Shown one piece after another: positions 1 through 46,949 of a stretch of DNA of 46,949 nucleotides. The stretch is taken from contig JAAFIG010000039.1 of the NCBI GenBank assembly GCA_013298595.1, forward strand, positions 1 to 46,949, read 5' to 3'. The position numbers and the translations under genes were made by a program. The notes beneath the pieces were generated by a model, which was given only the letters and a program-made list of their open reading frames with translations, had not been told where the DNA came from and ran no database searches. The first letter of the stretch is position 1. Every line of letters begins with the position of its first letter. This DNA is from Deinococcales bacterium. GTDB taxonomy: Bacteria > Deinococcota > Deinococci > Deinococcales > JAAFIG01.

Positions 1-2
1 CT

Positions 3-1355
3 GAGGGTACAGGTGGTGTGGCTTTTGCCATCGCATTGGTTTTAGGGATTTGTGCTGCAGGGTTACTGATTGGTATTGCATTAACCAGTGCTTTGGTGGC
101 AACGATCCCTGGTGCTCAGCCGTGGTTTTTACTGATTCTTGTGATTCTTGCTCTCATTCCAATATTACTGATTGCAGTGAGGGTTTTTCCGTGGCTGATT
201 AATTGGTATTACATTTTGCCAGCCATTATGTGTTTGATGGCATTTACGATTTATCCAATCGTCATGACTTTTGGTTACGCATTCACAAACTTTAATTCGC
301 AAAATAATGACCGCCCAGACAGTACCACCGAAATCGCTGTCAAAGTTTCTGGCGCACAGACCATTGAATTGATTGGTGAAGCAAAAATAGAGACATTAGC
401 CTGTCGTCAACCAGGTTGTGTCAATGAGCCAATCGAGTTGCGCTCTGATGCCGAAACAGGCAGACCAGGCAAAACATATTTTGCCTTAAAAGTCGAAGGT
501 AACACCATTACGTTAGCGCCAAATCAAGGTGTGCTACCAACAGATATCACTCGAGTGCGGCGGATTAATCCTGTAGCAAATATCGGTTTTGGAAATTTTC
601 AACAAATTTTTGCTAAAGCTAGTGTGCAACTCTATCCTGTGCTGATTTGGACAGTGGTGTTTGCCTTAGCTACAACTATTATTAATGTGGTGGCTGGTTT
701 GTTATTGGGTATTTTACTGAATAATAAACGATTAAAATTTCGTAATGCGTATCGTTCTATTTTAATTCTGCCGTGGGCAGTACCTGCTGTGATTTCAATT
801 CAACTTTGGGTTGCGCTGCTTAATCAGAACTTTGGTGGCTTAAACCGCTTGCTTGGCTTATTTGGTGGTTTACCCATCCCGTGGCTGAACGATCCGTTAT
901 GGGCTAAAATATCCATTTTGGTTGTGAATTTATGGTTGGGCTTCCCATACATGATGACAGCAACCCTTGGTGCTTTATCCGCCATTCCAGAAGAACTGTA
1001 CGAAGCTGCCGAAGTGGATGGTGCAACCAAACTCGAGCAAGTGCAATTTATTACTTTACCAATGTTACAAGCTGCTTTTACACCAATTATTCTTTCTACT
1101 TTTGCCTTTAATTTTAATAACTTCAGCATTATTTACTTATTAACCCAAGGTGGACCTGCCGAAGTTGGACGTGAAAACACAGCTCGAGCTACCGATATCT
1201 TGTTATCATGGGGTTTTAACACAGCTTTTACGGGCGCAGGTGCTCAGGCATACGGTTTAGCAGGTGCAGTTTCTGTGATTGTTGGTGTGTTGACCGTGGT
1301 TATTTCGTACTTTAATTTCCGCGCAGCTGGTGTGTTTAAGGAGGCAAGCAAATGA
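3..1355 (+). CDS. malF: MalF-type maltose/maltodextrin ABC transporter permease (5' partial)
   Basis: The reading frame is open at the window edge, so the true start lies upstream; a GTG at 18 is in frame but need not be the start. The protein is an inner-membrane permease subunit. Hydrophobic segments come first, then a soluble stretch (about residues 100-185 counted from the GTG) with two Cys, matching the large extracytoplasmic loop that sets MalF apart from short sugar permeases. A second membrane block follows. The ATPase-docking EAA loop is visible as ELYEAAEVDGATKLEQVQF. It overlaps malG by 4 bp (ATGA), so the two are co-translated as partners. The binding protein is presumably upstream, outside the window. 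Maltose/maltodextrin specificity is inferred from architecture only. Confidence 0.88.
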   Translation, partial: EGTGGVAFAIALVLGICAAGLLIGIALTSALVATIPGAQPWFLLILVILALIPILLIAVRVFPWLINWYYILPAIMCLMAFTIYPIVMTFGYAFTNFNSQNNDRPDSTTEIAVKVSGAQTIELIGEAKIETLACRQPGCVNEPIELRSDAETGRPGKTYFALKVEGNTITLAPNQGVLPTDITRVRRINPVANIGFGNFQQIFAKASVQLYPVLIWTVVFALATTIINVVAGLLLGILLNNKRLKFRNAYRSILILPWAVPAVISIQLWVALLNQNFGGLNRLLGLFGGLPIPWLNDPLWAKISILVVNLWLGFPYMMTATLGALSAIPEELYEAAEVDGATKLEQVQFITLPMLQAAFTPIILSTFAFNFNNFSIIYLLTQGGPAEVGRENTARATDILLSWGFNTAFTGAGAQAYGLAGAVSVIVGVLTVVISYFNFRAAGVFKEASK

Positions 1356-2731
1356 GTAGCCCAAATGCAGGTCAAGCATCGCCAATGCAATTTGAGCAAC
1401 GGACTCCGTTGTGGCGAGTTATTCTTGGCTGGAGCCTTTTTATTGCAGTGCTGATTGGATTATATTTTCTTTGGAAAGATTTAAACTCGAGAATTGCTGA
1501 ACCTTCTTTTGCGATTCTTCGCCCCGAAAATGCTGGTTTGATTACCTTTGGTGTGGTGCTTGGTTTGATTGCTTTGGTGTGTGGCACAAGTTATATCGGT
1601 AAAATGATTGGTCAGGCATCAAAAAAGTATGGTCGTGTTTCTTATTTATCGGTGCTGAATGACCAACTGACCCATGTTTTCTTTTGGTTTGTAATTTTAT
1701 TTTCTTTGTATCCAATTTTTTATGTGGTCAGTGCTTCGTTTGACCCATTAAACCGTTTAACCCAAGCCACACTTGGTAAAGCTGAAGAACCTTTGCTGGT
1801 TCGGTCTCGAGTTTTGCCAAGTTTTGAGGGTATGAATTTTGCCAATTATGCCAAGTTGTTTGAAGGTGTCAATATTTATACATGGCAATGGCTGCTGTTG
1901 GTTTTAGCGGGTGTTGGTGTGCTCGGTATTGGTGTTATTTGGGCATTGGTACAACGCAGCGGTGGTGGTCGAGTAGACCCAATGACCAATCGTGCTCGAG
2001 TGATTTCTACGTGGGTGGCAATTTTGGGTGTTTTTGGTTTTTTTGCCACGCTTTCGATAGATCAATTCACGGGTTATAGCAATGCCAGTAAGTTCTTATT
2101 ATGGATTCGCAATACCTTCTTGGTTTCAGGGGCAACTGGTGTTTTAACAGTGATGCTTTGTACCACTACAGGGTACGGCTTAGCCCGATTGCGTTTCCCT
2201 GGGCGTTTCCAGTTCTTAATGTTTCTGATTTTCATTCAAATGTTCCCAGCTTTGCTAGGCTTGGTTGCCATGTATGAACTGATTTATCGCCTTGGCTTAA
2301 CAGGCAGTTTGCCTGGTTTGGTTTTGGCATACACAGGTGGTGCAGTGGCTTTTGGTACTTGGATTTACAAGGGCTATGTCGAAAGCTTACCCGCCAGTCT
2401 CGAGGAAGCGGCTCTGGTGGATGGCTGTACCCGTTGGACAGCTTTTACAAAAATTGTTTTACCACTGTCTGGTCCAATGATGTTCTTTATTTTTCTGATG
2501 CAGTTTGTTGGTACGTATACCGAATTCCTGACAGCCACCGTGCTCATTGCAGGTGCTCAAAATTGGAATGTTGGTGTTGGGCTTCGTTCGTTTGCAACTG
2601 GGCAATTTAGTACAGAATACGGAACCTTCGCAGCAGCGGCTGTACTTGGAGCATTACCGATTGTGATTTTGTATTACAGTTTCCAACAGGTTTTTGTTTC
2701 TGGGCAACTCAGCGGTGGCGAAAAAGGCTAA
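1352..2731 (+). CDS. malG: MalG-type sugar ABC transporter permease, enlarged
   Basis: Second permease subunit of the MalFG pair. The conserved C-terminal half carries the EAA loop (LEEAALVDGCTRWTAFTKI) followed by membrane helices. At 459 aa it is much longer than enterobacterial MalG (about 296 aa). The extra length is an N-terminal block with two hydrophobic segments (about residues 23-85) and an inserted pair of hydrophobic segments (about 175-240) before the core permease domain. The start ATG overlaps the malF stop. A strong terminator follows within 40 bp, so the operon ends here. The assignment as an MalG/binding-protein-dependent inner-membrane component is secure; the sugar is inferred from pairing with a MalF-type partner. 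Confidence 0.87.
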   Translation: MSSPNAGQASPMQFEQRTPLWRVILGWSLFIAVLIGLYFLWKDLNSRIAEPSFAILRPENAGLITFGVVLGLIALVCGTSYIGKMIGQASKKYGRVSYLSVLNDQLTHVFFWFVILFSLYPIFYVVSASFDPLNRLTQATLGKAEEPLLVRSRVLPSFEGMNFANYAKLFEGVNIYTWQWLLLVLAGVGVLGIGVIWALVQRSGGGRVDPMTNRARVISTWVAILGVFGFFATLSIDQFTGYSNASKFLLWIRNTFLVSGATGVLTVMLCTTTGYGLARLRFPGRFQFLMFLIFIQMFPALLGLVAMYELIYRLGLTGSLPGLVLAYTGGAVAFGTWIYKGYVESLPASLEEAALVDGCTRWTAFTKIVLPLSGPMMFFIFLMQFVGTYTEFLTATVLIAGAQNWNVGVGLRSFATGQFSTEYGTFAAAAVLGALPIVILYYSFQQVFVSGQLSGGEKG

Positions 2732-2766
2732 TCATATAAAATTGGGTTAATCAGATGTGCTACTTT

Positions 2767-2797
2767 AACGCCTCGAGTACGCTCGAGGCGTTTTTAT
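2767..2797 (+). terminator. Intrinsic terminator of malFG
   Basis: An 11-bp perfect stem (AACGCCTCGAG / CTCGAGGCGTT) with a TACG loop is followed by a T-rich tract. Both stem arms contain the genome-wide CTCGAG palindrome, so that motif supplies over half of the stem. The remaining DNA up to the next gene at 2960 shows nothing recognisable. Confidence 0.9.
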
Positions 2798-2959
2798 TTG
2801 GCAATAGTTCAGAACATTTCTTGACGCAAATGCAAATTATGTCATTTTACGAGGTATTGTGATATTGCTGTGAAGTAGCTACGCACACACGACGCAACTA
2901 GTCACGATGACACGAAACTCAAATGCTCTATAAAAGCGAAAGATCAAAAACATTCTGAA

Positions 2960-3955
2960 CTATTTTTGTTTGGCAATGCTAATAAAATCTGCCAGCATGT
3001 CATAGGCTGTTTCTGGTGCGCCAGAATCTCTCGAGATCAGTTCAATAGCAGGTAGAACATCAAATTCAAAACGTGCCAGCATGTCAACGCCTGTCACTGT
3101 TGCCAGAATACCATCCACTTGGGTTGGAACAACTCGAGCTGAAATACCACCAGTGGCTGTGCGTTCAAGGGTTGCTAGTAAGCGGTAAGGTCTGCCCTCG
3201 AGTTTCGCGGTTCGGACTTGCTCGGGGGTGAGTGTGCGAATACCAATCACTTGGCAATCCTCGAGTTTAAGATTGGCTTTCATGATGGTGTTTGCCAGCC
3301 CAACAATTTTTACTGCACTGTCCCAACCATCCACATCCATACTTGGATCGGTTTCGGCAACCCCCATGTCTTGGGCGCGTTTAACACCTTCTTCGTAACT
3401 TTGCCCATTTTCCCAGGCCTCGAGAATTACAGTGCTGGTGCTGTTTGGTAAGCCTTGAAAGCGTTGTAAGGTGGCAACAGGTAAACATTCGCGGAGCAAA
3501 CTATAAATTGGGCTACCACCCATAAATGTGGCTTCAAAACGAAACTTCACCTGATTTGCTGTTGCTAATGCCTCGAGTCGAGCCGCTGCATGAACCAACG
3601 GACCTTTATTTGCTGTGACAACATGAATGCCACAACTCAGGGCTGCTTCGATAAAACCAATCGCAGGTTGTCCAGAAAAAGGCTCGAGACTTGATGCTTC
3701 AAATAATACAGTGGCTTTTGCTGTTTCGAGTAAATCAGGTACATTTTTTATATTTGGGTTAGCAAGTATGTTCCCATCTAGCAAAGCCTGAATATCTAAA
3801 CCTGTCGCATCGGCAATAAAACCCATGCGTCTCGAGTAAACACCTGTGATTTGAAATTCAATACCTAATGCCCTAAGTTCGTTGCGTTTATGCTCGAGTA
3901 ATTGCACTAAAGCCCGATGAACGTTACCAAAACCAATCAGAACAAGATTATGCAC
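2960..3955 (-). CDS. Homoserine dehydrogenase family protein (divergent paralogue)
   Basis: Short-form (no ACT domain) homoserine dehydrogenase-like oxidoreductase, 331 aa. The N-terminal Rossmann motif is LIGFGNVH, where the last Gly of the usual GxGxxG is His. A TANKGPL segment (family cofactor/substrate region) is present, as is TDPSMDVDGWDSAVK with the conserved Asp and Lys of the homoserine-binding pattern DPxxDxxGxDxxxK. A second, more canonical homolog lies at 26655-27671, so this copy may have a specialised substrate. The GTG start is chosen because a TAAACT -10 box sits 7 nt upstream, overlapping the stop of the preceding gene. Homoserine oxidation is likely but not certain. Confidence 0.75.
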   Translation of the reverse strand: MHNLVLIGFGNVHRALVQLLEHKRNELRALGIEFQITGVYSRRMGFIADATGLDIQALLDGNILANPNIKNVPDLLETAKATVLFEASSLEPFSGQPAIGFIEAALSCGIHVVTANKGPLVHAAARLEALATANQVKFRFEATFMGGSPIYSLLRECLPVATLQRFQGLPNSTSTVILEAWENGQSYEEGVKRAQDMGVAETDPSMDVDGWDSAVKIVGLANTIMKANLKLEDCQVIGIRTLTPEQVRTAKLEGRPYRLLATLERTATGGISARVVPTQVDGILATVTGVDMLARFEFDVLPAIELISRDSGAPETAYDMLADFISIAKQK

Positions 3956-3962
3956 ACTGCTT

Positions 3963-3968
3963 AGTTTA
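3963..3968 (-). promoter_or_regulatory. -10 box (TAAACT) for a leaderless transcript
   Basis: On the minus strand TAAACT lies 7 nt before the GTG at 3955, a distance that places the transcription start at the start codon. It overlaps the stop codon of the gene ending at 3966. The same TAAACT-N6/7-start arrangement recurs at five or more other genes here. Confidence 0.5.
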
Positions 3969-4505
3969 ACGGATTTTAATCCGTACTCCGAGGCTAATCA
4001 GCGCATACCACTGCACAGGGAGTAAATACCCAGCTTCAACCTCGAGGTACACACCACCAATGCCAGGGTACTGCACCACTAAACCAGCCCCAATATCTAA
4101 GCCAACCCCAAAGGGCAATGCCCATAAACCACCACCAGCATTAGAAATTGTGCCAATCATTATTGTTACACCAAGTTTGGCATAAGCGCCTAAGACATCG
4201 GATGCCACACCAACCAAAGGTAGCAAACTCTGACCGATCAGTGCTTCGGAGCGCAGTCCAAAAACCCAACCTGTTTTTCCTGTACCACCAAAAAATCCAA
4301 GGGCGTTTAAGGCATCAGAAGCAAAAAACACATGAATCCGACCTCCGCTAATATAGGTTGGTTCGGTAGGTAAATACGCGCCCGCTTGAATTCCAGGCAT
4401 ACCAAAAAAATTGGTCAAACCAACTTCGGCAGAAAAACTTTGAGCCGCTGCACTCGAGCTAAGTAGACTAATACAAATCAGTAGTAGACGCAATTTTTTA
4501 AACAT
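3966..4505 (-). CDS. Exported hypothetical protein
   Basis: I do not recognise a named family. An upstream in-frame start would add 40 residues, but the ATG at 4505 gives a clean Sec signal peptide (MFKKLRLLLICISLLSSSAAA, cleavage near AAA-Q), so I use that start (179 aa). The mature part is rich in Gly and alternating hydrophobic residues (for example the stretches around GGGLWALPFGVGLDIGAG and GVYLEVEAGYLLPVQ) and ends LISLGVRIKIR. This would suit a small outer-membrane beta-barrel, but that is inference. It is directly upstream of the homoserine dehydrogenase paralogue on the same strand. No clear Shine-Dalgarno precedes the chosen ATG. Confidence 0.6.
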   Translation of the reverse strand: MFKKLRLLLICISLLSSSAAAQSFSAEVGLTNFFGMPGIQAGAYLPTEPTYISGGRIHVFFASDALNALGFFGGTGKTGWVFGLRSEALIGQSLLPLVGVASDVLGAYAKLGVTIMIGTISNAGGGLWALPFGVGLDIGAGLVVQYPGIGGVYLEVEAGYLLPVQWYALISLGVRIKIR

Positions 4506-4636
4506 ATCGTGCAGTGTACTCGAGAAGATGTGCAAGAAGATGATGAAACCCAAATAAAAGTGAGGAAATAGCTCCGACATAAAAGTTTGGGAGCAGCTTC
4601 GACTAAAGTTTGGGTGCATTGACAAGAAATTGTGAT

Positions 4637-4642
4637 TAGAAT
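4637..4642 (+). promoter_or_regulatory. -10 box (TAGAAT) for a leaderless transcript
   Basis: TAGAAT is 6 nt before the ATG at 4649. A TTGACA at 4619-4624 is only 12 bp upstream, too close for a standard -35, so the -35 element is unclear. Confidence 0.45.
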
Positions 4643-4648
4643 TGCAAC

Positions 4649-5368
4649 ATGACTTCTGTTATTGTGAAATCTCGAGGCGAACTGTATTTATCCGCAGCGG
4701 GTTTATGTTGGCTGATGTGGTTATTTGGTAGTTTATCGCAATCGGCAGTACGAACCCTTTCTGTATTTTTATTTGACTTACTTGGTGCTTATATTTTAAT
4801 TGCACTGGCAAACCGTTTACCCGTCGCATTACGTTTAACCGTTGTTGGTTTAGGTTTATCCCTAGCTTCAATTAGCATTGGTGATGGCAACTTGGCTGTG
4901 GCATTATTGTCAGGTACAGCCCCAGAAGCATGGCTGGTATGGCGACAACCATTTTTTTACTTAGGCTCTTTATTGGTCACAATTTTTGCCTTACAAATGC
5001 CATTTGCTTTGTATCGCCAAGGGCTGTACCCCAAAATTAAACCATTACAAGTTATTTTGATTGCTGTATTACTGGCAACTGTTTTTACAGGCATGTTGCT
5101 GTTGTTTAAAACACCAACCATCGCCTCGAGTATCTTCTTTTTTGTGGCATGTTTGGTGACAGCCCTTTTTTGGATGCAAAATTTTGTGTTGACATCCAGT
5201 GAACTTTCAACAACATTAAAACAGTTATCGGTGGTTTTTGTACTCGCAAGTCTTGGGCGCTTACTTTTTATTATGATTAACAACACTGCAATCGGTGATG
5301 TGCTCTACGATTTATGCTGGTGTGCAGGAATCAGCGCTGCTTCTTGGACAATGATTATTCGCCAGTAA
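4649..5368 (+). CDS. Multi-pass membrane protein, paralogue A
   Basis: A 239-aa protein of about seven hydrophobic segments with short loops and no recognised catalytic motif. It is clearly paralogous to the protein at 6943-7665. The two share RGELYL near the N-terminus, GLSQSAVRTLSVFLFDLLGA-type sequence, LVTIFA, FVLASLGR and LCWCAGISAA-like C-termini (here YDLCWCAGISAASWT). The layout resembles integral-membrane sensor modules without an attached kinase or cyclase, but I cannot name a family. The stop is 2 bp from the convergent lipoprotein gene's end. The ATG start is supported by the -10 box 6 nt upstream and by alignment to the paralogue. Confidence 0.8.
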   Translation: MTSVIVKSRGELYLSAAGLCWLMWLFGSLSQSAVRTLSVFLFDLLGAYILIALANRLPVALRLTVVGLGLSLASISIGDGNLAVALLSGTAPEAWLVWRQPFFYLGSLLVTIFALQMPFALYRQGLYPKIKPLQVILIAVLLATVFTGMLLLFKTPTIASSIFFFVACLVTALFWMQNFVLTSSELSTTLKQLSVVFVLASLGRLLFIMINNTAIGDVLYDLCWCAGISAASWTMIIRQ

Positions 5369-5370
5369 AT

Positions 5371-6729
5371 CTAAGGTTGCAATTGCAAAGGCATTTCGTA
5401 ATAGCGATTCTCAAGGTTCATCTGACTTGTGATTCGTGAATTTGATTGAAAGAAAAACCTAAAATTTCCAATCACTTTGCCGTTCTCGAGGATATCAACT
5501 ATAGGTGGTGGTGGCGGTGATAACTGCGGACGAATAAAGCGTTCACACTCATTCACAAAGGGTTGTGTGGGTTTGCAATTAGCTCGAACGAGCCCTTGCA
5601 ACTCGAGTGTGCGTGTTGGGCTGATTTGCATTGTTCCAGTGACTTTGTAAGTGCTCTCGTCTTGGTAAGCGGGAGTCAGTATTATTTGAACGGCAAGGAC
5701 TTCCGCAGGTGTGACACTGATTTTAGCATTCAGTAATGTATTGGTTTTTGGGTCAAGAAATTGTTGTCCACAAAAAGTGTCATCTCTGAAAACAGTTAAA
5801 GCTCGAGTGACATTGGGTGCGATACTGGTGATATCACGATCAACTTTAAAGATTTGTTGACCTGTTTGTAAATCCCAGCCTTCACCACCATAACCTGTTG
5901 AATATAAACCATTGGTTTGAATGTTCACAGCATTTGTGTCAATAAATTGTTGCAACTTGTTTGTGCTCACAGACCATTGCCACACACCTTTAGCAACGAT
6001 ACGGTATGTGTTGTTTGTCCAGATATACATTCCAAGAATAACGGTGTCTCCTCGAAAACCTACACTTTGGATGCTCCAATTTGTATTTACTTCAGGACGT
6101 TGACGAAAGATGATTTGATTTGTTGCCACATCTACAACAGCGATACCATTGAGCCGATCATAATATGCCACTTGAGAACCATCTGCATTCAAAGAAAATT
6201 CCAACGAATAATCCTTGACCCAAGCACTATCTATGGTTGTCTCGAGAATTTTTGTGGCATCTCGAGTATTCCAAATACGCAATATTTGACCAGCTAATGT
6301 TGCACCTCGCTCGAGATTTGAACTGAATTTATAAAGCGGTTCAGGCATCACTTGGGTGGTTTTCAGTGTGCCTGATGGGTCGTAGCGCTCGAGTGCGATT
6401 GTGGTATTTTTTTGGCGTTGTACCAGTAACTCCAAGCCATCTGGCGTTAGTAAAAAAGTGGTGGCGGCAGTGGCATCTATATTGGCAAGTTCTGCTGCAG
6501 TGTCACCATTCCAGATTTTGATTTGAGTACCAATTCTTCCAGCTAATCTCGAGCCATCACTGCTCCAAGTGGGTGCTGTAATGCTTGTATCGCATTGATA
6601 GGTGGCGTTACCTGTCCAAGTGCCACGCAGAATCTGAGACCCTGAGGTTAAGTCCACATCACGGTATGTGGTTTTGCAACTGTTCAAAGTTAAAATCAAA
6701 AGAATTAAAGGCAAAATCCGAATTTTCAT
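5371..6729 (-). CDS. Propeller-like lipoprotein
   Basis: A 452-aa lipoprotein: the N-terminus MKIRILPLILLILTLNSCK has a lipobox ending in Cys18, so the protein should be anchored in an envelope membrane. The first two thirds contains spaced beta-propeller-like repeats (IKIWNGDTAAELANI, LRIWNTRDATKIL, IAVVDVATNQIIF, GWDLQTGQQIFKV), reminiscent of WD40 blades with the W-D pair partly kept. The last part (residues about 340-450) is a separate segment with a Pro-rich linker (SPPPPPIVD). Function is unknown. It is transcribed between, and opposite to, two paralogous membrane proteins. TAAACT lies 6 nt before the ATG. Confidence 0.8.
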   Translation of the reverse strand: MKIRILPLILLILTLNSCKTTYRDVDLTSGSQILRGTWTGNATYQCDTSITAPTWSSDGSRLAGRIGTQIKIWNGDTAAELANIDATAATTFLLTPDGLELLVQRQKNTTIALERYDPSGTLKTTQVMPEPLYKFSSNLERGATLAGQILRIWNTRDATKILETTIDSAWVKDYSLEFSLNADGSQVAYYDRLNGIAVVDVATNQIIFRQRPEVNTNWSIQSVGFRGDTVILGMYIWTNNTYRIVAKGVWQWSVSTNKLQQFIDTNAVNIQTNGLYSTGYGGEGWDLQTGQQIFKVDRDITSIAPNVTRALTVFRDDTFCGQQFLDPKTNTLLNAKISVTPAEVLAVQIILTPAYQDESTYKVTGTMQISPTRTLELQGLVRANCKPTQPFVNECERFIRPQLSPPPPPIVDILENGKVIGNFRFFFQSNSRITSQMNLENRYYEMPLQLQP

Positions 6730-6735
6730 GGGTTC

Positions 6736-6741
6736 AGTTTA
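6736..6741 (-). promoter_or_regulatory. -10 box (TAAACT) for a leaderless transcript
   Basis: Minus-strand TAAACT with a 6-nt gap to the ATG at 6729. No Shine-Dalgarno sequence fits in that gap, consistent with a leaderless mRNA. Confidence 0.55.
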
Positions 6742-6942
6742 GTACAGAGTTTTATTTTTGCTTTCAAATGGCATAAAAGTATTGTGATAGACAGTGTATA
6801 AATTGAACTATAAATCATTTCAGTATGTTTATTTCTCGAGTTGAAAATGAATGCCAATCGTGCTCTCCTAATCGAAAGTAAAGTGCCATGCTTATGCTAA
6901 GAGTTGGTAGTGCTTTGGGTGCAGGCTTGTAGACTTGGTTTA

Positions 6943-7665
6943 ATGAATGCACATGTTTTAGGAAAACCTCGAGGCGAGTTATATTTGGCTACGGCTGGTT
7001 TATTGTGGTTGATGTGGTTATTTGGTACCTTGTCGCAATCGGCGGTGCGGACACTGTCGGTTTTTTTGTTTGATTTACTTGGTGCCACGATCATGATTGT
7101 TTTATCACGGCGGTTGCCTCTGGCATTGCGAATCACTGTGATTGGCTTGGGGTTGTCTTTAATTTCTATTGCTGTAGGCGATGGTAATTTATCAGCAGCC
7201 TTGCTAACCAATGTAGACCGACTTGCATGGATTTTGTGGCGTAATCCATTTTATTACTTTGGTTCTTTGCTGGTGACAATTTTTGCCAGTATTTTACCAT
7301 TTGCTTTGTTTCGCCAAGGAATGTATGTGAAAACTAAACCCTTGTTTGTACTGGTTATCAGTTTAGCTATTGCAGCGATTTTGACTTTAGCTTTGGCAGT
7401 ACTCTCGAGTACTTCTTTAACCCAACTGATTTTCTTTTTTGTAGTCTGTTATGTTACAGCCATGTTTGCCGCGCAGCACTTTGTTTTACGTGATGATGTT
7501 TTAGCACCCATGATTCGGCAATTAGCAATGGTATTTGTGCTGGCGAGTTTAGGCAGAATTATCGCTGTGCTACTGAACGATTCACCGACCAGCGGTGTGA
7601 TTTATGATTTATTTTGGTGTGCTGGAATTAGTGCAGCATGTTGGACATTAATTGCTCGAGAGTAA
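6943..7665 (+). CDS. Multi-pass membrane protein, paralogue B
   Basis: Paralogue of the 4649-5368 product, 240 aa, with the same pattern of about seven hydrophobic segments. An in-frame TTG at 6904 would add 13 residues, but the ATG at 6943 gives MNAHVLGKPRGELYLA, which aligns with MTSVIVKSRGELYLSA of paralogue A. Shared blocks run the whole length: LMWLFG-LSQSAVRTLSVFLFDLLGA, ALRxTVxGLGLSL, IFFFVxCxVTA, QLxxVFVLASLGR, and a Cys-Ala-Gly-Ile-Ser near the C-terminus. Function is unknown. It ends 35 bp before recG on the same strand. Confidence 0.8.
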   Translation: MNAHVLGKPRGELYLATAGLLWLMWLFGTLSQSAVRTLSVFLFDLLGATIMIVLSRRLPLALRITVIGLGLSLISIAVGDGNLSAALLTNVDRLAWILWRNPFYYFGSLLVTIFASILPFALFRQGMYVKTKPLFVLVISLAIAAILTLALAVLSSTSLTQLIFFFVVCYVTAMFAAQHFVLRDDVLAPMIRQLAMVFVLASLGRIIAVLLNDSPTSGVIYDLFWCAGISAACWTLIARE

Positions 7666-7688
7666 ATTAAAGACCTTGTCTTTCATGC

Positions 7689-7694
7689 TAAAAT
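7689..7694 (+). promoter_or_regulatory. -10 box (TAAAAT) of recG
   Basis: TAAAAT stands exactly 6 nt before the GTG start at 7701; TTAAAG 16 bp upstream of it could be a weak -35. The geometry predicts a leaderless recG mRNA. Confidence 0.5.
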
Positions 7695-7700
7695 TAGGCT

Positions 7701-10028
7701 GTGCCAACGCTTGAGGAACTTCGTGATCGTTTAAAAAAGCCTCTCGAGCGTGAGTTGGCAATGGGTTGCCAAGATAAAGTGGTGACTGCTGGTTTAGAAG
7801 CGTTGCTGGGTAATGTGGCGCAGCCTTTTCCTAAGGTGCGGGCAGTGCTGGATGGGTATAGTACGTTTTCACTCGAGGAGCGCAAAGAGCGTTTACTCGA
7901 GGCGCTTACTTTGCTTGAGGAGGGCAAGAAGGCAGTGGTGGTTGCTAAAGTGCCTAAACTCCAGAGCAATCCAATGGAGCGTGTTCCAGTAGCCTTGGAT
8001 AGCCCACTCGAGCGTTTAACATTACCAATCGGAGCTGTTAAAAAACTGGCTACTTTAAATGTCAGAACAGCTCGAGATTTACTGCATTTTTATCCGCGCC
8101 GCTACGAAGACAGGCGTAAATTACCAGGTTTCCATTTGATTGAAGATGGTGCTAAAGCTACAATTGTTGGCACTGTGACTAGCAAATCTCGAGTCCAACC
8201 ACGTAAAGGAATGCTGATTCTCAAAGCCGAATTGCGTGATGATTTTGGCAATATGGCAGCCGCAACTTGGTTTAATCAGCCGTGGGTGGAAAAAACATTG
8301 CGTGAAGGTGCACGTTTAATTGTTACGGGTAAAGCTAAACGCTTTGGGCGCAAACTCGAGGTTGGTGTTGAATACTTTGAACTCGACGATGATGGTGAGA
8401 GTTTATCAACCGACCGTATTATTGGCGTTTACAGCTCCACTGATGGTATCTCACAAGCATTTTTGCGAAGGTGTAGCCAAGCGGTACTCGAGGTATTCCC
8501 AGAACTCGAGGATTACCTGAGTAGTAAAACCCGTGGTGAATTTAAAATTCTGCCATTGGCTCAGGCATTGCGTGAAGCCCATCAACCCACCGAACTCGAG
8601 ATGCTTGAGCAAGCAATTGAACGCCTTAAATTTGATGAATTTTTATTCCTCGAGTTACGGGTGTTACTCGACGGTGCCAGCCATTTACTTGGTAAGAAAT
8701 TTCGTGCTACAGACGAAGATATTGCTCGGTTTGAGAACAATTTGCCATTTCGCTTTACCAACGCGCAACGTCGCAGTTTGCTCGAGATTGCCAAAGATAT
8801 GCGAGCCGAAAAACAAATGGCACGCTTATTGCAAGGCGATGTTGGTAGTGGCAAAACCGCTGTGGCAGCTTGTGCTTTGTACTTAGCTGCTATTGATGGT
8901 ATGCAAGGCGCGTTAATGGCACCCACCGAGATTTTGGCACGGCAACATTACCTTAATTTACAAAAGTATTTATTTCCACTCGGTATTAAAACCGAATTAC
9001 TGATTGGTGCCATGACCGTCAAAGAACGCCGAGCTGCCCGTGAACGACTCGAGCATGGTGAAATTGATATTGCAGTTGGCACCCAAGCCCTGATTCAAGA
9101 AGGTGTGATTTTTAAAAATCTTGGCTTAGCTGTGATAGACGAAGAACACCGCTTTGGCGTGATGCAACGCCGAGCCTTGTTAGCCACCCGTCCAGATGTT
9201 CTGGTGATGAGTGCCACACCAATTCCACGCAGCCTTGCTTTAACAGCTTACGGTGATCTCGAATTAACCATTATTGATGAATTACCACCAGGGCGTACAC
9301 CAATTCAAACCAAATTATTATTAGACACACACCGTAGGCAAGCTTATAGTTTTGTTTTGCAACAAATTCGATTAGGTAGACAAGCCTTTGTGGTTGCACC
9401 ATTGATTGAAGAATCCGAGAAACTCGAGGAAATACTAGCAGCCACACAACTAGCAGCCGATTTACGAGTGATTCTGCCCGAGGCTCGAGTGGAATTACTG
9501 CATGGCAAAATGCCGCCAGAACAAAAAGATGAAATCATGAATCGTTTTAGGGCAGTACAATTTGATATTTTGGTTTCAACAACTGTCATTGAAGTTGGTG
9601 TGGACGTACCCAATGCAACAGTTATGGTGATCGAAAATGCCGAACGCTTTGGTTTATCACAATTGCATCAGTTACGCGGACGAGTTGGGCGTGGCAGTGA
9701 ACAAAGTTATTGTTTACTGGTGGCAGGTGACCACAGCAAAAAAACCAAGGAACGCCTGAAAGTTATCGAAAGTACCACCGATGGTTTTAAAATTGCTGAA
9801 GCCGACCTTAAACTTCGTGGTCCAGGTGAAATCATGGGAACACGCCAAAGTGGTATGCCCGACCTGAAACTAGGCGATATTGCTCGAGATACCGAAATTA
9901 TTGAACAAGCTCGGGTGTTAGCCAAACGCATTCTCGAATACGACCCAACCCTCGAGAAACCAGCCAGTGCTTTAATTTGTGCTGAATTACAAGCTAGGGG
10001 CGATGGATTTGTCAAAGATGTCATTTAG
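7701..10028 (+). CDS. recG: ATP-dependent DNA helicase RecG
   Basis: Junction-processing helicase that regresses stalled forks and drives branch migration. Superfamily 2 motifs are all visible: Walker [12 protein letters not shown], the DEEH box ([10 protein letters not shown]), [12 protein letters not shown] (motif III), and [13 protein letters not shown] with QLRGRVGRG (motifs V-VI). An OB-fold wedge domain precedes them (about residues 150-235: [11 protein letters not shown]..., [16 protein letters not shown]). It is 775 aa against about 690 in E. coli; the extra 80 residues are a charged N-terminal extension, a feature I associate with Deinococcus-type RecG. The GTG start is supported by a -10 box 6 nt upstream. 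It stands alone between a membrane protein and a nucleotidyltransferase gene. Confidence 0.97.
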
Positions 10029-10159
10029 TGAAGCAATAGTGCGGAATGTTTTTGATTTCCTGTGCCATACTCAGCACGAATGTAGATGACATTTTTTTAA
10101 GTAGCCTTTTTTATACTTAAACCACACCTTCTTCTAGAGAATGCTAGTCTAGTGGCATC

Positions 10160-11218
10160 ATGAAAGGTTTAATTCCTGCCGCTGGTCTGGGTACACGCTT
10201 GCGCCCACTGACATACACTTTGCCTAAACCACTTTTGTGTGTTGCTAATAAACCCATTATTCAGTATGCCATCGAAGATTTACGCAACGCGGGTATCAGC
10301 CAAGTTGGCATTATTGTTTCAGATTTTGTTAAAGCGGCACTTGAGAAAGAAGCCCTTGAAGTTGAAGGGGTGCAGATTTCTTATATCACACAAAAAGAGC
10401 AACTTGGCATTGCTCACGCTGTCAAACAAGCCTCGGATTGGTTAGCAGGCGAAGATTTTTGCTTGTACTTATCCGATAATTTATTTGAAGAAGGTGTCAC
10501 CCAGTATGTACAGAGTTTTTTGCAAAATGATGTTGATGGTGTGATTGCTTTAGTACAAGTGCCAAACCCCAAAGAATTTGGTGTAGCAGTGCTTGACAGC
10601 GCTGGTAAAGTACAAAAAATTCTTGAGAAACCGCAGAATCCGCCAAGTAATTTGGCAGTAGCTGGTGTGTATTGTTTTAAAAATAAAATTCTTGGTGTGA
10701 TCGAAAATCTGAATCCATCCGCTCGAGGTGAGTACGAAATCACCGATGCAATTAGTGGATTGATGAAAATCGGTACTATTCGTGGTTTAGAAGTTCAAGG
10801 TTGGTGGAAAGACACTGGACGACACGATGATTTACTTGATGCTAACCGATTGCTGCTCGAGCGTATCGAACCCATCAATAAAGGTTCAATTGAAAATACG
10901 CGCCTTGTTGGACGAGTCCGAATCGAAGCTGGCGCTGTGGTTAAAAACAGCACGATTATTGGACCAGCTTTAATTGGTGCAGGTGCATATCTCGAGAATG
11001 TCTATGTTGGACCATTTACTAGCATTGGCGAAGGAGCAGTTTTAAAAAGCGTCGAACTCGAATTTAGTGTCATTCAAGATGAAGCTAAACTCGAGGATAT
11101 TCCAGTGCGTTTACAAGAATGTCTGATTGGACGTAAAGCCATTGTACGCGGCTCGAGTAAAGTGCCAAGGGTGCATCGTTTGGTGTTATCCGATGCTAGT
11201 GTGGTTGAACTCGGTTAG
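10160..11218 (+). CDS. Glucose-1-phosphate thymidylyltransferase, long form
   Basis: Sugar-1-phosphate nucleotidylyltransferase, 352 aa. The N-terminal signature [20 protein letters not shown] plus [20 protein letters not shown] is the NTP-binding loop and following helix of the RmlA/RfbA superfamily. YLSDNLF carries the metal-binding Asp region, and VAVLD, EKPQNPP and GVYCF are the usual sugar-binding segments. The C-terminal third (about residues 240-350) is a left-handed beta-helix with hexapeptide-like repeats ([21 protein letters not shown]), which marks the long form rather than the short tetrameric RmlA. Expected product is dTDP-glucose or a related nucleotide sugar for polysaccharide synthesis. 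No other deoxysugar genes are adjacent. The stop overlaps the convergent cyclase gene by 4 bp. Confidence 0.88.
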
Positions 11219-12801
11219 CTTTTTGCGGTCTCGAGATAAACCACTTTGTCTTTGCCGCTGCTTTTGGCTTGTAACAAAGCTTGGTCAGCTTGCTCTAAGC
11301 GTTGTTCAAAATCATCAGTGCTATGAATGAGGGCAATACCTGCACTGACACTGACCATTTGTTGGAAAGGTTCGGCAATTTCGCGTCGCCATTGCTCGAG
11401 CCGTGTTCGGGCTGTCAATAAATCAATACCCGGTAATAACATGGCAAATTCATCACCACCAAAACGAGCAATCAGATCATCTTGACGCACTAAATCTCTT
11501 AAACGTGACGTGATGGTTTTGAGCACATTATCACCAGCTTGATGCCCAAAAACATCATTGACTGTTTTGAAACGATCCAAATCAAACATCACAAGTACAC
11601 TCGAGCCGCTGGTGTTACGCAGCACGATCTGGGCTAAACGAACAAATTCGGTGCGATTTAAAACCCCTGTTAATTCATCAGTGGTAGCCCGTTGATACCA
11701 AGATTCAATCGGACTCGAGACTCGCCAAATCAGTGGTATTGCCAGCAAAATAACCAGTACAGAAACAACAATGGTTTGCCAGAGTTGCTGCATAAAAACG
11801 GCATCGGTGGCTCCAACAAAATCGGTTTTAGGGGCATGAATACCCAAGTACCAATCGGCATCTTGATTGACCAATAATGGTCGCATTAAACCAACCCAGT
11901 CACGACCACCTGCTCGAAAAGATTGCAATTCGCCACTGGCAAGAGCACTGCGTTGCAATGCAACAGCTTCGACTGAACCAACATCTTTGAGATTTGGTAA
12001 AACCCGACTTTTTGGTTGTAATTTCTGGGCTAAATCAGGCATACCAACCACTTCGCCTGCTTTGGTGACAATAAAGGCAGCGCCATTAGGGCTGGTTGGA
12101 ATTTTTGTTATAAACTCAGACAGCACAGAAATTTCAATATCAACACCAAAAACACCATTGGGTTGCCCACTCGCATTGTGACTTGGCACAGCCGAAGTAA
12201 TACCGGGTTGTTGCGAACTAAAAAACACATACGGACCAGTCCAAATCAGACTATCTCGAGCCACAGCTTGTTTGTACCAAGGGCGAGTTCTGGGATCATA
12301 AGTATCTTTGCTATCCACTCGAGTACTGATAAATTGTAATTGATTGTTATATTCGCGGAATGTTACTACTCGTTTTTGTTTTTCAAAGGCAATGCGTTTA
12401 ATCGTAAAACCCGAGGTTTCACGTTTAGCATAAATAAAAGTGCCATCCAATCCACCATAATATAAACCTGTTAGTTGTGGCACAACCCGTAATTGATCAA
12501 GTAAATAGGCTTCAAAAGCAGCACTATTTGGCGTAAGTGCACCACGTTCAATAAAACCGCGTGTTACTTGAGCTACTTGTTCAGCAGGAACCAGAAAACG
12601 CTGCGTTTTCTCGAGTACCGTTTCTGAAACGTGTTGCAAAACAGAAGTGGTTTTCTCGAGTTGTAAAGCTGTGGCGTTACTGCGAGCCAGTAACAATAAA
12701 ATAATTAGAGCAACACTTTGCAAAGCAACCAAACCAATCAATAACCATTGACGGACAGGTGGGATTTTATTTTTTGAGGATAACTGTGCAAACATACGCA
12801 T
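11215..12801 (-). CDS. Membrane diguanylate cyclase with Cache sensor domain
   Basis: A 528-aa receptor. A TM helix near residues 15-40 is followed by a large extracytoplasmic region (about 45-330) with Cache-type features ([43 protein letters not shown]), then a second TM (about 338-360). A cytoplasmic GGDEF domain starts at [13 protein letters not shown]. The active-site loop is FGGDEFA, and RQDD five residues before it is a good RxxD product-inhibition site, so the enzyme is probably active and feedback-controlled. It should make c-di-GMP in response to a small ligand such as an amino acid or organic acid (ligand unknown). The start is the first of two close ATG codons. It is the last of no operon: its neighbours are convergent or separate. 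Confidence 0.9.
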
Positions 12802-12844
12802 TGAACAGTAACACGTGTAACAATCTGTAACGCCATGCTAAAGA

Positions 12845-12875
12845 TTAGGAGCGATCTATAATAAGTCGCTCCTAA
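12845..12875. repeat. Hairpin of a GGAGCGA...TCGCTCC repeat
   Basis: A perfect 10-bp inverted repeat (TTAGGAGCGA / TCGCTCCTAA) with an 11-nt AT-rich loop lies between the cyclase and ileS. The core GGAGCGA/TCGCTCC is also used by the hairpin at 42423-42445, so both may belong to one short palindromic repeat family. There is no U-tract, so it is not an obvious terminator. Confidence 0.5.
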
Positions 12876-12992
12876 AGCCAGACTTTAAGCTTTGGTCATG
12901 GGTTCCTCGAGTGTGGAATCTGACCAGAGGTGCTGATACATCTGCAACCAATTGTATAACCATTTTGACTTCGAGAAATCATTCAAGACCAA

Positions 12993-13026
12993 CTCGTTAG
13001 GGCGAGGCGTATCTCGCCCTGACGAG
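12993..13026. repeat. Palindromic repeat copy A, 3' of ileS
   Basis: An inverted repeat of 14 bp with one T-G mismatch (CTCGTTAGGGCGAG / CTCGCCCTGACGAG) and a 6-nt loop. It starts 5 bp beyond the ileS stop codon on the minus strand. The core TAGGGCGA...TCGCCCTGACGAG resembles the other TAGGGGCG...CGCCCTGTGAGACG copies. It may act as a 3' stabiliser or Rho-independent-like stop of ileS, although no T-run follows on the minus strand. Confidence 0.6.
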
Positions 13027-13030
13027 AAAT

Positions 13031-16000
13031 TTAGGCTTTGGCTAAACCAAAATTACCAAATTCTTGCAGCCCAACAAGAAAATCGGTTTGTAAAGGCGAA
13101 ACATACTCGAGTTTCGCTACCAAGGCTTCTTCGCAGATAAAACCCTCCCACGCTTTGGCTGCCTCAAGCATATCGCCTTGCAAGTTGAGACGCAAAATAA
13201 TTTTATCAGACACTTCTAAACCACTATCTTTACGGGTTTGCTGAATTTCACGCAGCAAATCCCGTGATAAACCCTCGAGAATTAAATCCTTGGTCAGTTC
13301 AGTCGTAAAAGCCACCAAAATGCCATCTTGTTCGACAGCCGCAAATCCTTCGGGCGATTTTGCATCCACCAGCACATCAGCAGGCTCGAGTTCAAAAGCC
13401 CCATCAGCCGTCTGAAGCGTAAAGTTCAAACCCTTGTTCACACTCGAAACAACAATACCTGCATCCCCTTCGGAGAGCGCTGCACGAATAGCTGGGATGT
13501 TCTTGCCGTACTTACGCCCCAGTGTTGGCAAATTTGGTTTTAAGTTATAGGAAACCAAATTTGTACCTTCCTCGAGTAATTTCACCGCTTTAACATTCAG
13601 TTCTTCGGCAATGGTTTCCGAAAATCGCTCAAGAGCGACGTTATCGGAAATTTCTCGAGCGCGGAGCATAACTTGCGAAAGTGGCTGGCGCAATTTGAGA
13701 TTCGCTTGCCCGCGAGCTGCCCGACCCAAATCTACAGTGCGAATCACAGCTTGCATTTCTGCCACGAGTTTCTGGTCAAAACGACTCGAGCTAAACTCTG
13801 GAAAACTGCACAAATGCACACTTTCAGGCGCAGCAGCGTCCACGCCTCGCACCAAATTCTGATACAAACTTTCGGACAAAAACGGCGTGAACGGCGCAGC
13901 TAACTTGGTCACAGTCACCAGTGCCTCGTATAACGTGGCATAAGCACTCGAGTCCACATTTCCATCCTGCGTCCAGAAACGCCGACGATTGCGCCGTACA
14001 TACCAATTACTTAACTCCTCAACAAATGCCTCGAGTGCCTTACCGCCCCGACGCGCATCGTACTTATTGAGGGCATCCGTTACCGTATCAATCAAACCCT
14101 CGAGTCTCGAGATCAACCACCTGTCAATCTCTGGGCGATCCTCGAGTTTAGGTGCAACAGCCAAATCAGGATGATCGAGGTTGGCATACAAGACAAAAAA
14201 GCTGTACACATTCCAAAGTGTATTGATAAAACCACGTTGACCCTCGGCAATTAACCGCTCCGAGAAACGCTTGGTGTCGCCCGGTTCTGAACCTGTGAAC
14301 ATATACCAACGCACACTATCGGCACCAAACTTATCAAAAGCAGGCAAAGGCTCGACCACATTGCCTTTAGATTTCGACATCTTCAAGCCTTTTTCATCGA
14401 CCAAATGCCCGAGACAAATCACATTTTTATACACAGGTTGGTCGTAAAGCAGCGTACCAATCGCGTGCAAACTATAAAACCAACCTCGAGTTTGGTCAAT
14501 TGCCTCGCAAATATAATCAGCAGGAAAATGCTTATCAAACGTCTCGAGCGTCTCTTTACTGCGAGCCACACCATCAGCATCTAATAACAAATGCCACTGG
14601 GCATACGGCATCGCACCAGAATCAAACCAGACATCCAGCACTTCAGGCACTCGAGCATACTTCTTCCCATTCAATTCAAAAGTCGCATCATCAATATACG
14701 GACGATGCAAATCCTCATTGGCAAGTTTTTTACCCATCAAAGCCTCGAGTTCCTGCACCGAGCCAACACAGACGTAATCCTTACCATCCTCCGAAACCCA
14801 AAAAGGCAACGGCGAACCCCAGTAACGCTCACGGCTAATACCCCAATCGACATTCCCCCCGAGCCACTTACCAAAACGCCCATCCTTAATATGCTCAGGT
14901 ACCCAATTGATTAACTGATTGGTTTCCGACATGCGTTTCGACATTTTCTCGGTACGAATAAACCAACTCGGACGAGCAAAATACAAAATCGGATCACCAG
15001 TACGATCATGAAAAGGGTAACGGTGCAACAAATTCCCCGCGTGATACATCACACCACGATCCCTCATGGCTTTGATTAAACCCTTATCGGCATCCTTAAA
15101 GAACTTGCCACGCTCATCTGTGACCTGCATGATGCCATTGCCATTGGTACCAAAACACAACACGCAATCGTAAGCCTTACCCACCTCGAGGTCTTCAGCA
15201 CCATACACAGGCGCTTGATGAGCCAAACCAGAACCATCCTCATCACCAACAAAATCGGCAAGCACAACAATATGCGCTCGAGGATGCGGCTTGCCATCGG
15301 GCGAGGCAAGCCCCGCCCCTACGGCTGTGGAACGTGGTGCAGCGAATTTCTCAGCGTTCAAATCCAATTCCTCAAAAACCTCTGGGAATGGCTGGGTGTA
15401 CTGCCAAAAGTGCATTAACTCGCCTTTGAAGGTTGCCAGAACCTCGAGTGGCGGGGCTTCTTTGTTCAAACTCGAGATACGCTCAACAGCATTCTTGGCA
15501 ATGACAATATGACCCATTGGGCTACTGCACAGCACATACTCGAGATTTGGATTCACCGCTGCTAAGGTATTACTCGGCAAAGTCCACGGCGTTGTCGTCC
15601 ACACCAGTAACGCAGGTTGCTCGAGCACAGCCAAATCAACCCCTTGCGCCTCGAGACTTGCTTTTAACGCAGGTGGTGTTGTCTCGAGTTTCACGGGCAA
15701 ACGCACATACACACTTGGATCATTGACCATCTGATAACTGTTCTCATCACCCAATTCTGCCTTGGACAAGGTACTACCAATACGCGGCGAAACAGGTACA
15801 ACCTTAAAATCACGCTCGACCAAACCCTTATCCCACAAGCGCTTGAGCAGATTCCAAACCGATTCGATATACTCGTTTTTATACGTCACATACGCATTCT
15901 CGAGATCAACCCACATGCCAAGGCGTTCGGTAAAATAATTCCAATCCTGAATATTACTAAACACCGACTCACGACACAACCGATTAAACTCCTCGAGTTC

Positions 16001-16339
16001 AGCGCGGCTAGAACCATGATTCCGCCCCTTCATACCCATTTTCTTTTCAACCGCAATTTCAACAGGCAGACCATGCGTATCCCAACCACCCTTACGGGTC
16101 ACATGGAAACCCTTCATGATCTTAAAACGCGGAAAAATATCCTTAAAAGCTCGAGCCAAAACGTGGTGCATAGCAGGTTGACCATTTGCCGTCGGTGGAC
16201 CTTCATAAAAAACAAACTCACCAGACGGCGCGGGCTTTGCCTCGGTTTGACCAAACACATCTCGAGCCTTCCAGAACTCGAGAACAGACGCTTCGACATC
16301 CTTATAACTGACTTGTGGACTGACTTCATTAAATTTCAT
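13031..16339 (-). CDS. ileS: Isoleucine--tRNA ligase carrying an in-frame palindromic repeat
   Basis: Class I aminoacyl-tRNA synthetase of 1102 aa. The HIGH equivalent is in PPTANGQPAMHHVLAR (residues 56-59 read AMHH), and the KMSKS loop is GLKMSKSKGNVV. Class-typical WDTHGLPVE, DWGISRERYWGSPLPFW and VLDVWFDSGAMPYA are present, with the CP1 editing domain between (VWTTTPWTLPSNT, GSGLAHQAPVYGAED). The 'HH' active-site form and large C-terminal part fit the eukaryote-like IleRS2 clade, often mupirocin-tolerant (family knowledge). ATG 16339 is preferred over the in-frame codon at 16414 because the extra residues run through repeat copy C. Residues 340-347 (VGAGLASP) are encoded by a palindromic repeat. 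Regulation: see the T-box at 17642-17924. Confidence 0.97.
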   Translation of the reverse strand: MKFNEVSPQVSYKDVEASVLEFWKARDVFGQTEAKPAPSGEFVFYEGPPTANGQPAMHHVLARAFKDIFPRFKIMKGFHVTRKGGWDTHGLPVEIAVEKKMGMKGRNHGSSRAELEEFNRLCRESVFSNIQDWNYFTERLGMWVDLENAYVTYKNEYIESVWNLLKRLWDKGLVERDFKVVPVSPRIGSTLSKAELGDENSYQMVNDPSVYVRLPVKLETTPPALKASLEAQGVDLAVLEQPALLVWTTTPWTLPSNTLAAVNPNLEYVLCSSPMGHIVIAKNAVERISSLNKEAPPLEVLATFKGELMHFWQYTQPFPEVFEELDLNAEKFAAPRSTAVGAGLASPDGKPHPRAHIVVLADFVGDEDGSGLAHQAPVYGAEDLEVGKAYDCVLCFGTNGNGIMQVTDERGKFFKDADKGLIKAMRDRGVMYHAGNLLHRYPFHDRTGDPILYFARPSWFIRTEKMSKRMSETNQLINWVPEHIKDGRFGKWLGGNVDWGISRERYWGSPLPFWVSEDGKDYVCVGSVQELEALMGKKLANEDLHRPYIDDATFELNGKKYARVPEVLDVWFDSGAMPYAQWHLLLDADGVARSKETLETFDKHFPADYICEAIDQTRGWFYSLHAIGTLLYDQPVYKNVICLGHLVDEKGLKMSKSKGNVVEPLPAFDKFGADSVRWYMFTGSEPGDTKRFSERLIAEGQRGFINTLWNVYSFFVLYANLDHPDLAVAPKLEDRPEIDRWLISRLEGLIDTVTDALNKYDARRGGKALEAFVEELSNWYVRRNRRRFWTQDGNVDSSAYATLYEALVTVTKLAAPFTPFLSESLYQNLVRGVDAAAPESVHLCSFPEFSSSRFDQKLVAEMQAVIRTVDLGRAARGQANLKLRQPLSQVMLRAREISDNVALERFSETIAEELNVKAVKLLEEGTNLVSYNLKPNLPTLGRKYGKNIPAIRAALSEGDAGIVVSSVNKGLNFTLQTADGAFELEPADVLVDAKSPEGFAAVEQDGILVAFTTELTKDLILEGLSRDLLREIQQTRKDSGLEVSDKIILRLNLQGDMLEAAKAWEGFICEEALVAKLEYVSPLQTDFLVGLQEFGNFGLAKA
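15299..15322 (-). repeat. Palindromic repeat copy B, inside the ileS coding sequence
   Basis: Minus strand reads GTAGGGGCGGGG-CTTG-CCTCGCCC, identical over 24 nt to intergenic copy D (17189-17212). It is in frame and encodes VGAGLASP, residues 340-347 of IleRS. It falls just before the conserved AHIVVLADFVGDEDGSGLAHQAP segment of the editing domain, where a surface loop can tolerate extra residues. Confidence 0.8.
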
Positions 16340-16356
16340 AACAACCCCATTTTTTT

Positions 16357-16416
16357 GTAGGGGCGAATCTTGTATTCGCCCAGTGAGACGTAATAAATTG
16401 ACCTTTTCTTGCAATC
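16357..16416 (+). repeat. Palindromic repeat copy C with tail, 5' of ileS
   Basis: Core GTAGGGGCGAAT-CTTG-TATTCGCCC (16357-16381) forms a hairpin. It is followed by a tail GTGAGACG-(2 nt)-ATAAATTGA...TTTTCTTG-n-AATC shared with copy D. It is a direct repeat of D, about 830 bp apart, and the AT-rich gene 16442-17050 lies between them. It ends 18 bp before the ileS start, so the hairpin is in the ileS 5' leader. Confidence 0.75.
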
Positions 16417-16441
16417 TACCAAAATTAGATAAACTTTAAAT

Positions 16442-17050
16442 TTACAGATTTAGATCAAAGTTTGCGTAGTCACTTTTTACTGCTTTTGACAATAAAAATA
16501 ATGAATACACAGATAAAAACAATGAAACAAAACTTCGATAAAAATAATTACTTTTATCAAATTGAACAAAAAATTCAGAATAATAATTTAATGTATTCGA
16601 GAAAAAAATAGAGTTGCCAGAATTATCCATATAAGCTATTACAAAATTAACAATAGAAAGAACTATTGAAAAAATCAAAATAGTCTTGAATCTATACTTA
16701 AAAATATATAACCCTAGTAAAATTAAATAAACAGGTAAATAAAAATTTATAATCACTTCTCTTAGGTAAACCATATTATAATCAGAGTCAGTAAATTTTA
16801 ACTTTGTATCTGACTTTTTTTCTGTATACATCGTTTCTATGACAAAAGTAGATTGCCCAAATTCTCTTTCAAATTCTTTTGTAAAATTCGGATGGATTAT
16901 TTTCTTCAAGACAAATAGCTCATCATTACCCCGTAAACTTATTTCAACCGTGGTATAGCCAGAAAAAACAGAAAACAAGGAAAAAATAGATGTAATCGAA
17001 AATATGAATAAAATCCATAGTATTGTTGTTGATCGAATTCTGGTAAACAT
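16442..17050 (-). CDS. AT-rich hypothetical membrane protein
   Basis: A 202-aa protein of unknown function. An N-terminal hydrophobic segment (residues about 9-30) is followed by a Lys/Glu-rich soluble part (about 35-100) and three further hydrophobic segments (about 105-125, 130-148, 175-195). ATG 17050 is chosen over an in-frame TTG 12 nt earlier because GGAGGA lies at the right distance before it. Base use is far more AT-rich than the neighbours, and CTCGAG, present every 100-200 bp elsewhere, is absent. It sits between direct repeat copies C and D. These signs suggest recent acquisition. It lies between the isoleucine T-box and ileS, on the same strand. Confidence 0.65.
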   Translation of the reverse strand: MFTRIRSTTILWILFIFSITSIFSLFSVFSGYTTVEISLRGNDELFVLKKIIHPNFTKEFEREFGQSTFVIETMYTEKKSDTKLKFTDSDYNMVYLREVIINFYLPVYLILLGLYIFKYRFKTILIFSIVLSIVNFVIAYMDNSGNSIFFSNTLNYYSEFFVQFDKSNYFYRSFVSLFLSVYSLFLLSKAVKSDYANFDLNL

Positions 17051-17106
17051 TAAATCCTCCAATAGTTAAAGCTAACTTGGCTTATCTCGAGAAATGCCGT
17101 CTTAGC

Positions 17107-17131
17107 AGGGTGACACAAGGGTCGCCCCTAT
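17107..17131 (-). repeat. Palindromic repeat copy E (opposite orientation)
   Basis: Minus strand reads TAGGGGCGACC-CTTG-TGTCACCCT with a following CTAAGACGG, matching the family pattern TAGGGGCG...CTTG...CGCCCTGTGAGACG with a few changes. It lies about 60 bp from copy D and in the reverse direction. Confidence 0.6.
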
Positions 17132-17188
17132 GGTTGATTGGTTTTGAATTATCAAAACATTGTGCATAAACAGTCCTTTCGATTTTCC

Positions 17189-17250
17189 GTAGGGGCGGGG
17201 CTTGCCTCGCCCTGTGAGACGATATAAATTGAAAATTTTCTTGAATCACA
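17189..17250 (+). repeat. Palindromic repeat copy D with tail
   Basis: Core GTAGGGGCGGGG-CTTG-CCTCGCCC, then TGTGAGACGATATAAATTGA and TTTTCTTGAATC. The core is identical to the copy inside ileS, and the tail matches copy C. The 255-bp gap between the two hypothetical genes is mostly made of copies D and E. Confidence 0.75.
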
Positions 17251-17305
17251 TTCTATTTTGCCTTTTGGTAAATCTCGAGAAACGTTACATTGCGAACTTT
17301 CGACT

Positions 17306-17641
17306 TTACTTGAAGATGTTTTCTCCTGGTTTTAGCTCACTGAATATTGTGTCTATAAATGGGAACCAAATTGTTGCTGGCAAGGTAGTTCGTGTTGTTT
17401 TGATGAATCTCACTGAGGTGTTTTCTTGTTTTTTACTAAATACTTGCCACTCGAGATTTCCTTGGTTGTTAAACAATAAAATTCCGCTGTTATCATTGTT
17501 TTCAAAGTACGCTTTGAAAGCCAGAAGTAAACGGGGTTTTGTTTTAGACCAAGAACGTCGAATTTGTCCAATACGAATGTTTCTTTGATTCATTTCAGAT
17601 TCATTCTGATTTAACCAATCCAAAAAAATTTTGAGTTCCAT
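17306..17641 (-). CDS. Small hypothetical protein directly behind the T-box terminator
   Basis: A 111-aa product, Lys/Asn/Phe-rich, with no recognised domain; it includes FLDWLNQNESEMNQRN near the N-terminus and an interior FNNQGNLEWQVFSKKQ that reads like a beta-hairpin. I prefer this strand over the overlapping plus-strand frame because it follows the T-box leader. The ATG at 17641 is immediately after the terminator U-run. GGGG of the terminator stem is 6 nt upstream and could serve as a weak Shine-Dalgarno only when the terminator is not formed. An upstream in-frame codon at 17674 lies inside the terminator hairpin and is unlikely. Whether it is translated is uncertain. Confidence 0.5.
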   Translation of the reverse strand: MELKIFLDWLNQNESEMNQRNIRIGQIRRSWSKTKPRLLLAFKAYFENNDNSGILLFNNQGNLEWQVFSKKQENTSVRFIKTTRTTLPATIWFPFIDTIFSELKPGENIFK

Positions 17642-17681
17642 AAAAAACCCCAGCGCAACACCAAACGGTGTCATGCTGGGG
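17642..17681 (-). terminator. T-box terminator hairpin
   Basis: Minus strand CCCCAGC...GCTGGGG (7-bp outer stem, further imperfect pairing ACACC/GGTGT inside) followed by six T. The 5' CCCC arm is also needed for the antiterminator (GGG with CCC), so the two folds exclude each other. Confidence 0.85.
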
Positions 17682-17924
17682 CGCTAATTGCGCGTTACCA
17701 CCCAACTTCACTCGAGCCTTGCGGTTCTCGAGCCTTGATACCAACCAAAAGTTGGTTTGCGCTGTAACGGGCGCACCCGAACGGTTCTAATGGGTTGGGC
17801 AGTAATGCCCACTGTTCTTCCGTAATGCTCGGAGGTGATTTTCGCTCGAGTTCGTTTCCATCGGCGCTTTCACCGTCCGCCGTTCGCTACTGGTCGTTGC
17901 TCGAGGTACTGTCCTCGTCTTTGC
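17642..17924 (-). ncRNA. T-box riboswitch leader, isoleucine (AUC) specifier
   Basis: The T-box sequence AAGTTGGGTGGTAACGCG is on the minus strand at 17691-17708. Its UGGU pairs with an uncharged tRNA ending ACCA, as expected for tRNA-Ile with discriminator A. Antiterminator: GGG, bulge UGGUAAC, GCGC-AATTA-GCGC, CCC. Stem I: GAGG/CCTC at the base, an internal loop with AGTA opposite GAAAATCA, then a helix made by two CTCGAG copies. The specifier codon is ATC (17837-17839) followed by A-CCTCC. This predicts transcription read-through when tRNA-Ile is uncharged. Two hypothetical genes lie between it and ileS, which is unusual. Confidence 0.9.
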
Positions 17925-17930
17925 GCTTTT

Positions 17931-17959
17931 AGCATACGGACTCGAGGGTTGGCTGTCAA
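17931..17959 (-). promoter_or_regulatory. Promoter of the T-box transcript
   Basis: Minus strand TTGACA (17954-17959), 17-bp spacer, TATGCT (17931-17936). This is the best consensus promoter in the window. Expected start near 17924, about 280 nt before the terminator U-run. It is divergent from, and overlaps, the Uma2 promoter region. Confidence 0.8.
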
Positions 17960-17964
17960 TGCAG

Positions 17965-17970
17965 TATAAT
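17965..17970 (+). promoter_or_regulatory. -10 box (TATAAT) of the Uma2 operon
   Basis: A consensus TATAAT lies 5 nt before the ATG at 17976, so transcription should begin at or next to the start codon (leaderless). No matching -35 element is seen. Confidence 0.55.
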
Positions 17971-17975
17971 GGCGT

Positions 17976-18542
17976 ATGCGTTCCGCTCCGATTAGAACTG
18001 CGTTTTCATTTGATGAATTTCTCGAGTTTGAAATTGTGAGTCTCGAGCGTCATGAATTTGTGGATGGTAATCTGTTTGTCATGGCGGGCGGATCGGATAA
18101 GCAAAATCATGTGATTCTTGAGTTGTCGTTCGCTTTGAGGATGGCAGTTCGAGCGGTTGGTTTGCGAATATACGCCAGTGATGTGTTGATTCGTACTCCT
18201 GATGATGTTGGATATTATCCTGATGTGTATGTTGCCCGCGAAGAAGCTGGTGATTCTGCTCGAGTGAAACGTCATCCAATCATTATTTTTGAAGTGTTAT
18301 CGGCTTCAACTGAGATTTTTGATCGTGGTGAGAAATGGCAGAATTATCAAACTATTCCTAGTCTCGAGCAGTATGTCTTGCTTTCCCAGTCTGAACCTTT
18401 GGCAGAGGTGTACTCGAGGCAGTTGGATGGTTCGTGGCGGTATCAGTCTTTTTCGGGTTCGGCAGTTATTCGGTTCTCGAGTCTTGCTTTTGATTTGCAG
18501 TTATCAGATTTGTACGCGGATTTGCCAAATGCAATAGACTAG
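17976..18542 (+). CDS. Uma2 family (DUF820) endonuclease-like protein
   Basis: A 188-aa protein of the Uma2 family, a restriction-endonuclease-fold (PD-(D/E)xK) group expanded in cyanobacteria and Deinococci. Family hallmarks: SFDEFLEFE at the start, RHEFVDGNLFVMAGGS, YYPDVYV (the PD motif), IIIFEVLSASTEIFDRGEKWQNYQTIPSLEQYVL, where FEVLS supplies the acidic residue of the core. True substrate and role are unknown for the family. It is first in a three-gene set (TetR 4 bp downstream, then MBL-fold hydrolase). A -10 box 5 nt before the ATG supports the start. Confidence 0.88.
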   Translation: MRSAPIRTAFSFDEFLEFEIVSLERHEFVDGNLFVMAGGSDKQNHVILELSFALRMAVRAVGLRIYASDVLIRTPDDVGYYPDVYVAREEAGDSARVKRHPIIIFEVLSASTEIFDRGEKWQNYQTIPSLEQYVLLSQSEPLAEVYSRQLDGSWRYQSFSGSAVIRFSSLAFDLQLSDLYADLPNAID

Positions 18543-18546
18543 GTGC

Positions 18547-19131
18547 ATGGCTGACTCTTCTTCGCGTAAAGAACAAATCTATCGGGCTTCGGCGAAATTA
18601 TTTTCCGAACGTGGGTATCATGCGACCAGTATGCGTGATTTAGCGCAGGCTTTGGGTGTGCAGGGTGGCAGTTTGTACGCGCATATCTCGAGTAAAGAGG
18701 AATTGCTTTGGGAAATTGTTAATCGGGCAGCTGACGAGTTTGATGCGGCGCTCGAGCCGATTCGGGATAGTCGTTTGGCAGCTTCGGAGAAGTTGCGGGC
18801 GGCACTCGAAGCGCATTTTAATGTGATTTCGCAGAATCGTGAGATTGTAACGGTGTTTTTCCATGAGTGGAAGCATTTGCCGATTGTTAAGATGGAAGAG
18901 ATTACCGAGCGGCGTGCCAGTGTGGAAAGAATTTATCGGCAGATTCTCGAGGAGGGCGTGCGAAATGGGCAGTTTCGTAAGGATTTGGATTTTCGCTTGG
19001 CTAGTTTGTTATCACTTTCGAGTGCCAATTGGACGTATCACTGGTTGAATCCGCAGGGTCGTTTGACAGCTCGAGAAGTGGCAGATGCGTTTTGTGGCAT
19101 GTTGCTTGATGGTTTTAAGAAACCTGTATGA
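18547..19131 (+). CDS. TetR/AcrR family transcriptional regulator
   Basis: A 194-aa one-component regulator. N-terminal helix-turn-helix: RKEQIYRASAKLFSERGYHATSMRDLAQALGVQGGSLYAHISSKEELLW is a textbook TetR DNA-binding domain (split here: IYRASAKLFSERGYHATSM, then LAQALGVQGGSLYAHISS). The C-terminal part (about residues 75-190) is a helical ligand-binding domain like those of fatty-acid/steroid-type TetRs (EHFNVISQNREIVTVF-like, ending ADAFCGMLLDGFKK). It starts 4 bp after Uma2 and overlaps the downstream hydrolase by ATGA, so it probably controls the hydrolase gene or reports its substrate. Ligand unknown. Confidence 0.9.
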   Translation: MADSSSRKEQIYRASAKLFSERGYHATSMRDLAQALGVQGGSLYAHISSKEELLWEIVNRAADEFDAALEPIRDSRLAASEKLRAALEAHFNVISQNREIVTVFFHEWKHLPIVKMEEITERRASVERIYRQILEEGVRNGQFRKDLDFRLASLLSLSSANWTYHWLNPQGRLTAREVADAFCGMLLDGFKKPV

Positions 19132-19931
19132 AGATTCATGTTTTTTCGACGGGTTTGGTTTCGATTAAATCTCGAGCTGAAAAGGCTGTGCTAGGCTCGA
19201 GGAATAGAATGCTGGATGTGTTGTTGGATGCTACTTGGACGGATTGGTTGCCGATTCATGTGTGGTTAATTGAGCATGATGAGGGTTTGATTTTGGTGGA
19301 TTCTGGCGAAGTAGCGCATACACCAAGTACACCTGTGGCAAGATTTCGGGTATCTGCCAATGATGAAATTGCAGTGCAGTTGCAGCGACGCGGGTTTGAT
19401 CCTGCTGATGTGCGTTTGCTTGTGCAGACGCATTTGCATGGCGACCATATTGGTGGGTTGGGGGCTTTTCCAAATGCTAAGGTCGTTTGCTCGAGGGCTG
19501 AATGGCAGGGTTTGCAGGGTATTTCTGGTTGGATGATGCAGAAAATTGCGGGGATTCGTTTACCAGCAGGTTTTGTTCCTGAAATCTTGCAATTTACCAA
19601 TGTTCCGTATGCAGCTTTTCCGACTTCGGCGGTGTTAACCAAGGATGCTCAAGTGTTGGTGGTGCCGACTCCTGGGCATACGCTGGGGCATGTCAGTGTG
19701 GTGGTGCGTTTAGATAACAATGTGGATGTGTTGATTGCTGGTGATGCTGCGTATTCACAACGGGGCTTACTCGAGTCTGAAGTCAGTGGTTTTAGTGTGG
19801 ATGCTGCTTTAGAAGTTTCTACGTATCAACGGATTTTGCAATCTGCCAAGATACAGCCAATGATTTTCTTGCCTTCGCACGATCCAATGTCAGCGCAGCG
19901 TTTAGAGCAACGTAGTGTTATTCCTGTTTAA
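19128..19931 (+). CDS. Metallo-beta-lactamase-fold hydrolase (lactonase-like)
   Basis: A 267-aa MBL-fold enzyme. The zinc-binding motif is THLHGDHIGG (HxHxDH), with a third ligand His in PTPGHTLGHVSV, the Asp of LIAGDAAYS and a final His in PSHDP. The closest well-known relatives are N-acyl-homoserine lactonases and similar lactone or ester hydrolases; the exact substrate cannot be read from the sequence. Translationally coupled to the TetR gene by a 4-bp overlap, suggesting a regulator-enzyme pair handling a small acyl or lactone compound. No signal peptide, so cytoplasmic. The stop overlaps the convergent gene by 4 bp. Confidence 0.88.
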   Translation: MKIHVFSTGLVSIKSRAEKAVLGSRNRMLDVLLDATWTDWLPIHVWLIEHDEGLILVDSGEVAHTPSTPVARFRVSANDEIAVQLQRRGFDPADVRLLVQTHLHGDHIGGLGAFPNAKVVCSRAEWQGLQGISGWMMQKIAGIRLPAGFVPEILQFTNVPYAAFPTSAVLTKDAQVLVVPTPGHTLGHVSVVVRLDNNVDVLIAGDAAYSQRGLLESEVSGFSVDAALEVSTYQRILQSAKIQPMIFLPSHDPMSAQRLEQRSVIPV

Positions 19932-20677
19932 CGAATAATACCAATCATACCGCCAAATCTGCCATCTTCATTTTCTCGAGTTTTAGGGATTCGCATGGCG
20001 GATATACTGCCATCTAAGTACAAGGCATTGCTGCATTTGAGTGTGTCTCGCATAAAGGTTGCCATGTCATAAAAATTGACCCAGTCGGTGGCAATTACCA
20101 AATGCACGGTATGCGAATTTTCTACGCCAATGGCATTGCGTGGCAAACGGTTTAAGCTATTGGCTTGGAAAGCCGTATGTAACTTGCCATTTCGCACCAG
20201 CATCGGACCTGATTGGGTTGCTTCGAGTGCTTTTGGGTTTTGCTTTTGATACTCGAGGGTTTCGAGGATTCTGGCAGCGTTTTTCTCGAGGAAGAACACA
20301 CCGTTGGGTTGTAAGTAAAAATTGCCATAGCCTTTGCGCCGAGTTTTTAATGGGTGAAGCACTTTGCCTCGTTCAATATGTAAACCCAATGGTGCTTGAT
20401 TGGTGTCGTAAATACCAGCATTCATGGCTGCCAGTAATTGAATCTTATTATTGCTGAGGTACGTTGCCAGATTTTCTAAACTCGAGAATGGTTTGCCACT
20501 GGGTTGTTTCCAGAACATTTTGAGTTGTACAAAGCGTAAATCGGCGCTAACTACAGTAAATTGTGTGCCGCGAAGTTCGAGGGTGCGAATGGTGAAACCT
20601 GTATTTTGCGGAGCCGCAACAGTTGGAATCAGTAAGTATGAAATGGTGCAGATCAGAGTGAGCAAGATTTTTTGCAT
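19928..20677 (-). CDS. Exported phosphodiester glycosidase (NAGPA domain)
   Basis: A 249-aa exported protein with a Sec signal peptide (MQKILLTLICTISYLLIPTVAA). The body matches the NAGPA/YigE-like phosphodiester glycosidase family: LLAAMNAGIYDTNQAPLGLHIERG, QPNGVFFL, ATQSGPMLVRNGKLHTAF, RNAIGV, and NALYLDGSISAMRIP with the conserved LDG(G/S)xS stretch. The eukaryotic founder removes GlcNAc from phosphodiesters; bacterial relatives are thought to act on cell-wall or teichoic-type linkages, unproven here. It stands next to the AAA+ fusion gene on the same strand, 40 bp upstream being the AAA+ stop. No Shine-Dalgarno or close -10 box was found. Confidence 0.85.
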   Translation of the reverse strand: MQKILLTLICTISYLLIPTVAAPQNTGFTIRTLELRGTQFTVVSADLRFVQLKMFWKQPSGKPFSSLENLATYLSNNKIQLLAAMNAGIYDTNQAPLGLHIERGKVLHPLKTRRKGYGNFYLQPNGVFFLEKNAARILETLEYQKQNPKALEATQSGPMLVRNGKLHTAFQANSLNRLPRNAIGVENSHTVHLVIATDWVNFYDMATFMRDTLKCSNALYLDGSISAMRIPKTRENEDGRFGGMIGIIR

Positions 20678-20718
20678 AAAGGCTTTCTGGAGGGAAGGAA
20701 GGATGAAAGGCTAGAAGC

Positions 20719-22197
20719 TTAGTTTAGTATAGCTTTGGGCAATCGTGGCACGCCTTCTTCATCGGGAATATCCTCTGGTAAAATTGTGGATAGGGCTTCG
20801 TCGGAAAGACCATCGGCGTTTTCGGCAACTCGGTTGGCTTGTTGCTCGAGAATTTTTTCAAATAAGTTACGTACAAATCGGGCATTACCAAAGTTTCGAG
20901 CAGGTAACTCGAGCGCACCTTCAAAAATATAACCACAGAGTTCCTTGGCTCTGGGGTCGAGGATGTACCCGTCGTCTGTCACAAATTTCTCGAGAATAAT
21001 GACGAGGTCTTTGGCTTGAAAGTGCTTAAATTCAAAGAAACGATTGAACCTCGAGCGTACACCTGGGTTGGAATCAATAAATTGCTGCATTTCATCGTGA
21101 TACCCAGCGATCACCACAGCTAACCGTGCGCGTTTATCCTCCATGCGTTTGAGTAAAACTTCGATGGCTTCGTAACCAAAGTCGCGGTGCCCTTCGCCGT
21201 CTCGAGGGGCTAGGGCGTAGGCTTCGTCTATGAATAGCACGCCATCCATCGCTTTATTCAGCACTTCTTCGGTTTTTAAGGCAGTTTGTCCGATGTAACC
21301 TGCCACTAAGCCAGCGCGGTCAGTTTCGATTAAATGCCCACGTTTAAGGAAACCCAATTGCTTGTATAATCGACCCACTAGCCTAGCCACAGTGGTTTTG
21401 CCAGTACCGGGTGGTCCAGTTAACACCAGATGTAAACTCATATCAGCGGTTTTTAAGCCGCGCTCTTGGCGCTCGAGTTGAACTCGTAAAAAATTGCGTA
21501 GTTGCTTAAAACTCTGTTTGATTTCTTCTAAACCAATTAAGCTCTCGAGTTCGGCGGTGACAGCTTCGAGTGAATCATTTTCGATTGCGTCAGCGTACCC
21601 TTCGAGTTTGACACCTTCGGGTAGAGGCGGTGGTACATCGGTTTTTTCGTTGGTGCTGATTGATAAACTATGAAAAGCCACTTTGTTGGCGTTATAAATA
21701 ACAAAACCAGTTTTGCGCCCAGGAATGGTTAACAGTGGTTTAGCCTCGAGCCGATGGACTTCAGTACCATTGATCAAAAAAAACAATTCGTTTTCTTCGC
21801 GGATAATCTCGAGGACATTGACAGTATTCCATTGTTGAATCGTTTGGCTACGAGTCCAGGGCACAATAGCGGTATGGTTGCCTTTTTCGTATTTTCCAAT
21901 GCGGTAATGCCCATCACCTGAGATGACAAATTCAAAGCAGTTGTCGGCGTTTTCCAATCCCCACACTAAGCCGTAACCGTTGTCATCTACGCCTTCGATT
22001 TTTTGGGTAATGACGTGAATCCGAAAACTTGGTTTGTCGTAGTAAAAACCACAATCTTTCCAAACCATCCAGCAACCAGTGTCACGATGATGTTGAAACA
22101 CGTAGCGTTCAGGCTCGAGTAGCAAGGTGTAATCAGCCGTCTGATTCACCAGCCATTCGTTGTGGTTATCTGCAAAGGTTTCCTCGAATATCACCAT
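20719..22197 (-). CDS. Jelly-roll domain fused to CbxX/CfxQ-type AAA+ ATPase
   Basis: A 492-aa two-part protein. Residues about 1-180 look like a concanavalin-type beta-jelly-roll (FEETFADNHNEW, YGLVWGLENADNCFEFVISGDGHYRIGKYEKG, GRKTGFVIYNANKVAFHSL), as in LamG/DUF1080-type domains. A linker (PPPLPEGVKLEGY) leads to a CbxX-family AAA+ module: LIGLEEIK, Walker A GPPGTGKTTVAR, pore-type segment VAGYIGQTALKTEE, Walker B GVLFIDEAYAL, and the sensor/Arg-finger region PGVRSRFNRFFEF. No signal peptide is present, so the jelly-roll is cytosolic. CbxX relatives remodel Rubisco; most bacterial homologs have unknown clients, and here the jelly-roll may select one. TAAACT lies 7 nt before the ATG. Confidence 0.85.
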   Translation of the reverse strand: MVIFEETFADNHNEWLVNQTADYTLLLEPERYVFQHHRDTGCWMVWKDCGFYYDKPSFRIHVITQKIEGVDDNGYGLVWGLENADNCFEFVISGDGHYRIGKYEKGNHTAIVPWTRSQTIQQWNTVNVLEIIREENELFFLINGTEVHRLEAKPLLTIPGRKTGFVIYNANKVAFHSLSISTNEKTDVPPPLPEGVKLEGYADAIENDSLEAVTAELESLIGLEEIKQSFKQLRNFLRVQLERQERGLKTADMSLHLVLTGPPGTGKTTVARLVGRLYKQLGFLKRGHLIETDRAGLVAGYIGQTALKTEEVLNKAMDGVLFIDEAYALAPRDGEGHRDFGYEAIEVLLKRMEDKRARLAVVIAGYHDEMQQFIDSNPGVRSRFNRFFEFKHFQAKDLVIILEKFVTDDGYILDPRAKELCGYIFEGALELPARNFGNARFVRNLFEKILEQQANRVAENADGLSDEALSTILPEDIPDEEGVPRLPKAILN

Positions 22198-22204
22198 GAA
22201 CTAT

Positions 22205-22210
22205 AGTTTA
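22205..22210 (-). promoter_or_regulatory. -10 box (TAAACT) of the AAA+ fusion gene
   Basis: Minus-strand TAAACT with a 7-nt gap to ATG 22197. The overlapping TATAGT is another -10 candidate, but would sit only 2 nt from the start codon. Confidence 0.45.
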
Positions 22211-22292
22211 CGTTGCTTTGCTATTTTTGTGAGGTTGTTTTTCTCATCTGATTCCGAAAGTTGAGCTGGTAAATTTCGGTAAGCTCGAGTTC

Positions 22293-22742
22293 ATGAAATT
22301 CCTTTCTCTTTTTTTGTTGCTGTTTGTCTTTGTGGCATGTGCACCCGAACAACGCCGAACCAATGAAATTCCTAGTTTTGCTGGTGTGTACGGCAAAATC
22401 ACGATTGAAGGTGTGGATTCGCTAGATTTTTTAACCCAAACCACTATTTCGATGCGAGAAAGGGCTGCCGCACATGGATTTATCTTTCGGGCTTTTAATG
22501 ACAGTAGCACTGCCATCAACGCATTGTGGTTAAAAATCGCTGGACAATCTGCCGAAACATATTTTCGGGCTGATGAAATTCGAGAAAACGATAAGATCAA
22601 TCGTGTGGTCGTCACTGTGTTGACTGATCCAAGCCCGCCACCGTTGCGCGATAATTTTAATAACAGCCTAAGAGATTTACTGATTGATGTCGCTGATAGA
22701 TTAAAATTACCTCTAAATAACATCAAAGTAGAATTGAAGTGA
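22293..22742 (+). CDS. Hypothetical lipoprotein
   Basis: A 149-aa protein with a lipoprotein signal (MKFLSLFLLLFVFVAC, Cys16). The mature part has no recognised family; SFAGVYGKITIEGVDSLDFL, TISMRERAAAHGFIFRAFN and VVVTVLTDPSPPPLRDN suggest a compact alpha/beta fold. It overlaps tsaB by 4 bp (GTGA), so the two are translated together, although a lipoprotein has no known link to tRNA modification. The ATG is the only good start upstream of the lipobox. Confidence 0.75.
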   Translation: MKFLSLFLLLFVFVACAPEQRRTNEIPSFAGVYGKITIEGVDSLDFLTQTTISMRERAAAHGFIFRAFNDSSTAINALWLKIAGQSAETYFRADEIRENDKINRVVVTVLTDPSPPPLRDNFNNSLRDLLIDVADRLKLPLNNIKVELK

Positions 22743-23272
22743 GTATTCTTGCTCTCGAGACCAGCACACCATTTTTAACCCTTGGTTGGTTTGACGCAAC
22801 GCAACAACTCGAGCAATCCATTCGCGTAGACCGAGGTCATGCCGAAGAACTGAGTAAGTGCCTGGCTGCATTTTTACCGCAACCTCAAGCTGATATTATT
22901 GCAGTTGGCGCAGGACCGGGTTCATACACAGGTGTTCGAGTGGCTGCGAGTTACGCGCTAGGTTTAGCCAAAGCATGGCATGCCAAAGTGATTCGAGTGC
23001 CAACCCTTGAAGCCATTGCGGCTCGAGAAACAGGTGTGGTGGCGGTGAGTCTGGATGCTCATCGAGGACAGGTTTATAGTGCAGTTTACGATGTTGGTAC
23101 AGAAATCAAAACACTGGTACCACTCGAGAAACGTCCAAAAGAAGTGTTTGCAGCGCTTATACCAGTTGGGGCAGTGCATCTCGAGGATGTTGCCCCATCA
23201 GGTATTGCTTTAGCCAAATTGGCTTTACAAAGACTCGAGCAACACGCAGACCTCGAGTTATTGTATTTATAA
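22739..23272 (+). CDS. tsaB: tRNA threonylcarbamoyladenosine biosynthesis protein TsaB
   Basis: ASKHA-fold partner of TsaD in making the t6A37 modification of ANN-reading tRNAs. The family pattern is clear: ILALETSTPFLTLGWFD at the N-terminus, DRGHAEEL, then IIAVGAGPGSYTGVRVAASYALGLAKAW with the hallmark GPGS(Y/F)TG(V/L)R, and TLEAIAAR. It is short at 177 aa (E. coli about 230), lacking much of the C-terminal region, as in several short bacterial TsaB forms. The GTG start overlaps the lipoprotein stop. It ends 3 bp before the convergent HzsA-like gene. Confidence 0.93.
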   Translation: MSILALETSTPFLTLGWFDATQQLEQSIRVDRGHAEELSKCLAAFLPQPQADIIAVGAGPGSYTGVRVAASYALGLAKAWHAKVIRVPTLEAIAARETGVVAVSLDAHRGQVYSAVYDVGTEIKTLVPLEKRPKEVFAALIPVGAVHLEDVAPSGIALAKLALQRLEQHADLELLYL

Positions 23273-23275
23273 TTT

Positions 23276-25492
23276 CTATGGGTTAGCAGCTTTCCAGCGT
23301 TGCAGTAACGTAAGTAACGCTTTTGGCAAGTTGCTCGGTTCGGCTTTGCCTGCTTGATCGCGTTCGTTTAAGCCATGACAAGATGTACAGACACGGATTT
23401 CACCTGGTTGAAAACTGACCCAGTAGCGTTCACGGACAACAGCTGTGTTATTTGGGCTGGTTAATTGCCAAGATAAGGCGCGTCTAGCAGGCACAAAAGC
23501 AGCCACTGAGCCATCGCTGGCAACAGCAAAACTACTATTGCTAGGGGTGAAATCAGCATAGCTCGAGTTGCTGCTCAGGGCTTTAGTGTCATGGAGTGGT
23601 TGGGCAAGAACGCGTCTGCCAGCTCGAGGTTGGGTTGTGCCGCCCATGCCGCGAATCAGGTCAGCTTGAAAGATTTGTAATTGTGAAACATCATAAATTT
23701 TCTGACCAGCCGCGTAGTTTTTGCTTAAACTTTGTACACCATTGGGGACTCTGAGGTTAAATGGTTGTTGCAGATCGGCTTCGTCTCGAGTGGTGACATT
23801 GCGAACAATTGCCAGTGCAAGGTTATTGCTGGTTAAGTATTGTTTTAAAGCAGTTTCATTAACCCCTGTTTGGTTAAAAACTTGTTGCTCGAGTGTAGGG
23901 GTTGGCATGGTGCGTTTTGTTGGTCTGGTTCGAGCCACCACTTCAACAGGATTTAATTCCCATAAATTGCCGCTATAAGTAATTTTATTATCTGGACTCC
24001 AAAACTCGAGGTTTTTGCTGATGCCATTGGTCAGGGGTTGATCGGCTACCCAAACACCATTGCTATTTTGTTTTAGGGTTTTTAAGCGGTAGGCGTAACG
24101 TGAACTGGTGAGGCTACCTGCTTGTTTATCAGCTCGAGTTTCTGGGCTATGGGCAACAATCAGTTCGCCATTGGCAAGTGGTAATGGGTTGCGGTACATA
24201 CCAGAGTGGTTTGGATTGGCTGTTGCACCATCTGGGGTTGCGCCAGCGGTGGCATCAGCTGTGATATCCGTAATTTGCATCTGATTAACAGTTACAGTTG
24301 GCGCAGCGTTGAGTTGCACAATTTGACCACTACCATGTGTACCAAACTCAGGCGCATTGACCCCAAAATACAGACCAGGACGGCTAGGGTCTTCTTTTAT
24401 TTGGAACATGTTCTCAATATAATTTTGGTTCTGACTTAGATTAGGTGGCGAAAATGTTTGTAAAACCGCATCATCAGTTAAACTCGGTTCGATATAACCT
24501 CGAGCATCGCCGCTCATCAGCTCGTGCCGACCTGCATGGTTCAGTGTTTCGCTTTCAGTACCATCCTCAAAGATCATCCAAGGAAAAAACTGATTAAAAT
24601 CATGTTTGTTTAAATTAGTACCCGCAATCTCTTGATCCACTCGAGGTTCTGGAAAAACTTCGCTACGGTTATTTAAGCGGTTGGCATTGGCGGCTTCGCT
24701 GGCATAATTAAATGTTTTGTAGTCAGCGCCAGCGTATTTGTCGGCATCGGCTTGTTGATCGCGTTTTAAGTGATCCCATTGGGTAAAAATAATTCTGCCA
24801 AAACTATCGAGTATCGGTGTGAAATTACCACTGGGTGCATGGTTGAGTAAACGTAAATCGGCAGTGCTTGGATTTAAACTCCATAAACCCGTATTGGTGG
24901 CAGTGGATTCGTACTCATCGAGTTGAGGATATAAATGACTCGAGTTATCTCGAGGGCGGTCTGATGTAAAAATAATACGATCATCGCTGCCATAAATAGG
25001 TGAAACATTATTGTACGGTGGTTGCCCAGCAATTTTGGTAATCACGGGGGTATCTGTTTCGCCTAAGCCCGTAATTTCGTAGAGTTGCCAAAAGTAATCT
25101 TGGTATTCGTATTGTTTACTAGGTGCGCCTACCACCATGCTAAAAACAGCTTTTTTGCCATCCCAATAGACACTTGGGTCGCGCACTGCAATGGCTTTTG
25201 CACCTTGGAAACCACTGGCAACACCAAAACCAGCACTGGCTGTTAAGTTTTTGAGTTTATCATTGGCATAGCGAATCCATAAATCACCACCTCGAGCCAC
25301 GGATTCCATGCTGGCTAAATGATTACCAAAAGTTGAGCCAATGGTGGCGAAATCGGCTGCTATTGGTACTTGTGTGACAAATAAAATTGGGTTTTTGCCA
25401 TTGATAACAAGGGGTATTTCAGTGGATTTTGAAACACCTGTACAAGCCACTGCCAAAATGGTTGCAAGCAATAACGAATAATGTCTTTTCAC
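23276..25492 (-). CDS. HzsA-like lipoprotein with C-terminal c-type haem motif
   Basis: A 738-aa exported protein. N-terminus MKRHYSLLLATILAVACTG has a lipobox (Cys17). The middle contains propeller-like segments such as VSPIYGSDDRIIFTSDRPR and FTPILDSFGRIIFTQWDH, typical of proteins related to the alpha subunit of hydrazine synthase (HzsA family). Near the C-terminus is one CxxCH (VCTSCHGLNERDQ), so one haem c should be attached. No anammox genes are nearby, so hydrazine synthesis is not implied; HzsA-related proteins of unknown role are widespread. The GTG start is supported by TAAGAT 6 nt upstream. Confidence 0.8.
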   Translation of the reverse strand: MKRHYSLLLATILAVACTGVSKSTEIPLVINGKNPILFVTQVPIAADFATIGSTFGNHLASMESVARGGDLWIRYANDKLKNLTASAGFGVASGFQGAKAIAVRDPSVYWDGKKAVFSMVVGAPSKQYEYQDYFWQLYEITGLGETDTPVITKIAGQPPYNNVSPIYGSDDRIIFTSDRPRDNSSHLYPQLDEYESTATNTGLWSLNPSTADLRLLNHAPSGNFTPILDSFGRIIFTQWDHLKRDQQADADKYAGADYKTFNYASEAANANRLNNRSEVFPEPRVDQEIAGTNLNKHDFNQFFPWMIFEDGTESETLNHAGRHELMSGDARGYIEPSLTDDAVLQTFSPPNLSQNQNYIENMFQIKEDPSRPGLYFGVNAPEFGTHGSGQIVQLNAAPTVTVNQMQITDITADATAGATPDGATANPNHSGMYRNPLPLANGELIVAHSPETRADKQAGSLTSSRYAYRLKTLKQNSNGVWVADQPLTNGISKNLEFWSPDNKITYSGNLWELNPVEVVARTRPTKRTMPTPTLEQQVFNQTGVNETALKQYLTSNNLALAIVRNVTTRDEADLQQPFNLRVPNGVQSLSKNYAAGQKIYDVSQLQIFQADLIRGMGGTTQPRAGRRVLAQPLHDTKALSSNSSYADFTPSNSSFAVASDGSVAAFVPARRALSWQLTSPNNTAVVRERYWVSFQPGEIRVCTSCHGLNERDQAGKAEPSNLPKALLTLLQRWKAANP

Positions 25493-25498
25493 ATAGCC

Positions 25499-25504
25499 AT
25501 CTTA
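25499..25504 (-). promoter_or_regulatory. -10 box (TAAGAT) of the HzsA-like gene
   Basis: Minus-strand TAAGAT with a 6-nt gap to the GTG at 25492; consistent with a leaderless transcript. Confidence 0.45.
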
Positions 25505-25569
25505 CTGCAAAATTATCAAAAACCAGCTCGAGCAAGGAAAAACCATCTACAGCACGAGTGCTATAAAAA

Positions 25570-25863
25570 TTAAAAAAGTTCTCTGAGCAACCAAAACCCA
25601 AGCATTCCTACAAATAAACCAATCCAGAGTTGTTTAGTACGCCATGCCAGAAAACCGCAGAATATGGCTGCTAAAAGCCGTGGTAAGCCCTCGCCACGCG
25701 TTCCCTCGAGACTGGGTGTAATCAGGGCAGTAAAAACAGCGATGGGCACAAAACGCACAAAACGATTCCAAAAAGCAGGTAATGGCTTGGTTAGGAACAT
25801 GCCAGCTAACCTCGAGCCAAACGTAACAACAAGCATTCCCAGAACAGTCAACCAGAAATTCAT
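25570..25863 (-). CDS. azlD: AzlD-type branched-chain amino acid exporter subunit
   Basis: Small (97 aa) membrane protein with about four hydrophobic segments and the AzlD family look: LGMLVVTFGSRLAGMFL near the start, then FVRFVPIAVFTALITPSL, and a terminal LWIGLFVGMLGFWLLR. Works with AzlC as the branched-chain amino acid (and analogue) efflux pair AzlCD/BrnFE. The start codon overlaps the azlC stop by 4 bp, the normal coupling for this pair. Confidence 0.9.
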   Translation of the reverse strand: MNFWLTVLGMLVVTFGSRLAGMFLTKPLPAFWNRFVRFVPIAVFTALITPSLEGTRGEGLPRLLAAIFCGFLAWRTKQLWIGLFVGMLGFWLLRELF

Positions 25864-26564
25864 GCAACCTCCCGTGTGGCATCCTCGAGATGGATGTTTT
25901 CTGTGGGTATTTCGTTATGCGTTAGAATTGCACCAAGTAAACTGCCTGCGATACCAACCATCAGAATGCCCAATCCAGCGGGTAAGCGCGGCACAATCAG
26001 CCAGGCAAGGATTCCTGAACAAAGCGCCACAAACCATTCGACTCGAGCTTTTAAAACAGGGATTAACAACGCTAAAAACGAAAGCGGAAACACCAAATCC
26101 ACACCAAGTGCATTAGGGTCTGGCACCAAACTCGAGGCAAGTGCTCCGACCAAGGTAAAAGCGTTCCATGAAACAAATAACGAAATACTGGCACCCAATA
26201 AAAAACGGTAATCGCGCACACCACTGGCAAGGAATGTACCGAAGGATTCATCGGTTAAAAAGTATGCCCCAACAATACGTTCACGCCAAGTCATGTTAGG
26301 TAAAACTCGAGCAACAGCAACGCCATAGAGTAAATGTCGTACATTGAGTAAAAATGTGGTTAGGATAATGGCTAAACCATTGACACCAGCGCCCAATAAT
26401 GGTGCAGCACTAAACTGACTTGCACCAGCAAAAACCAAAACCGAGAGGGCTTGCGTCTCGAGAATCCCTAAGCCAGCGGCTCGAGCTGTGACAGCATACG
26501 CCAGTGCAAACGGAATAATACCTAAGTAAAGGGGCATGATTGCCCGAAATCCACGCCAAAACAT
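25860..26564 (-). CDS. azlC: AzlC-type branched-chain amino acid exporter
   Basis: A 234-aa inner-membrane protein of the AzlC/BrnF family. Signature residues: FRAIMPLYLGIIPFALAYAV, GLGILETQALSVLVFAGASQFSAAPLL (the AzlC hallmark), LNVRHLLYGVAVA and FLTDESFGTFLA. An in-frame codon at 26636 would add 24 polar residues, but ATG 26564 begins right at the family N-terminus (MFWRGFRAIMPL) and has TAAACT 7 nt upstream. Divergent from hom, sharing about 80 bp of control DNA, which is fitting since both concern aspartate- or branched-chain-family amino acids. Confidence 0.92.
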   Translation of the reverse strand: MFWRGFRAIMPLYLGIIPFALAYAVTARAAGLGILETQALSVLVFAGASQFSAAPLLGAGVNGLAIILTTFLLNVRHLLYGVAVARVLPNMTWRERIVGAYFLTDESFGTFLASGVRDYRFLLGASISLFVSWNAFTLVGALASSLVPDPNALGVDLVFPLSFLALLIPVLKARVEWFVALCSGILAWLIVPRLPAGLGILMVGIAGSLLGAILTHNEIPTENIHLEDATREVA

Positions 26565-26571
26565 GCCTTTC

Positions 26572-26577
26572 AGTTTA
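26572..26577 (-). promoter_or_regulatory. -10 box (TAAACT) of azlCD
   Basis: Minus-strand TAAACT, 7-nt gap to ATG 26564. The gap contains GAAAGG, so a weak Shine-Dalgarno is also possible. Confidence 0.45.
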
Positions 26578-26642
26578 GGGTTTTGATTTTGCGTTGTCTT
26601 GAACAAAATTGCAGCCTTGGCGTTTTGGTATACCAAGCGGGT

Positions 26643-26648
26643 TATACT
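26643..26648 (+). promoter_or_regulatory. -10 box (TATACT) of hom
   Basis: TATACT is 3 nt before one ATG (26652) and 6 nt before the next (26655). The 6-nt spacing matches the other leaderless candidates, favouring ATG 26655. A TGGTATACCA palindrome lies just upstream (26625-26634), a possible operator between the divergent azlC and hom genes. Confidence 0.5.
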
Positions 26649-26654
26649 GCCATG

Positions 26655-27671
26655 ATGAAACGCGTTCGTATCGGCATGATTGGCAGTGGCACCGTGGGTA
26701 GCAGTGTGCTTGGTTTACTCGAGGCTCGTAAAAGCTTGTTTGAATCTCAAGGGTATAAAGTCAAAGTTTTACCCGTATTAGTCCGAGACCCAAGTAAAAC
26801 CCGAGATAATGTGCCGTTAGGTACACAATTTACGGCTGATGATAAAGTGCTCGAGGATGCTGATATTATTTTTGAAAGTATGGGCGGTACAGGTAAAGCC
26901 CTCGAGTTAGTGCAATCGCAATTGCAAGATGGCAAAATTTTAATCACAGCCAATAAAGCTATGCTGGCAGAACGCTGGGATGTTTTAAAGCCGTACACCA
27001 TGAACGGACAAGTTTACTGCGAAGCCAGTGTCATGGCGGGTACACCTGTGCTCGGACCCTTAACAGGTACTCTGCGCTCGAGTAACACCCTCGAATTACA
27101 TGCGATTTTATCGGGTACTTGTAATTATATTTTGACCCGTATGGAAGATGGCGCAACCTACGAAGCTGCCTTAGCCGAAGCCCAAGCCAAAGGCTATGCC
27201 GAAGACCCTCCCACACTGGATGTCGCGGGTACAGATGCAGCCCATAAACTCTGTGTGCTTGCTCGAATTACTGTAGACCCTAATTTTGCGTGGGCAGATA
27301 TTCATACTCGAGGTTTAGAGGGGCTTTCGAGTCAGCGGGTTCTCGAGGCTGTACGTAATGGTAAACGCGTCAAATTGGTGGGTAGTATCGTGCCAAAAAA
27401 TGGTCAATGGCATGCCACAGTACGACCAGTTCTGTTAGACGCAGAGCACCCCTTAGCCCAAAGCGCCTCGAGCCGAAACACAATGCTGTTTCATGGCGAT
27501 GCCAGTGGCATTGTGATTGTTCAAGGCGGTGGCGCAGGTGGTTTAGTGACTGCCAGTGCTATGGTTGGCGATCTGATAGATCACTTTGCAGGTGTTACGG
27601 GGCATCAACCAAGTCCAGAAGCCACTCGAGTGCCACAAAATCATACGCCAGAGGTTTTTGCAGAACTTTAA
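26655..27671 (+). CDS. hom: Homoserine dehydrogenase
   Basis: A 339-aa short-form enzyme without an ACT domain, reducing aspartate semialdehyde to homoserine for Thr, Met and Ile. Rossmann motif RIGMIGSGTVGSSV, TANKAML segment, HAILSGTCNYILT (substrate-binding), and EDPPTLDVAGTDAAHKL with the catalytic Asp and Lys. The final part keeps HGDASG and GPGAG-like GGGAGG for cofactor contact. The ATG at 26655 (MKRVRIG) is preferred to an upstream in-frame start at 26583, which would lie in the azlC promoter region. A divergent paralogue is at 2960-3955. The stop overlaps the convergent CAP gene by 4 bp. Confidence 0.95.
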   Translation: MKRVRIGMIGSGTVGSSVLGLLEARKSLFESQGYKVKVLPVLVRDPSKTRDNVPLGTQFTADDKVLEDADIIFESMGGTGKALELVQSQLQDGKILITANKAMLAERWDVLKPYTMNGQVYCEASVMAGTPVLGPLTGTLRSSNTLELHAILSGTCNYILTRMEDGATYEAALAEAQAKGYAEDPPTLDVAGTDAAHKLCVLARITVDPNFAWADIHTRGLEGLSSQRVLEAVRNGKRVKLVGSIVPKNGQWHATVRPVLLDAEHPLAQSASSRNTMLFHGDASGIVIVQGGGAGGLVTASAMVGDLIDHFAGVTGHQPSPEATRVPQNHTPEVFAEL

Positions 27672-28258
27672 GGTGTTCTGCCCACAGCCATGATCCAATA
27701 CGATTTACTCGAGCTTGCCACTGTTACCTTGGCAAAACCTGCGCGGTTAAAATCGTCATCCATTGCCACTTGGCAATGCCCAAACGAACTGGTCAACCAA
27801 CGGTTGAGAACTTCGGTTTGGTTAGGGAAATCAAATGCCATGACTTCGCCCCAAGCTGTACCTGAAAAACCAGCTGCCCCTGCTCGGTTAATCGGTGTGC
27901 CATCACCAGCGCCATTGTGTGGATCGAATGCCAAGGCATTGGGGTTGCCTGGTTGGGTAAAACCCTCGGGATGATTTTTGACTAAGTAATTGAGATGCGC
28001 TAAAGCCGCTGTGGTTAAAGCAGTATCGCGCAGTAAGACTCGAGAATTGGTATTAAAGGTTTTGGCTGGAAAACTTGGACCACTCGCTAAACAAGCCACA
28101 GCTGTGGTGACAGCATTTTGCCGTTTGCCATTAATTAAGGCTAAAAAGGCATCTTGTTCAGCAACCGAGAGTTCATTGGGTATTGTGATTTCGGGCAAGC
28201 GGTAAACTGGGCAAGCGGTCAGCACAGCCACCAAACCAAGCAACAAAAACTTTTTCAT
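27668..28258 (-). CDS. CAP/SCP-domain lipoprotein
   Basis: A 196-aa lipoprotein: MKKFLLLGLVAVLTAC (Cys16). The mature part is a CAP (SCP/YkwD-like) domain: LALINGKRQNA, LTTAALAHLNYLVKNHPEGF (the AxxHxxxM-like helix carrying the first His), WGEVMAF (the conserved Glu), VLNRWLTSSFGHCQVAMDDDFNRAGFAKV (second His region) and SYWIMAVGR at the end. Bacterial CAP proteins are exported and mostly of unknown function. TAGACT lies 7 nt before the ATG (28266-28271 on the plus strand), another leaderless candidate. Confidence 0.88.
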   Translation of the reverse strand: MKKFLLLGLVAVLTACPVYRLPEITIPNELSVAEQDAFLALINGKRQNAVTTAVACLASGPSFPAKTFNTNSRVLLRDTALTTAALAHLNYLVKNHPEGFTQPGNPNALAFDPHNGAGDGTPINRAGAAGFSGTAWGEVMAFDFPNQTEVLNRWLTSSFGHCQVAMDDDFNRAGFAKVTVASSSKSYWIMAVGRTP

Positions 28259-28362
28259 ACACTATAGTCTACGGCAAAACTCGAGAATGCAGTGGGTATT
28301 GCAGCATTACGGGCTACCGAAGCCATAAAAACGAGATTGCAACTTTTTCTTGCAAAATTGCG

Positions 28363-28368
28363 TACAGT
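28363..28368 (+). promoter_or_regulatory. -10 box (TACAGT) of the VWA-FHA gene
   Basis: TACAGT with a 7-nt gap to ATG 28376; supports both the downstream start choice and leaderless transcription. Confidence 0.4.
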
Positions 28369-28375
28369 AATAGCA

Positions 28376-30211
28376 ATGAAACCCAGTTCTCTTACTTTTG
28401 GCATGATTGGCGCAATTGCTTGTGTTATCGGAGCAATTCTTTTTGAAATTCTTTTCCCTGCTAAAGCAGCGCAAGCCCCTGAAAACTCGAAGGTAGCAGT
28501 GGCATTATTGATCGATACTAGTGGCAGTATGGAGCAAGATAACAAATTAGCCGAAGTGCAACGAGCCGCCATTGAATATGTGCAACGGCAAACCCTCGAG
28601 ACCAATCAAGCATTGTCTGGCATGAGTATCAATCGTTTCTCGAGCGATGCAGTGACTGTTTCGGATTTCTCGAAAAACACAGCTCGTCATGTCAATGCGA
28701 TTTCGCAATTTATTGCCAATGGTGCAACCGAAATGACAGCTGGTTTGGATGTAGCAGCCCAATCACTAAATACCGAAGCCAACGCCGATAGCAAAGTGAT
28801 TTTATTATTTACCGATGGCGAACCAGGTTCAAATATCGAATCTGCTGATATTGCTAAGCCGCGCACCCTCAGTAAAGCGCAAATGCTACGCGCTCAGGGA
28901 TACAAGATTATTGCTGTGGCAACCCAAGATGCTAATTACGATTTCTTACAACGACTGACAGGCGATGCTGGTCTGGTTTTCCCAACCAGTTCGGGCAATT
29001 TTGCCCAAGCGTTCCAAAAAGCCGATGCCAAAATCCGTAATTTATTCTCGAGTGGTGCTGGTGGCAACCGAGGTTTCTTAGATGCCTTAATTTTATCGGC
29101 GTTTGTGACAGCTGCTTTGGGTACAGCCTTGCTGATTGCCGAAAATACCCTTGGGTTACGCGGACGTTGGTGGCGTGACCTGAGCTGGGTTTTACCAATG
29201 GCGGCACTGCTTGGTGTTGCGGGGGCGTTGCTTGGGCAAGTGTTATTTGCTTTATTTGGCGATGCCGCTCGAGTGATTGGCTGGGCAGTCGTTGGTACAA
29301 TTGCAGGAGCAGTGCTGGGCTTAGCCGACCGTTCACAAGCCAAAGCCATGCGTGGCGCAATTGGTGGCACGATTGGCGGTGTGATTGGTGGCATTGTTTT
29401 TAGTGGTTTATCTGGTGCTTTAACCAATGGCTTCCTCGAGTTACTTGGGCGTTTACTTGGTTTTGCAGTGCTTGGTTTTGCGGTTGGTTTGATGTTGCAA
29501 CTTGTTCAGCAAGCCCTGAAAACAGCTTGGTTGACAGGGATTACCACAGGTCCTTATGAAGGCAAGCAATATATTCTTGGTAAACCACTGATTACAGTTG
29601 GGCGTTCCGATGGCAACGATATTGGTTTGTACCGCGAGAAAAATTTGGCAATCAAAAGTGGCACACTGCGTTTTTCTGCTTCGCAGTGGCAATACCAAGG
29701 TGAGCCAGTATTGGTGAATGGTGTTAGCCTCGAGCAGGCTGTGTTAAACACGGGTGACACCATTAAATTTGGTGGTACAGAATTCTTATTTGAAACAAAA
29801 GATGGTACCAACGTTGCACCAGTGGTTGAAGTTGCCAATACTAACCCACCGCCTGTACCCGAACCTCGAGTTGAACCTGTTACCCCCCCAACAGCAGTAA
29901 CGCAACCCCCTCTATCTGCACCTGCTACACCGCAATACTGGCGTTTACGTGGCACAGAAACCCTCGAGTTACCCTTTGGTACACTCAGCGTAGGGCGCAA
30001 TGAAGATAACCAAATTGTGATTGCCGATCCCAGTGTCAGCGGACACCATGCTAAACTCGAGGTGAGCCATCAGCAATTACAAATTACCGATTTAGGTAGT
30101 ACCAATGGCACATTTATCAATGGCACCAAGCTCGAGGAAAACCAACCGACCAATCTCGAGATTGGTGCAATACTGCTGCTGGGTGCGTTAGAATTCCGTG
30201 TTACACGATGA
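28376..30211 (+). CDS. Membrane protein with VWA and two FHA domains
   Basis: A 611-aa signalling protein. TM helix (MIGAIACVIGAILFEILF), then a von Willebrand A domain (residues about 40-220) with the MIDAS start DTSGSM and later TEMTAGL and FTDGEPGS. Next comes a Gly/Ala-rich region of several hydrophobic segments (about 230-380), a degenerate FHA domain (ITVGRSDGNDIGL... without the Ser-x-x-His), a Pro-rich linker, and a canonical C-terminal FHA (LSVGRNEDNQIVIADPSVSGHHAKLEV, LGSTNGTFING). FHA domains bind phospho-threonine, so a Ser/Thr kinase partner is expected elsewhere. ATG 28376 is preferred over 28292, with TACAGT 7 nt upstream. Overlaps folC by 4 bp. Confidence 0.9.
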   Translation: MKPSSLTFGMIGAIACVIGAILFEILFPAKAAQAPENSKVAVALLIDTSGSMEQDNKLAEVQRAAIEYVQRQTLETNQALSGMSINRFSSDAVTVSDFSKNTARHVNAISQFIANGATEMTAGLDVAAQSLNTEANADSKVILLFTDGEPGSNIESADIAKPRTLSKAQMLRAQGYKIIAVATQDANYDFLQRLTGDAGLVFPTSSGNFAQAFQKADAKIRNLFSSGAGGNRGFLDALILSAFVTAALGTALLIAENTLGLRGRWWRDLSWVLPMAALLGVAGALLGQVLFALFGDAARVIGWAVVGTIAGAVLGLADRSQAKAMRGAIGGTIGGVIGGIVFSGLSGALTNGFLELLGRLLGFAVLGFAVGLMLQLVQQALKTAWLTGITTGPYEGKQYILGKPLITVGRSDGNDIGLYREKNLAIKSGTLRFSASQWQYQGEPVLVNGVSLEQAVLNTGDTIKFGGTEFLFETKDGTNVAPVVEVANTNPPPVPEPRVEPVTPPTAVTQPPLSAPATPQYWRLRGTETLELPFGTLSVGRNEDNQIVIADPSVSGHHAKLEVSHQQLQITDLGSTNGTFINGTKLEENQPTNLEIGAILLLGALEFRVTR

Positions 30212-31383
30212 CCGAAGAAACTGCCTTGCAATGGTTATTCAATCGTACTCGCGCTGGTGATATTCGCTCAGGGCAACGTACTGCTGCTTTACTTGCTCTG
30301 CTTGGTCAACCACAACGTCATTTTGATACCATTCATGTGATTGGTACCAATGGTAAGGGCAGTACTTGTGCCATGTTAGCGGCTGGACTCGAGGCAACAG
30401 GCAAACAAGTTGGGCGTTTTACTAGCCCGCACTTAACTGATTTTCGAGAACGAATTGCGGTGAATACGAAGTGGATTAGTAGCCAAGCGGTGACAAAATT
30501 TATTGAATGGGCACAACAAAATAGTGAGGATGCGGCTTTTTTTGATTTAACCCTTGCTATGGCGCTCGAGTATTTTAGGCAGCAACACGTGGAAATCGCG
30601 GTGATCGAAGCAGGTGTTGGTGCACGCCATGATGCCACTGCCAGTATCGAACGCGTCCAAGCCACAATTATTACCAATATAGATTTAGATCACGAAGCGA
30701 CCATTGGCATTGGTCAGTACAGCACAGTACTCGAGAATATTGCATGGGAAAAAGTAGGTGGAATCCGCAACGGAATTCCTGTTTTAACCGCAGCTCGAGG
30801 TGCAGCTTTAACTGTGATTCAAGCAATTGCTGCCGAAAAACAAGCCCCACTGCATATTCTAAACCCCCAGCAGCCATTGTTTGCTCTGCCAAAACCACCT
30901 GTGTTACGCGGAGCACATCAACTCGAGAACGCTGCTCTTGCTGTTGCCACACTGCGTTTGCTTGGTTATACAGAACAAGCGGTTCAAGCTGCCCTAGAAG
31001 CAACGTGGGCGGGCAGACTCGAGACAATCACCTGCCAACAAAGCCAAGTGCTGTTGGATGGTGCACACAATCCTGCGGGTGCTCATGCGTTGGCGCAGGC
31101 ATTGCGAGGACAGCACTTTAGTCTTGTGTTTGCTGCCATGAGCCGCAAACGAATTCCAGATATTCTCGAGCCAATTTTGCCACTTGCCCAAGAACTGCAT
31201 TTTGTTCAGGTCAGCCAACAAGGTGTTGACCCACAAGAACTCCAACAACGTTACGGAGGCACAGCTCACCCCGACCTCGAGTCGGCAATGAAAGCTGCAT
31301 TGCAATCAAAAAATGTGCTGGTGGCAGGGTCGTTGTACTTGGTTGGCGCGGCTCGAGAATGGATGATTCATAAATTCCCTTAG
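30208..31383 (+). CDS. folC: Folylpolyglutamate synthase / dihydrofolate synthase
   Basis: A 391-aa Mur-ligase-fold enzyme adding glutamate to folates. ATP-binding loop VIGTNGKGSTCAML, followed by GRFTSPHLTDFRERIAVN (the FolC signature), NIDLDHEATIG (the family's H-x-x-x-LG-type region), IAWEKVGGIRNGIPVLTA and, in the C-terminal domain, VLLDGAHNPAGAHAL. Overlaps the VWA-FHA gene stop by 4 bp (ATGA), so the two are co-translated although functionally unrelated. Confidence 0.95.
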   Translation: MTEETALQWLFNRTRAGDIRSGQRTAALLALLGQPQRHFDTIHVIGTNGKGSTCAMLAAGLEATGKQVGRFTSPHLTDFRERIAVNTKWISSQAVTKFIEWAQQNSEDAAFFDLTLAMALEYFRQQHVEIAVIEAGVGARHDATASIERVQATIITNIDLDHEATIGIGQYSTVLENIAWEKVGGIRNGIPVLTAARGAALTVIQAIAAEKQAPLHILNPQQPLFALPKPPVLRGAHQLENAALAVATLRLLGYTEQAVQAALEATWAGRLETITCQQSQVLLDGAHNPAGAHALAQALRGQHFSLVFAAMSRKRIPDILEPILPLAQELHFVQVSQQGVDPQELQQRYGGTAHPDLESAMKAALQSKNVLVAGSLYLVGAAREWMIHKFP

Positions 31384-31416
31384 GGTAGATTTTCCCCCTC
31401 GAGCAAGCATTTTCCC

Positions 31417-31437
31417 TTGAGACGCTATTGAGACGCT
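31417..31437 (+). promoter_or_regulatory. Tandem 10-bp direct repeat upstream of the haem protein operon
   Basis: TTGAGACGCT occurs twice, separated by one base, an 11-bp period that places both on one helix face. It precedes a TAGACT -10-like box (31446-31451). A regulator site is inferred. Confidence 0.4.
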
Positions 31438-31479
31438 CAATGTACTAGACTATCCTCAGAGTTCAATTTTGGAGGGTCT

Positions 31480-31887
31480 ATGCGAAACATTGGGTTGGTT
31501 GCAACGGCACTGGTCATTGGTTGTTTTGGCTTTTCGCAACTGTCTTCGGTCAGTGCTTTTGGCAGTTATCGTAGCCAATTGGTAACGCAGTTTAAACTGG
31601 TCGATGCTCGAGTGGGTTGTCAGTATTGCCATGTTGATGCAGGTGGTGGTGCGCCATGGAATGCTTTTGGGCAACGGGTACAAAATAATTTAAGTGGCAA
31701 TATCGCTAAGGCTTTATACGATAGCCTTGCAGATAAAGCCGATTCTGATGGTGATGGTTATACAGATATGCTCGAGGTTTTTGCTGGTTCGTTGCCCGGC
31801 AATAAAGACAGTGCGCCATTGGTAGCAGTCAAAACGCTCGAGGTTGCTTTTGAAAAAGCTGGTGGTTTAGAGCAGTACAAACCATAA
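31480..31887 (+). CDS. Exported c-type haem protein with calcium-loop motif
   Basis: A 135-aa exported protein: signal peptide MRNIGLVATALVIGCFGFSQLSSVSA. The mature part has one CxxCH haem motif (VGCQYCHVDAGGG) and then DKADSDGDGYTDMLEVFAG, an Asp-rich loop like EF-hand or thrombospondin type 3 calcium sites. Likely a periplasmic or surface electron carrier. Preceded by a good Shine-Dalgarno (GGAGGG, 6-7 nt before the ATG), unlike most genes here. First of three exported-protein genes on this strand. Confidence 0.82.
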   Translation: MRNIGLVATALVIGCFGFSQLSSVSAFGSYRSQLVTQFKLVDARVGCQYCHVDAGGGAPWNAFGQRVQNNLSGNIAKALYDSLADKADSDGDGYTDMLEVFAGSLPGNKDSAPLVAVKTLEVAFEKAGGLEQYKP

Positions 31888-31964
31888 TTTGAGTACAAAA
31901 ATCGCGGCAATTCGGTGATCTGATGTTGGTGTCAGATAAGGCTTTTATTCTCTTGGAGGTTTGT

Positions 31965-32402
31965 ATGAAACACTTGGTGCAATGGATTGGCTTGTTACTC
32001 GCTTTTGGTTTTGTGTCATGTGCGCCAGCCGCAATTGATGGCAAAAAAGTCGGACTCTCGAGCCTCAATACCTTCGCAGATGGTTCTGCTAGTACTGCCA
32101 GAGGAGAGGCAATACTAGTTGCCCAAACTGATGGTAAAACCAAAATTATTGTTTCGGTTACTGGTTTAACCAAAAATACTAAACACATTGGGCATGTCCA
32201 TAATGGTGCCTGTGCGGTTCAGGGTCCTGTGGCATTGGTGCTGTTAAGACTCGAGGCAGATGCCAATGGAAATGCGACTGCCGAAACGGTGGTGGATACT
32301 GCCAAACTTGTGGGTGCTCAGTATGTGCAATACCATCAACGTGACCTTGGCGACCCAGCTGGCGGTATTGGTGGCGGCATTCTTTGTGGTGATATCAAAT
32401 AA
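31965..32402 (+). CDS. CHRD-like lipoprotein
   Basis: A 145-aa lipoprotein (MKHLVQWIGLLLAFGFVSC, Cys19). The mature part resembles CHRD or Cu/Zn-superoxide-dismutase-like beta-sandwich domains: ARGEAILVAQTDGKTKIIVSVTGLTK, HIGHVHNGACAVQGPVALVL, and GDPAGGIGGGILCGDIK. The two His of HIGHVH could bind metal, but the full set of SOD ligands is not seen, so CHRD-like is preferred. ATG 31965 is used because GGAGG stands 5 nt upstream; an upstream in-frame start at 31923 would spoil the signal sequence. Middle gene of the exported haem-protein operon. Confidence 0.75.
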   Translation: MKHLVQWIGLLLAFGFVSCAPAAIDGKKVGLSSLNTFADGSASTARGEAILVAQTDGKTKIIVSVTGLTKNTKHIGHVHNGACAVQGPVALVLLRLEADANGNATAETVVDTAKLVGAQYVQYHQRDLGDPAGGIGGGILCGDIK

Positions 32403-32429
32403 AATTTTTGCCCTTGTATAAGGAGTCCT

Positions 32430-34814
32430 ATGAAAATCACAGCGGCTCGAGCTTTAACCTTGACACTACTGCTTGGCATAGTTGGCACCAGTGTCTCGCA
32501 ATTTTCTGGTTTAGCTCAAAGTAATCCGAGTGTCCTCCCACGTTCAAGTAAATCCTCGAGTGTGGCAATCACAACCGATGATGCTCGAGTGGTGATGGTC
32601 AATAGCGAAGATGATTCGGTTTCGATTTTTGATGTCGATACAAATCAGCGCATTAAAACTGTAAAAGTTGGCAACGAACCTGTCAGTGTGGTGATTTCCC
32701 CCGACGATGATACGTTCTTTGTCGCAAATCGAGCTGATGCCACAGTCTCTCGAGTGACAGGTTTGAAATCTGGGCAGATTGCAGTGGTAACCACTGTGCC
32801 TGTGGGTTCAGAACCCACGGGTGTGGCATTATCACCAACTGGTGCAAAATTATTTGTTGCCGAATTTGCCCAAAGCCGAGTTTCGGTATTCAATGCCCAA
32901 ACAATGGCTCGAGTCGCGGTTTTAGCTGTTAAAAACCCTCGAGGTTTAGCTGTCACCAACAATGGTAATGCCGATGATGCCGATGAAACATTGGTTGTGC
33001 CAGAATTTTATGGCAAACCTGTCCCCGATGCCGAAGGTACAGATACCAGCCGATTAGGTAATGTACGGCTTTTTAATGTTGGCACATTACGCCCAGAATT
33101 AGGCATAGGACTCGAGCCACTCGATAGTGGTTTTGTGCCCGATGGCACAAGTAAAGGCACAGTTAAAACCAGTCCAAATCAGTTGTGGGGTGCAACCATT
33201 CAAAATGGCAAAATTTTTATTCCAAGTATCTCGGCTTCACCCGCTGCACCTGCTAAATTTAATGGCAATGTTTACCCAGTGTTGTATGTTGCTGATTTAG
33301 CCAAAAAACTCGAGGATAAAGGGGTTAATGGTACAACCAACTTAGCAAAAAAAGTAGCCGATGCCATTCCTGCTGGGCAGCCACGGCATTTTCTAGCCGA
33401 TATTGTCGATATTGGATTTGTTGGAGAAAGCAATATTGGTTATGTTTTATCTCGAGGTGCAGATGTTGTGCAACGCGTTGTGCTCGAGGCAAATGGGTTA
33501 CAACTTGGTAGTAATTTTAATAAACAAATTGATCTAGCTAAAACCCCACAAGGGCAACGGGCTTGTCAGACACCAACAGGTATGGTGGTTGCCCACAACG
33601 GACCTCGAATTTATATCAATTGTTGGGTCTCGAGAAATCTTGGTGTGCTCGATTTAGCCACGCAAAGTGTCGCAGCCACGCTGGATGCAAGCCCAGCAGC
33701 CACAGGTGAAGAAGCAGCCATCAATAAAGGAAGGCGCTTTTATTTCACCGCTCGAGGTCGTTGGAGTAAAGAATCCTGGTCTGGTTGTGGTTCATGTCAC
33801 CCAGATGGATTATCTGACAATATCACCTGGATTTTTGGTACAGGACCTCGGCAAACCACAGCCATGGATGGCAGTTATAGCCACGGAGTAGGTGAACAAA
33901 AACAACGGGTATTTAATTGGACAGGTATTTTCGATGAAATCCACGACTTTGAACGCAACACCCGAGATGTCAGTGGTGGATTTGGAGCCATCACCAATGG
34001 CGGTTGTGGCGATCTCAACGAAGAAACTCGCGTGGACTTAGGTGGCAATCTCGATAAACCAGTACGTGAAACCCAGAACACCACAGCAGGTAACTGCACC
34101 AAAGATTGGGATGAAATTGAAGCTTTTAGTAAAACCATTCGCCCAGCCAAAGCCTTACGCGATATAGACCCAGACAGTGTGGCTCGAGGTGCCCAATTAT
34201 TTGCGGCTCCAACCAACCGAGTCAATGCAGGTAATTGCGTAGCTTGTCATGGTGGCGCTGGTTGGACAATCTCGAGGGTATTTTTTACACCTAGTACTAG
34301 CACCAATACTGCCTTAAATACGGAAGATTTCAAATTACCAAGCAATGTACCAAGTACTTGGAATTTTAATACCAAACAAATCAGTGCCCAAGCTCCAGTC
34401 TCAGATACCACCACAGGTGCAGCCGAAACAACCGCTGTAGCACCTAAACAAGTCAGTTGTGTAATACGCAACATTGGTACATTTGGCTTACCAGGAGACG
34501 CGGCTAAAACCGATGCGCTCGAGAAAAAACCAGATGGCACAAGAGCACAAGGACGCGGCGGTTTTAACGTCCCAAGTTTATACGGTATGAGTCTAGGAGC
34601 ACCCTATCTACATCACGGGCAAGCTCAGACGCTCGAGGAATTATTCACCGATCCGCGCTGGCAAAATCATCTGAAAGCAGCTAACCCAGTGTTTCTTAGT
34701 TCAGGCAATGCTGCTCGAGACCGCGTTGATCTGATTAATTTCTTATTATCCATTGATGCGAGTACACCAGAACAAGCTGTGCCAGCAGGGTTTGATTTAT
34801 GTCCAAATAAGTGA
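32430..34814 (+). CDS. Exported YVTN-propeller / dihaem cytochrome c protein
   Basis: A 794-aa exported protein with signal peptide (to about AQS, residue 30). N-terminal half: YVTN-type beta-propeller repeats (VVMVNSEDDSVSIFDVDTNQRIKTVKVGNEPVSVVISPDDDTFFVAN and similar, each short repeat about 40 residues). C-terminal half: two CxxCH haem motifs, GCGSCHPDG (near residue 450) and NCVACHGGA (near residue 605), with MauG-like context (PSLYGMSLGAPYLHHGQAQTLEELF near the end, typical of bacterial dihaem peroxidase relatives). Proposed extracytoplasmic redox enzyme or electron-transfer protein; the substrate is unknown. Shine-Dalgarno AAGGAG precedes the ATG. A long hairpin with T-run follows. Confidence 0.85.
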   Translation: MKITAARALTLTLLLGIVGTSVSQFSGLAQSNPSVLPRSSKSSSVAITTDDARVVMVNSEDDSVSIFDVDTNQRIKTVKVGNEPVSVVISPDDDTFFVANRADATVSRVTGLKSGQIAVVTTVPVGSEPTGVALSPTGAKLFVAEFAQSRVSVFNAQTMARVAVLAVKNPRGLAVTNNGNADDADETLVVPEFYGKPVPDAEGTDTSRLGNVRLFNVGTLRPELGIGLEPLDSGFVPDGTSKGTVKTSPNQLWGATIQNGKIFIPSISASPAAPAKFNGNVYPVLYVADLAKKLEDKGVNGTTNLAKKVADAIPAGQPRHFLADIVDIGFVGESNIGYVLSRGADVVQRVVLEANGLQLGSNFNKQIDLAKTPQGQRACQTPTGMVVAHNGPRIYINCWVSRNLGVLDLATQSVAATLDASPAATGEEAAINKGRRFYFTARGRWSKESWSGCGSCHPDGLSDNITWIFGTGPRQTTAMDGSYSHGVGEQKQRVFNWTGIFDEIHDFERNTRDVSGGFGAITNGGCGDLNEETRVDLGGNLDKPVRETQNTTAGNCTKDWDEIEAFSKTIRPAKALRDIDPDSVARGAQLFAAPTNRVNAGNCVACHGGAGWTISRVFFTPSTSTNTALNTEDFKLPSNVPSTWNFNTKQISAQAPVSDTTTGAAETTAVAPKQVSCVIRNIGTFGLPGDAAKTDALEKKPDGTRAQGRGGFNVPSLYGMSLGAPYLHHGQAQTLEELFTDPRWQNHLKAANPVFLSSGNAARDRVDLINFLLSIDASTPEQAVPAGFDLCPNK

Positions 34815-34821
34815 AGATGCA

Positions 34822-34876
34822 ATGGTTTCTGACATTGAGGACAGCCGCTGTCTTCAATGTCATACCATCGTTTTTT
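34822..34876 (+). terminator. Terminator of the exported haem-protein operon
   Basis: Long hairpin: TGACATTGAGGACAGC pairs with GCTGTCTTCAATGTCA (one G-T pair), with outer ATGGT/ACCAT pairing, followed by CG and TTTTTT. It overlaps the 3' end of the convergent SARP gene (stop at 34860). Confidence 0.8.
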
Positions 34877-37691
34877 CAGGCTCGAGTTGGGCTTTTTGTA
34901 GCACAGTAAAAGCGAATGCAATAGCTTGCTCGAAGTTGAGGCGCTGACCCGCAAATTCGAGTTCTGCAAGTTTTGCGGGTGCAAAACCACTTTTATTTTG
35001 TATCTGGCGAATATGTTCTGCCCAGTTCTCGGAGGGTTTAATTTGTAGGGCAGCACTGAGTTGTGCCGATGCGCTGACGATTTGTAAGGTTGCTTCGTAA
35101 TCGCCTAGGTGTTCTGGGATGTCTGAAATTTGATTGAGCAACTTCAGAATAGAAAACTTCCTACCCAGCCGACAAAAGATTTCGAGCGCTTCGGTAAAAT
35201 ATTCTATTGCCTCTGACAGGTTATTTTGGTCAAAAGCATTTTTGCCAAGTTCGTGTAAACCGTTGGCAATACCTTGTGCATCGCCTAATTCGCGTTTTAA
35301 GCGCAAAGATTCGAGTTGCAAAGTTTGCTCGAGTGCATAATCGCCTGCTTGTCCTGCCAAAACACCAAGGTTGCCAATGGCGTAAGCAATGCCTTGTTTA
35401 TCGTTCACTTGGCGTTTTAAGCGCAGTGATTCTTCAAACATGGCTTTGGCTGTGTTGGCATCGTTTTGCATGGCGTAGACAATGCCAAGGTCGTTCCAGC
35501 AAATGGCTAATCCATTGATATCGTTTAGGTTCTCAAACATGGTTTTAGCCGTTTCTAAGTGTTGTTTTCCGACCTCGAGATTTCCTTGTTCGCGGGCGAG
35601 TAAGCCAAAAAACTTTTCGCTGCTGGCAACAGCTTTTTGATCCCCAAGTTGGATGGCAAGTTTTTGGTATTCAGTGGCACTGGCTCGAGCTAAATCGTAC
35701 TCGGAAAGTTCTTTGGCTAAACTGGTTTGTGTCCAAATAAGATGTAAACGAATTTGGTCAGGGGTTGTGTAGCGTGGCAAGAATTGCTGTGCCCAAGTTA
35801 AACCTTCACGGTGATAGCCTCTGGAGTACCAGAAATGCTCGAGATAACCAACCAATTGTGCACCTCTTGTGTGGTTGTGGTTGACTGACCATGCCAGTGT
35901 GGTACGGATGTTATCGAGTTCTTGCTCGAGGCGTTTACTCCACTGGGTTTGTTGTTCATCTTTTTGATGAATAAACCATTGCTCGGATAATTGTGTCATA
36001 AATTGCGTTAATTGCGTTAAGGTTTGTTCTCGAGTAGTGGTTTCTAAGTACTGCTGACTATATTGGCGAATCATTTCGTGTAAGTAAAAGCGTTGTTCTT
36101 GGCGGGTAACCAAGGATTTATTGACTAAGCGTAGCAACAATGGCAGGTTAGCATTGGCAACTTGGATTGCCATGTCCTTATCAAAACCACCTCGGAAGAC
36201 TGATAAGTTGGCTAACACAGTTTGTTCAGTAGCGTTTAACAACTGCCAACTCGAGTGAAAAACAGCGGCAAAACTGCGATGCCGATTTGGTACATCAGGT
36301 GCATCTATGGCGAGTAAGTCTAGGCTTTGCTCGAGTTCATCGGCAATTTCTGAGAGTGGTAATGTGCGAATCCAACTAGCGGCTAATTCTAAGCCTAAAG
36401 GAATGCCTGAGACAGCTTGAAAAATGCGAGTAAACACTGGTAAATCATCGTCAGAGAAACGAAATTCTAGGCTCGAGCGCTGAGCCGCTCTCAAGAAAAT
36501 TTGAGCTGCATCCTGAGATTGCAAAGGAAAAATCTGATCTGGAGCGGGTAAGCCTTGCAATTCAATGATTTGTTCGGCGCGTAAACCAAGGGCTTCACGG
36601 GATGTTACCAGTAAACGCATATTTGGGCAGTGTTCGAGAATAGCTGTGACAACATCTCGAGCACTGATGACATGTTCAAAATTATCGAGTAACAACAACA
36701 TGTTTTTGCTGGCTAAAATACTCAAAACTCGGTCTAAAGCATGATCGGTGGCTCGTTCACCAATTGCCTCGAGAATCGCATTTGGTACAAGGTTGCTTTG
36801 TTCAAGGCGGGCTAAGTCTACAAAAACGGCTCCATCAGTAAATACATTTTGTTGTCGAGTAGCTATTTCTAATGCCAAACTGGTTTTGCCAATACCACCA
36901 ACACCAACGAGTGTTAATAAGCGGCAATTTTTATCTTGGCAACGTTCGGTAATGGTGTCCATTTCGGCAGTGCGTCCAATAAAAACTTGTTTAGCAAGCG
37001 GTAACTTTGTAGTAGTATGACTGCGTAACATAGGTGTGATTGTCTGATCAAGGGCTTCGTATAATTGCCGTAATTCTTCGGGTGGCTCGAGTTGTAAGCG
37101 TTGTAGTAATTCGCGTTCAAATCGCTCATAGGCTCGTTTGCCCACTTCTGGGTTGGTGTTGGCACGGTGCAACAATGCCTCGAGTAATTCTTCGGAGAGT
37201 GGTTCGCGGATGAGGGCTTGCTCGAGTTGTAAGACTGCTTCGGCATCAGTTTGGTTAGCTGTTATTTCTAGGGTTGCTTGGCGAAAATTGGCACAAAAAG
37301 TAGCTCGTTCTAAGGCAAACCATTCCTCGAGATCGCTTGAATCAAAATTTGCCCCTGCCAGTAATTCACCTTGGTAGGTGTTAAAAGCCGTTTGCCAATC
37401 GCGGTTGCCAATGGCTTGTTGAAAAACCAGAATATCGCTTGGTGCAAGATAACGTAAACGCTGATGATCGCTTTCTATGCCTGCACCAAATGAAAATTGT
37501 TTAGCTCGGTACATTAATTGCCGTAAACGCTGCTTAAGTGTGGCTTCGTCACCATCTTGCCAAAGTATATTGGCTAATTCATCTCGAGAAACCCATTGGG
37601 CACGACAGGCTAATAAGGCAACCAAGGCTAATGAACGCTCGAGACTAACGGGTTCATCCAGATACGTGGCTCTTCCTAGTAAGCGCAACAC
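34860..37691 (-). CDS. AfsR/SARP-type regulator (BTAD, NB-ARC, TPR)
   Basis: A 943-aa transcriptional regulator of the AfsR/GutR-like class. N-terminal winged helix (LRLLGRATYLDEPVSLERSLALVALLACR...WVSRDELANILW), bacterial transcriptional activation (BTAD) helices (about residues 100-225), NB-ARC/STAND ATPase with Walker A VGVGGIGKTSLALEIA, Walker B MLLLLDNFEHV, and LVTSREALGLRAEQI, then tetratricopeptide-type helices at the C-terminus (NDLGIVYAMQNDANTAKAMFEES, IGNLGVLAGQAGDYALEQ). It should bind DNA after ligand- and ATP-driven assembly; the signal is unknown. GTG 37691 is chosen because TACAAT lies 6 nt upstream; an in-frame codon at 37739 would add 16 residues unlike the family. Confidence 0.88.
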   Translation of the reverse strand: MLRLLGRATYLDEPVSLERSLALVALLACRAQWVSRDELANILWQDGDEATLKQRLRQLMYRAKQFSFGAGIESDHQRLRYLAPSDILVFQQAIGNRDWQTAFNTYQGELLAGANFDSSDLEEWFALERATFCANFRQATLEITANQTDAEAVLQLEQALIREPLSEELLEALLHRANTNPEVGKRAYERFERELLQRLQLEPPEELRQLYEALDQTITPMLRSHTTTKLPLAKQVFIGRTAEMDTITERCQDKNCRLLTLVGVGGIGKTSLALEIATRQQNVFTDGAVFVDLARLEQSNLVPNAILEAIGERATDHALDRVLSILASKNMLLLLDNFEHVISARDVVTAILEHCPNMRLLVTSREALGLRAEQIIELQGLPAPDQIFPLQSQDAAQIFLRAAQRSSLEFRFSDDDLPVFTRIFQAVSGIPLGLELAASWIRTLPLSEIADELEQSLDLLAIDAPDVPNRHRSFAAVFHSSWQLLNATEQTVLANLSVFRGGFDKDMAIQVANANLPLLLRLVNKSLVTRQEQRFYLHEMIRQYSQQYLETTTREQTLTQLTQFMTQLSEQWFIHQKDEQQTQWSKRLEQELDNIRTTLAWSVNHNHTRGAQLVGYLEHFWYSRGYHREGLTWAQQFLPRYTTPDQIRLHLIWTQTSLAKELSEYDLARASATEYQKLAIQLGDQKAVASSEKFFGLLAREQGNLEVGKQHLETAKTMFENLNDINGLAICWNDLGIVYAMQNDANTAKAMFEESLRLKRQVNDKQGIAYAIGNLGVLAGQAGDYALEQTLQLESLRLKRELGDAQGIANGLHELGKNAFDQNNLSEAIEYFTEALEIFCRLGRKFSILKLLNQISDIPEHLGDYEATLQIVSASAQLSAALQIKPSENWAEHIRQIQNKSGFAPAKLAELEFAGQRLNFEQAIAFAFTVLQKAQLEPEKTMV

Positions 37692-37697
37692 AAAACT

Positions 37698-37703
37698 ATT
37701 GTA
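37698..37703 (-). promoter_or_regulatory. -10 box (TACAAT) of the SARP gene
   Basis: Minus-strand TACAAT with a 6-nt gap to GTG 37691; decides the start over the codon at 37739. Confidence 0.5.
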
Positions 37704-37823
37704 CGAATTTTCACACAAAAAAGATAATCTCTGACGCAAAAAGAGACTTTATTAGGCAAAAACTAAAGCTTTTCTGAGCTTTCCCTCACCAGACTCTCGA
37801 GAAACTGGTGTCAAATAACAGCT

Positions 37824-38459
37824 ATGAAACGAGTTCTTCTTACTGTATTTATTGGTAGTATCGCTTTTGCCCAAGCTGGCTTTGTCGCTCAGCCATATGG
37901 AGACCAAAAGGTCAACGATGATGGCAGTATCACCTTGGCACAAGGTGGCATTATTAAAGATAACAAACATGGTTTTTCGATAGATGCAAAATACATCGAA
38001 TACAAAGATGGTGTTTTTTTACGAGCCAAAACCGCTAAACTTAAAAATAATACTGGGCAGAGTCTTGCCAGCCCAAATATCAATTATGTGATTGCCAACG
38101 ACCGTATGGATATTGCAGGGGCATTATCGTACTCGGATGATAATGTCTCGGGTTTAAGTGCCACTCGAGCGATTGCGTACCCAGATGCAAAAAAAATAGT
38201 TGCTTTTAGTGTTTCTGGCTCGAGTCCAACGATTAAAGGTAATGCTGCTGTGTTTAACGATGCGACCAATGAAGCGTTTTTGTATGGCAATTACTTTTAT
38301 AAATCCACAGATGGCAAAGTCACCAAAGAACGCAAAGGTGATGCAGCCATGTTATTGGTTAATTTTAGTAATAAAAACCGCACTACTTACCAAGCAGATG
38401 CACAAATTCCTGCGGCAGTGGCAAAAACCTATATTGATCTGATTAACCGCAGTCGTTAA
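37824..38459 (+). CDS. Exported LptA/OstA-like protein
   Basis: A 211-aa exported protein: signal peptide [18 protein letters not shown]. The mature part is nearly all beta (repeating patterns such as [63 protein letters not shown]), matching the LptA/OstA beta-jelly-roll organisation (tracts of A/D-x-hydrophobic strands). If so it would help carry lipids through the periplasm to an outer membrane, consistent with a diderm. Sequence identity to named LptA cannot be judged by eye, so this is moderate. Its stop overlaps the convergent lysK stop by 4 bp. Confidence 0.65.
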
Positions 38460-39571
38460 TTGGCTAAAACCAATCGCTCGAGCGCATCACGCAGTACCAA
38501 AATTGCGGTGAGATACTCGTCTAACTCGAGGCGTTCGGTGGGTGTATGGTCTAAGGTACTATCGCCTGGTCCGTATGCTAATATTGGGCAATCCCAAAGT
38601 GGCGCAACCACGTTCATATCGGCGGTACCTGTTTTTAGAGTCAGCAGTGGGCTGATTCCTCTGGCACGCATGGCAACCCGAAAAGCTCGAGTTAAGGGTG
38701 TGTCTTTTGCACCTCGGTAGGGTTCTTCGCGCCCTGTATAAGAAATTCGTAAACCATGCAGGTTTTGTTCTAAACGCACTTGCTCGAGTTGACGCATTGC
38801 CTCATCTGGGTTGAGACGTGGGGGTAAGCGAAAACCAATGATTGCATCGCAAGTTTGCCGTAAACCATCGTTGCTGCTGTTAATGCCTTGCAAAGCCACT
38901 TGTACACTATCAAATAAACGTTGATTTTCGTTAAAACCTGTTGCCCATGTCTCGAGGGCAGCAAAAAAACGTAACATATCTTCAGGGGCGGTGCTGTCTG
39001 CTCCTGCACTATGAAAATTATCTTTTTCGATGTGTGCCCGAATAATTAAACGCCCTTTGTAACCAAGTGTGACCGTATCAAAACCGCTGGGTTCTCCAAT
39101 GATGCAATAAGTGGGTGTGTACTTACTGATGGCGTGGTGTGCGCCTTTGCTCGAGGCAGCTTCTTCTTCGACAGCGCCAACACAAATAAATTTGGCTTTC
39201 TCGAGAGCAGCATCGGAGAGTAAACTGACCGCTGCTACAAAAGTACAAAAAGGTCCTTTGGCATCTACGCTACCCCGCCCCCATAACTCGAGTTTGCCAG
39301 CATCGTTACTTTCAATTCGCACAGGAATTTCGCCTGGAACAGTGTCTATGTGTCCTAGTAAAACAATTTCTTTGCTACCTGTTCCTCTTGCACCAATGGC
39401 ATTCCCCGCACCATCCATCTCGGCTTTGAAACCTCTTTTGTGCATCCAGCGCACCAAAAAACGGCAGACATCGGCTTCTTCAGTACTACGGCTCTGAATT
39501 TGTACAGCTTCGCGGAGCAAAGCAATAAACGCTTGGTCTTGGGAGGAATACTTCTCGAGAAGATCAATCAC
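38456..39571 (-). CDS. lysK: [LysW]-lysine/[LysW]-ornithine hydrolase
   Basis: A 371-aa M20-family zinc hydrolase that releases lysine (and/or ornithine) from the carrier protein LysW in the alpha-aminoadipate pathway of Thermus, Deinococcus and some archaea. Metal site motifs: [39 protein letters not shown] and the final [33 protein letters not shown] and [10 protein letters not shown] are LysK-typical. GTG 39571 ([10 protein letters not shown]) is preferred over codon 39607, since TAAACT lies 7 nt before it. The other lysine genes are not in this window. Overlaps the convergent LptA-like stop. Confidence 0.9.
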
Positions 39572-39578
39572 AACCAGT

Positions 39579-39584
39579 AGTTTA
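39579..39584 (-). promoter_or_regulatory. -10 box (TAAACT) of lysK
   Basis: Minus-strand TAAACT with a 7-nt gap to GTG 39571; overlaps the last codons of the upstream 69-aa gene. Confidence 0.5.
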
Positions 39585-39791
39585 ACGTACCTCGAGCAGC
39601 AAAGCACCAGTGGTATCGCGGATTTGCCAGTAGCCTCGGCGTATTAAAGCAAAACGTAGCACTTCGAGTAAGTCGTTGCTATCAAATTCAATTTCCAAAT
39701 CAAAGTCAAAACGGCTTCTTGTCAGATGCACCCGAAATTCGCCCACAATGGTTTTGGGGACATCAGTTTCTTTGATAAAAGCTCGAGACAT
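39582..39791 (-). CDS. Small conserved-looking protein after a tandem start cascade
   Basis: A 69-aa acidic protein ([21 protein letters not shown]..., then [33 protein letters not shown]). No family recognised. Its ATG is the third of three tandem TGATG junctions; GGTGG is 6 nt upstream as a ribosome site. It follows the membrane GGDEF gene with no untranslated gap other than the two tiny ORFs. Confidence 0.65.
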
Positions 39792-39817
39792 CAGTTACCA
39801 CCTGTGCCCTGCGACAT
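39791..39817 (-). CDS. Mini-ORF 2, 8 codons (MSQGTGGN)
   Basis: ATG at 39817 has GGTGG 6 nt upstream. The reading frame gives MSQGTGGN and ends in TGA that shares its A with the ATG of the 69-aa gene (TGATG). A tandem copy of the stop-start junction: mini-ORF 1 has the same Q-G-(T)-G-N ending. Too short to call a peptide gene with confidence; likely a translational relay. Confidence 0.35.
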   Translation of the reverse strand: MSQGTGGN

Positions 39818-39837
39818 CAATTACCACCCTGCCACAT
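39817..39837 (-). CDS. Mini-ORF 1, 6 codons (MWQGGN)
   Basis: ATG at 39837 shares its A with the TGA of the GGDEF gene (TGATG). The frame reads MWQGGN and stops in TGA, which again shares its A with the ATG of mini-ORF 2. Together with mini-ORF 2 it looks like a duplication of about 20-26 bp carrying a ribosome site, stop and start. Confidence 0.35.
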   Translation of the reverse strand: MWQGGN

Positions 39838-40757
39838 CAGCCTAAATCCGTGGCTTTTAAGCGTTTGCCCTTCTCGAGATACATGGCGCGGTCAGCATAG
39901 CGCATGACAGTATCTAAGTCGCGTTGCTCGAGTGCTACCCAACCAGCCGCGATATCAGGAAAGCTTTTTTTGACACTTGAGTAGAGGTTAGGGCAATCGG
40001 TTTCTGGTGGCAAAAAACAAACGAATTCATCGCCACCAACGCGGTACAGTGGCACTTGACTATGACTTTGATAGGCTGCTACAAATTTCAGTAAATACGC
40101 ATCGCCCGCATGATGCCCTTGCGAATCATTGACCCGTTTTAAGCCATTGACATCCCACATGCACAAAAATCCTGTGCCATCAAGTTTGTCAAAATCAGCT
40201 TCAAGGGCAAAACGATTACCGAGTTTAGTTAAAGCATCGGTGCGTGCCATTAACTCGAGAGTAGATCGAGTGCTATCCACATCTTTGATCAGAAAATGAA
40301 TTAAACTGCCAGAAAAGGCTGTTCCACACAGAATCACCCAACCAATAATGGTTTCTTCAGGAGTACTGCTGCTTTTTAGAAAAGAAACGGGTAAACAAGC
40401 AATCAAGGCTAAAATTCCACCGCGCCAACCCCAGACGATACTGAGAAATAATGTCGGCAAGGTCGCTATGGATAACACTGCAAAAGAATTATTAAAATTA
40501 CCACCTGTAATCAAAATTGGCGTGGCGATGTTGATACCGAGTAAAATCAGTCCTGCTCCTATTTTTGGGTACTTCCAAAAAAGCAGTCGAACCAAACCAA
40601 TACCAAGCAACACCCCAAGTACTCGAATTAAACCACTCTCGAGCCATTGCTGAGGTGGTTTGAGCACACCATACGCAAAGGCACTAATGGTGACACCAAT
40701 AAACATAATCCACCAGATTAGTTTGGTAAAACGGTCTTGCAGAGTCTCCCGATGCAC
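39835..40757 (-). CDS. Membrane-bound diguanylate cyclase (GGDEF)
   Basis: A 306-aa protein with about six hydrophobic segments (residues about 12-170) and a C-terminal GGDEF domain starting LELMARTDALTKLGNR. The active-site loop is YRVGGDEFVCFLP. No RxxD inhibitory motif is seen before it, unlike the Cache-GGDEF protein at 11215. The catalytic set looks intact (WDVNGLKRVND-QGHHAGDAYL). GTG 40757 is supported by TAGTAT 6 nt upstream. The stop TGA overlaps the ATG of mini-ORF 1, the first of three linked junctions leading to the 69-aa gene. Confidence 0.9.
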
Positions 40758-40763
40758 TCGCCG

Positions 40764-40769
40764 ATACTA
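40764..40769 (-). promoter_or_regulatory. -10 box (TAGTAT) of the GGDEF gene
   Basis: Minus-strand TAGTAT with a 6-nt gap to GTG 40757. Confidence 0.45.
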
Positions 40770-40960
40770 TCAGTCAATATGTGTTTTTGATGTTTAATCC
40801 GTCACAGTTGTTATACTGTTCGGGTTTTAGTCAACCAAATGACTTTTAGTAAAGTCGAAAATGGGCTTTCACCATACACTTAGTGCAATGGAATGGGTAC
40901 GAGATTCTTACGCCGTTGGAGTCAGGCGCTCTCCAAGAAATGAAGTTATATCGCTAAATC
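40770..40960. other. Gene-free DNA between the GGDEF and solute-binding protein genes
   Basis: No ORF of note. It holds TATACT (40812-40817), a small hairpin GACTTT-TAGT-AAAGTC (about 40841-40856) and a stem TTGGAG/CTCCAA (about 40908-40936). These could belong to a small RNA or leader transcribed rightward, but I cannot match any known riboswitch or RNA family. Confidence 0.3.
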
Positions 40961-40970
40961 ATTGGTAAAT

Positions 40971-40992
40971 TTGTTATATAATTTGTTATATT
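40971..40992 (+). promoter_or_regulatory. Direct TTGTTATAT repeats, candidate operator
   Basis: TTGTTATATAATTTGTTATATT contains two copies of TTGTTATAT, 13 bp apart, immediately upstream of the -35 of the solute-binding gene. A third copy lies at 46111-46119 before the permease gene. Candidate site for the local GntR/LacI-type regulator. Confidence 0.45.
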
Positions 40993-41020
40993 GACATATT
41001 CAATCTTCACGCTCTACACT
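40991..41020 (+). promoter_or_regulatory. Promoter of the solute-binding protein / GH76 operon
   Basis: TTGACA (40991-40996), 18-bp spacer, TACACT (41015-41020). Unlike most genes here it predicts a long leader, ending in GGAGG before ATG 41112. Confidence 0.65.
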
Positions 41021-41111
41021 ACAGGCATCTGAAAAATAAGACATGCTTCTCGAGTCATCAGGGCAGAGTCTCAGATCTATCAGTATTACGCTGATAGCAC
41101 GGAGGTTTATT

Positions 41112-42377
41112 ATGAAAAAACGGAGCAAAGCCATAGGTTTGCTGACTGCTGCTTTACTTGGTGCAGGCACACTTGGTTGGATGACCACTCAGGCTCAAGG
41201 TGCTACTGAAATCACTTTGTGGGGTGATTGGTCTGGTGAAGGTGAACAACAAATCCTGACCATGGTTAACGCTTTTAATGCTTCCCAAAGTAAAGTCAAA
41301 GTGAAATATGTTGTTCAACAAGATGTGATTACCAAATTCTTAACGGCTTCAACAGCTGGACAAGCCCCTGATGTGATGATTTGGGATCGGTTTTTAACGG
41401 CTCTATACGCCCCAAAAAATGTGTTAGCACCGATCAATAGTTATATGACCAAAGACAAAATTGCCATGAGTGGCTTTTACAAAGAAGCTCTTGCCGAACT
41501 ATCCAGCAAAGGTAATCTGTACGGTCTACCGCTGACAGTGGATGCTCGAGCTATTTTTTATAATAAAAAATTGTTGCAAGCAGCGGGTGTTCGTCCACCT
41601 CGGACATGGGCAGAACTTCGAGCTGCTGCAATTAAACTAACTAAACGCGATGCAAATGGCAAAATGCAAGTTTCAGGATTTGCTTTGGACGATGTTGGTT
41701 TGTTTAGCATGTGGATTAAACAAGCAGGCGGCAATATACTCACTGCTGATGGCACAAAAACAGCTTTTAACAGCCCTGCTGGTATTGCTGTACTCGAGTA
41801 TTGGGATCAGTTATTGAACAAAGATAAAGTCTATGAATTGGGTTTTGGTCGTGGTGAAGGTAACGCGCAAGACCCGTTTGTGACAGGTAAAATCGCAATG
41901 TATTACAACGGTCCTTGGTCTATTAATGGTTATAAAAAATACGGCAAAGACCTTGATTGGGGTGTGGCTGCGCCACCTGCTGGTCCAACAGGGGCAAAGG
42001 GTGCCAATATGGGTGGGTTTGGTTTAGCCATTACCCAAGCCAGTAAGCAAAAGGATGCCGCTTGGGAGTTTATGAAATGGTGGTTAGCCAATCCAGCCAA
42101 TGCTGTTACTTGGGGCAAAACCAGCAATAACATTCCAGGCAATTTGCGAGCTGTCAACGATGCCTACTTTCAAAAAGATCCGCTTTGGAAAGGTATTACC
42201 GATACGTTAAAATTTGCTACCATTCGCCCTGCTGTACCTGGTTTCCCACCAATGGAAGGTCAGGCGCTGATTCCAAATATTCAATTGTTTTTAGAAGGCA
42301 AACAAGATGCCAAGACAGCTTTGCAAAAAGCCCAAGAAAGTGGCGACCGAATTTTAGCTGATAACGCTGTTAAATAA
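41112..42377 (+). CDS. Sugar ABC transporter substrate-binding protein
   Basis: A 421-aa extracytoplasmic solute-binding protein of family 1 (MalE-like). Signal peptide MKKRSKAIGLLTAALLGAGTLGW to about QAQG. Mature landmarks: ITLWGDWSGEGEQQILTMVNAFNAS, GQAPDVMIWD, LYGLPLTVDARAIFYNKKLLQAAGVRPPRTW (hinge/ligand cleft) and GPWSINGYKKYG. ATG 41112 follows GGAGG by 7 nt; the longer in-frame start at 41043 is unlikely. It heads a set with two GH76 enzymes, a regulator and permease, so the ligand is probably a manno-oligosaccharide (inference). Confidence 0.93.
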   Translation: MKKRSKAIGLLTAALLGAGTLGWMTTQAQGATEITLWGDWSGEGEQQILTMVNAFNASQSKVKVKYVVQQDVITKFLTASTAGQAPDVMIWDRFLTALYAPKNVLAPINSYMTKDKIAMSGFYKEALAELSSKGNLYGLPLTVDARAIFYNKKLLQAAGVRPPRTWAELRAAAIKLTKRDANGKMQVSGFALDDVGLFSMWIKQAGGNILTADGTKTAFNSPAGIAVLEYWDQLLNKDKVYELGFGRGEGNAQDPFVTGKIAMYYNGPWSINGYKKYGKDLDWGVAAPPAGPTGAKGANMGGFGLAITQASKQKDAAWEFMKWWLANPANAVTWGKTSNNIPGNLRAVNDAYFQKDPLWKGITDTLKFATIRPAVPGFPPMEGQALIPNIQLFLEGKQDAKTALQKAQESGDRILADNAVK

Positions 42378-42422
42378 AGTCTCGATCTTTATCTAGGGTA
42401 TGTTGCGTACCCATCCTCCTCC

Positions 42423-42445
42423 GGAGCGAGGACATCCCTCGCTCC
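42423..42445 (+). repeat. GGAGCGAGG hairpin between the binding protein and GH76 genes
   Basis: A 9-bp perfect stem (GGAGCGAGG / CCTCGCTCC) with a 5-nt loop. No T-run follows. Positioned just after the binding-protein gene, where such hairpins often protect the 3' end and raise binding-protein over downstream expression. Shares its core with 12845-12875. Confidence 0.55.
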
Positions 42446-42466
42446 ACACTTGTTTTGGAAAAAACC

Positions 42467-43933
42467 ATGCGATTAATCCCCATCTTCTTATTATTGCTTT
42501 TATCCTTAGGAACGGCTCAAACGCCTTTGCAACCCGCCAACGCCGCTCGAGCTTGGCAAGATTTTACTCGAGTTTACTGGGATGCAAATCGGCAGTACTT
42601 TTTTGCCTATTCAGATCGTCAAAGTCGGGGTGGGGTTGGACCAAAAAGTGGAACGTATGCCGATTTTTGGTGGGAGGCACAACTTTGGGATTTAACAATG
42701 GACGCAGTTGAACAAGGGTATGCCAATAAAATCATGATAGATGATGTCTATAACGGCTTTGTTAAGGAATACCCAGATTGGTACAATGATTTCAACGATG
42801 ATCTTGGCTGGTGGGCATTAGCCGCCACTCGAGCCTATAAAATCACAGGTCAGCCACGCTATCTCGAGCAGGCAAAAAAACTGTTTGACGATATCTGGAC
42901 GTACTGGGATGAGATTTACGGTGGTGGTGTCTGGTGGACGCGCCGTGGTGAGCGTCAGAAAAATGTGGCTACCAATGCGCCATTGGTCGCTATTGCAGTG
43001 CGCTTATACCAAGTCACTAATGATAAAAAATATCTCGAGGCGGCTGAAAAAACATGGGTTTGGCTCGAGACAAAACTTTTTAAATTCCCTCGGGTTTTTG
43101 ACAATATTGTTGGGACTGGCGAAGTTCGGATGTGGGATTTTACCTATAACTTTGGTAATGCAGTTGTTGCTGCACTGGCTTTGTACGATTTGAAAAAAGA
43201 TGAGCAATACCTCGAGAAAGCCAAACTAGCTGCTGATTGGGTTTTGACTAATTTGACCAATAGTCAGGTTTTACTGAACGAAGGTGATGGCGATGGTGGT
43301 GGTTTCAAAGGTGTATTTGTTCGCCGCTTGCATGATTTAGCAGTGACAACCCAAGAACCAAAATACTGGCAAGCCCTACAAAACAATGCCATCAGTGTCT
43401 GGAATGCGCGTCGAAGTGATGGTTTAACAGGACAGGATTGGTTAGCGCCCACCCCTGAGGGTCGTCCTTTGCAAGTGTTAGCCGTAGCGAGTGCTATGGC
43501 AGCGTTAGTTAATGCCAAACCACCATTTGAAGCTCGAGCCGCTGTTGGTAATGGTATTTACGAAGCTGAAAACTCTGAGATGCTAGGTGTGCAACCCAGT
43601 ATCAATGCTGCTGGGTTCACCGCTCGAGGGTATGTTAATCGTTTTTATCGGCGTGGGCAAATGGTGGTGTTTCGGGTGGCTGTGGCAAAAACAGCTATGT
43701 ATCAATTAACATTGCGCTATAGCGCAGGTGGTGGTGCTGCCACGCGCACCATCCAAACAACAACTACACAAAGTATTGATTTGCCCGCTACAAAAAACTG
43801 GCTCGAGTGGCAAGAAAGTAGTATCAAAGTGCAGTTACCACAAGGCTTCTCGGAAATTCGTGTGGCGTTTGAAGATGGTAAAAATAGAGGGTATTTGAAT
43901 CTCGATCATTTGCGTTTAACGGAGTTGCCATGA
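42467..43933 (+). CDS. Secreted GH76-family alpha-1,6-mannanase with C-terminal carbohydrate-binding domain
   Basis: A 488-aa exported enzyme: signal peptide MRLIPIFLLLLLSLGTAQT. The (alpha/alpha)6 catalytic domain (about residues 25-360) has the paired Asp of family GH76 in YNDFNDDLGWW, plus GGGVWWTRR, TNAPLVAIAVRLY and WDFTYNFGNAVVAALAL. GGGFKGVFVRRLHDLA also fits the family. Residues about 365-488 form a beta-sandwich like CBM6/CBM35 (NGIYEAENSEMLGVQP, then FRVAVAKTAMYQLTLRYSAGG and GYLNLDHLRL). GH76 enzymes cleave alpha-1,6-linked mannan backbones, as in yeast cell walls or actinobacterial lipomannan; the precise substrate is inferred. Overlaps the next GH76 gene by 4 bp. Confidence 0.9.
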   Translation: MRLIPIFLLLLLSLGTAQTPLQPANAARAWQDFTRVYWDANRQYFFAYSDRQSRGGVGPKSGTYADFWWEAQLWDLTMDAVEQGYANKIMIDDVYNGFVKEYPDWYNDFNDDLGWWALAATRAYKITGQPRYLEQAKKLFDDIWTYWDEIYGGGVWWTRRGERQKNVATNAPLVAIAVRLYQVTNDKKYLEAAEKTWVWLETKLFKFPRVFDNIVGTGEVRMWDFTYNFGNAVVAALALYDLKKDEQYLEKAKLAADWVLTNLTNSQVLLNEGDGDGGGFKGVFVRRLHDLAVTTQEPKYWQALQNNAISVWNARRSDGLTGQDWLAPTPEGRPLQVLAVASAMAALVNAKPPFEARAAVGNGIYEAENSEMLGVQPSINAAGFTARGYVNRFYRRGQMVVFRVAVAKTAMYQLTLRYSAGGGAATRTIQTTTTQSIDLPATKNWLEWQESSIKVQLPQGFSEIRVAFEDGKNRGYLNLDHLRLTELP

Positions 43934-44946
43934 CTGCCACATTGATTGGTGCAGCCGAACAAGCCAACATTGCCCATGATGCTGTGATTCGTGTTTTCTG
44001 GAACAAAGAACAACAAATCTTTGATTGGCGCTCGCCACTCGAGCCAACCGATTTATTTCATTATTGGTGGATGGCTCATGCACTGGATTGCCTTGTGGAT
44101 GCTTTTGAACGTGACCAACAAATGGTGCATTGCGCTCGAGCTAAAGCCTTGCTTGAATCGGTCAGAAAACGCAACCAAGCACTGGGTTTTAGCAATTGGC
44201 ATAACGAATTTTATGATGATATGCAGTGGATGGCACTCGCCTGCTTACGGGCTTTTGATTCATGGCAAGACGAGTATTTTCTCGAGATAAGCCAGTCCTT
44301 GTGGGCAGATATTCGTTTAGGGTGGAGTGATATTTGTGGTGGCGGAATTGCTTGGAAAAAAACCCAACTCGATTATAAAAATACGCCAGCCAACGCGCCT
44401 GCTGCGATTTTGGCAGCTAGGTTATTTCAGCGATTTGGACAACAAAGCGATTGGCATTGGGCACAAAAAATTTTTACTTGGCTCGAGCAGCATTTACTTT
44501 CAAAAGACGGTTTGGTGTGGGATGGTATGAACCGTACAGGAGCGATGCAAACCGATAAAAACTGGTTATTTACGTATAATTTTGGCACCATGATCGGGGC
44601 TGCGCTCGAGTTGAAACGCCCAGATATCGCAAAGAAAGTCTTTTACGCAACCCTTGAGTACCTAACAGATACCCAAAAGATTCTGCCTGATGAAGGCAAC
44701 GGCGATGGTGGATTGTTCAAAGGTATTTTTATTCGCTATGTCACACCACTAGCATTAGAACATGCAGCAATTGCCGATTGGTTACGCCACAATGCCCATA
44801 GCTGTTGGCAAATTCTCGAGTCAAATAATCAGATTGCAGGAACCACTTGGACACAAAGCGCACAAAGCCCAACTGATCTTTCCAATGCCCTCAGTGGTCT
44901 GATGCTGCTTGAAGCTCAGGCTAAACTCGAGCGTCAAAACAGGTAA
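43930..44946 (+). CDS. Cytoplasmic GH76-family glycosidase
   Basis: A 338-aa enzyme without a signal peptide, otherwise like the upstream GH76 catalytic domain: DLFHYWWMAHALDCLVDAF, HNEFYDDMQWMAL with the catalytic Asp pair, CGGGIAWKK, NTPANAPAAILAARL, FTYNFGTMIGAALEL, DEGNGDGGLFKGIFIRY. It has no carbohydrate-binding domain. Likely finishes imported alpha-1,6-manno-oligosaccharides after the secreted paralogue and the ABC system (inference). Translationally coupled to the secreted GH76 by ATGA overlap. Confidence 0.88.
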   Translation: MTATLIGAAEQANIAHDAVIRVFWNKEQQIFDWRSPLEPTDLFHYWWMAHALDCLVDAFERDQQMVHCARAKALLESVRKRNQALGFSNWHNEFYDDMQWMALACLRAFDSWQDEYFLEISQSLWADIRLGWSDICGGGIAWKKTQLDYKNTPANAPAAILAARLFQRFGQQSDWHWAQKIFTWLEQHLLSKDGLVWDGMNRTGAMQTDKNWLFTYNFGTMIGAALELKRPDIAKKVFYATLEYLTDTQKILPDEGNGDGGLFKGIFIRYVTPLALEHAAIADWLRHNAHSCWQILESNNQIAGTTWTQSAQSPTDLSNALSGLMLLEAQAKLERQNR

Positions 44947-44950
44947 ACTA

Positions 44951-46063
44951 ATGATTATGAACCCACCCCGTTACGAACGTATCATCTCGAGCTTACTCGA
45001 TGAGATTCGCAACGGGCGTTTACGCCCAGGCGATAAAGTACCAAGTGAGCATAATCTGGCTCAACAACATGCGGTCAGTCGGATTACATCTCGTCGTGCC
45101 CTCGAAGAACTGGCGCGGATGAATGTGGTTGAACGCACTCAAGGTCGAGGGACGTTTATTGCCCAAAACGCTTTACAAAAAACTAAACCTGCTACCAACG
45201 AACAGATGACGATTGCTTTATTGTTACCAGATTTCTCAGATGCGTTCGGTTTACAGATGGTCTATGCGATCGAAGCACGCTGTGCTGAACTGGGCTGGTA
45301 CTGCATTATTAAACGCACTTTTGGGCAGCAAAATACCGAAGAAACAGCCATCACTTCTTTGCTTGAGCGTGGTATTGATGGTTTGATTGTTTTTCCAGTG
45401 CATGGCGAGCACTACAATCCTGTGCTGCTAAAAGCTGTGCTTGAGGGTTTACCAATTGTGCTGGTAGATAGGTATTTACCCGGAATTCCTGCGATGGCTG
45501 TGGTCAGTGATAATCGTGGGGCAGCGCAGCAATTAACCGAGCATCTGATTCAACTTGGGCATAGCCAAATTGCGTTTTTATCACCACCTGTTAAGCACAC
45601 CAGTGCTTTAGAAGAACGGCTCGAGGGGTATAACACAGCACTGAGTAATCATCATTTAACCCCGCTACATTTGACTGAACTGACCGCGACTTTACCTGCT
45701 CGGTTAAAACCAGAAAATATTGCGACTGATCAACAAGCACTCCAACAATTTCTCGAACAACACGCAGTTACTGCCTTTTTTTGTGCCGAATACAACTTAG
45801 CGCTCGAGTTACAGCAATTACTGAGTGCCAGTGGTCGGCGTATTCCTGAAGATTGCAGCATTGTTTGTTTTGATGCGCCAAGCAACCCGCTCGAGCCACC
45901 ACGTTTTACGCACATTCGCCAAGATGAACAAAGTATTGGACGCAATGCAGTTGATTTTATTCATGCTAAACACCAAGGTCAGCCACCAACGGAGTATCGC
46001 AATGTCATCCCATGTTTATTGCTCGAGGGACGCAGCACTAAAAAAGTCATTTTGAAAAAATAA
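44951..46063 (+). CDS. GntR/LacI-hybrid transcriptional regulator (AraR-like)
   Basis: About 370 aa. N-terminal GntR winged helix (RYERIISSLLDEIRNGRLRPGDKVPSEHNLAQQHAVSRITSRRALEELARMNVVERTQGRGTFIA) joined to a LacI/periplasmic-binding-type sugar sensor (TIALLLPDFSDAFGLQMVYAIEA, GIDGLIVFPVHGEHYNPVLLKA, LPIVLVDRYLPGI, VVSDNRGAAQQLTEHLI, LGHSQIAFLSPP). This is the AraR architecture. It lies within the GH76 locus, so it should control it in response to a mannan breakdown product. Either ATG 44951 or ATG 44957 is possible; TAAACT ends 7 nt before the second. TTGTTATAT sites at 40971-40992 and 46111 are operator candidates. Confidence 0.9.
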   Translation: MIMNPPRYERIISSLLDEIRNGRLRPGDKVPSEHNLAQQHAVSRITSRRALEELARMNVVERTQGRGTFIAQNALQKTKPATNEQMTIALLLPDFSDAFGLQMVYAIEARCAELGWYCIIKRTFGQQNTEETAITSLLERGIDGLIVFPVHGEHYNPVLLKAVLEGLPIVLVDRYLPGIPAMAVVSDNRGAAQQLTEHLIQLGHSQIAFLSPPVKHTSALEERLEGYNTALSNHHLTPLHLTELTATLPARLKPENIATDQQALQQFLEQHAVTAFFCAEYNLALELQQLLSASGRRIPEDCSIVCFDAPSNPLEPPRFTHIRQDEQSIGRNAVDFIHAKHQGQPPTEYRNVIPCLLLEGRSTKKVILKK

Positions 46064-46282
46064 GTTAAGGATTGGTTATTTAAGTGTGCGTAAAGGCTTA
46101 TAACGCTGTTTTGTTATATCTCCTAGAATTGATGTTTAGCACAGAATTTTTAAGATTTTATTGTAGAGGCGAGCGATTGTCTTCGTTAGGTAAACCGAGA
46201 ATCAAGAAGGCGTACCTGCCCACCTTGAGCAACCCCTTGTTTGCTTTAGCCGATTGAACTCGAGCCACCTTTTTGGAGTCCC
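46064..46282 (+). promoter_or_regulatory. Leader of the permease gene with TTGTTATAT site
   Basis: Gene-free. It contains TTGTTATAT (46111-46119), identical to sites before the binding-protein gene, and a degenerate GTAGAGGCGAGCGATTG segment (46163-46179) vaguely like the palindromic repeat family. TGGAG precedes the ATG at 46283. No clear -35/-10 pair found. Confidence 0.35.
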
Positions 46283-46949
46283 ATGCAAGCAAACCATAGC
46301 AGTTCAAAACGCTCGAGATTATTGCGCCATGAAAACCGTATGGCGTACTGGTTTATCAGCCCTGCAATGCTGTTATTTTTGATTTTTACGGTTTCCCCTG
46401 CGGTTATTGCATTGTTTCTCAGTTTCACCAATTACGATATTCTCTCGCCCATCAAATGGATTGGTTTAGCCAATTACGAACGATTACTCACTGATGATTT
46501 ATTTGCTCGAGGTATCCGCAATGTTGCGTTTTACGCTTTATTGTATGTGCCTAGTATTGTGGTTTTTTCGGTTTGTATTGCGTTAGCCTTGAATCGTAAG
46601 CGTCCAGGTATGGCATTGTTTCGCACCCTTTTTTACTTGCCTGGTGTAACCTCGAGTATTGCGGCAGCTACGGTTTGGAGTTGGATGTTGCAAAAAAATT
46701 ATGGGGTTGTGAATCAAGGTTTAGCCTTTTTTGGTATCGAAGGTCCCAATTGGCTTGCCAGTAGCGACACCGCCATGTATGCCATTGTGATTGTGACTGT
46801 TTGGCAAGGACTGGGTGGCAATGTCATTGTTTATTTGGCTGGCTTACAAGGCATTCCGCCGTATTTGTACGAAGCGGCTGCTTTAGATGGTGCAACGCCA
46901 TTGCAGCAATTCTGGTTTATCACACTGCCTGGTTTACGAACCACCACAT
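46283..46949 (+). CDS. Sugar ABC transporter permease, UgpA/MalF type (3' partial)
   Basis: Runs off the window end; 222 codons present. Starts MQANHSSSKRSRLLRHENRM, then YWFISPAMLLFLIFTVSPAV (first TM), LSFTNYDIL, GLANYERLL, and further helices. The EAA loop is LYEAAALDGATPLQQFWFITLP. The large periplasmic loop of true MalF is absent, so it is the short UgpA/LacF-like form, different from the malF at the other end of the window. It should pair with the substrate-binding protein at 41112. TGGAG lies 5 nt before the ATG. Confidence 0.9.
   Translation, partial: MQANHSSSKRSRLLRHENRMAYWFISPAMLLFLIFTVSPAVIALFLSFTNYDILSPIKWIGLANYERLLTDDLFARGIRNVAFYALLYVPSIVVFSVCIALALNRKRPGMALFRTLFYLPGVTSSIAAATVWSWMLQKNYGVVNQGLAFFGIEGPNWLASSDTAMYAIVIVTVWQGLGGNVIVYLAGLQGIPPYLYEAAALDGATPLQQFWFITLPGLRTTT

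Follow-up and report, generated by a model that had tools for sequence, protein, structure and literature searches.

A contig dense in CTCGAG

The window, the whole 46,949-bp stretch of DNA analysed here, is contig C33 of its source genome assembly and comes from an uncultured family within the order of Thermus. The palindromic hexamer CTCGAG occurs 277 times in it, at a mean spacing of 167 bp. The features considered below are:

2762..2795, + strand: terminator-like hairpin 3' of malG, its stem holding two CTCGAG sites (2772-2777 and 2782-2787), followed by a T run
13031-16414, - strand: ileS gene, which houses the eight sites of the following entry
13106..14035, no strand: eight CTCGAG sites in ileS, starting at 13106, 13274, 13385, 13571, 13654, 13785, 13947 and 14030
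14099..14111, no strand: tightest CTCGAG pair of the window, 7 bp apart, an arrangement that is rare genome-wide
16277..17091, no strand: longest stretch without an internal CTCGAG and largest gap of the window, 809 bp between site starts

The eight copies that a first-pass annotation had placed between 13,001 and 14,040 are all present at their positions, and the malG terminator is built on the motif as that annotation described (CGCCTCGAG-TACG-CTCGAGGCG-TTTTT, around 2770-2795). Its further proposal that CTCGAG forms the Stem I helix of a T-box found no support: at the gathering threshold Rfam finds no T-box in the window, and a search upstream of ileS stays empty at E<=5. The listed C5, gamma and beta methyltransferase matches of the genome all lie off contig C33, in line with the statement that the window holds no methyltransferase gene.

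CTCGAG is hyper-abundant throughout the genome

Dinucleotide shuffles of the window (n=100) contained 3.99 +/- 2.13 copies of CTCGAG and never more than 11, and the runner-up palindromic hexamer of the window reaches 36 copies. With 277 observed against about 4 expected, the hyper-abundance is stronger than had been claimed. In the whole genome (4,582,226 bp in 68 contigs), where counts were taken from pattern searches plus 20-kb stretches, we found 27,159 copies of CTCGAG, one every ~170 bases, versus 15 of the reversed control GAGCTC. Masked Markov models of orders 1, 2 and 3 predict 27, 38 and 51 copies on 447 kb that hold 2,539, and the motif lies 50-90-fold above chance expectation.

An order-4 Markov background had been named as a possible trivial explanation. 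Unmasked, such a model predicts 240 copies in the window (310*310/400), close to the observed number, because the 5-mers CTCGA and TCGAG are themselves inflated by the motif; the motif therefore has to be masked, and the masked model yields ~9 copies (33*33/123), so that background does not account for the 277. Confinement to the window, the other possible objection, is excluded by the genome-wide count and by the high density in all four genomes of the family.

The motif is exactly CTCGAG, six base pairs without a flanking consensus. Other palindromes are mostly avoided in this genome, with 16 copies of GGCC versus 1,373 expected (~85-fold) and 87 of CCGG versus 912 (~10-fold), and CTCGAG is the sole strongly favoured palindromic hexamer. 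Our searches of open-access papers found no report of CTCGAG hyper-abundance.

Distribution across the Thermus order

The order-level survey comprised 111 genomes, and a class-level count covered exactly these. Each of the four family genomes, which represent three genera, holds 26,600-28,200 CTCGAG sites (5.9-6.5 per kb) and 4-15 copies of GAGCTC, and the density is constant across a sampled GC of 0.45 to 0.58. In the neighbouring family f2, G005 and G006 reach 6-8 sites per kb and G004 3.6 per kb; the f2 species G007 has 0.3 per kb and avoids the motif, with 6 copies seen versus 15-22 expected in a 40-kb sample. Genera g10-g12 carry about 1.4-3.4 sites per kb and g13 0.6-1.1 per kb. Genus g13 is Thermus, a G051 protein being nearly identical to the T. 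thermophilus entry 1ULT of the PDB; g12 we infer to be Meiothermus. CTCGAG is enriched about 10-fold in Meiothermus-type genera and is near background in Thermus. The enrichment is order-wide, with its peak in the source family and the f2 genus g5.

On a Meiothermus taiwanensis plasmid, CTCGAG is the top palindrome (113 copies versus 13.7 expected); T. thermophilus pTT27 holds 45 versus 25 expected and a Deinococcus plasmid 8 versus 18. Eighty control loci across the bacterial tree, taken from an IleRS scan of genome contigs and mostly from distant phyla, gave observed/expected ratios of at most about 2. Viral contigs rich in CTCGAG triplets were set aside as codon-driven, since they are mostly GC-rich and GAGCTC is often raised in them too.

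Genes, spacers and protein sequence

The motif had been described as occurring in genes and spacers alike and in all three codon frames, and both observations hold. Densities per Mb are near-equal in genes and spacers of G000 (5648 vs 5922) and of G002, which belongs to another genus (6161 vs 5785), and each frame is enriched over synonymous codon shuffles (1280/585/435 copies vs about 113/61/19).

CTCGAG pressure also appears to alter amino acids. Leu-Glu pairs are written CTC-GAG in 65% of cases in G000 and 76% in G002, where codon use elsewhere leads us to expect about 2% and 5%, and Leu-Glu is the top over-represented dipeptide of both genomes (2.3x). This excess amounts to 2.3-2.55 in samples of the family and to 1.4-1.85 in those of Meiothermus type, and is down to 1.0-1.1 in samples of G007, Thermus and Deinococcus; it follows the motif across the order, and the pressure therefore appears to reach protein sequence. 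In the Meiothermus-type genome G030, 84% of in-gene CTCGAG sites lie in the Leu-Glu frame.

Conservation, loss and gain of sites

In a 20.8-kb alignment with G001 (74% identity), CTCGAG is conserved at 64% of sites and other hexamers at 20%; against G002 and G003, about 50% of CTCGAG sites are conserved versus a background of 12-14%. In the G001 alignment, the elevated identity spans the six motif bases exactly, and one-base departures make up 6% of CTCGAG sites versus 34% of background hexamers. Sites are thus either intact or far gone between sister species, and losses and gains are balanced (50 and 56). Genome-wide, the transition neighbours of CTCGAG are raised about two- to threefold, as expected from decay of a large pool of sites, and several transversion neighbours lie below expectation.

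Spacing and site-poor islands

Spacing in the window alone had suggested regularity (CV 0.78), a reading we dropped since 447 kb proved near-Poisson except for short-range repulsion and site-free islands; helical phasing among sites was absent from the same 447 kb. The occupancy of available positions rises with distance to the neighbouring site, from 0.40 at 13-25 bp through 0.55 (25-50 bp) and 0.62 (50-75 bp) to 0.69 (75-150 bp) in G000, and from 0.46 through 0.60 and 0.63 to 0.70 over the same bins in G002. Between 13-50 bp and 50-250 bp, the difference is 0.498 vs 0.665 in G000 (p=1.4e-22) and 0.550 vs 0.681 in G002 (p=1.4e-13), and the drop is present in each reading frame of both genomes. 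Two genera show a deficit of neighbours within about 50-75 bp. The near/far ratio is 0.79 for CTCGAG versus a mean of 1.13 (sd 0.26) for 38 control codon pairs, whose wide spread results from small counts. Repulsion is absent from a 400-kb sample of G030 and did not reach significance in a first, small sample of the remaining family genomes. Among 140 sites compared with G001, crowding did not lower conservation, and there was no significant tendency for a lost site to be replaced by a new one close by.

Stretches poor in CTCGAG are AT-rich, for example a polysaccharide cluster at C34:71-83 kb, and AT-rich islands without the motif are probably acquired DNA, of which such a lack of sites would be expected if the acquisition was recent.

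What may maintain CTCGAG

Three drivers had been proposed for the motif at first pass: a solitary methyltransferase, an uptake-type signal and a nucleoid-protein site. A DNA-binding or nucleoid-type site fits best to the constant density and the short-range repulsion, a solitary methyltransferase comes off worst, and a classical uptake signal fits poorly, though a variant acting on short fragments may hold. Our leading explanation, which we advance tentatively and at somewhat below an even chance, is that CTCGAG is the density-controlled recognition site of a putative conserved, sequence-specific DNA-binding factor. Such a trans-acting reader would probably be dimeric and would require a CTCGAG no more than roughly 100 bp away along nearly the whole chromosome, where the site may serve in packaging, protecting or marking self DNA. 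Diminishing returns could hold the density, and Thermus and species G007 may have lost or changed the reader. The equal density in genes and spacers, its independence of GC and the short-range repulsion argue for a density-limited requirement and not for plain mutation bias, and would point to a site that is recognised locally. The high conservation of sites, the Leu-Glu excess that follows the motif, the AT-rich islands poor in sites and the lack of a common methyltransferase among the families searched also speak for this reading. Against it stand the missing helical phasing, the results for crowded and lost sites in the comparison with G001, and the samples in which repulsion was absent or not significant. 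A fuller account is somewhat less probable: a system independent of methylation would treat CTCGAG, recurring every ~170 bp, as a mark of self or of packaging along the whole chromosome and keep its density at a set point, reshaping the proteome on the way, and the system would have been lost in Thermus and in one or more further lineages.

Methylation offers an alternative that we regard as unlikely. Following the model that Elhai put forward for HIP, a solitary methyltransferase would mark CTCGAG; near-misses would be converted, and the site protected, by methyl-directed mismatch repair or some other reader of the methyl mark. Suitable enzymes exist, as XhoI- and PaeR7I-type methyltransferases act on CTCGAG. 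All cyanobacterial genomes with HIP carry a methyltransferase able to act on it (PMC4390886). Halorubrum also has m5C at CTCGAG, yet only 560 sites (PMC8112702), and a ratchet driven by repair is expected to level off at about one site per kb (PMC4390886), where we count about six. CTTGAG, the product of a C-to-T change at the inner CpG, is no more elevated than TTCGAG, which derives from the outer C, and the signature of m5C decay is therefore missing.

We searched the 111 genomes for PF07669, PF22837, PF00145 and PF01555 and clustered the matches. In family genomes that are 91-94% complete, no methyltransferase of these four Pfam families is common to all four genomes, specificity being unreadable from methyltransferase sequence. 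PF22837, the C-terminal domain of M.Eco57I, is common in Meiothermus-type genomes and accompanies a higher CTCGAG/GAGCTC ratio in family f5 (p=0.009, uncorrected for phylogeny), but it is uncorrelated with CTCGAG within g12 (p=0.48), and its absence from the source family led us to drop it as driver. The downstream partners of its plasmid-borne relatives matched no Pfam family. A beta-class methyltransferase conserved in Meiothermus-type genera was not found in the source family, and the C5 enzyme L109, which has HhaI-type relatives and occurs in CCGG-avoiding genomes, more likely serves a restriction system.

A DNA-uptake or self-DNA signal, by which competent cells favour fragments with CTCGAG and recombination raises the motif through molecular drive, is in our estimate slightly less likely still. 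Relatives of Thermus are naturally competent, and Thermus itself, which reportedly takes up DNA without sequence preference, is not enriched. The few near-misses, the islands without sites and the protein effects would also suit drive, and transforming fragments of about 100-200 bp would match the range of the repulsion. The Haemophilus USS and Neisseria DUS share with CTCGAG that they are abundant, short and conserved, have few near-misses and affect protein composition; unlike it, they are longer, non-palindromic and about six times sparser, and they have a flanking consensus. Known uptake signals have cores of 9-10 bp, flanked by further consensus, and occur about once per kb (PMC1939737), whereas CTCGAG is a bare 6-bp palindrome, six per kb, with no such core and flanking consensus.

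Very little speaks for a context-free mutation or repair bias that yields CTCGAG as a site without function. Such a bias would act in all frames and in spacers, but constrained DNA is as rich in sites as free DNA, the density does not shift with GC, repulsion is not expected of a context-free process, and a six-base-specific product requires a specific reader anyway. Least probable, and largely disfavoured, is a Chi-type recombination hotspot: Chi is likewise an abundant short motif (an octamer) across the chromosome, and short Chi sites can be dense, but Chi is directional, which a palindrome cannot be, and requires a RecBCD/AddAB-type nuclease, whose PDDEXK_1 domain (AddA/AddB/RecB-type, PF12705) went undetected in the family genomes G000, G001 and G003 and gave two weak matches in the fourth, G002.

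CTCGAG and known genome-wide motifs

As a recognition sequence, CTCGAG is identical to that of the XhoI/PaeR7I restriction-modification systems. Restriction sites are normally avoided in their hosts, as GGCC and CCGG are here, whereas CTCGAG is over-represented; the avoidance of these other palindromes therefore sets it apart from an ordinary restriction site.

The nearest known parallel is HIP1 (GCGATCGC) of cyanobacteria with its alternates, and the label HIP1-like given at first pass is apt as a description of a palindromic, genome-wide, lineage-wide motif found in all frames. HIP1 and its alternates GGCGCC, rCCGGy and GCsGC are, like CTCGAG, palindromic and spread genome-wide through genes and spacers, and HIP1 and CTCGAG are both lineage-wide with losses in single species. 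Two traits of the HIP class in the sense of Elhai 2015, over-representation far beyond other oligomers and presence throughout a lineage from which individual members have lost the motif, are found for CTCGAG. The methyltransferase that accompanies HIP is an association seen in its carriers and no formal part of the definition. CTCGAG is not HIP1 proper: the sequence is a different one, of 6 bp and without flanking consensus, and its carriers are Thermus relatives of another phylum. CTCGAG further differs in that its carriers share no methyltransferase of the searched families, in its short-range repulsion, its measured dipeptide effect and its 5.9-6.5 copies per kb versus 0.3-2.7 for HIP1. 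The maximum HIP1 density is 2,700 per Mb (PMC4390886); CTCGAG exceeds this more than twofold and the saturation level of the Elhai ratchet about sixfold. By analogy, CTCGAG would be the counterpart of a HIP outside cyanobacteria, one that has properties of its own.

HIP1 has, to our knowledge, had no agreed function since its description in 1995. A phenomenon of the HIP kind outside cyanobacteria, at about twice the density of the densest HIP1 genomes, may be of use here: the order ranges from ~10-fold enrichment in culturable Meiothermus-type bacteria through near-background levels in Thermus to loss in G007, so comparison offers a way to seek the driver, and laboratory strains a way to test it. 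The 2.3-fold Leu-Glu excess indicates that a genome-wide DNA motif can skew amino-acid sequence, which bears on methods of codon analysis, phylogenetics and binning.

Palindrome avoidance and CTCGAG-poor DNA

GGCC is extremely avoided, with one copy in the whole window (1-46949), and 447 kb sampled from the window's genome, G000 (L189-L208), hold 16 copies against 1,373 expected. CCGG is extremely avoided in the same 447 kb (87 versus 912 expected). Most other palindromic hexamers, for example TTCGAA, TGCGCA, GGCGCC and CCGCGG, are likewise avoided in the window and these samples, and the reversed control word GAGCTC totals only 15 copies in the genome.

A polysaccharide cluster of G000 (contig C34, 70-83 kb; L207/L208) is AT-rich, with a GC content of 0.27-0.40, and almost without CTCGAG. 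Scarce CTCGAG could flag acquired DNA in the window's family. In G007, a motif-poor genome of the neighbouring family f2, six of the few CTCGAG sites lie together on contig C2 (1365-1748), at steps of 90, 47, 90, 66 and 90 bp; this cluster suggests a repeat array.

Methyltransferases of relatives

Nearly all genomes of the Meiothermus-type genera g10-g12 conserve a beta-class (PF01555) methyltransferase of ~290-320 aa (L141, L151, L152, L156-L167) together with its neighbours, and this enzyme is likely a solitary, vertically inherited methyltransferase. An M.Eco57I-type enzyme (PF22837, ~555 aa) occurs in 14 of 18 g12 genomes and in nine genomes of family f5 (L076-L082, L085-L105); its surroundings differ between the two loci read (L076, L079).

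Other features of the window

4570-4618: 23-bp tandem repeat, two copies
17105-17240: repeated element with a GC-rich inverted stretch, upstream of ileS (13031-16414, - strand)
23276-25492, - strand: 738-aa protein matching PF18582 (hydrazine synthase alpha middle domain, E 1.3e-8)

The PF18582-matching protein has no obvious anammox context around it. The element upstream of ileS does not match a T-box in Rfam; it is possibly a MITE-like hairpin. Four related copies lie in the ileS region of G001, a genome of the window's bacterial family (L209), and an exact 26-bp piece of the element sits inside ileS itself (15299-15324) in both species.
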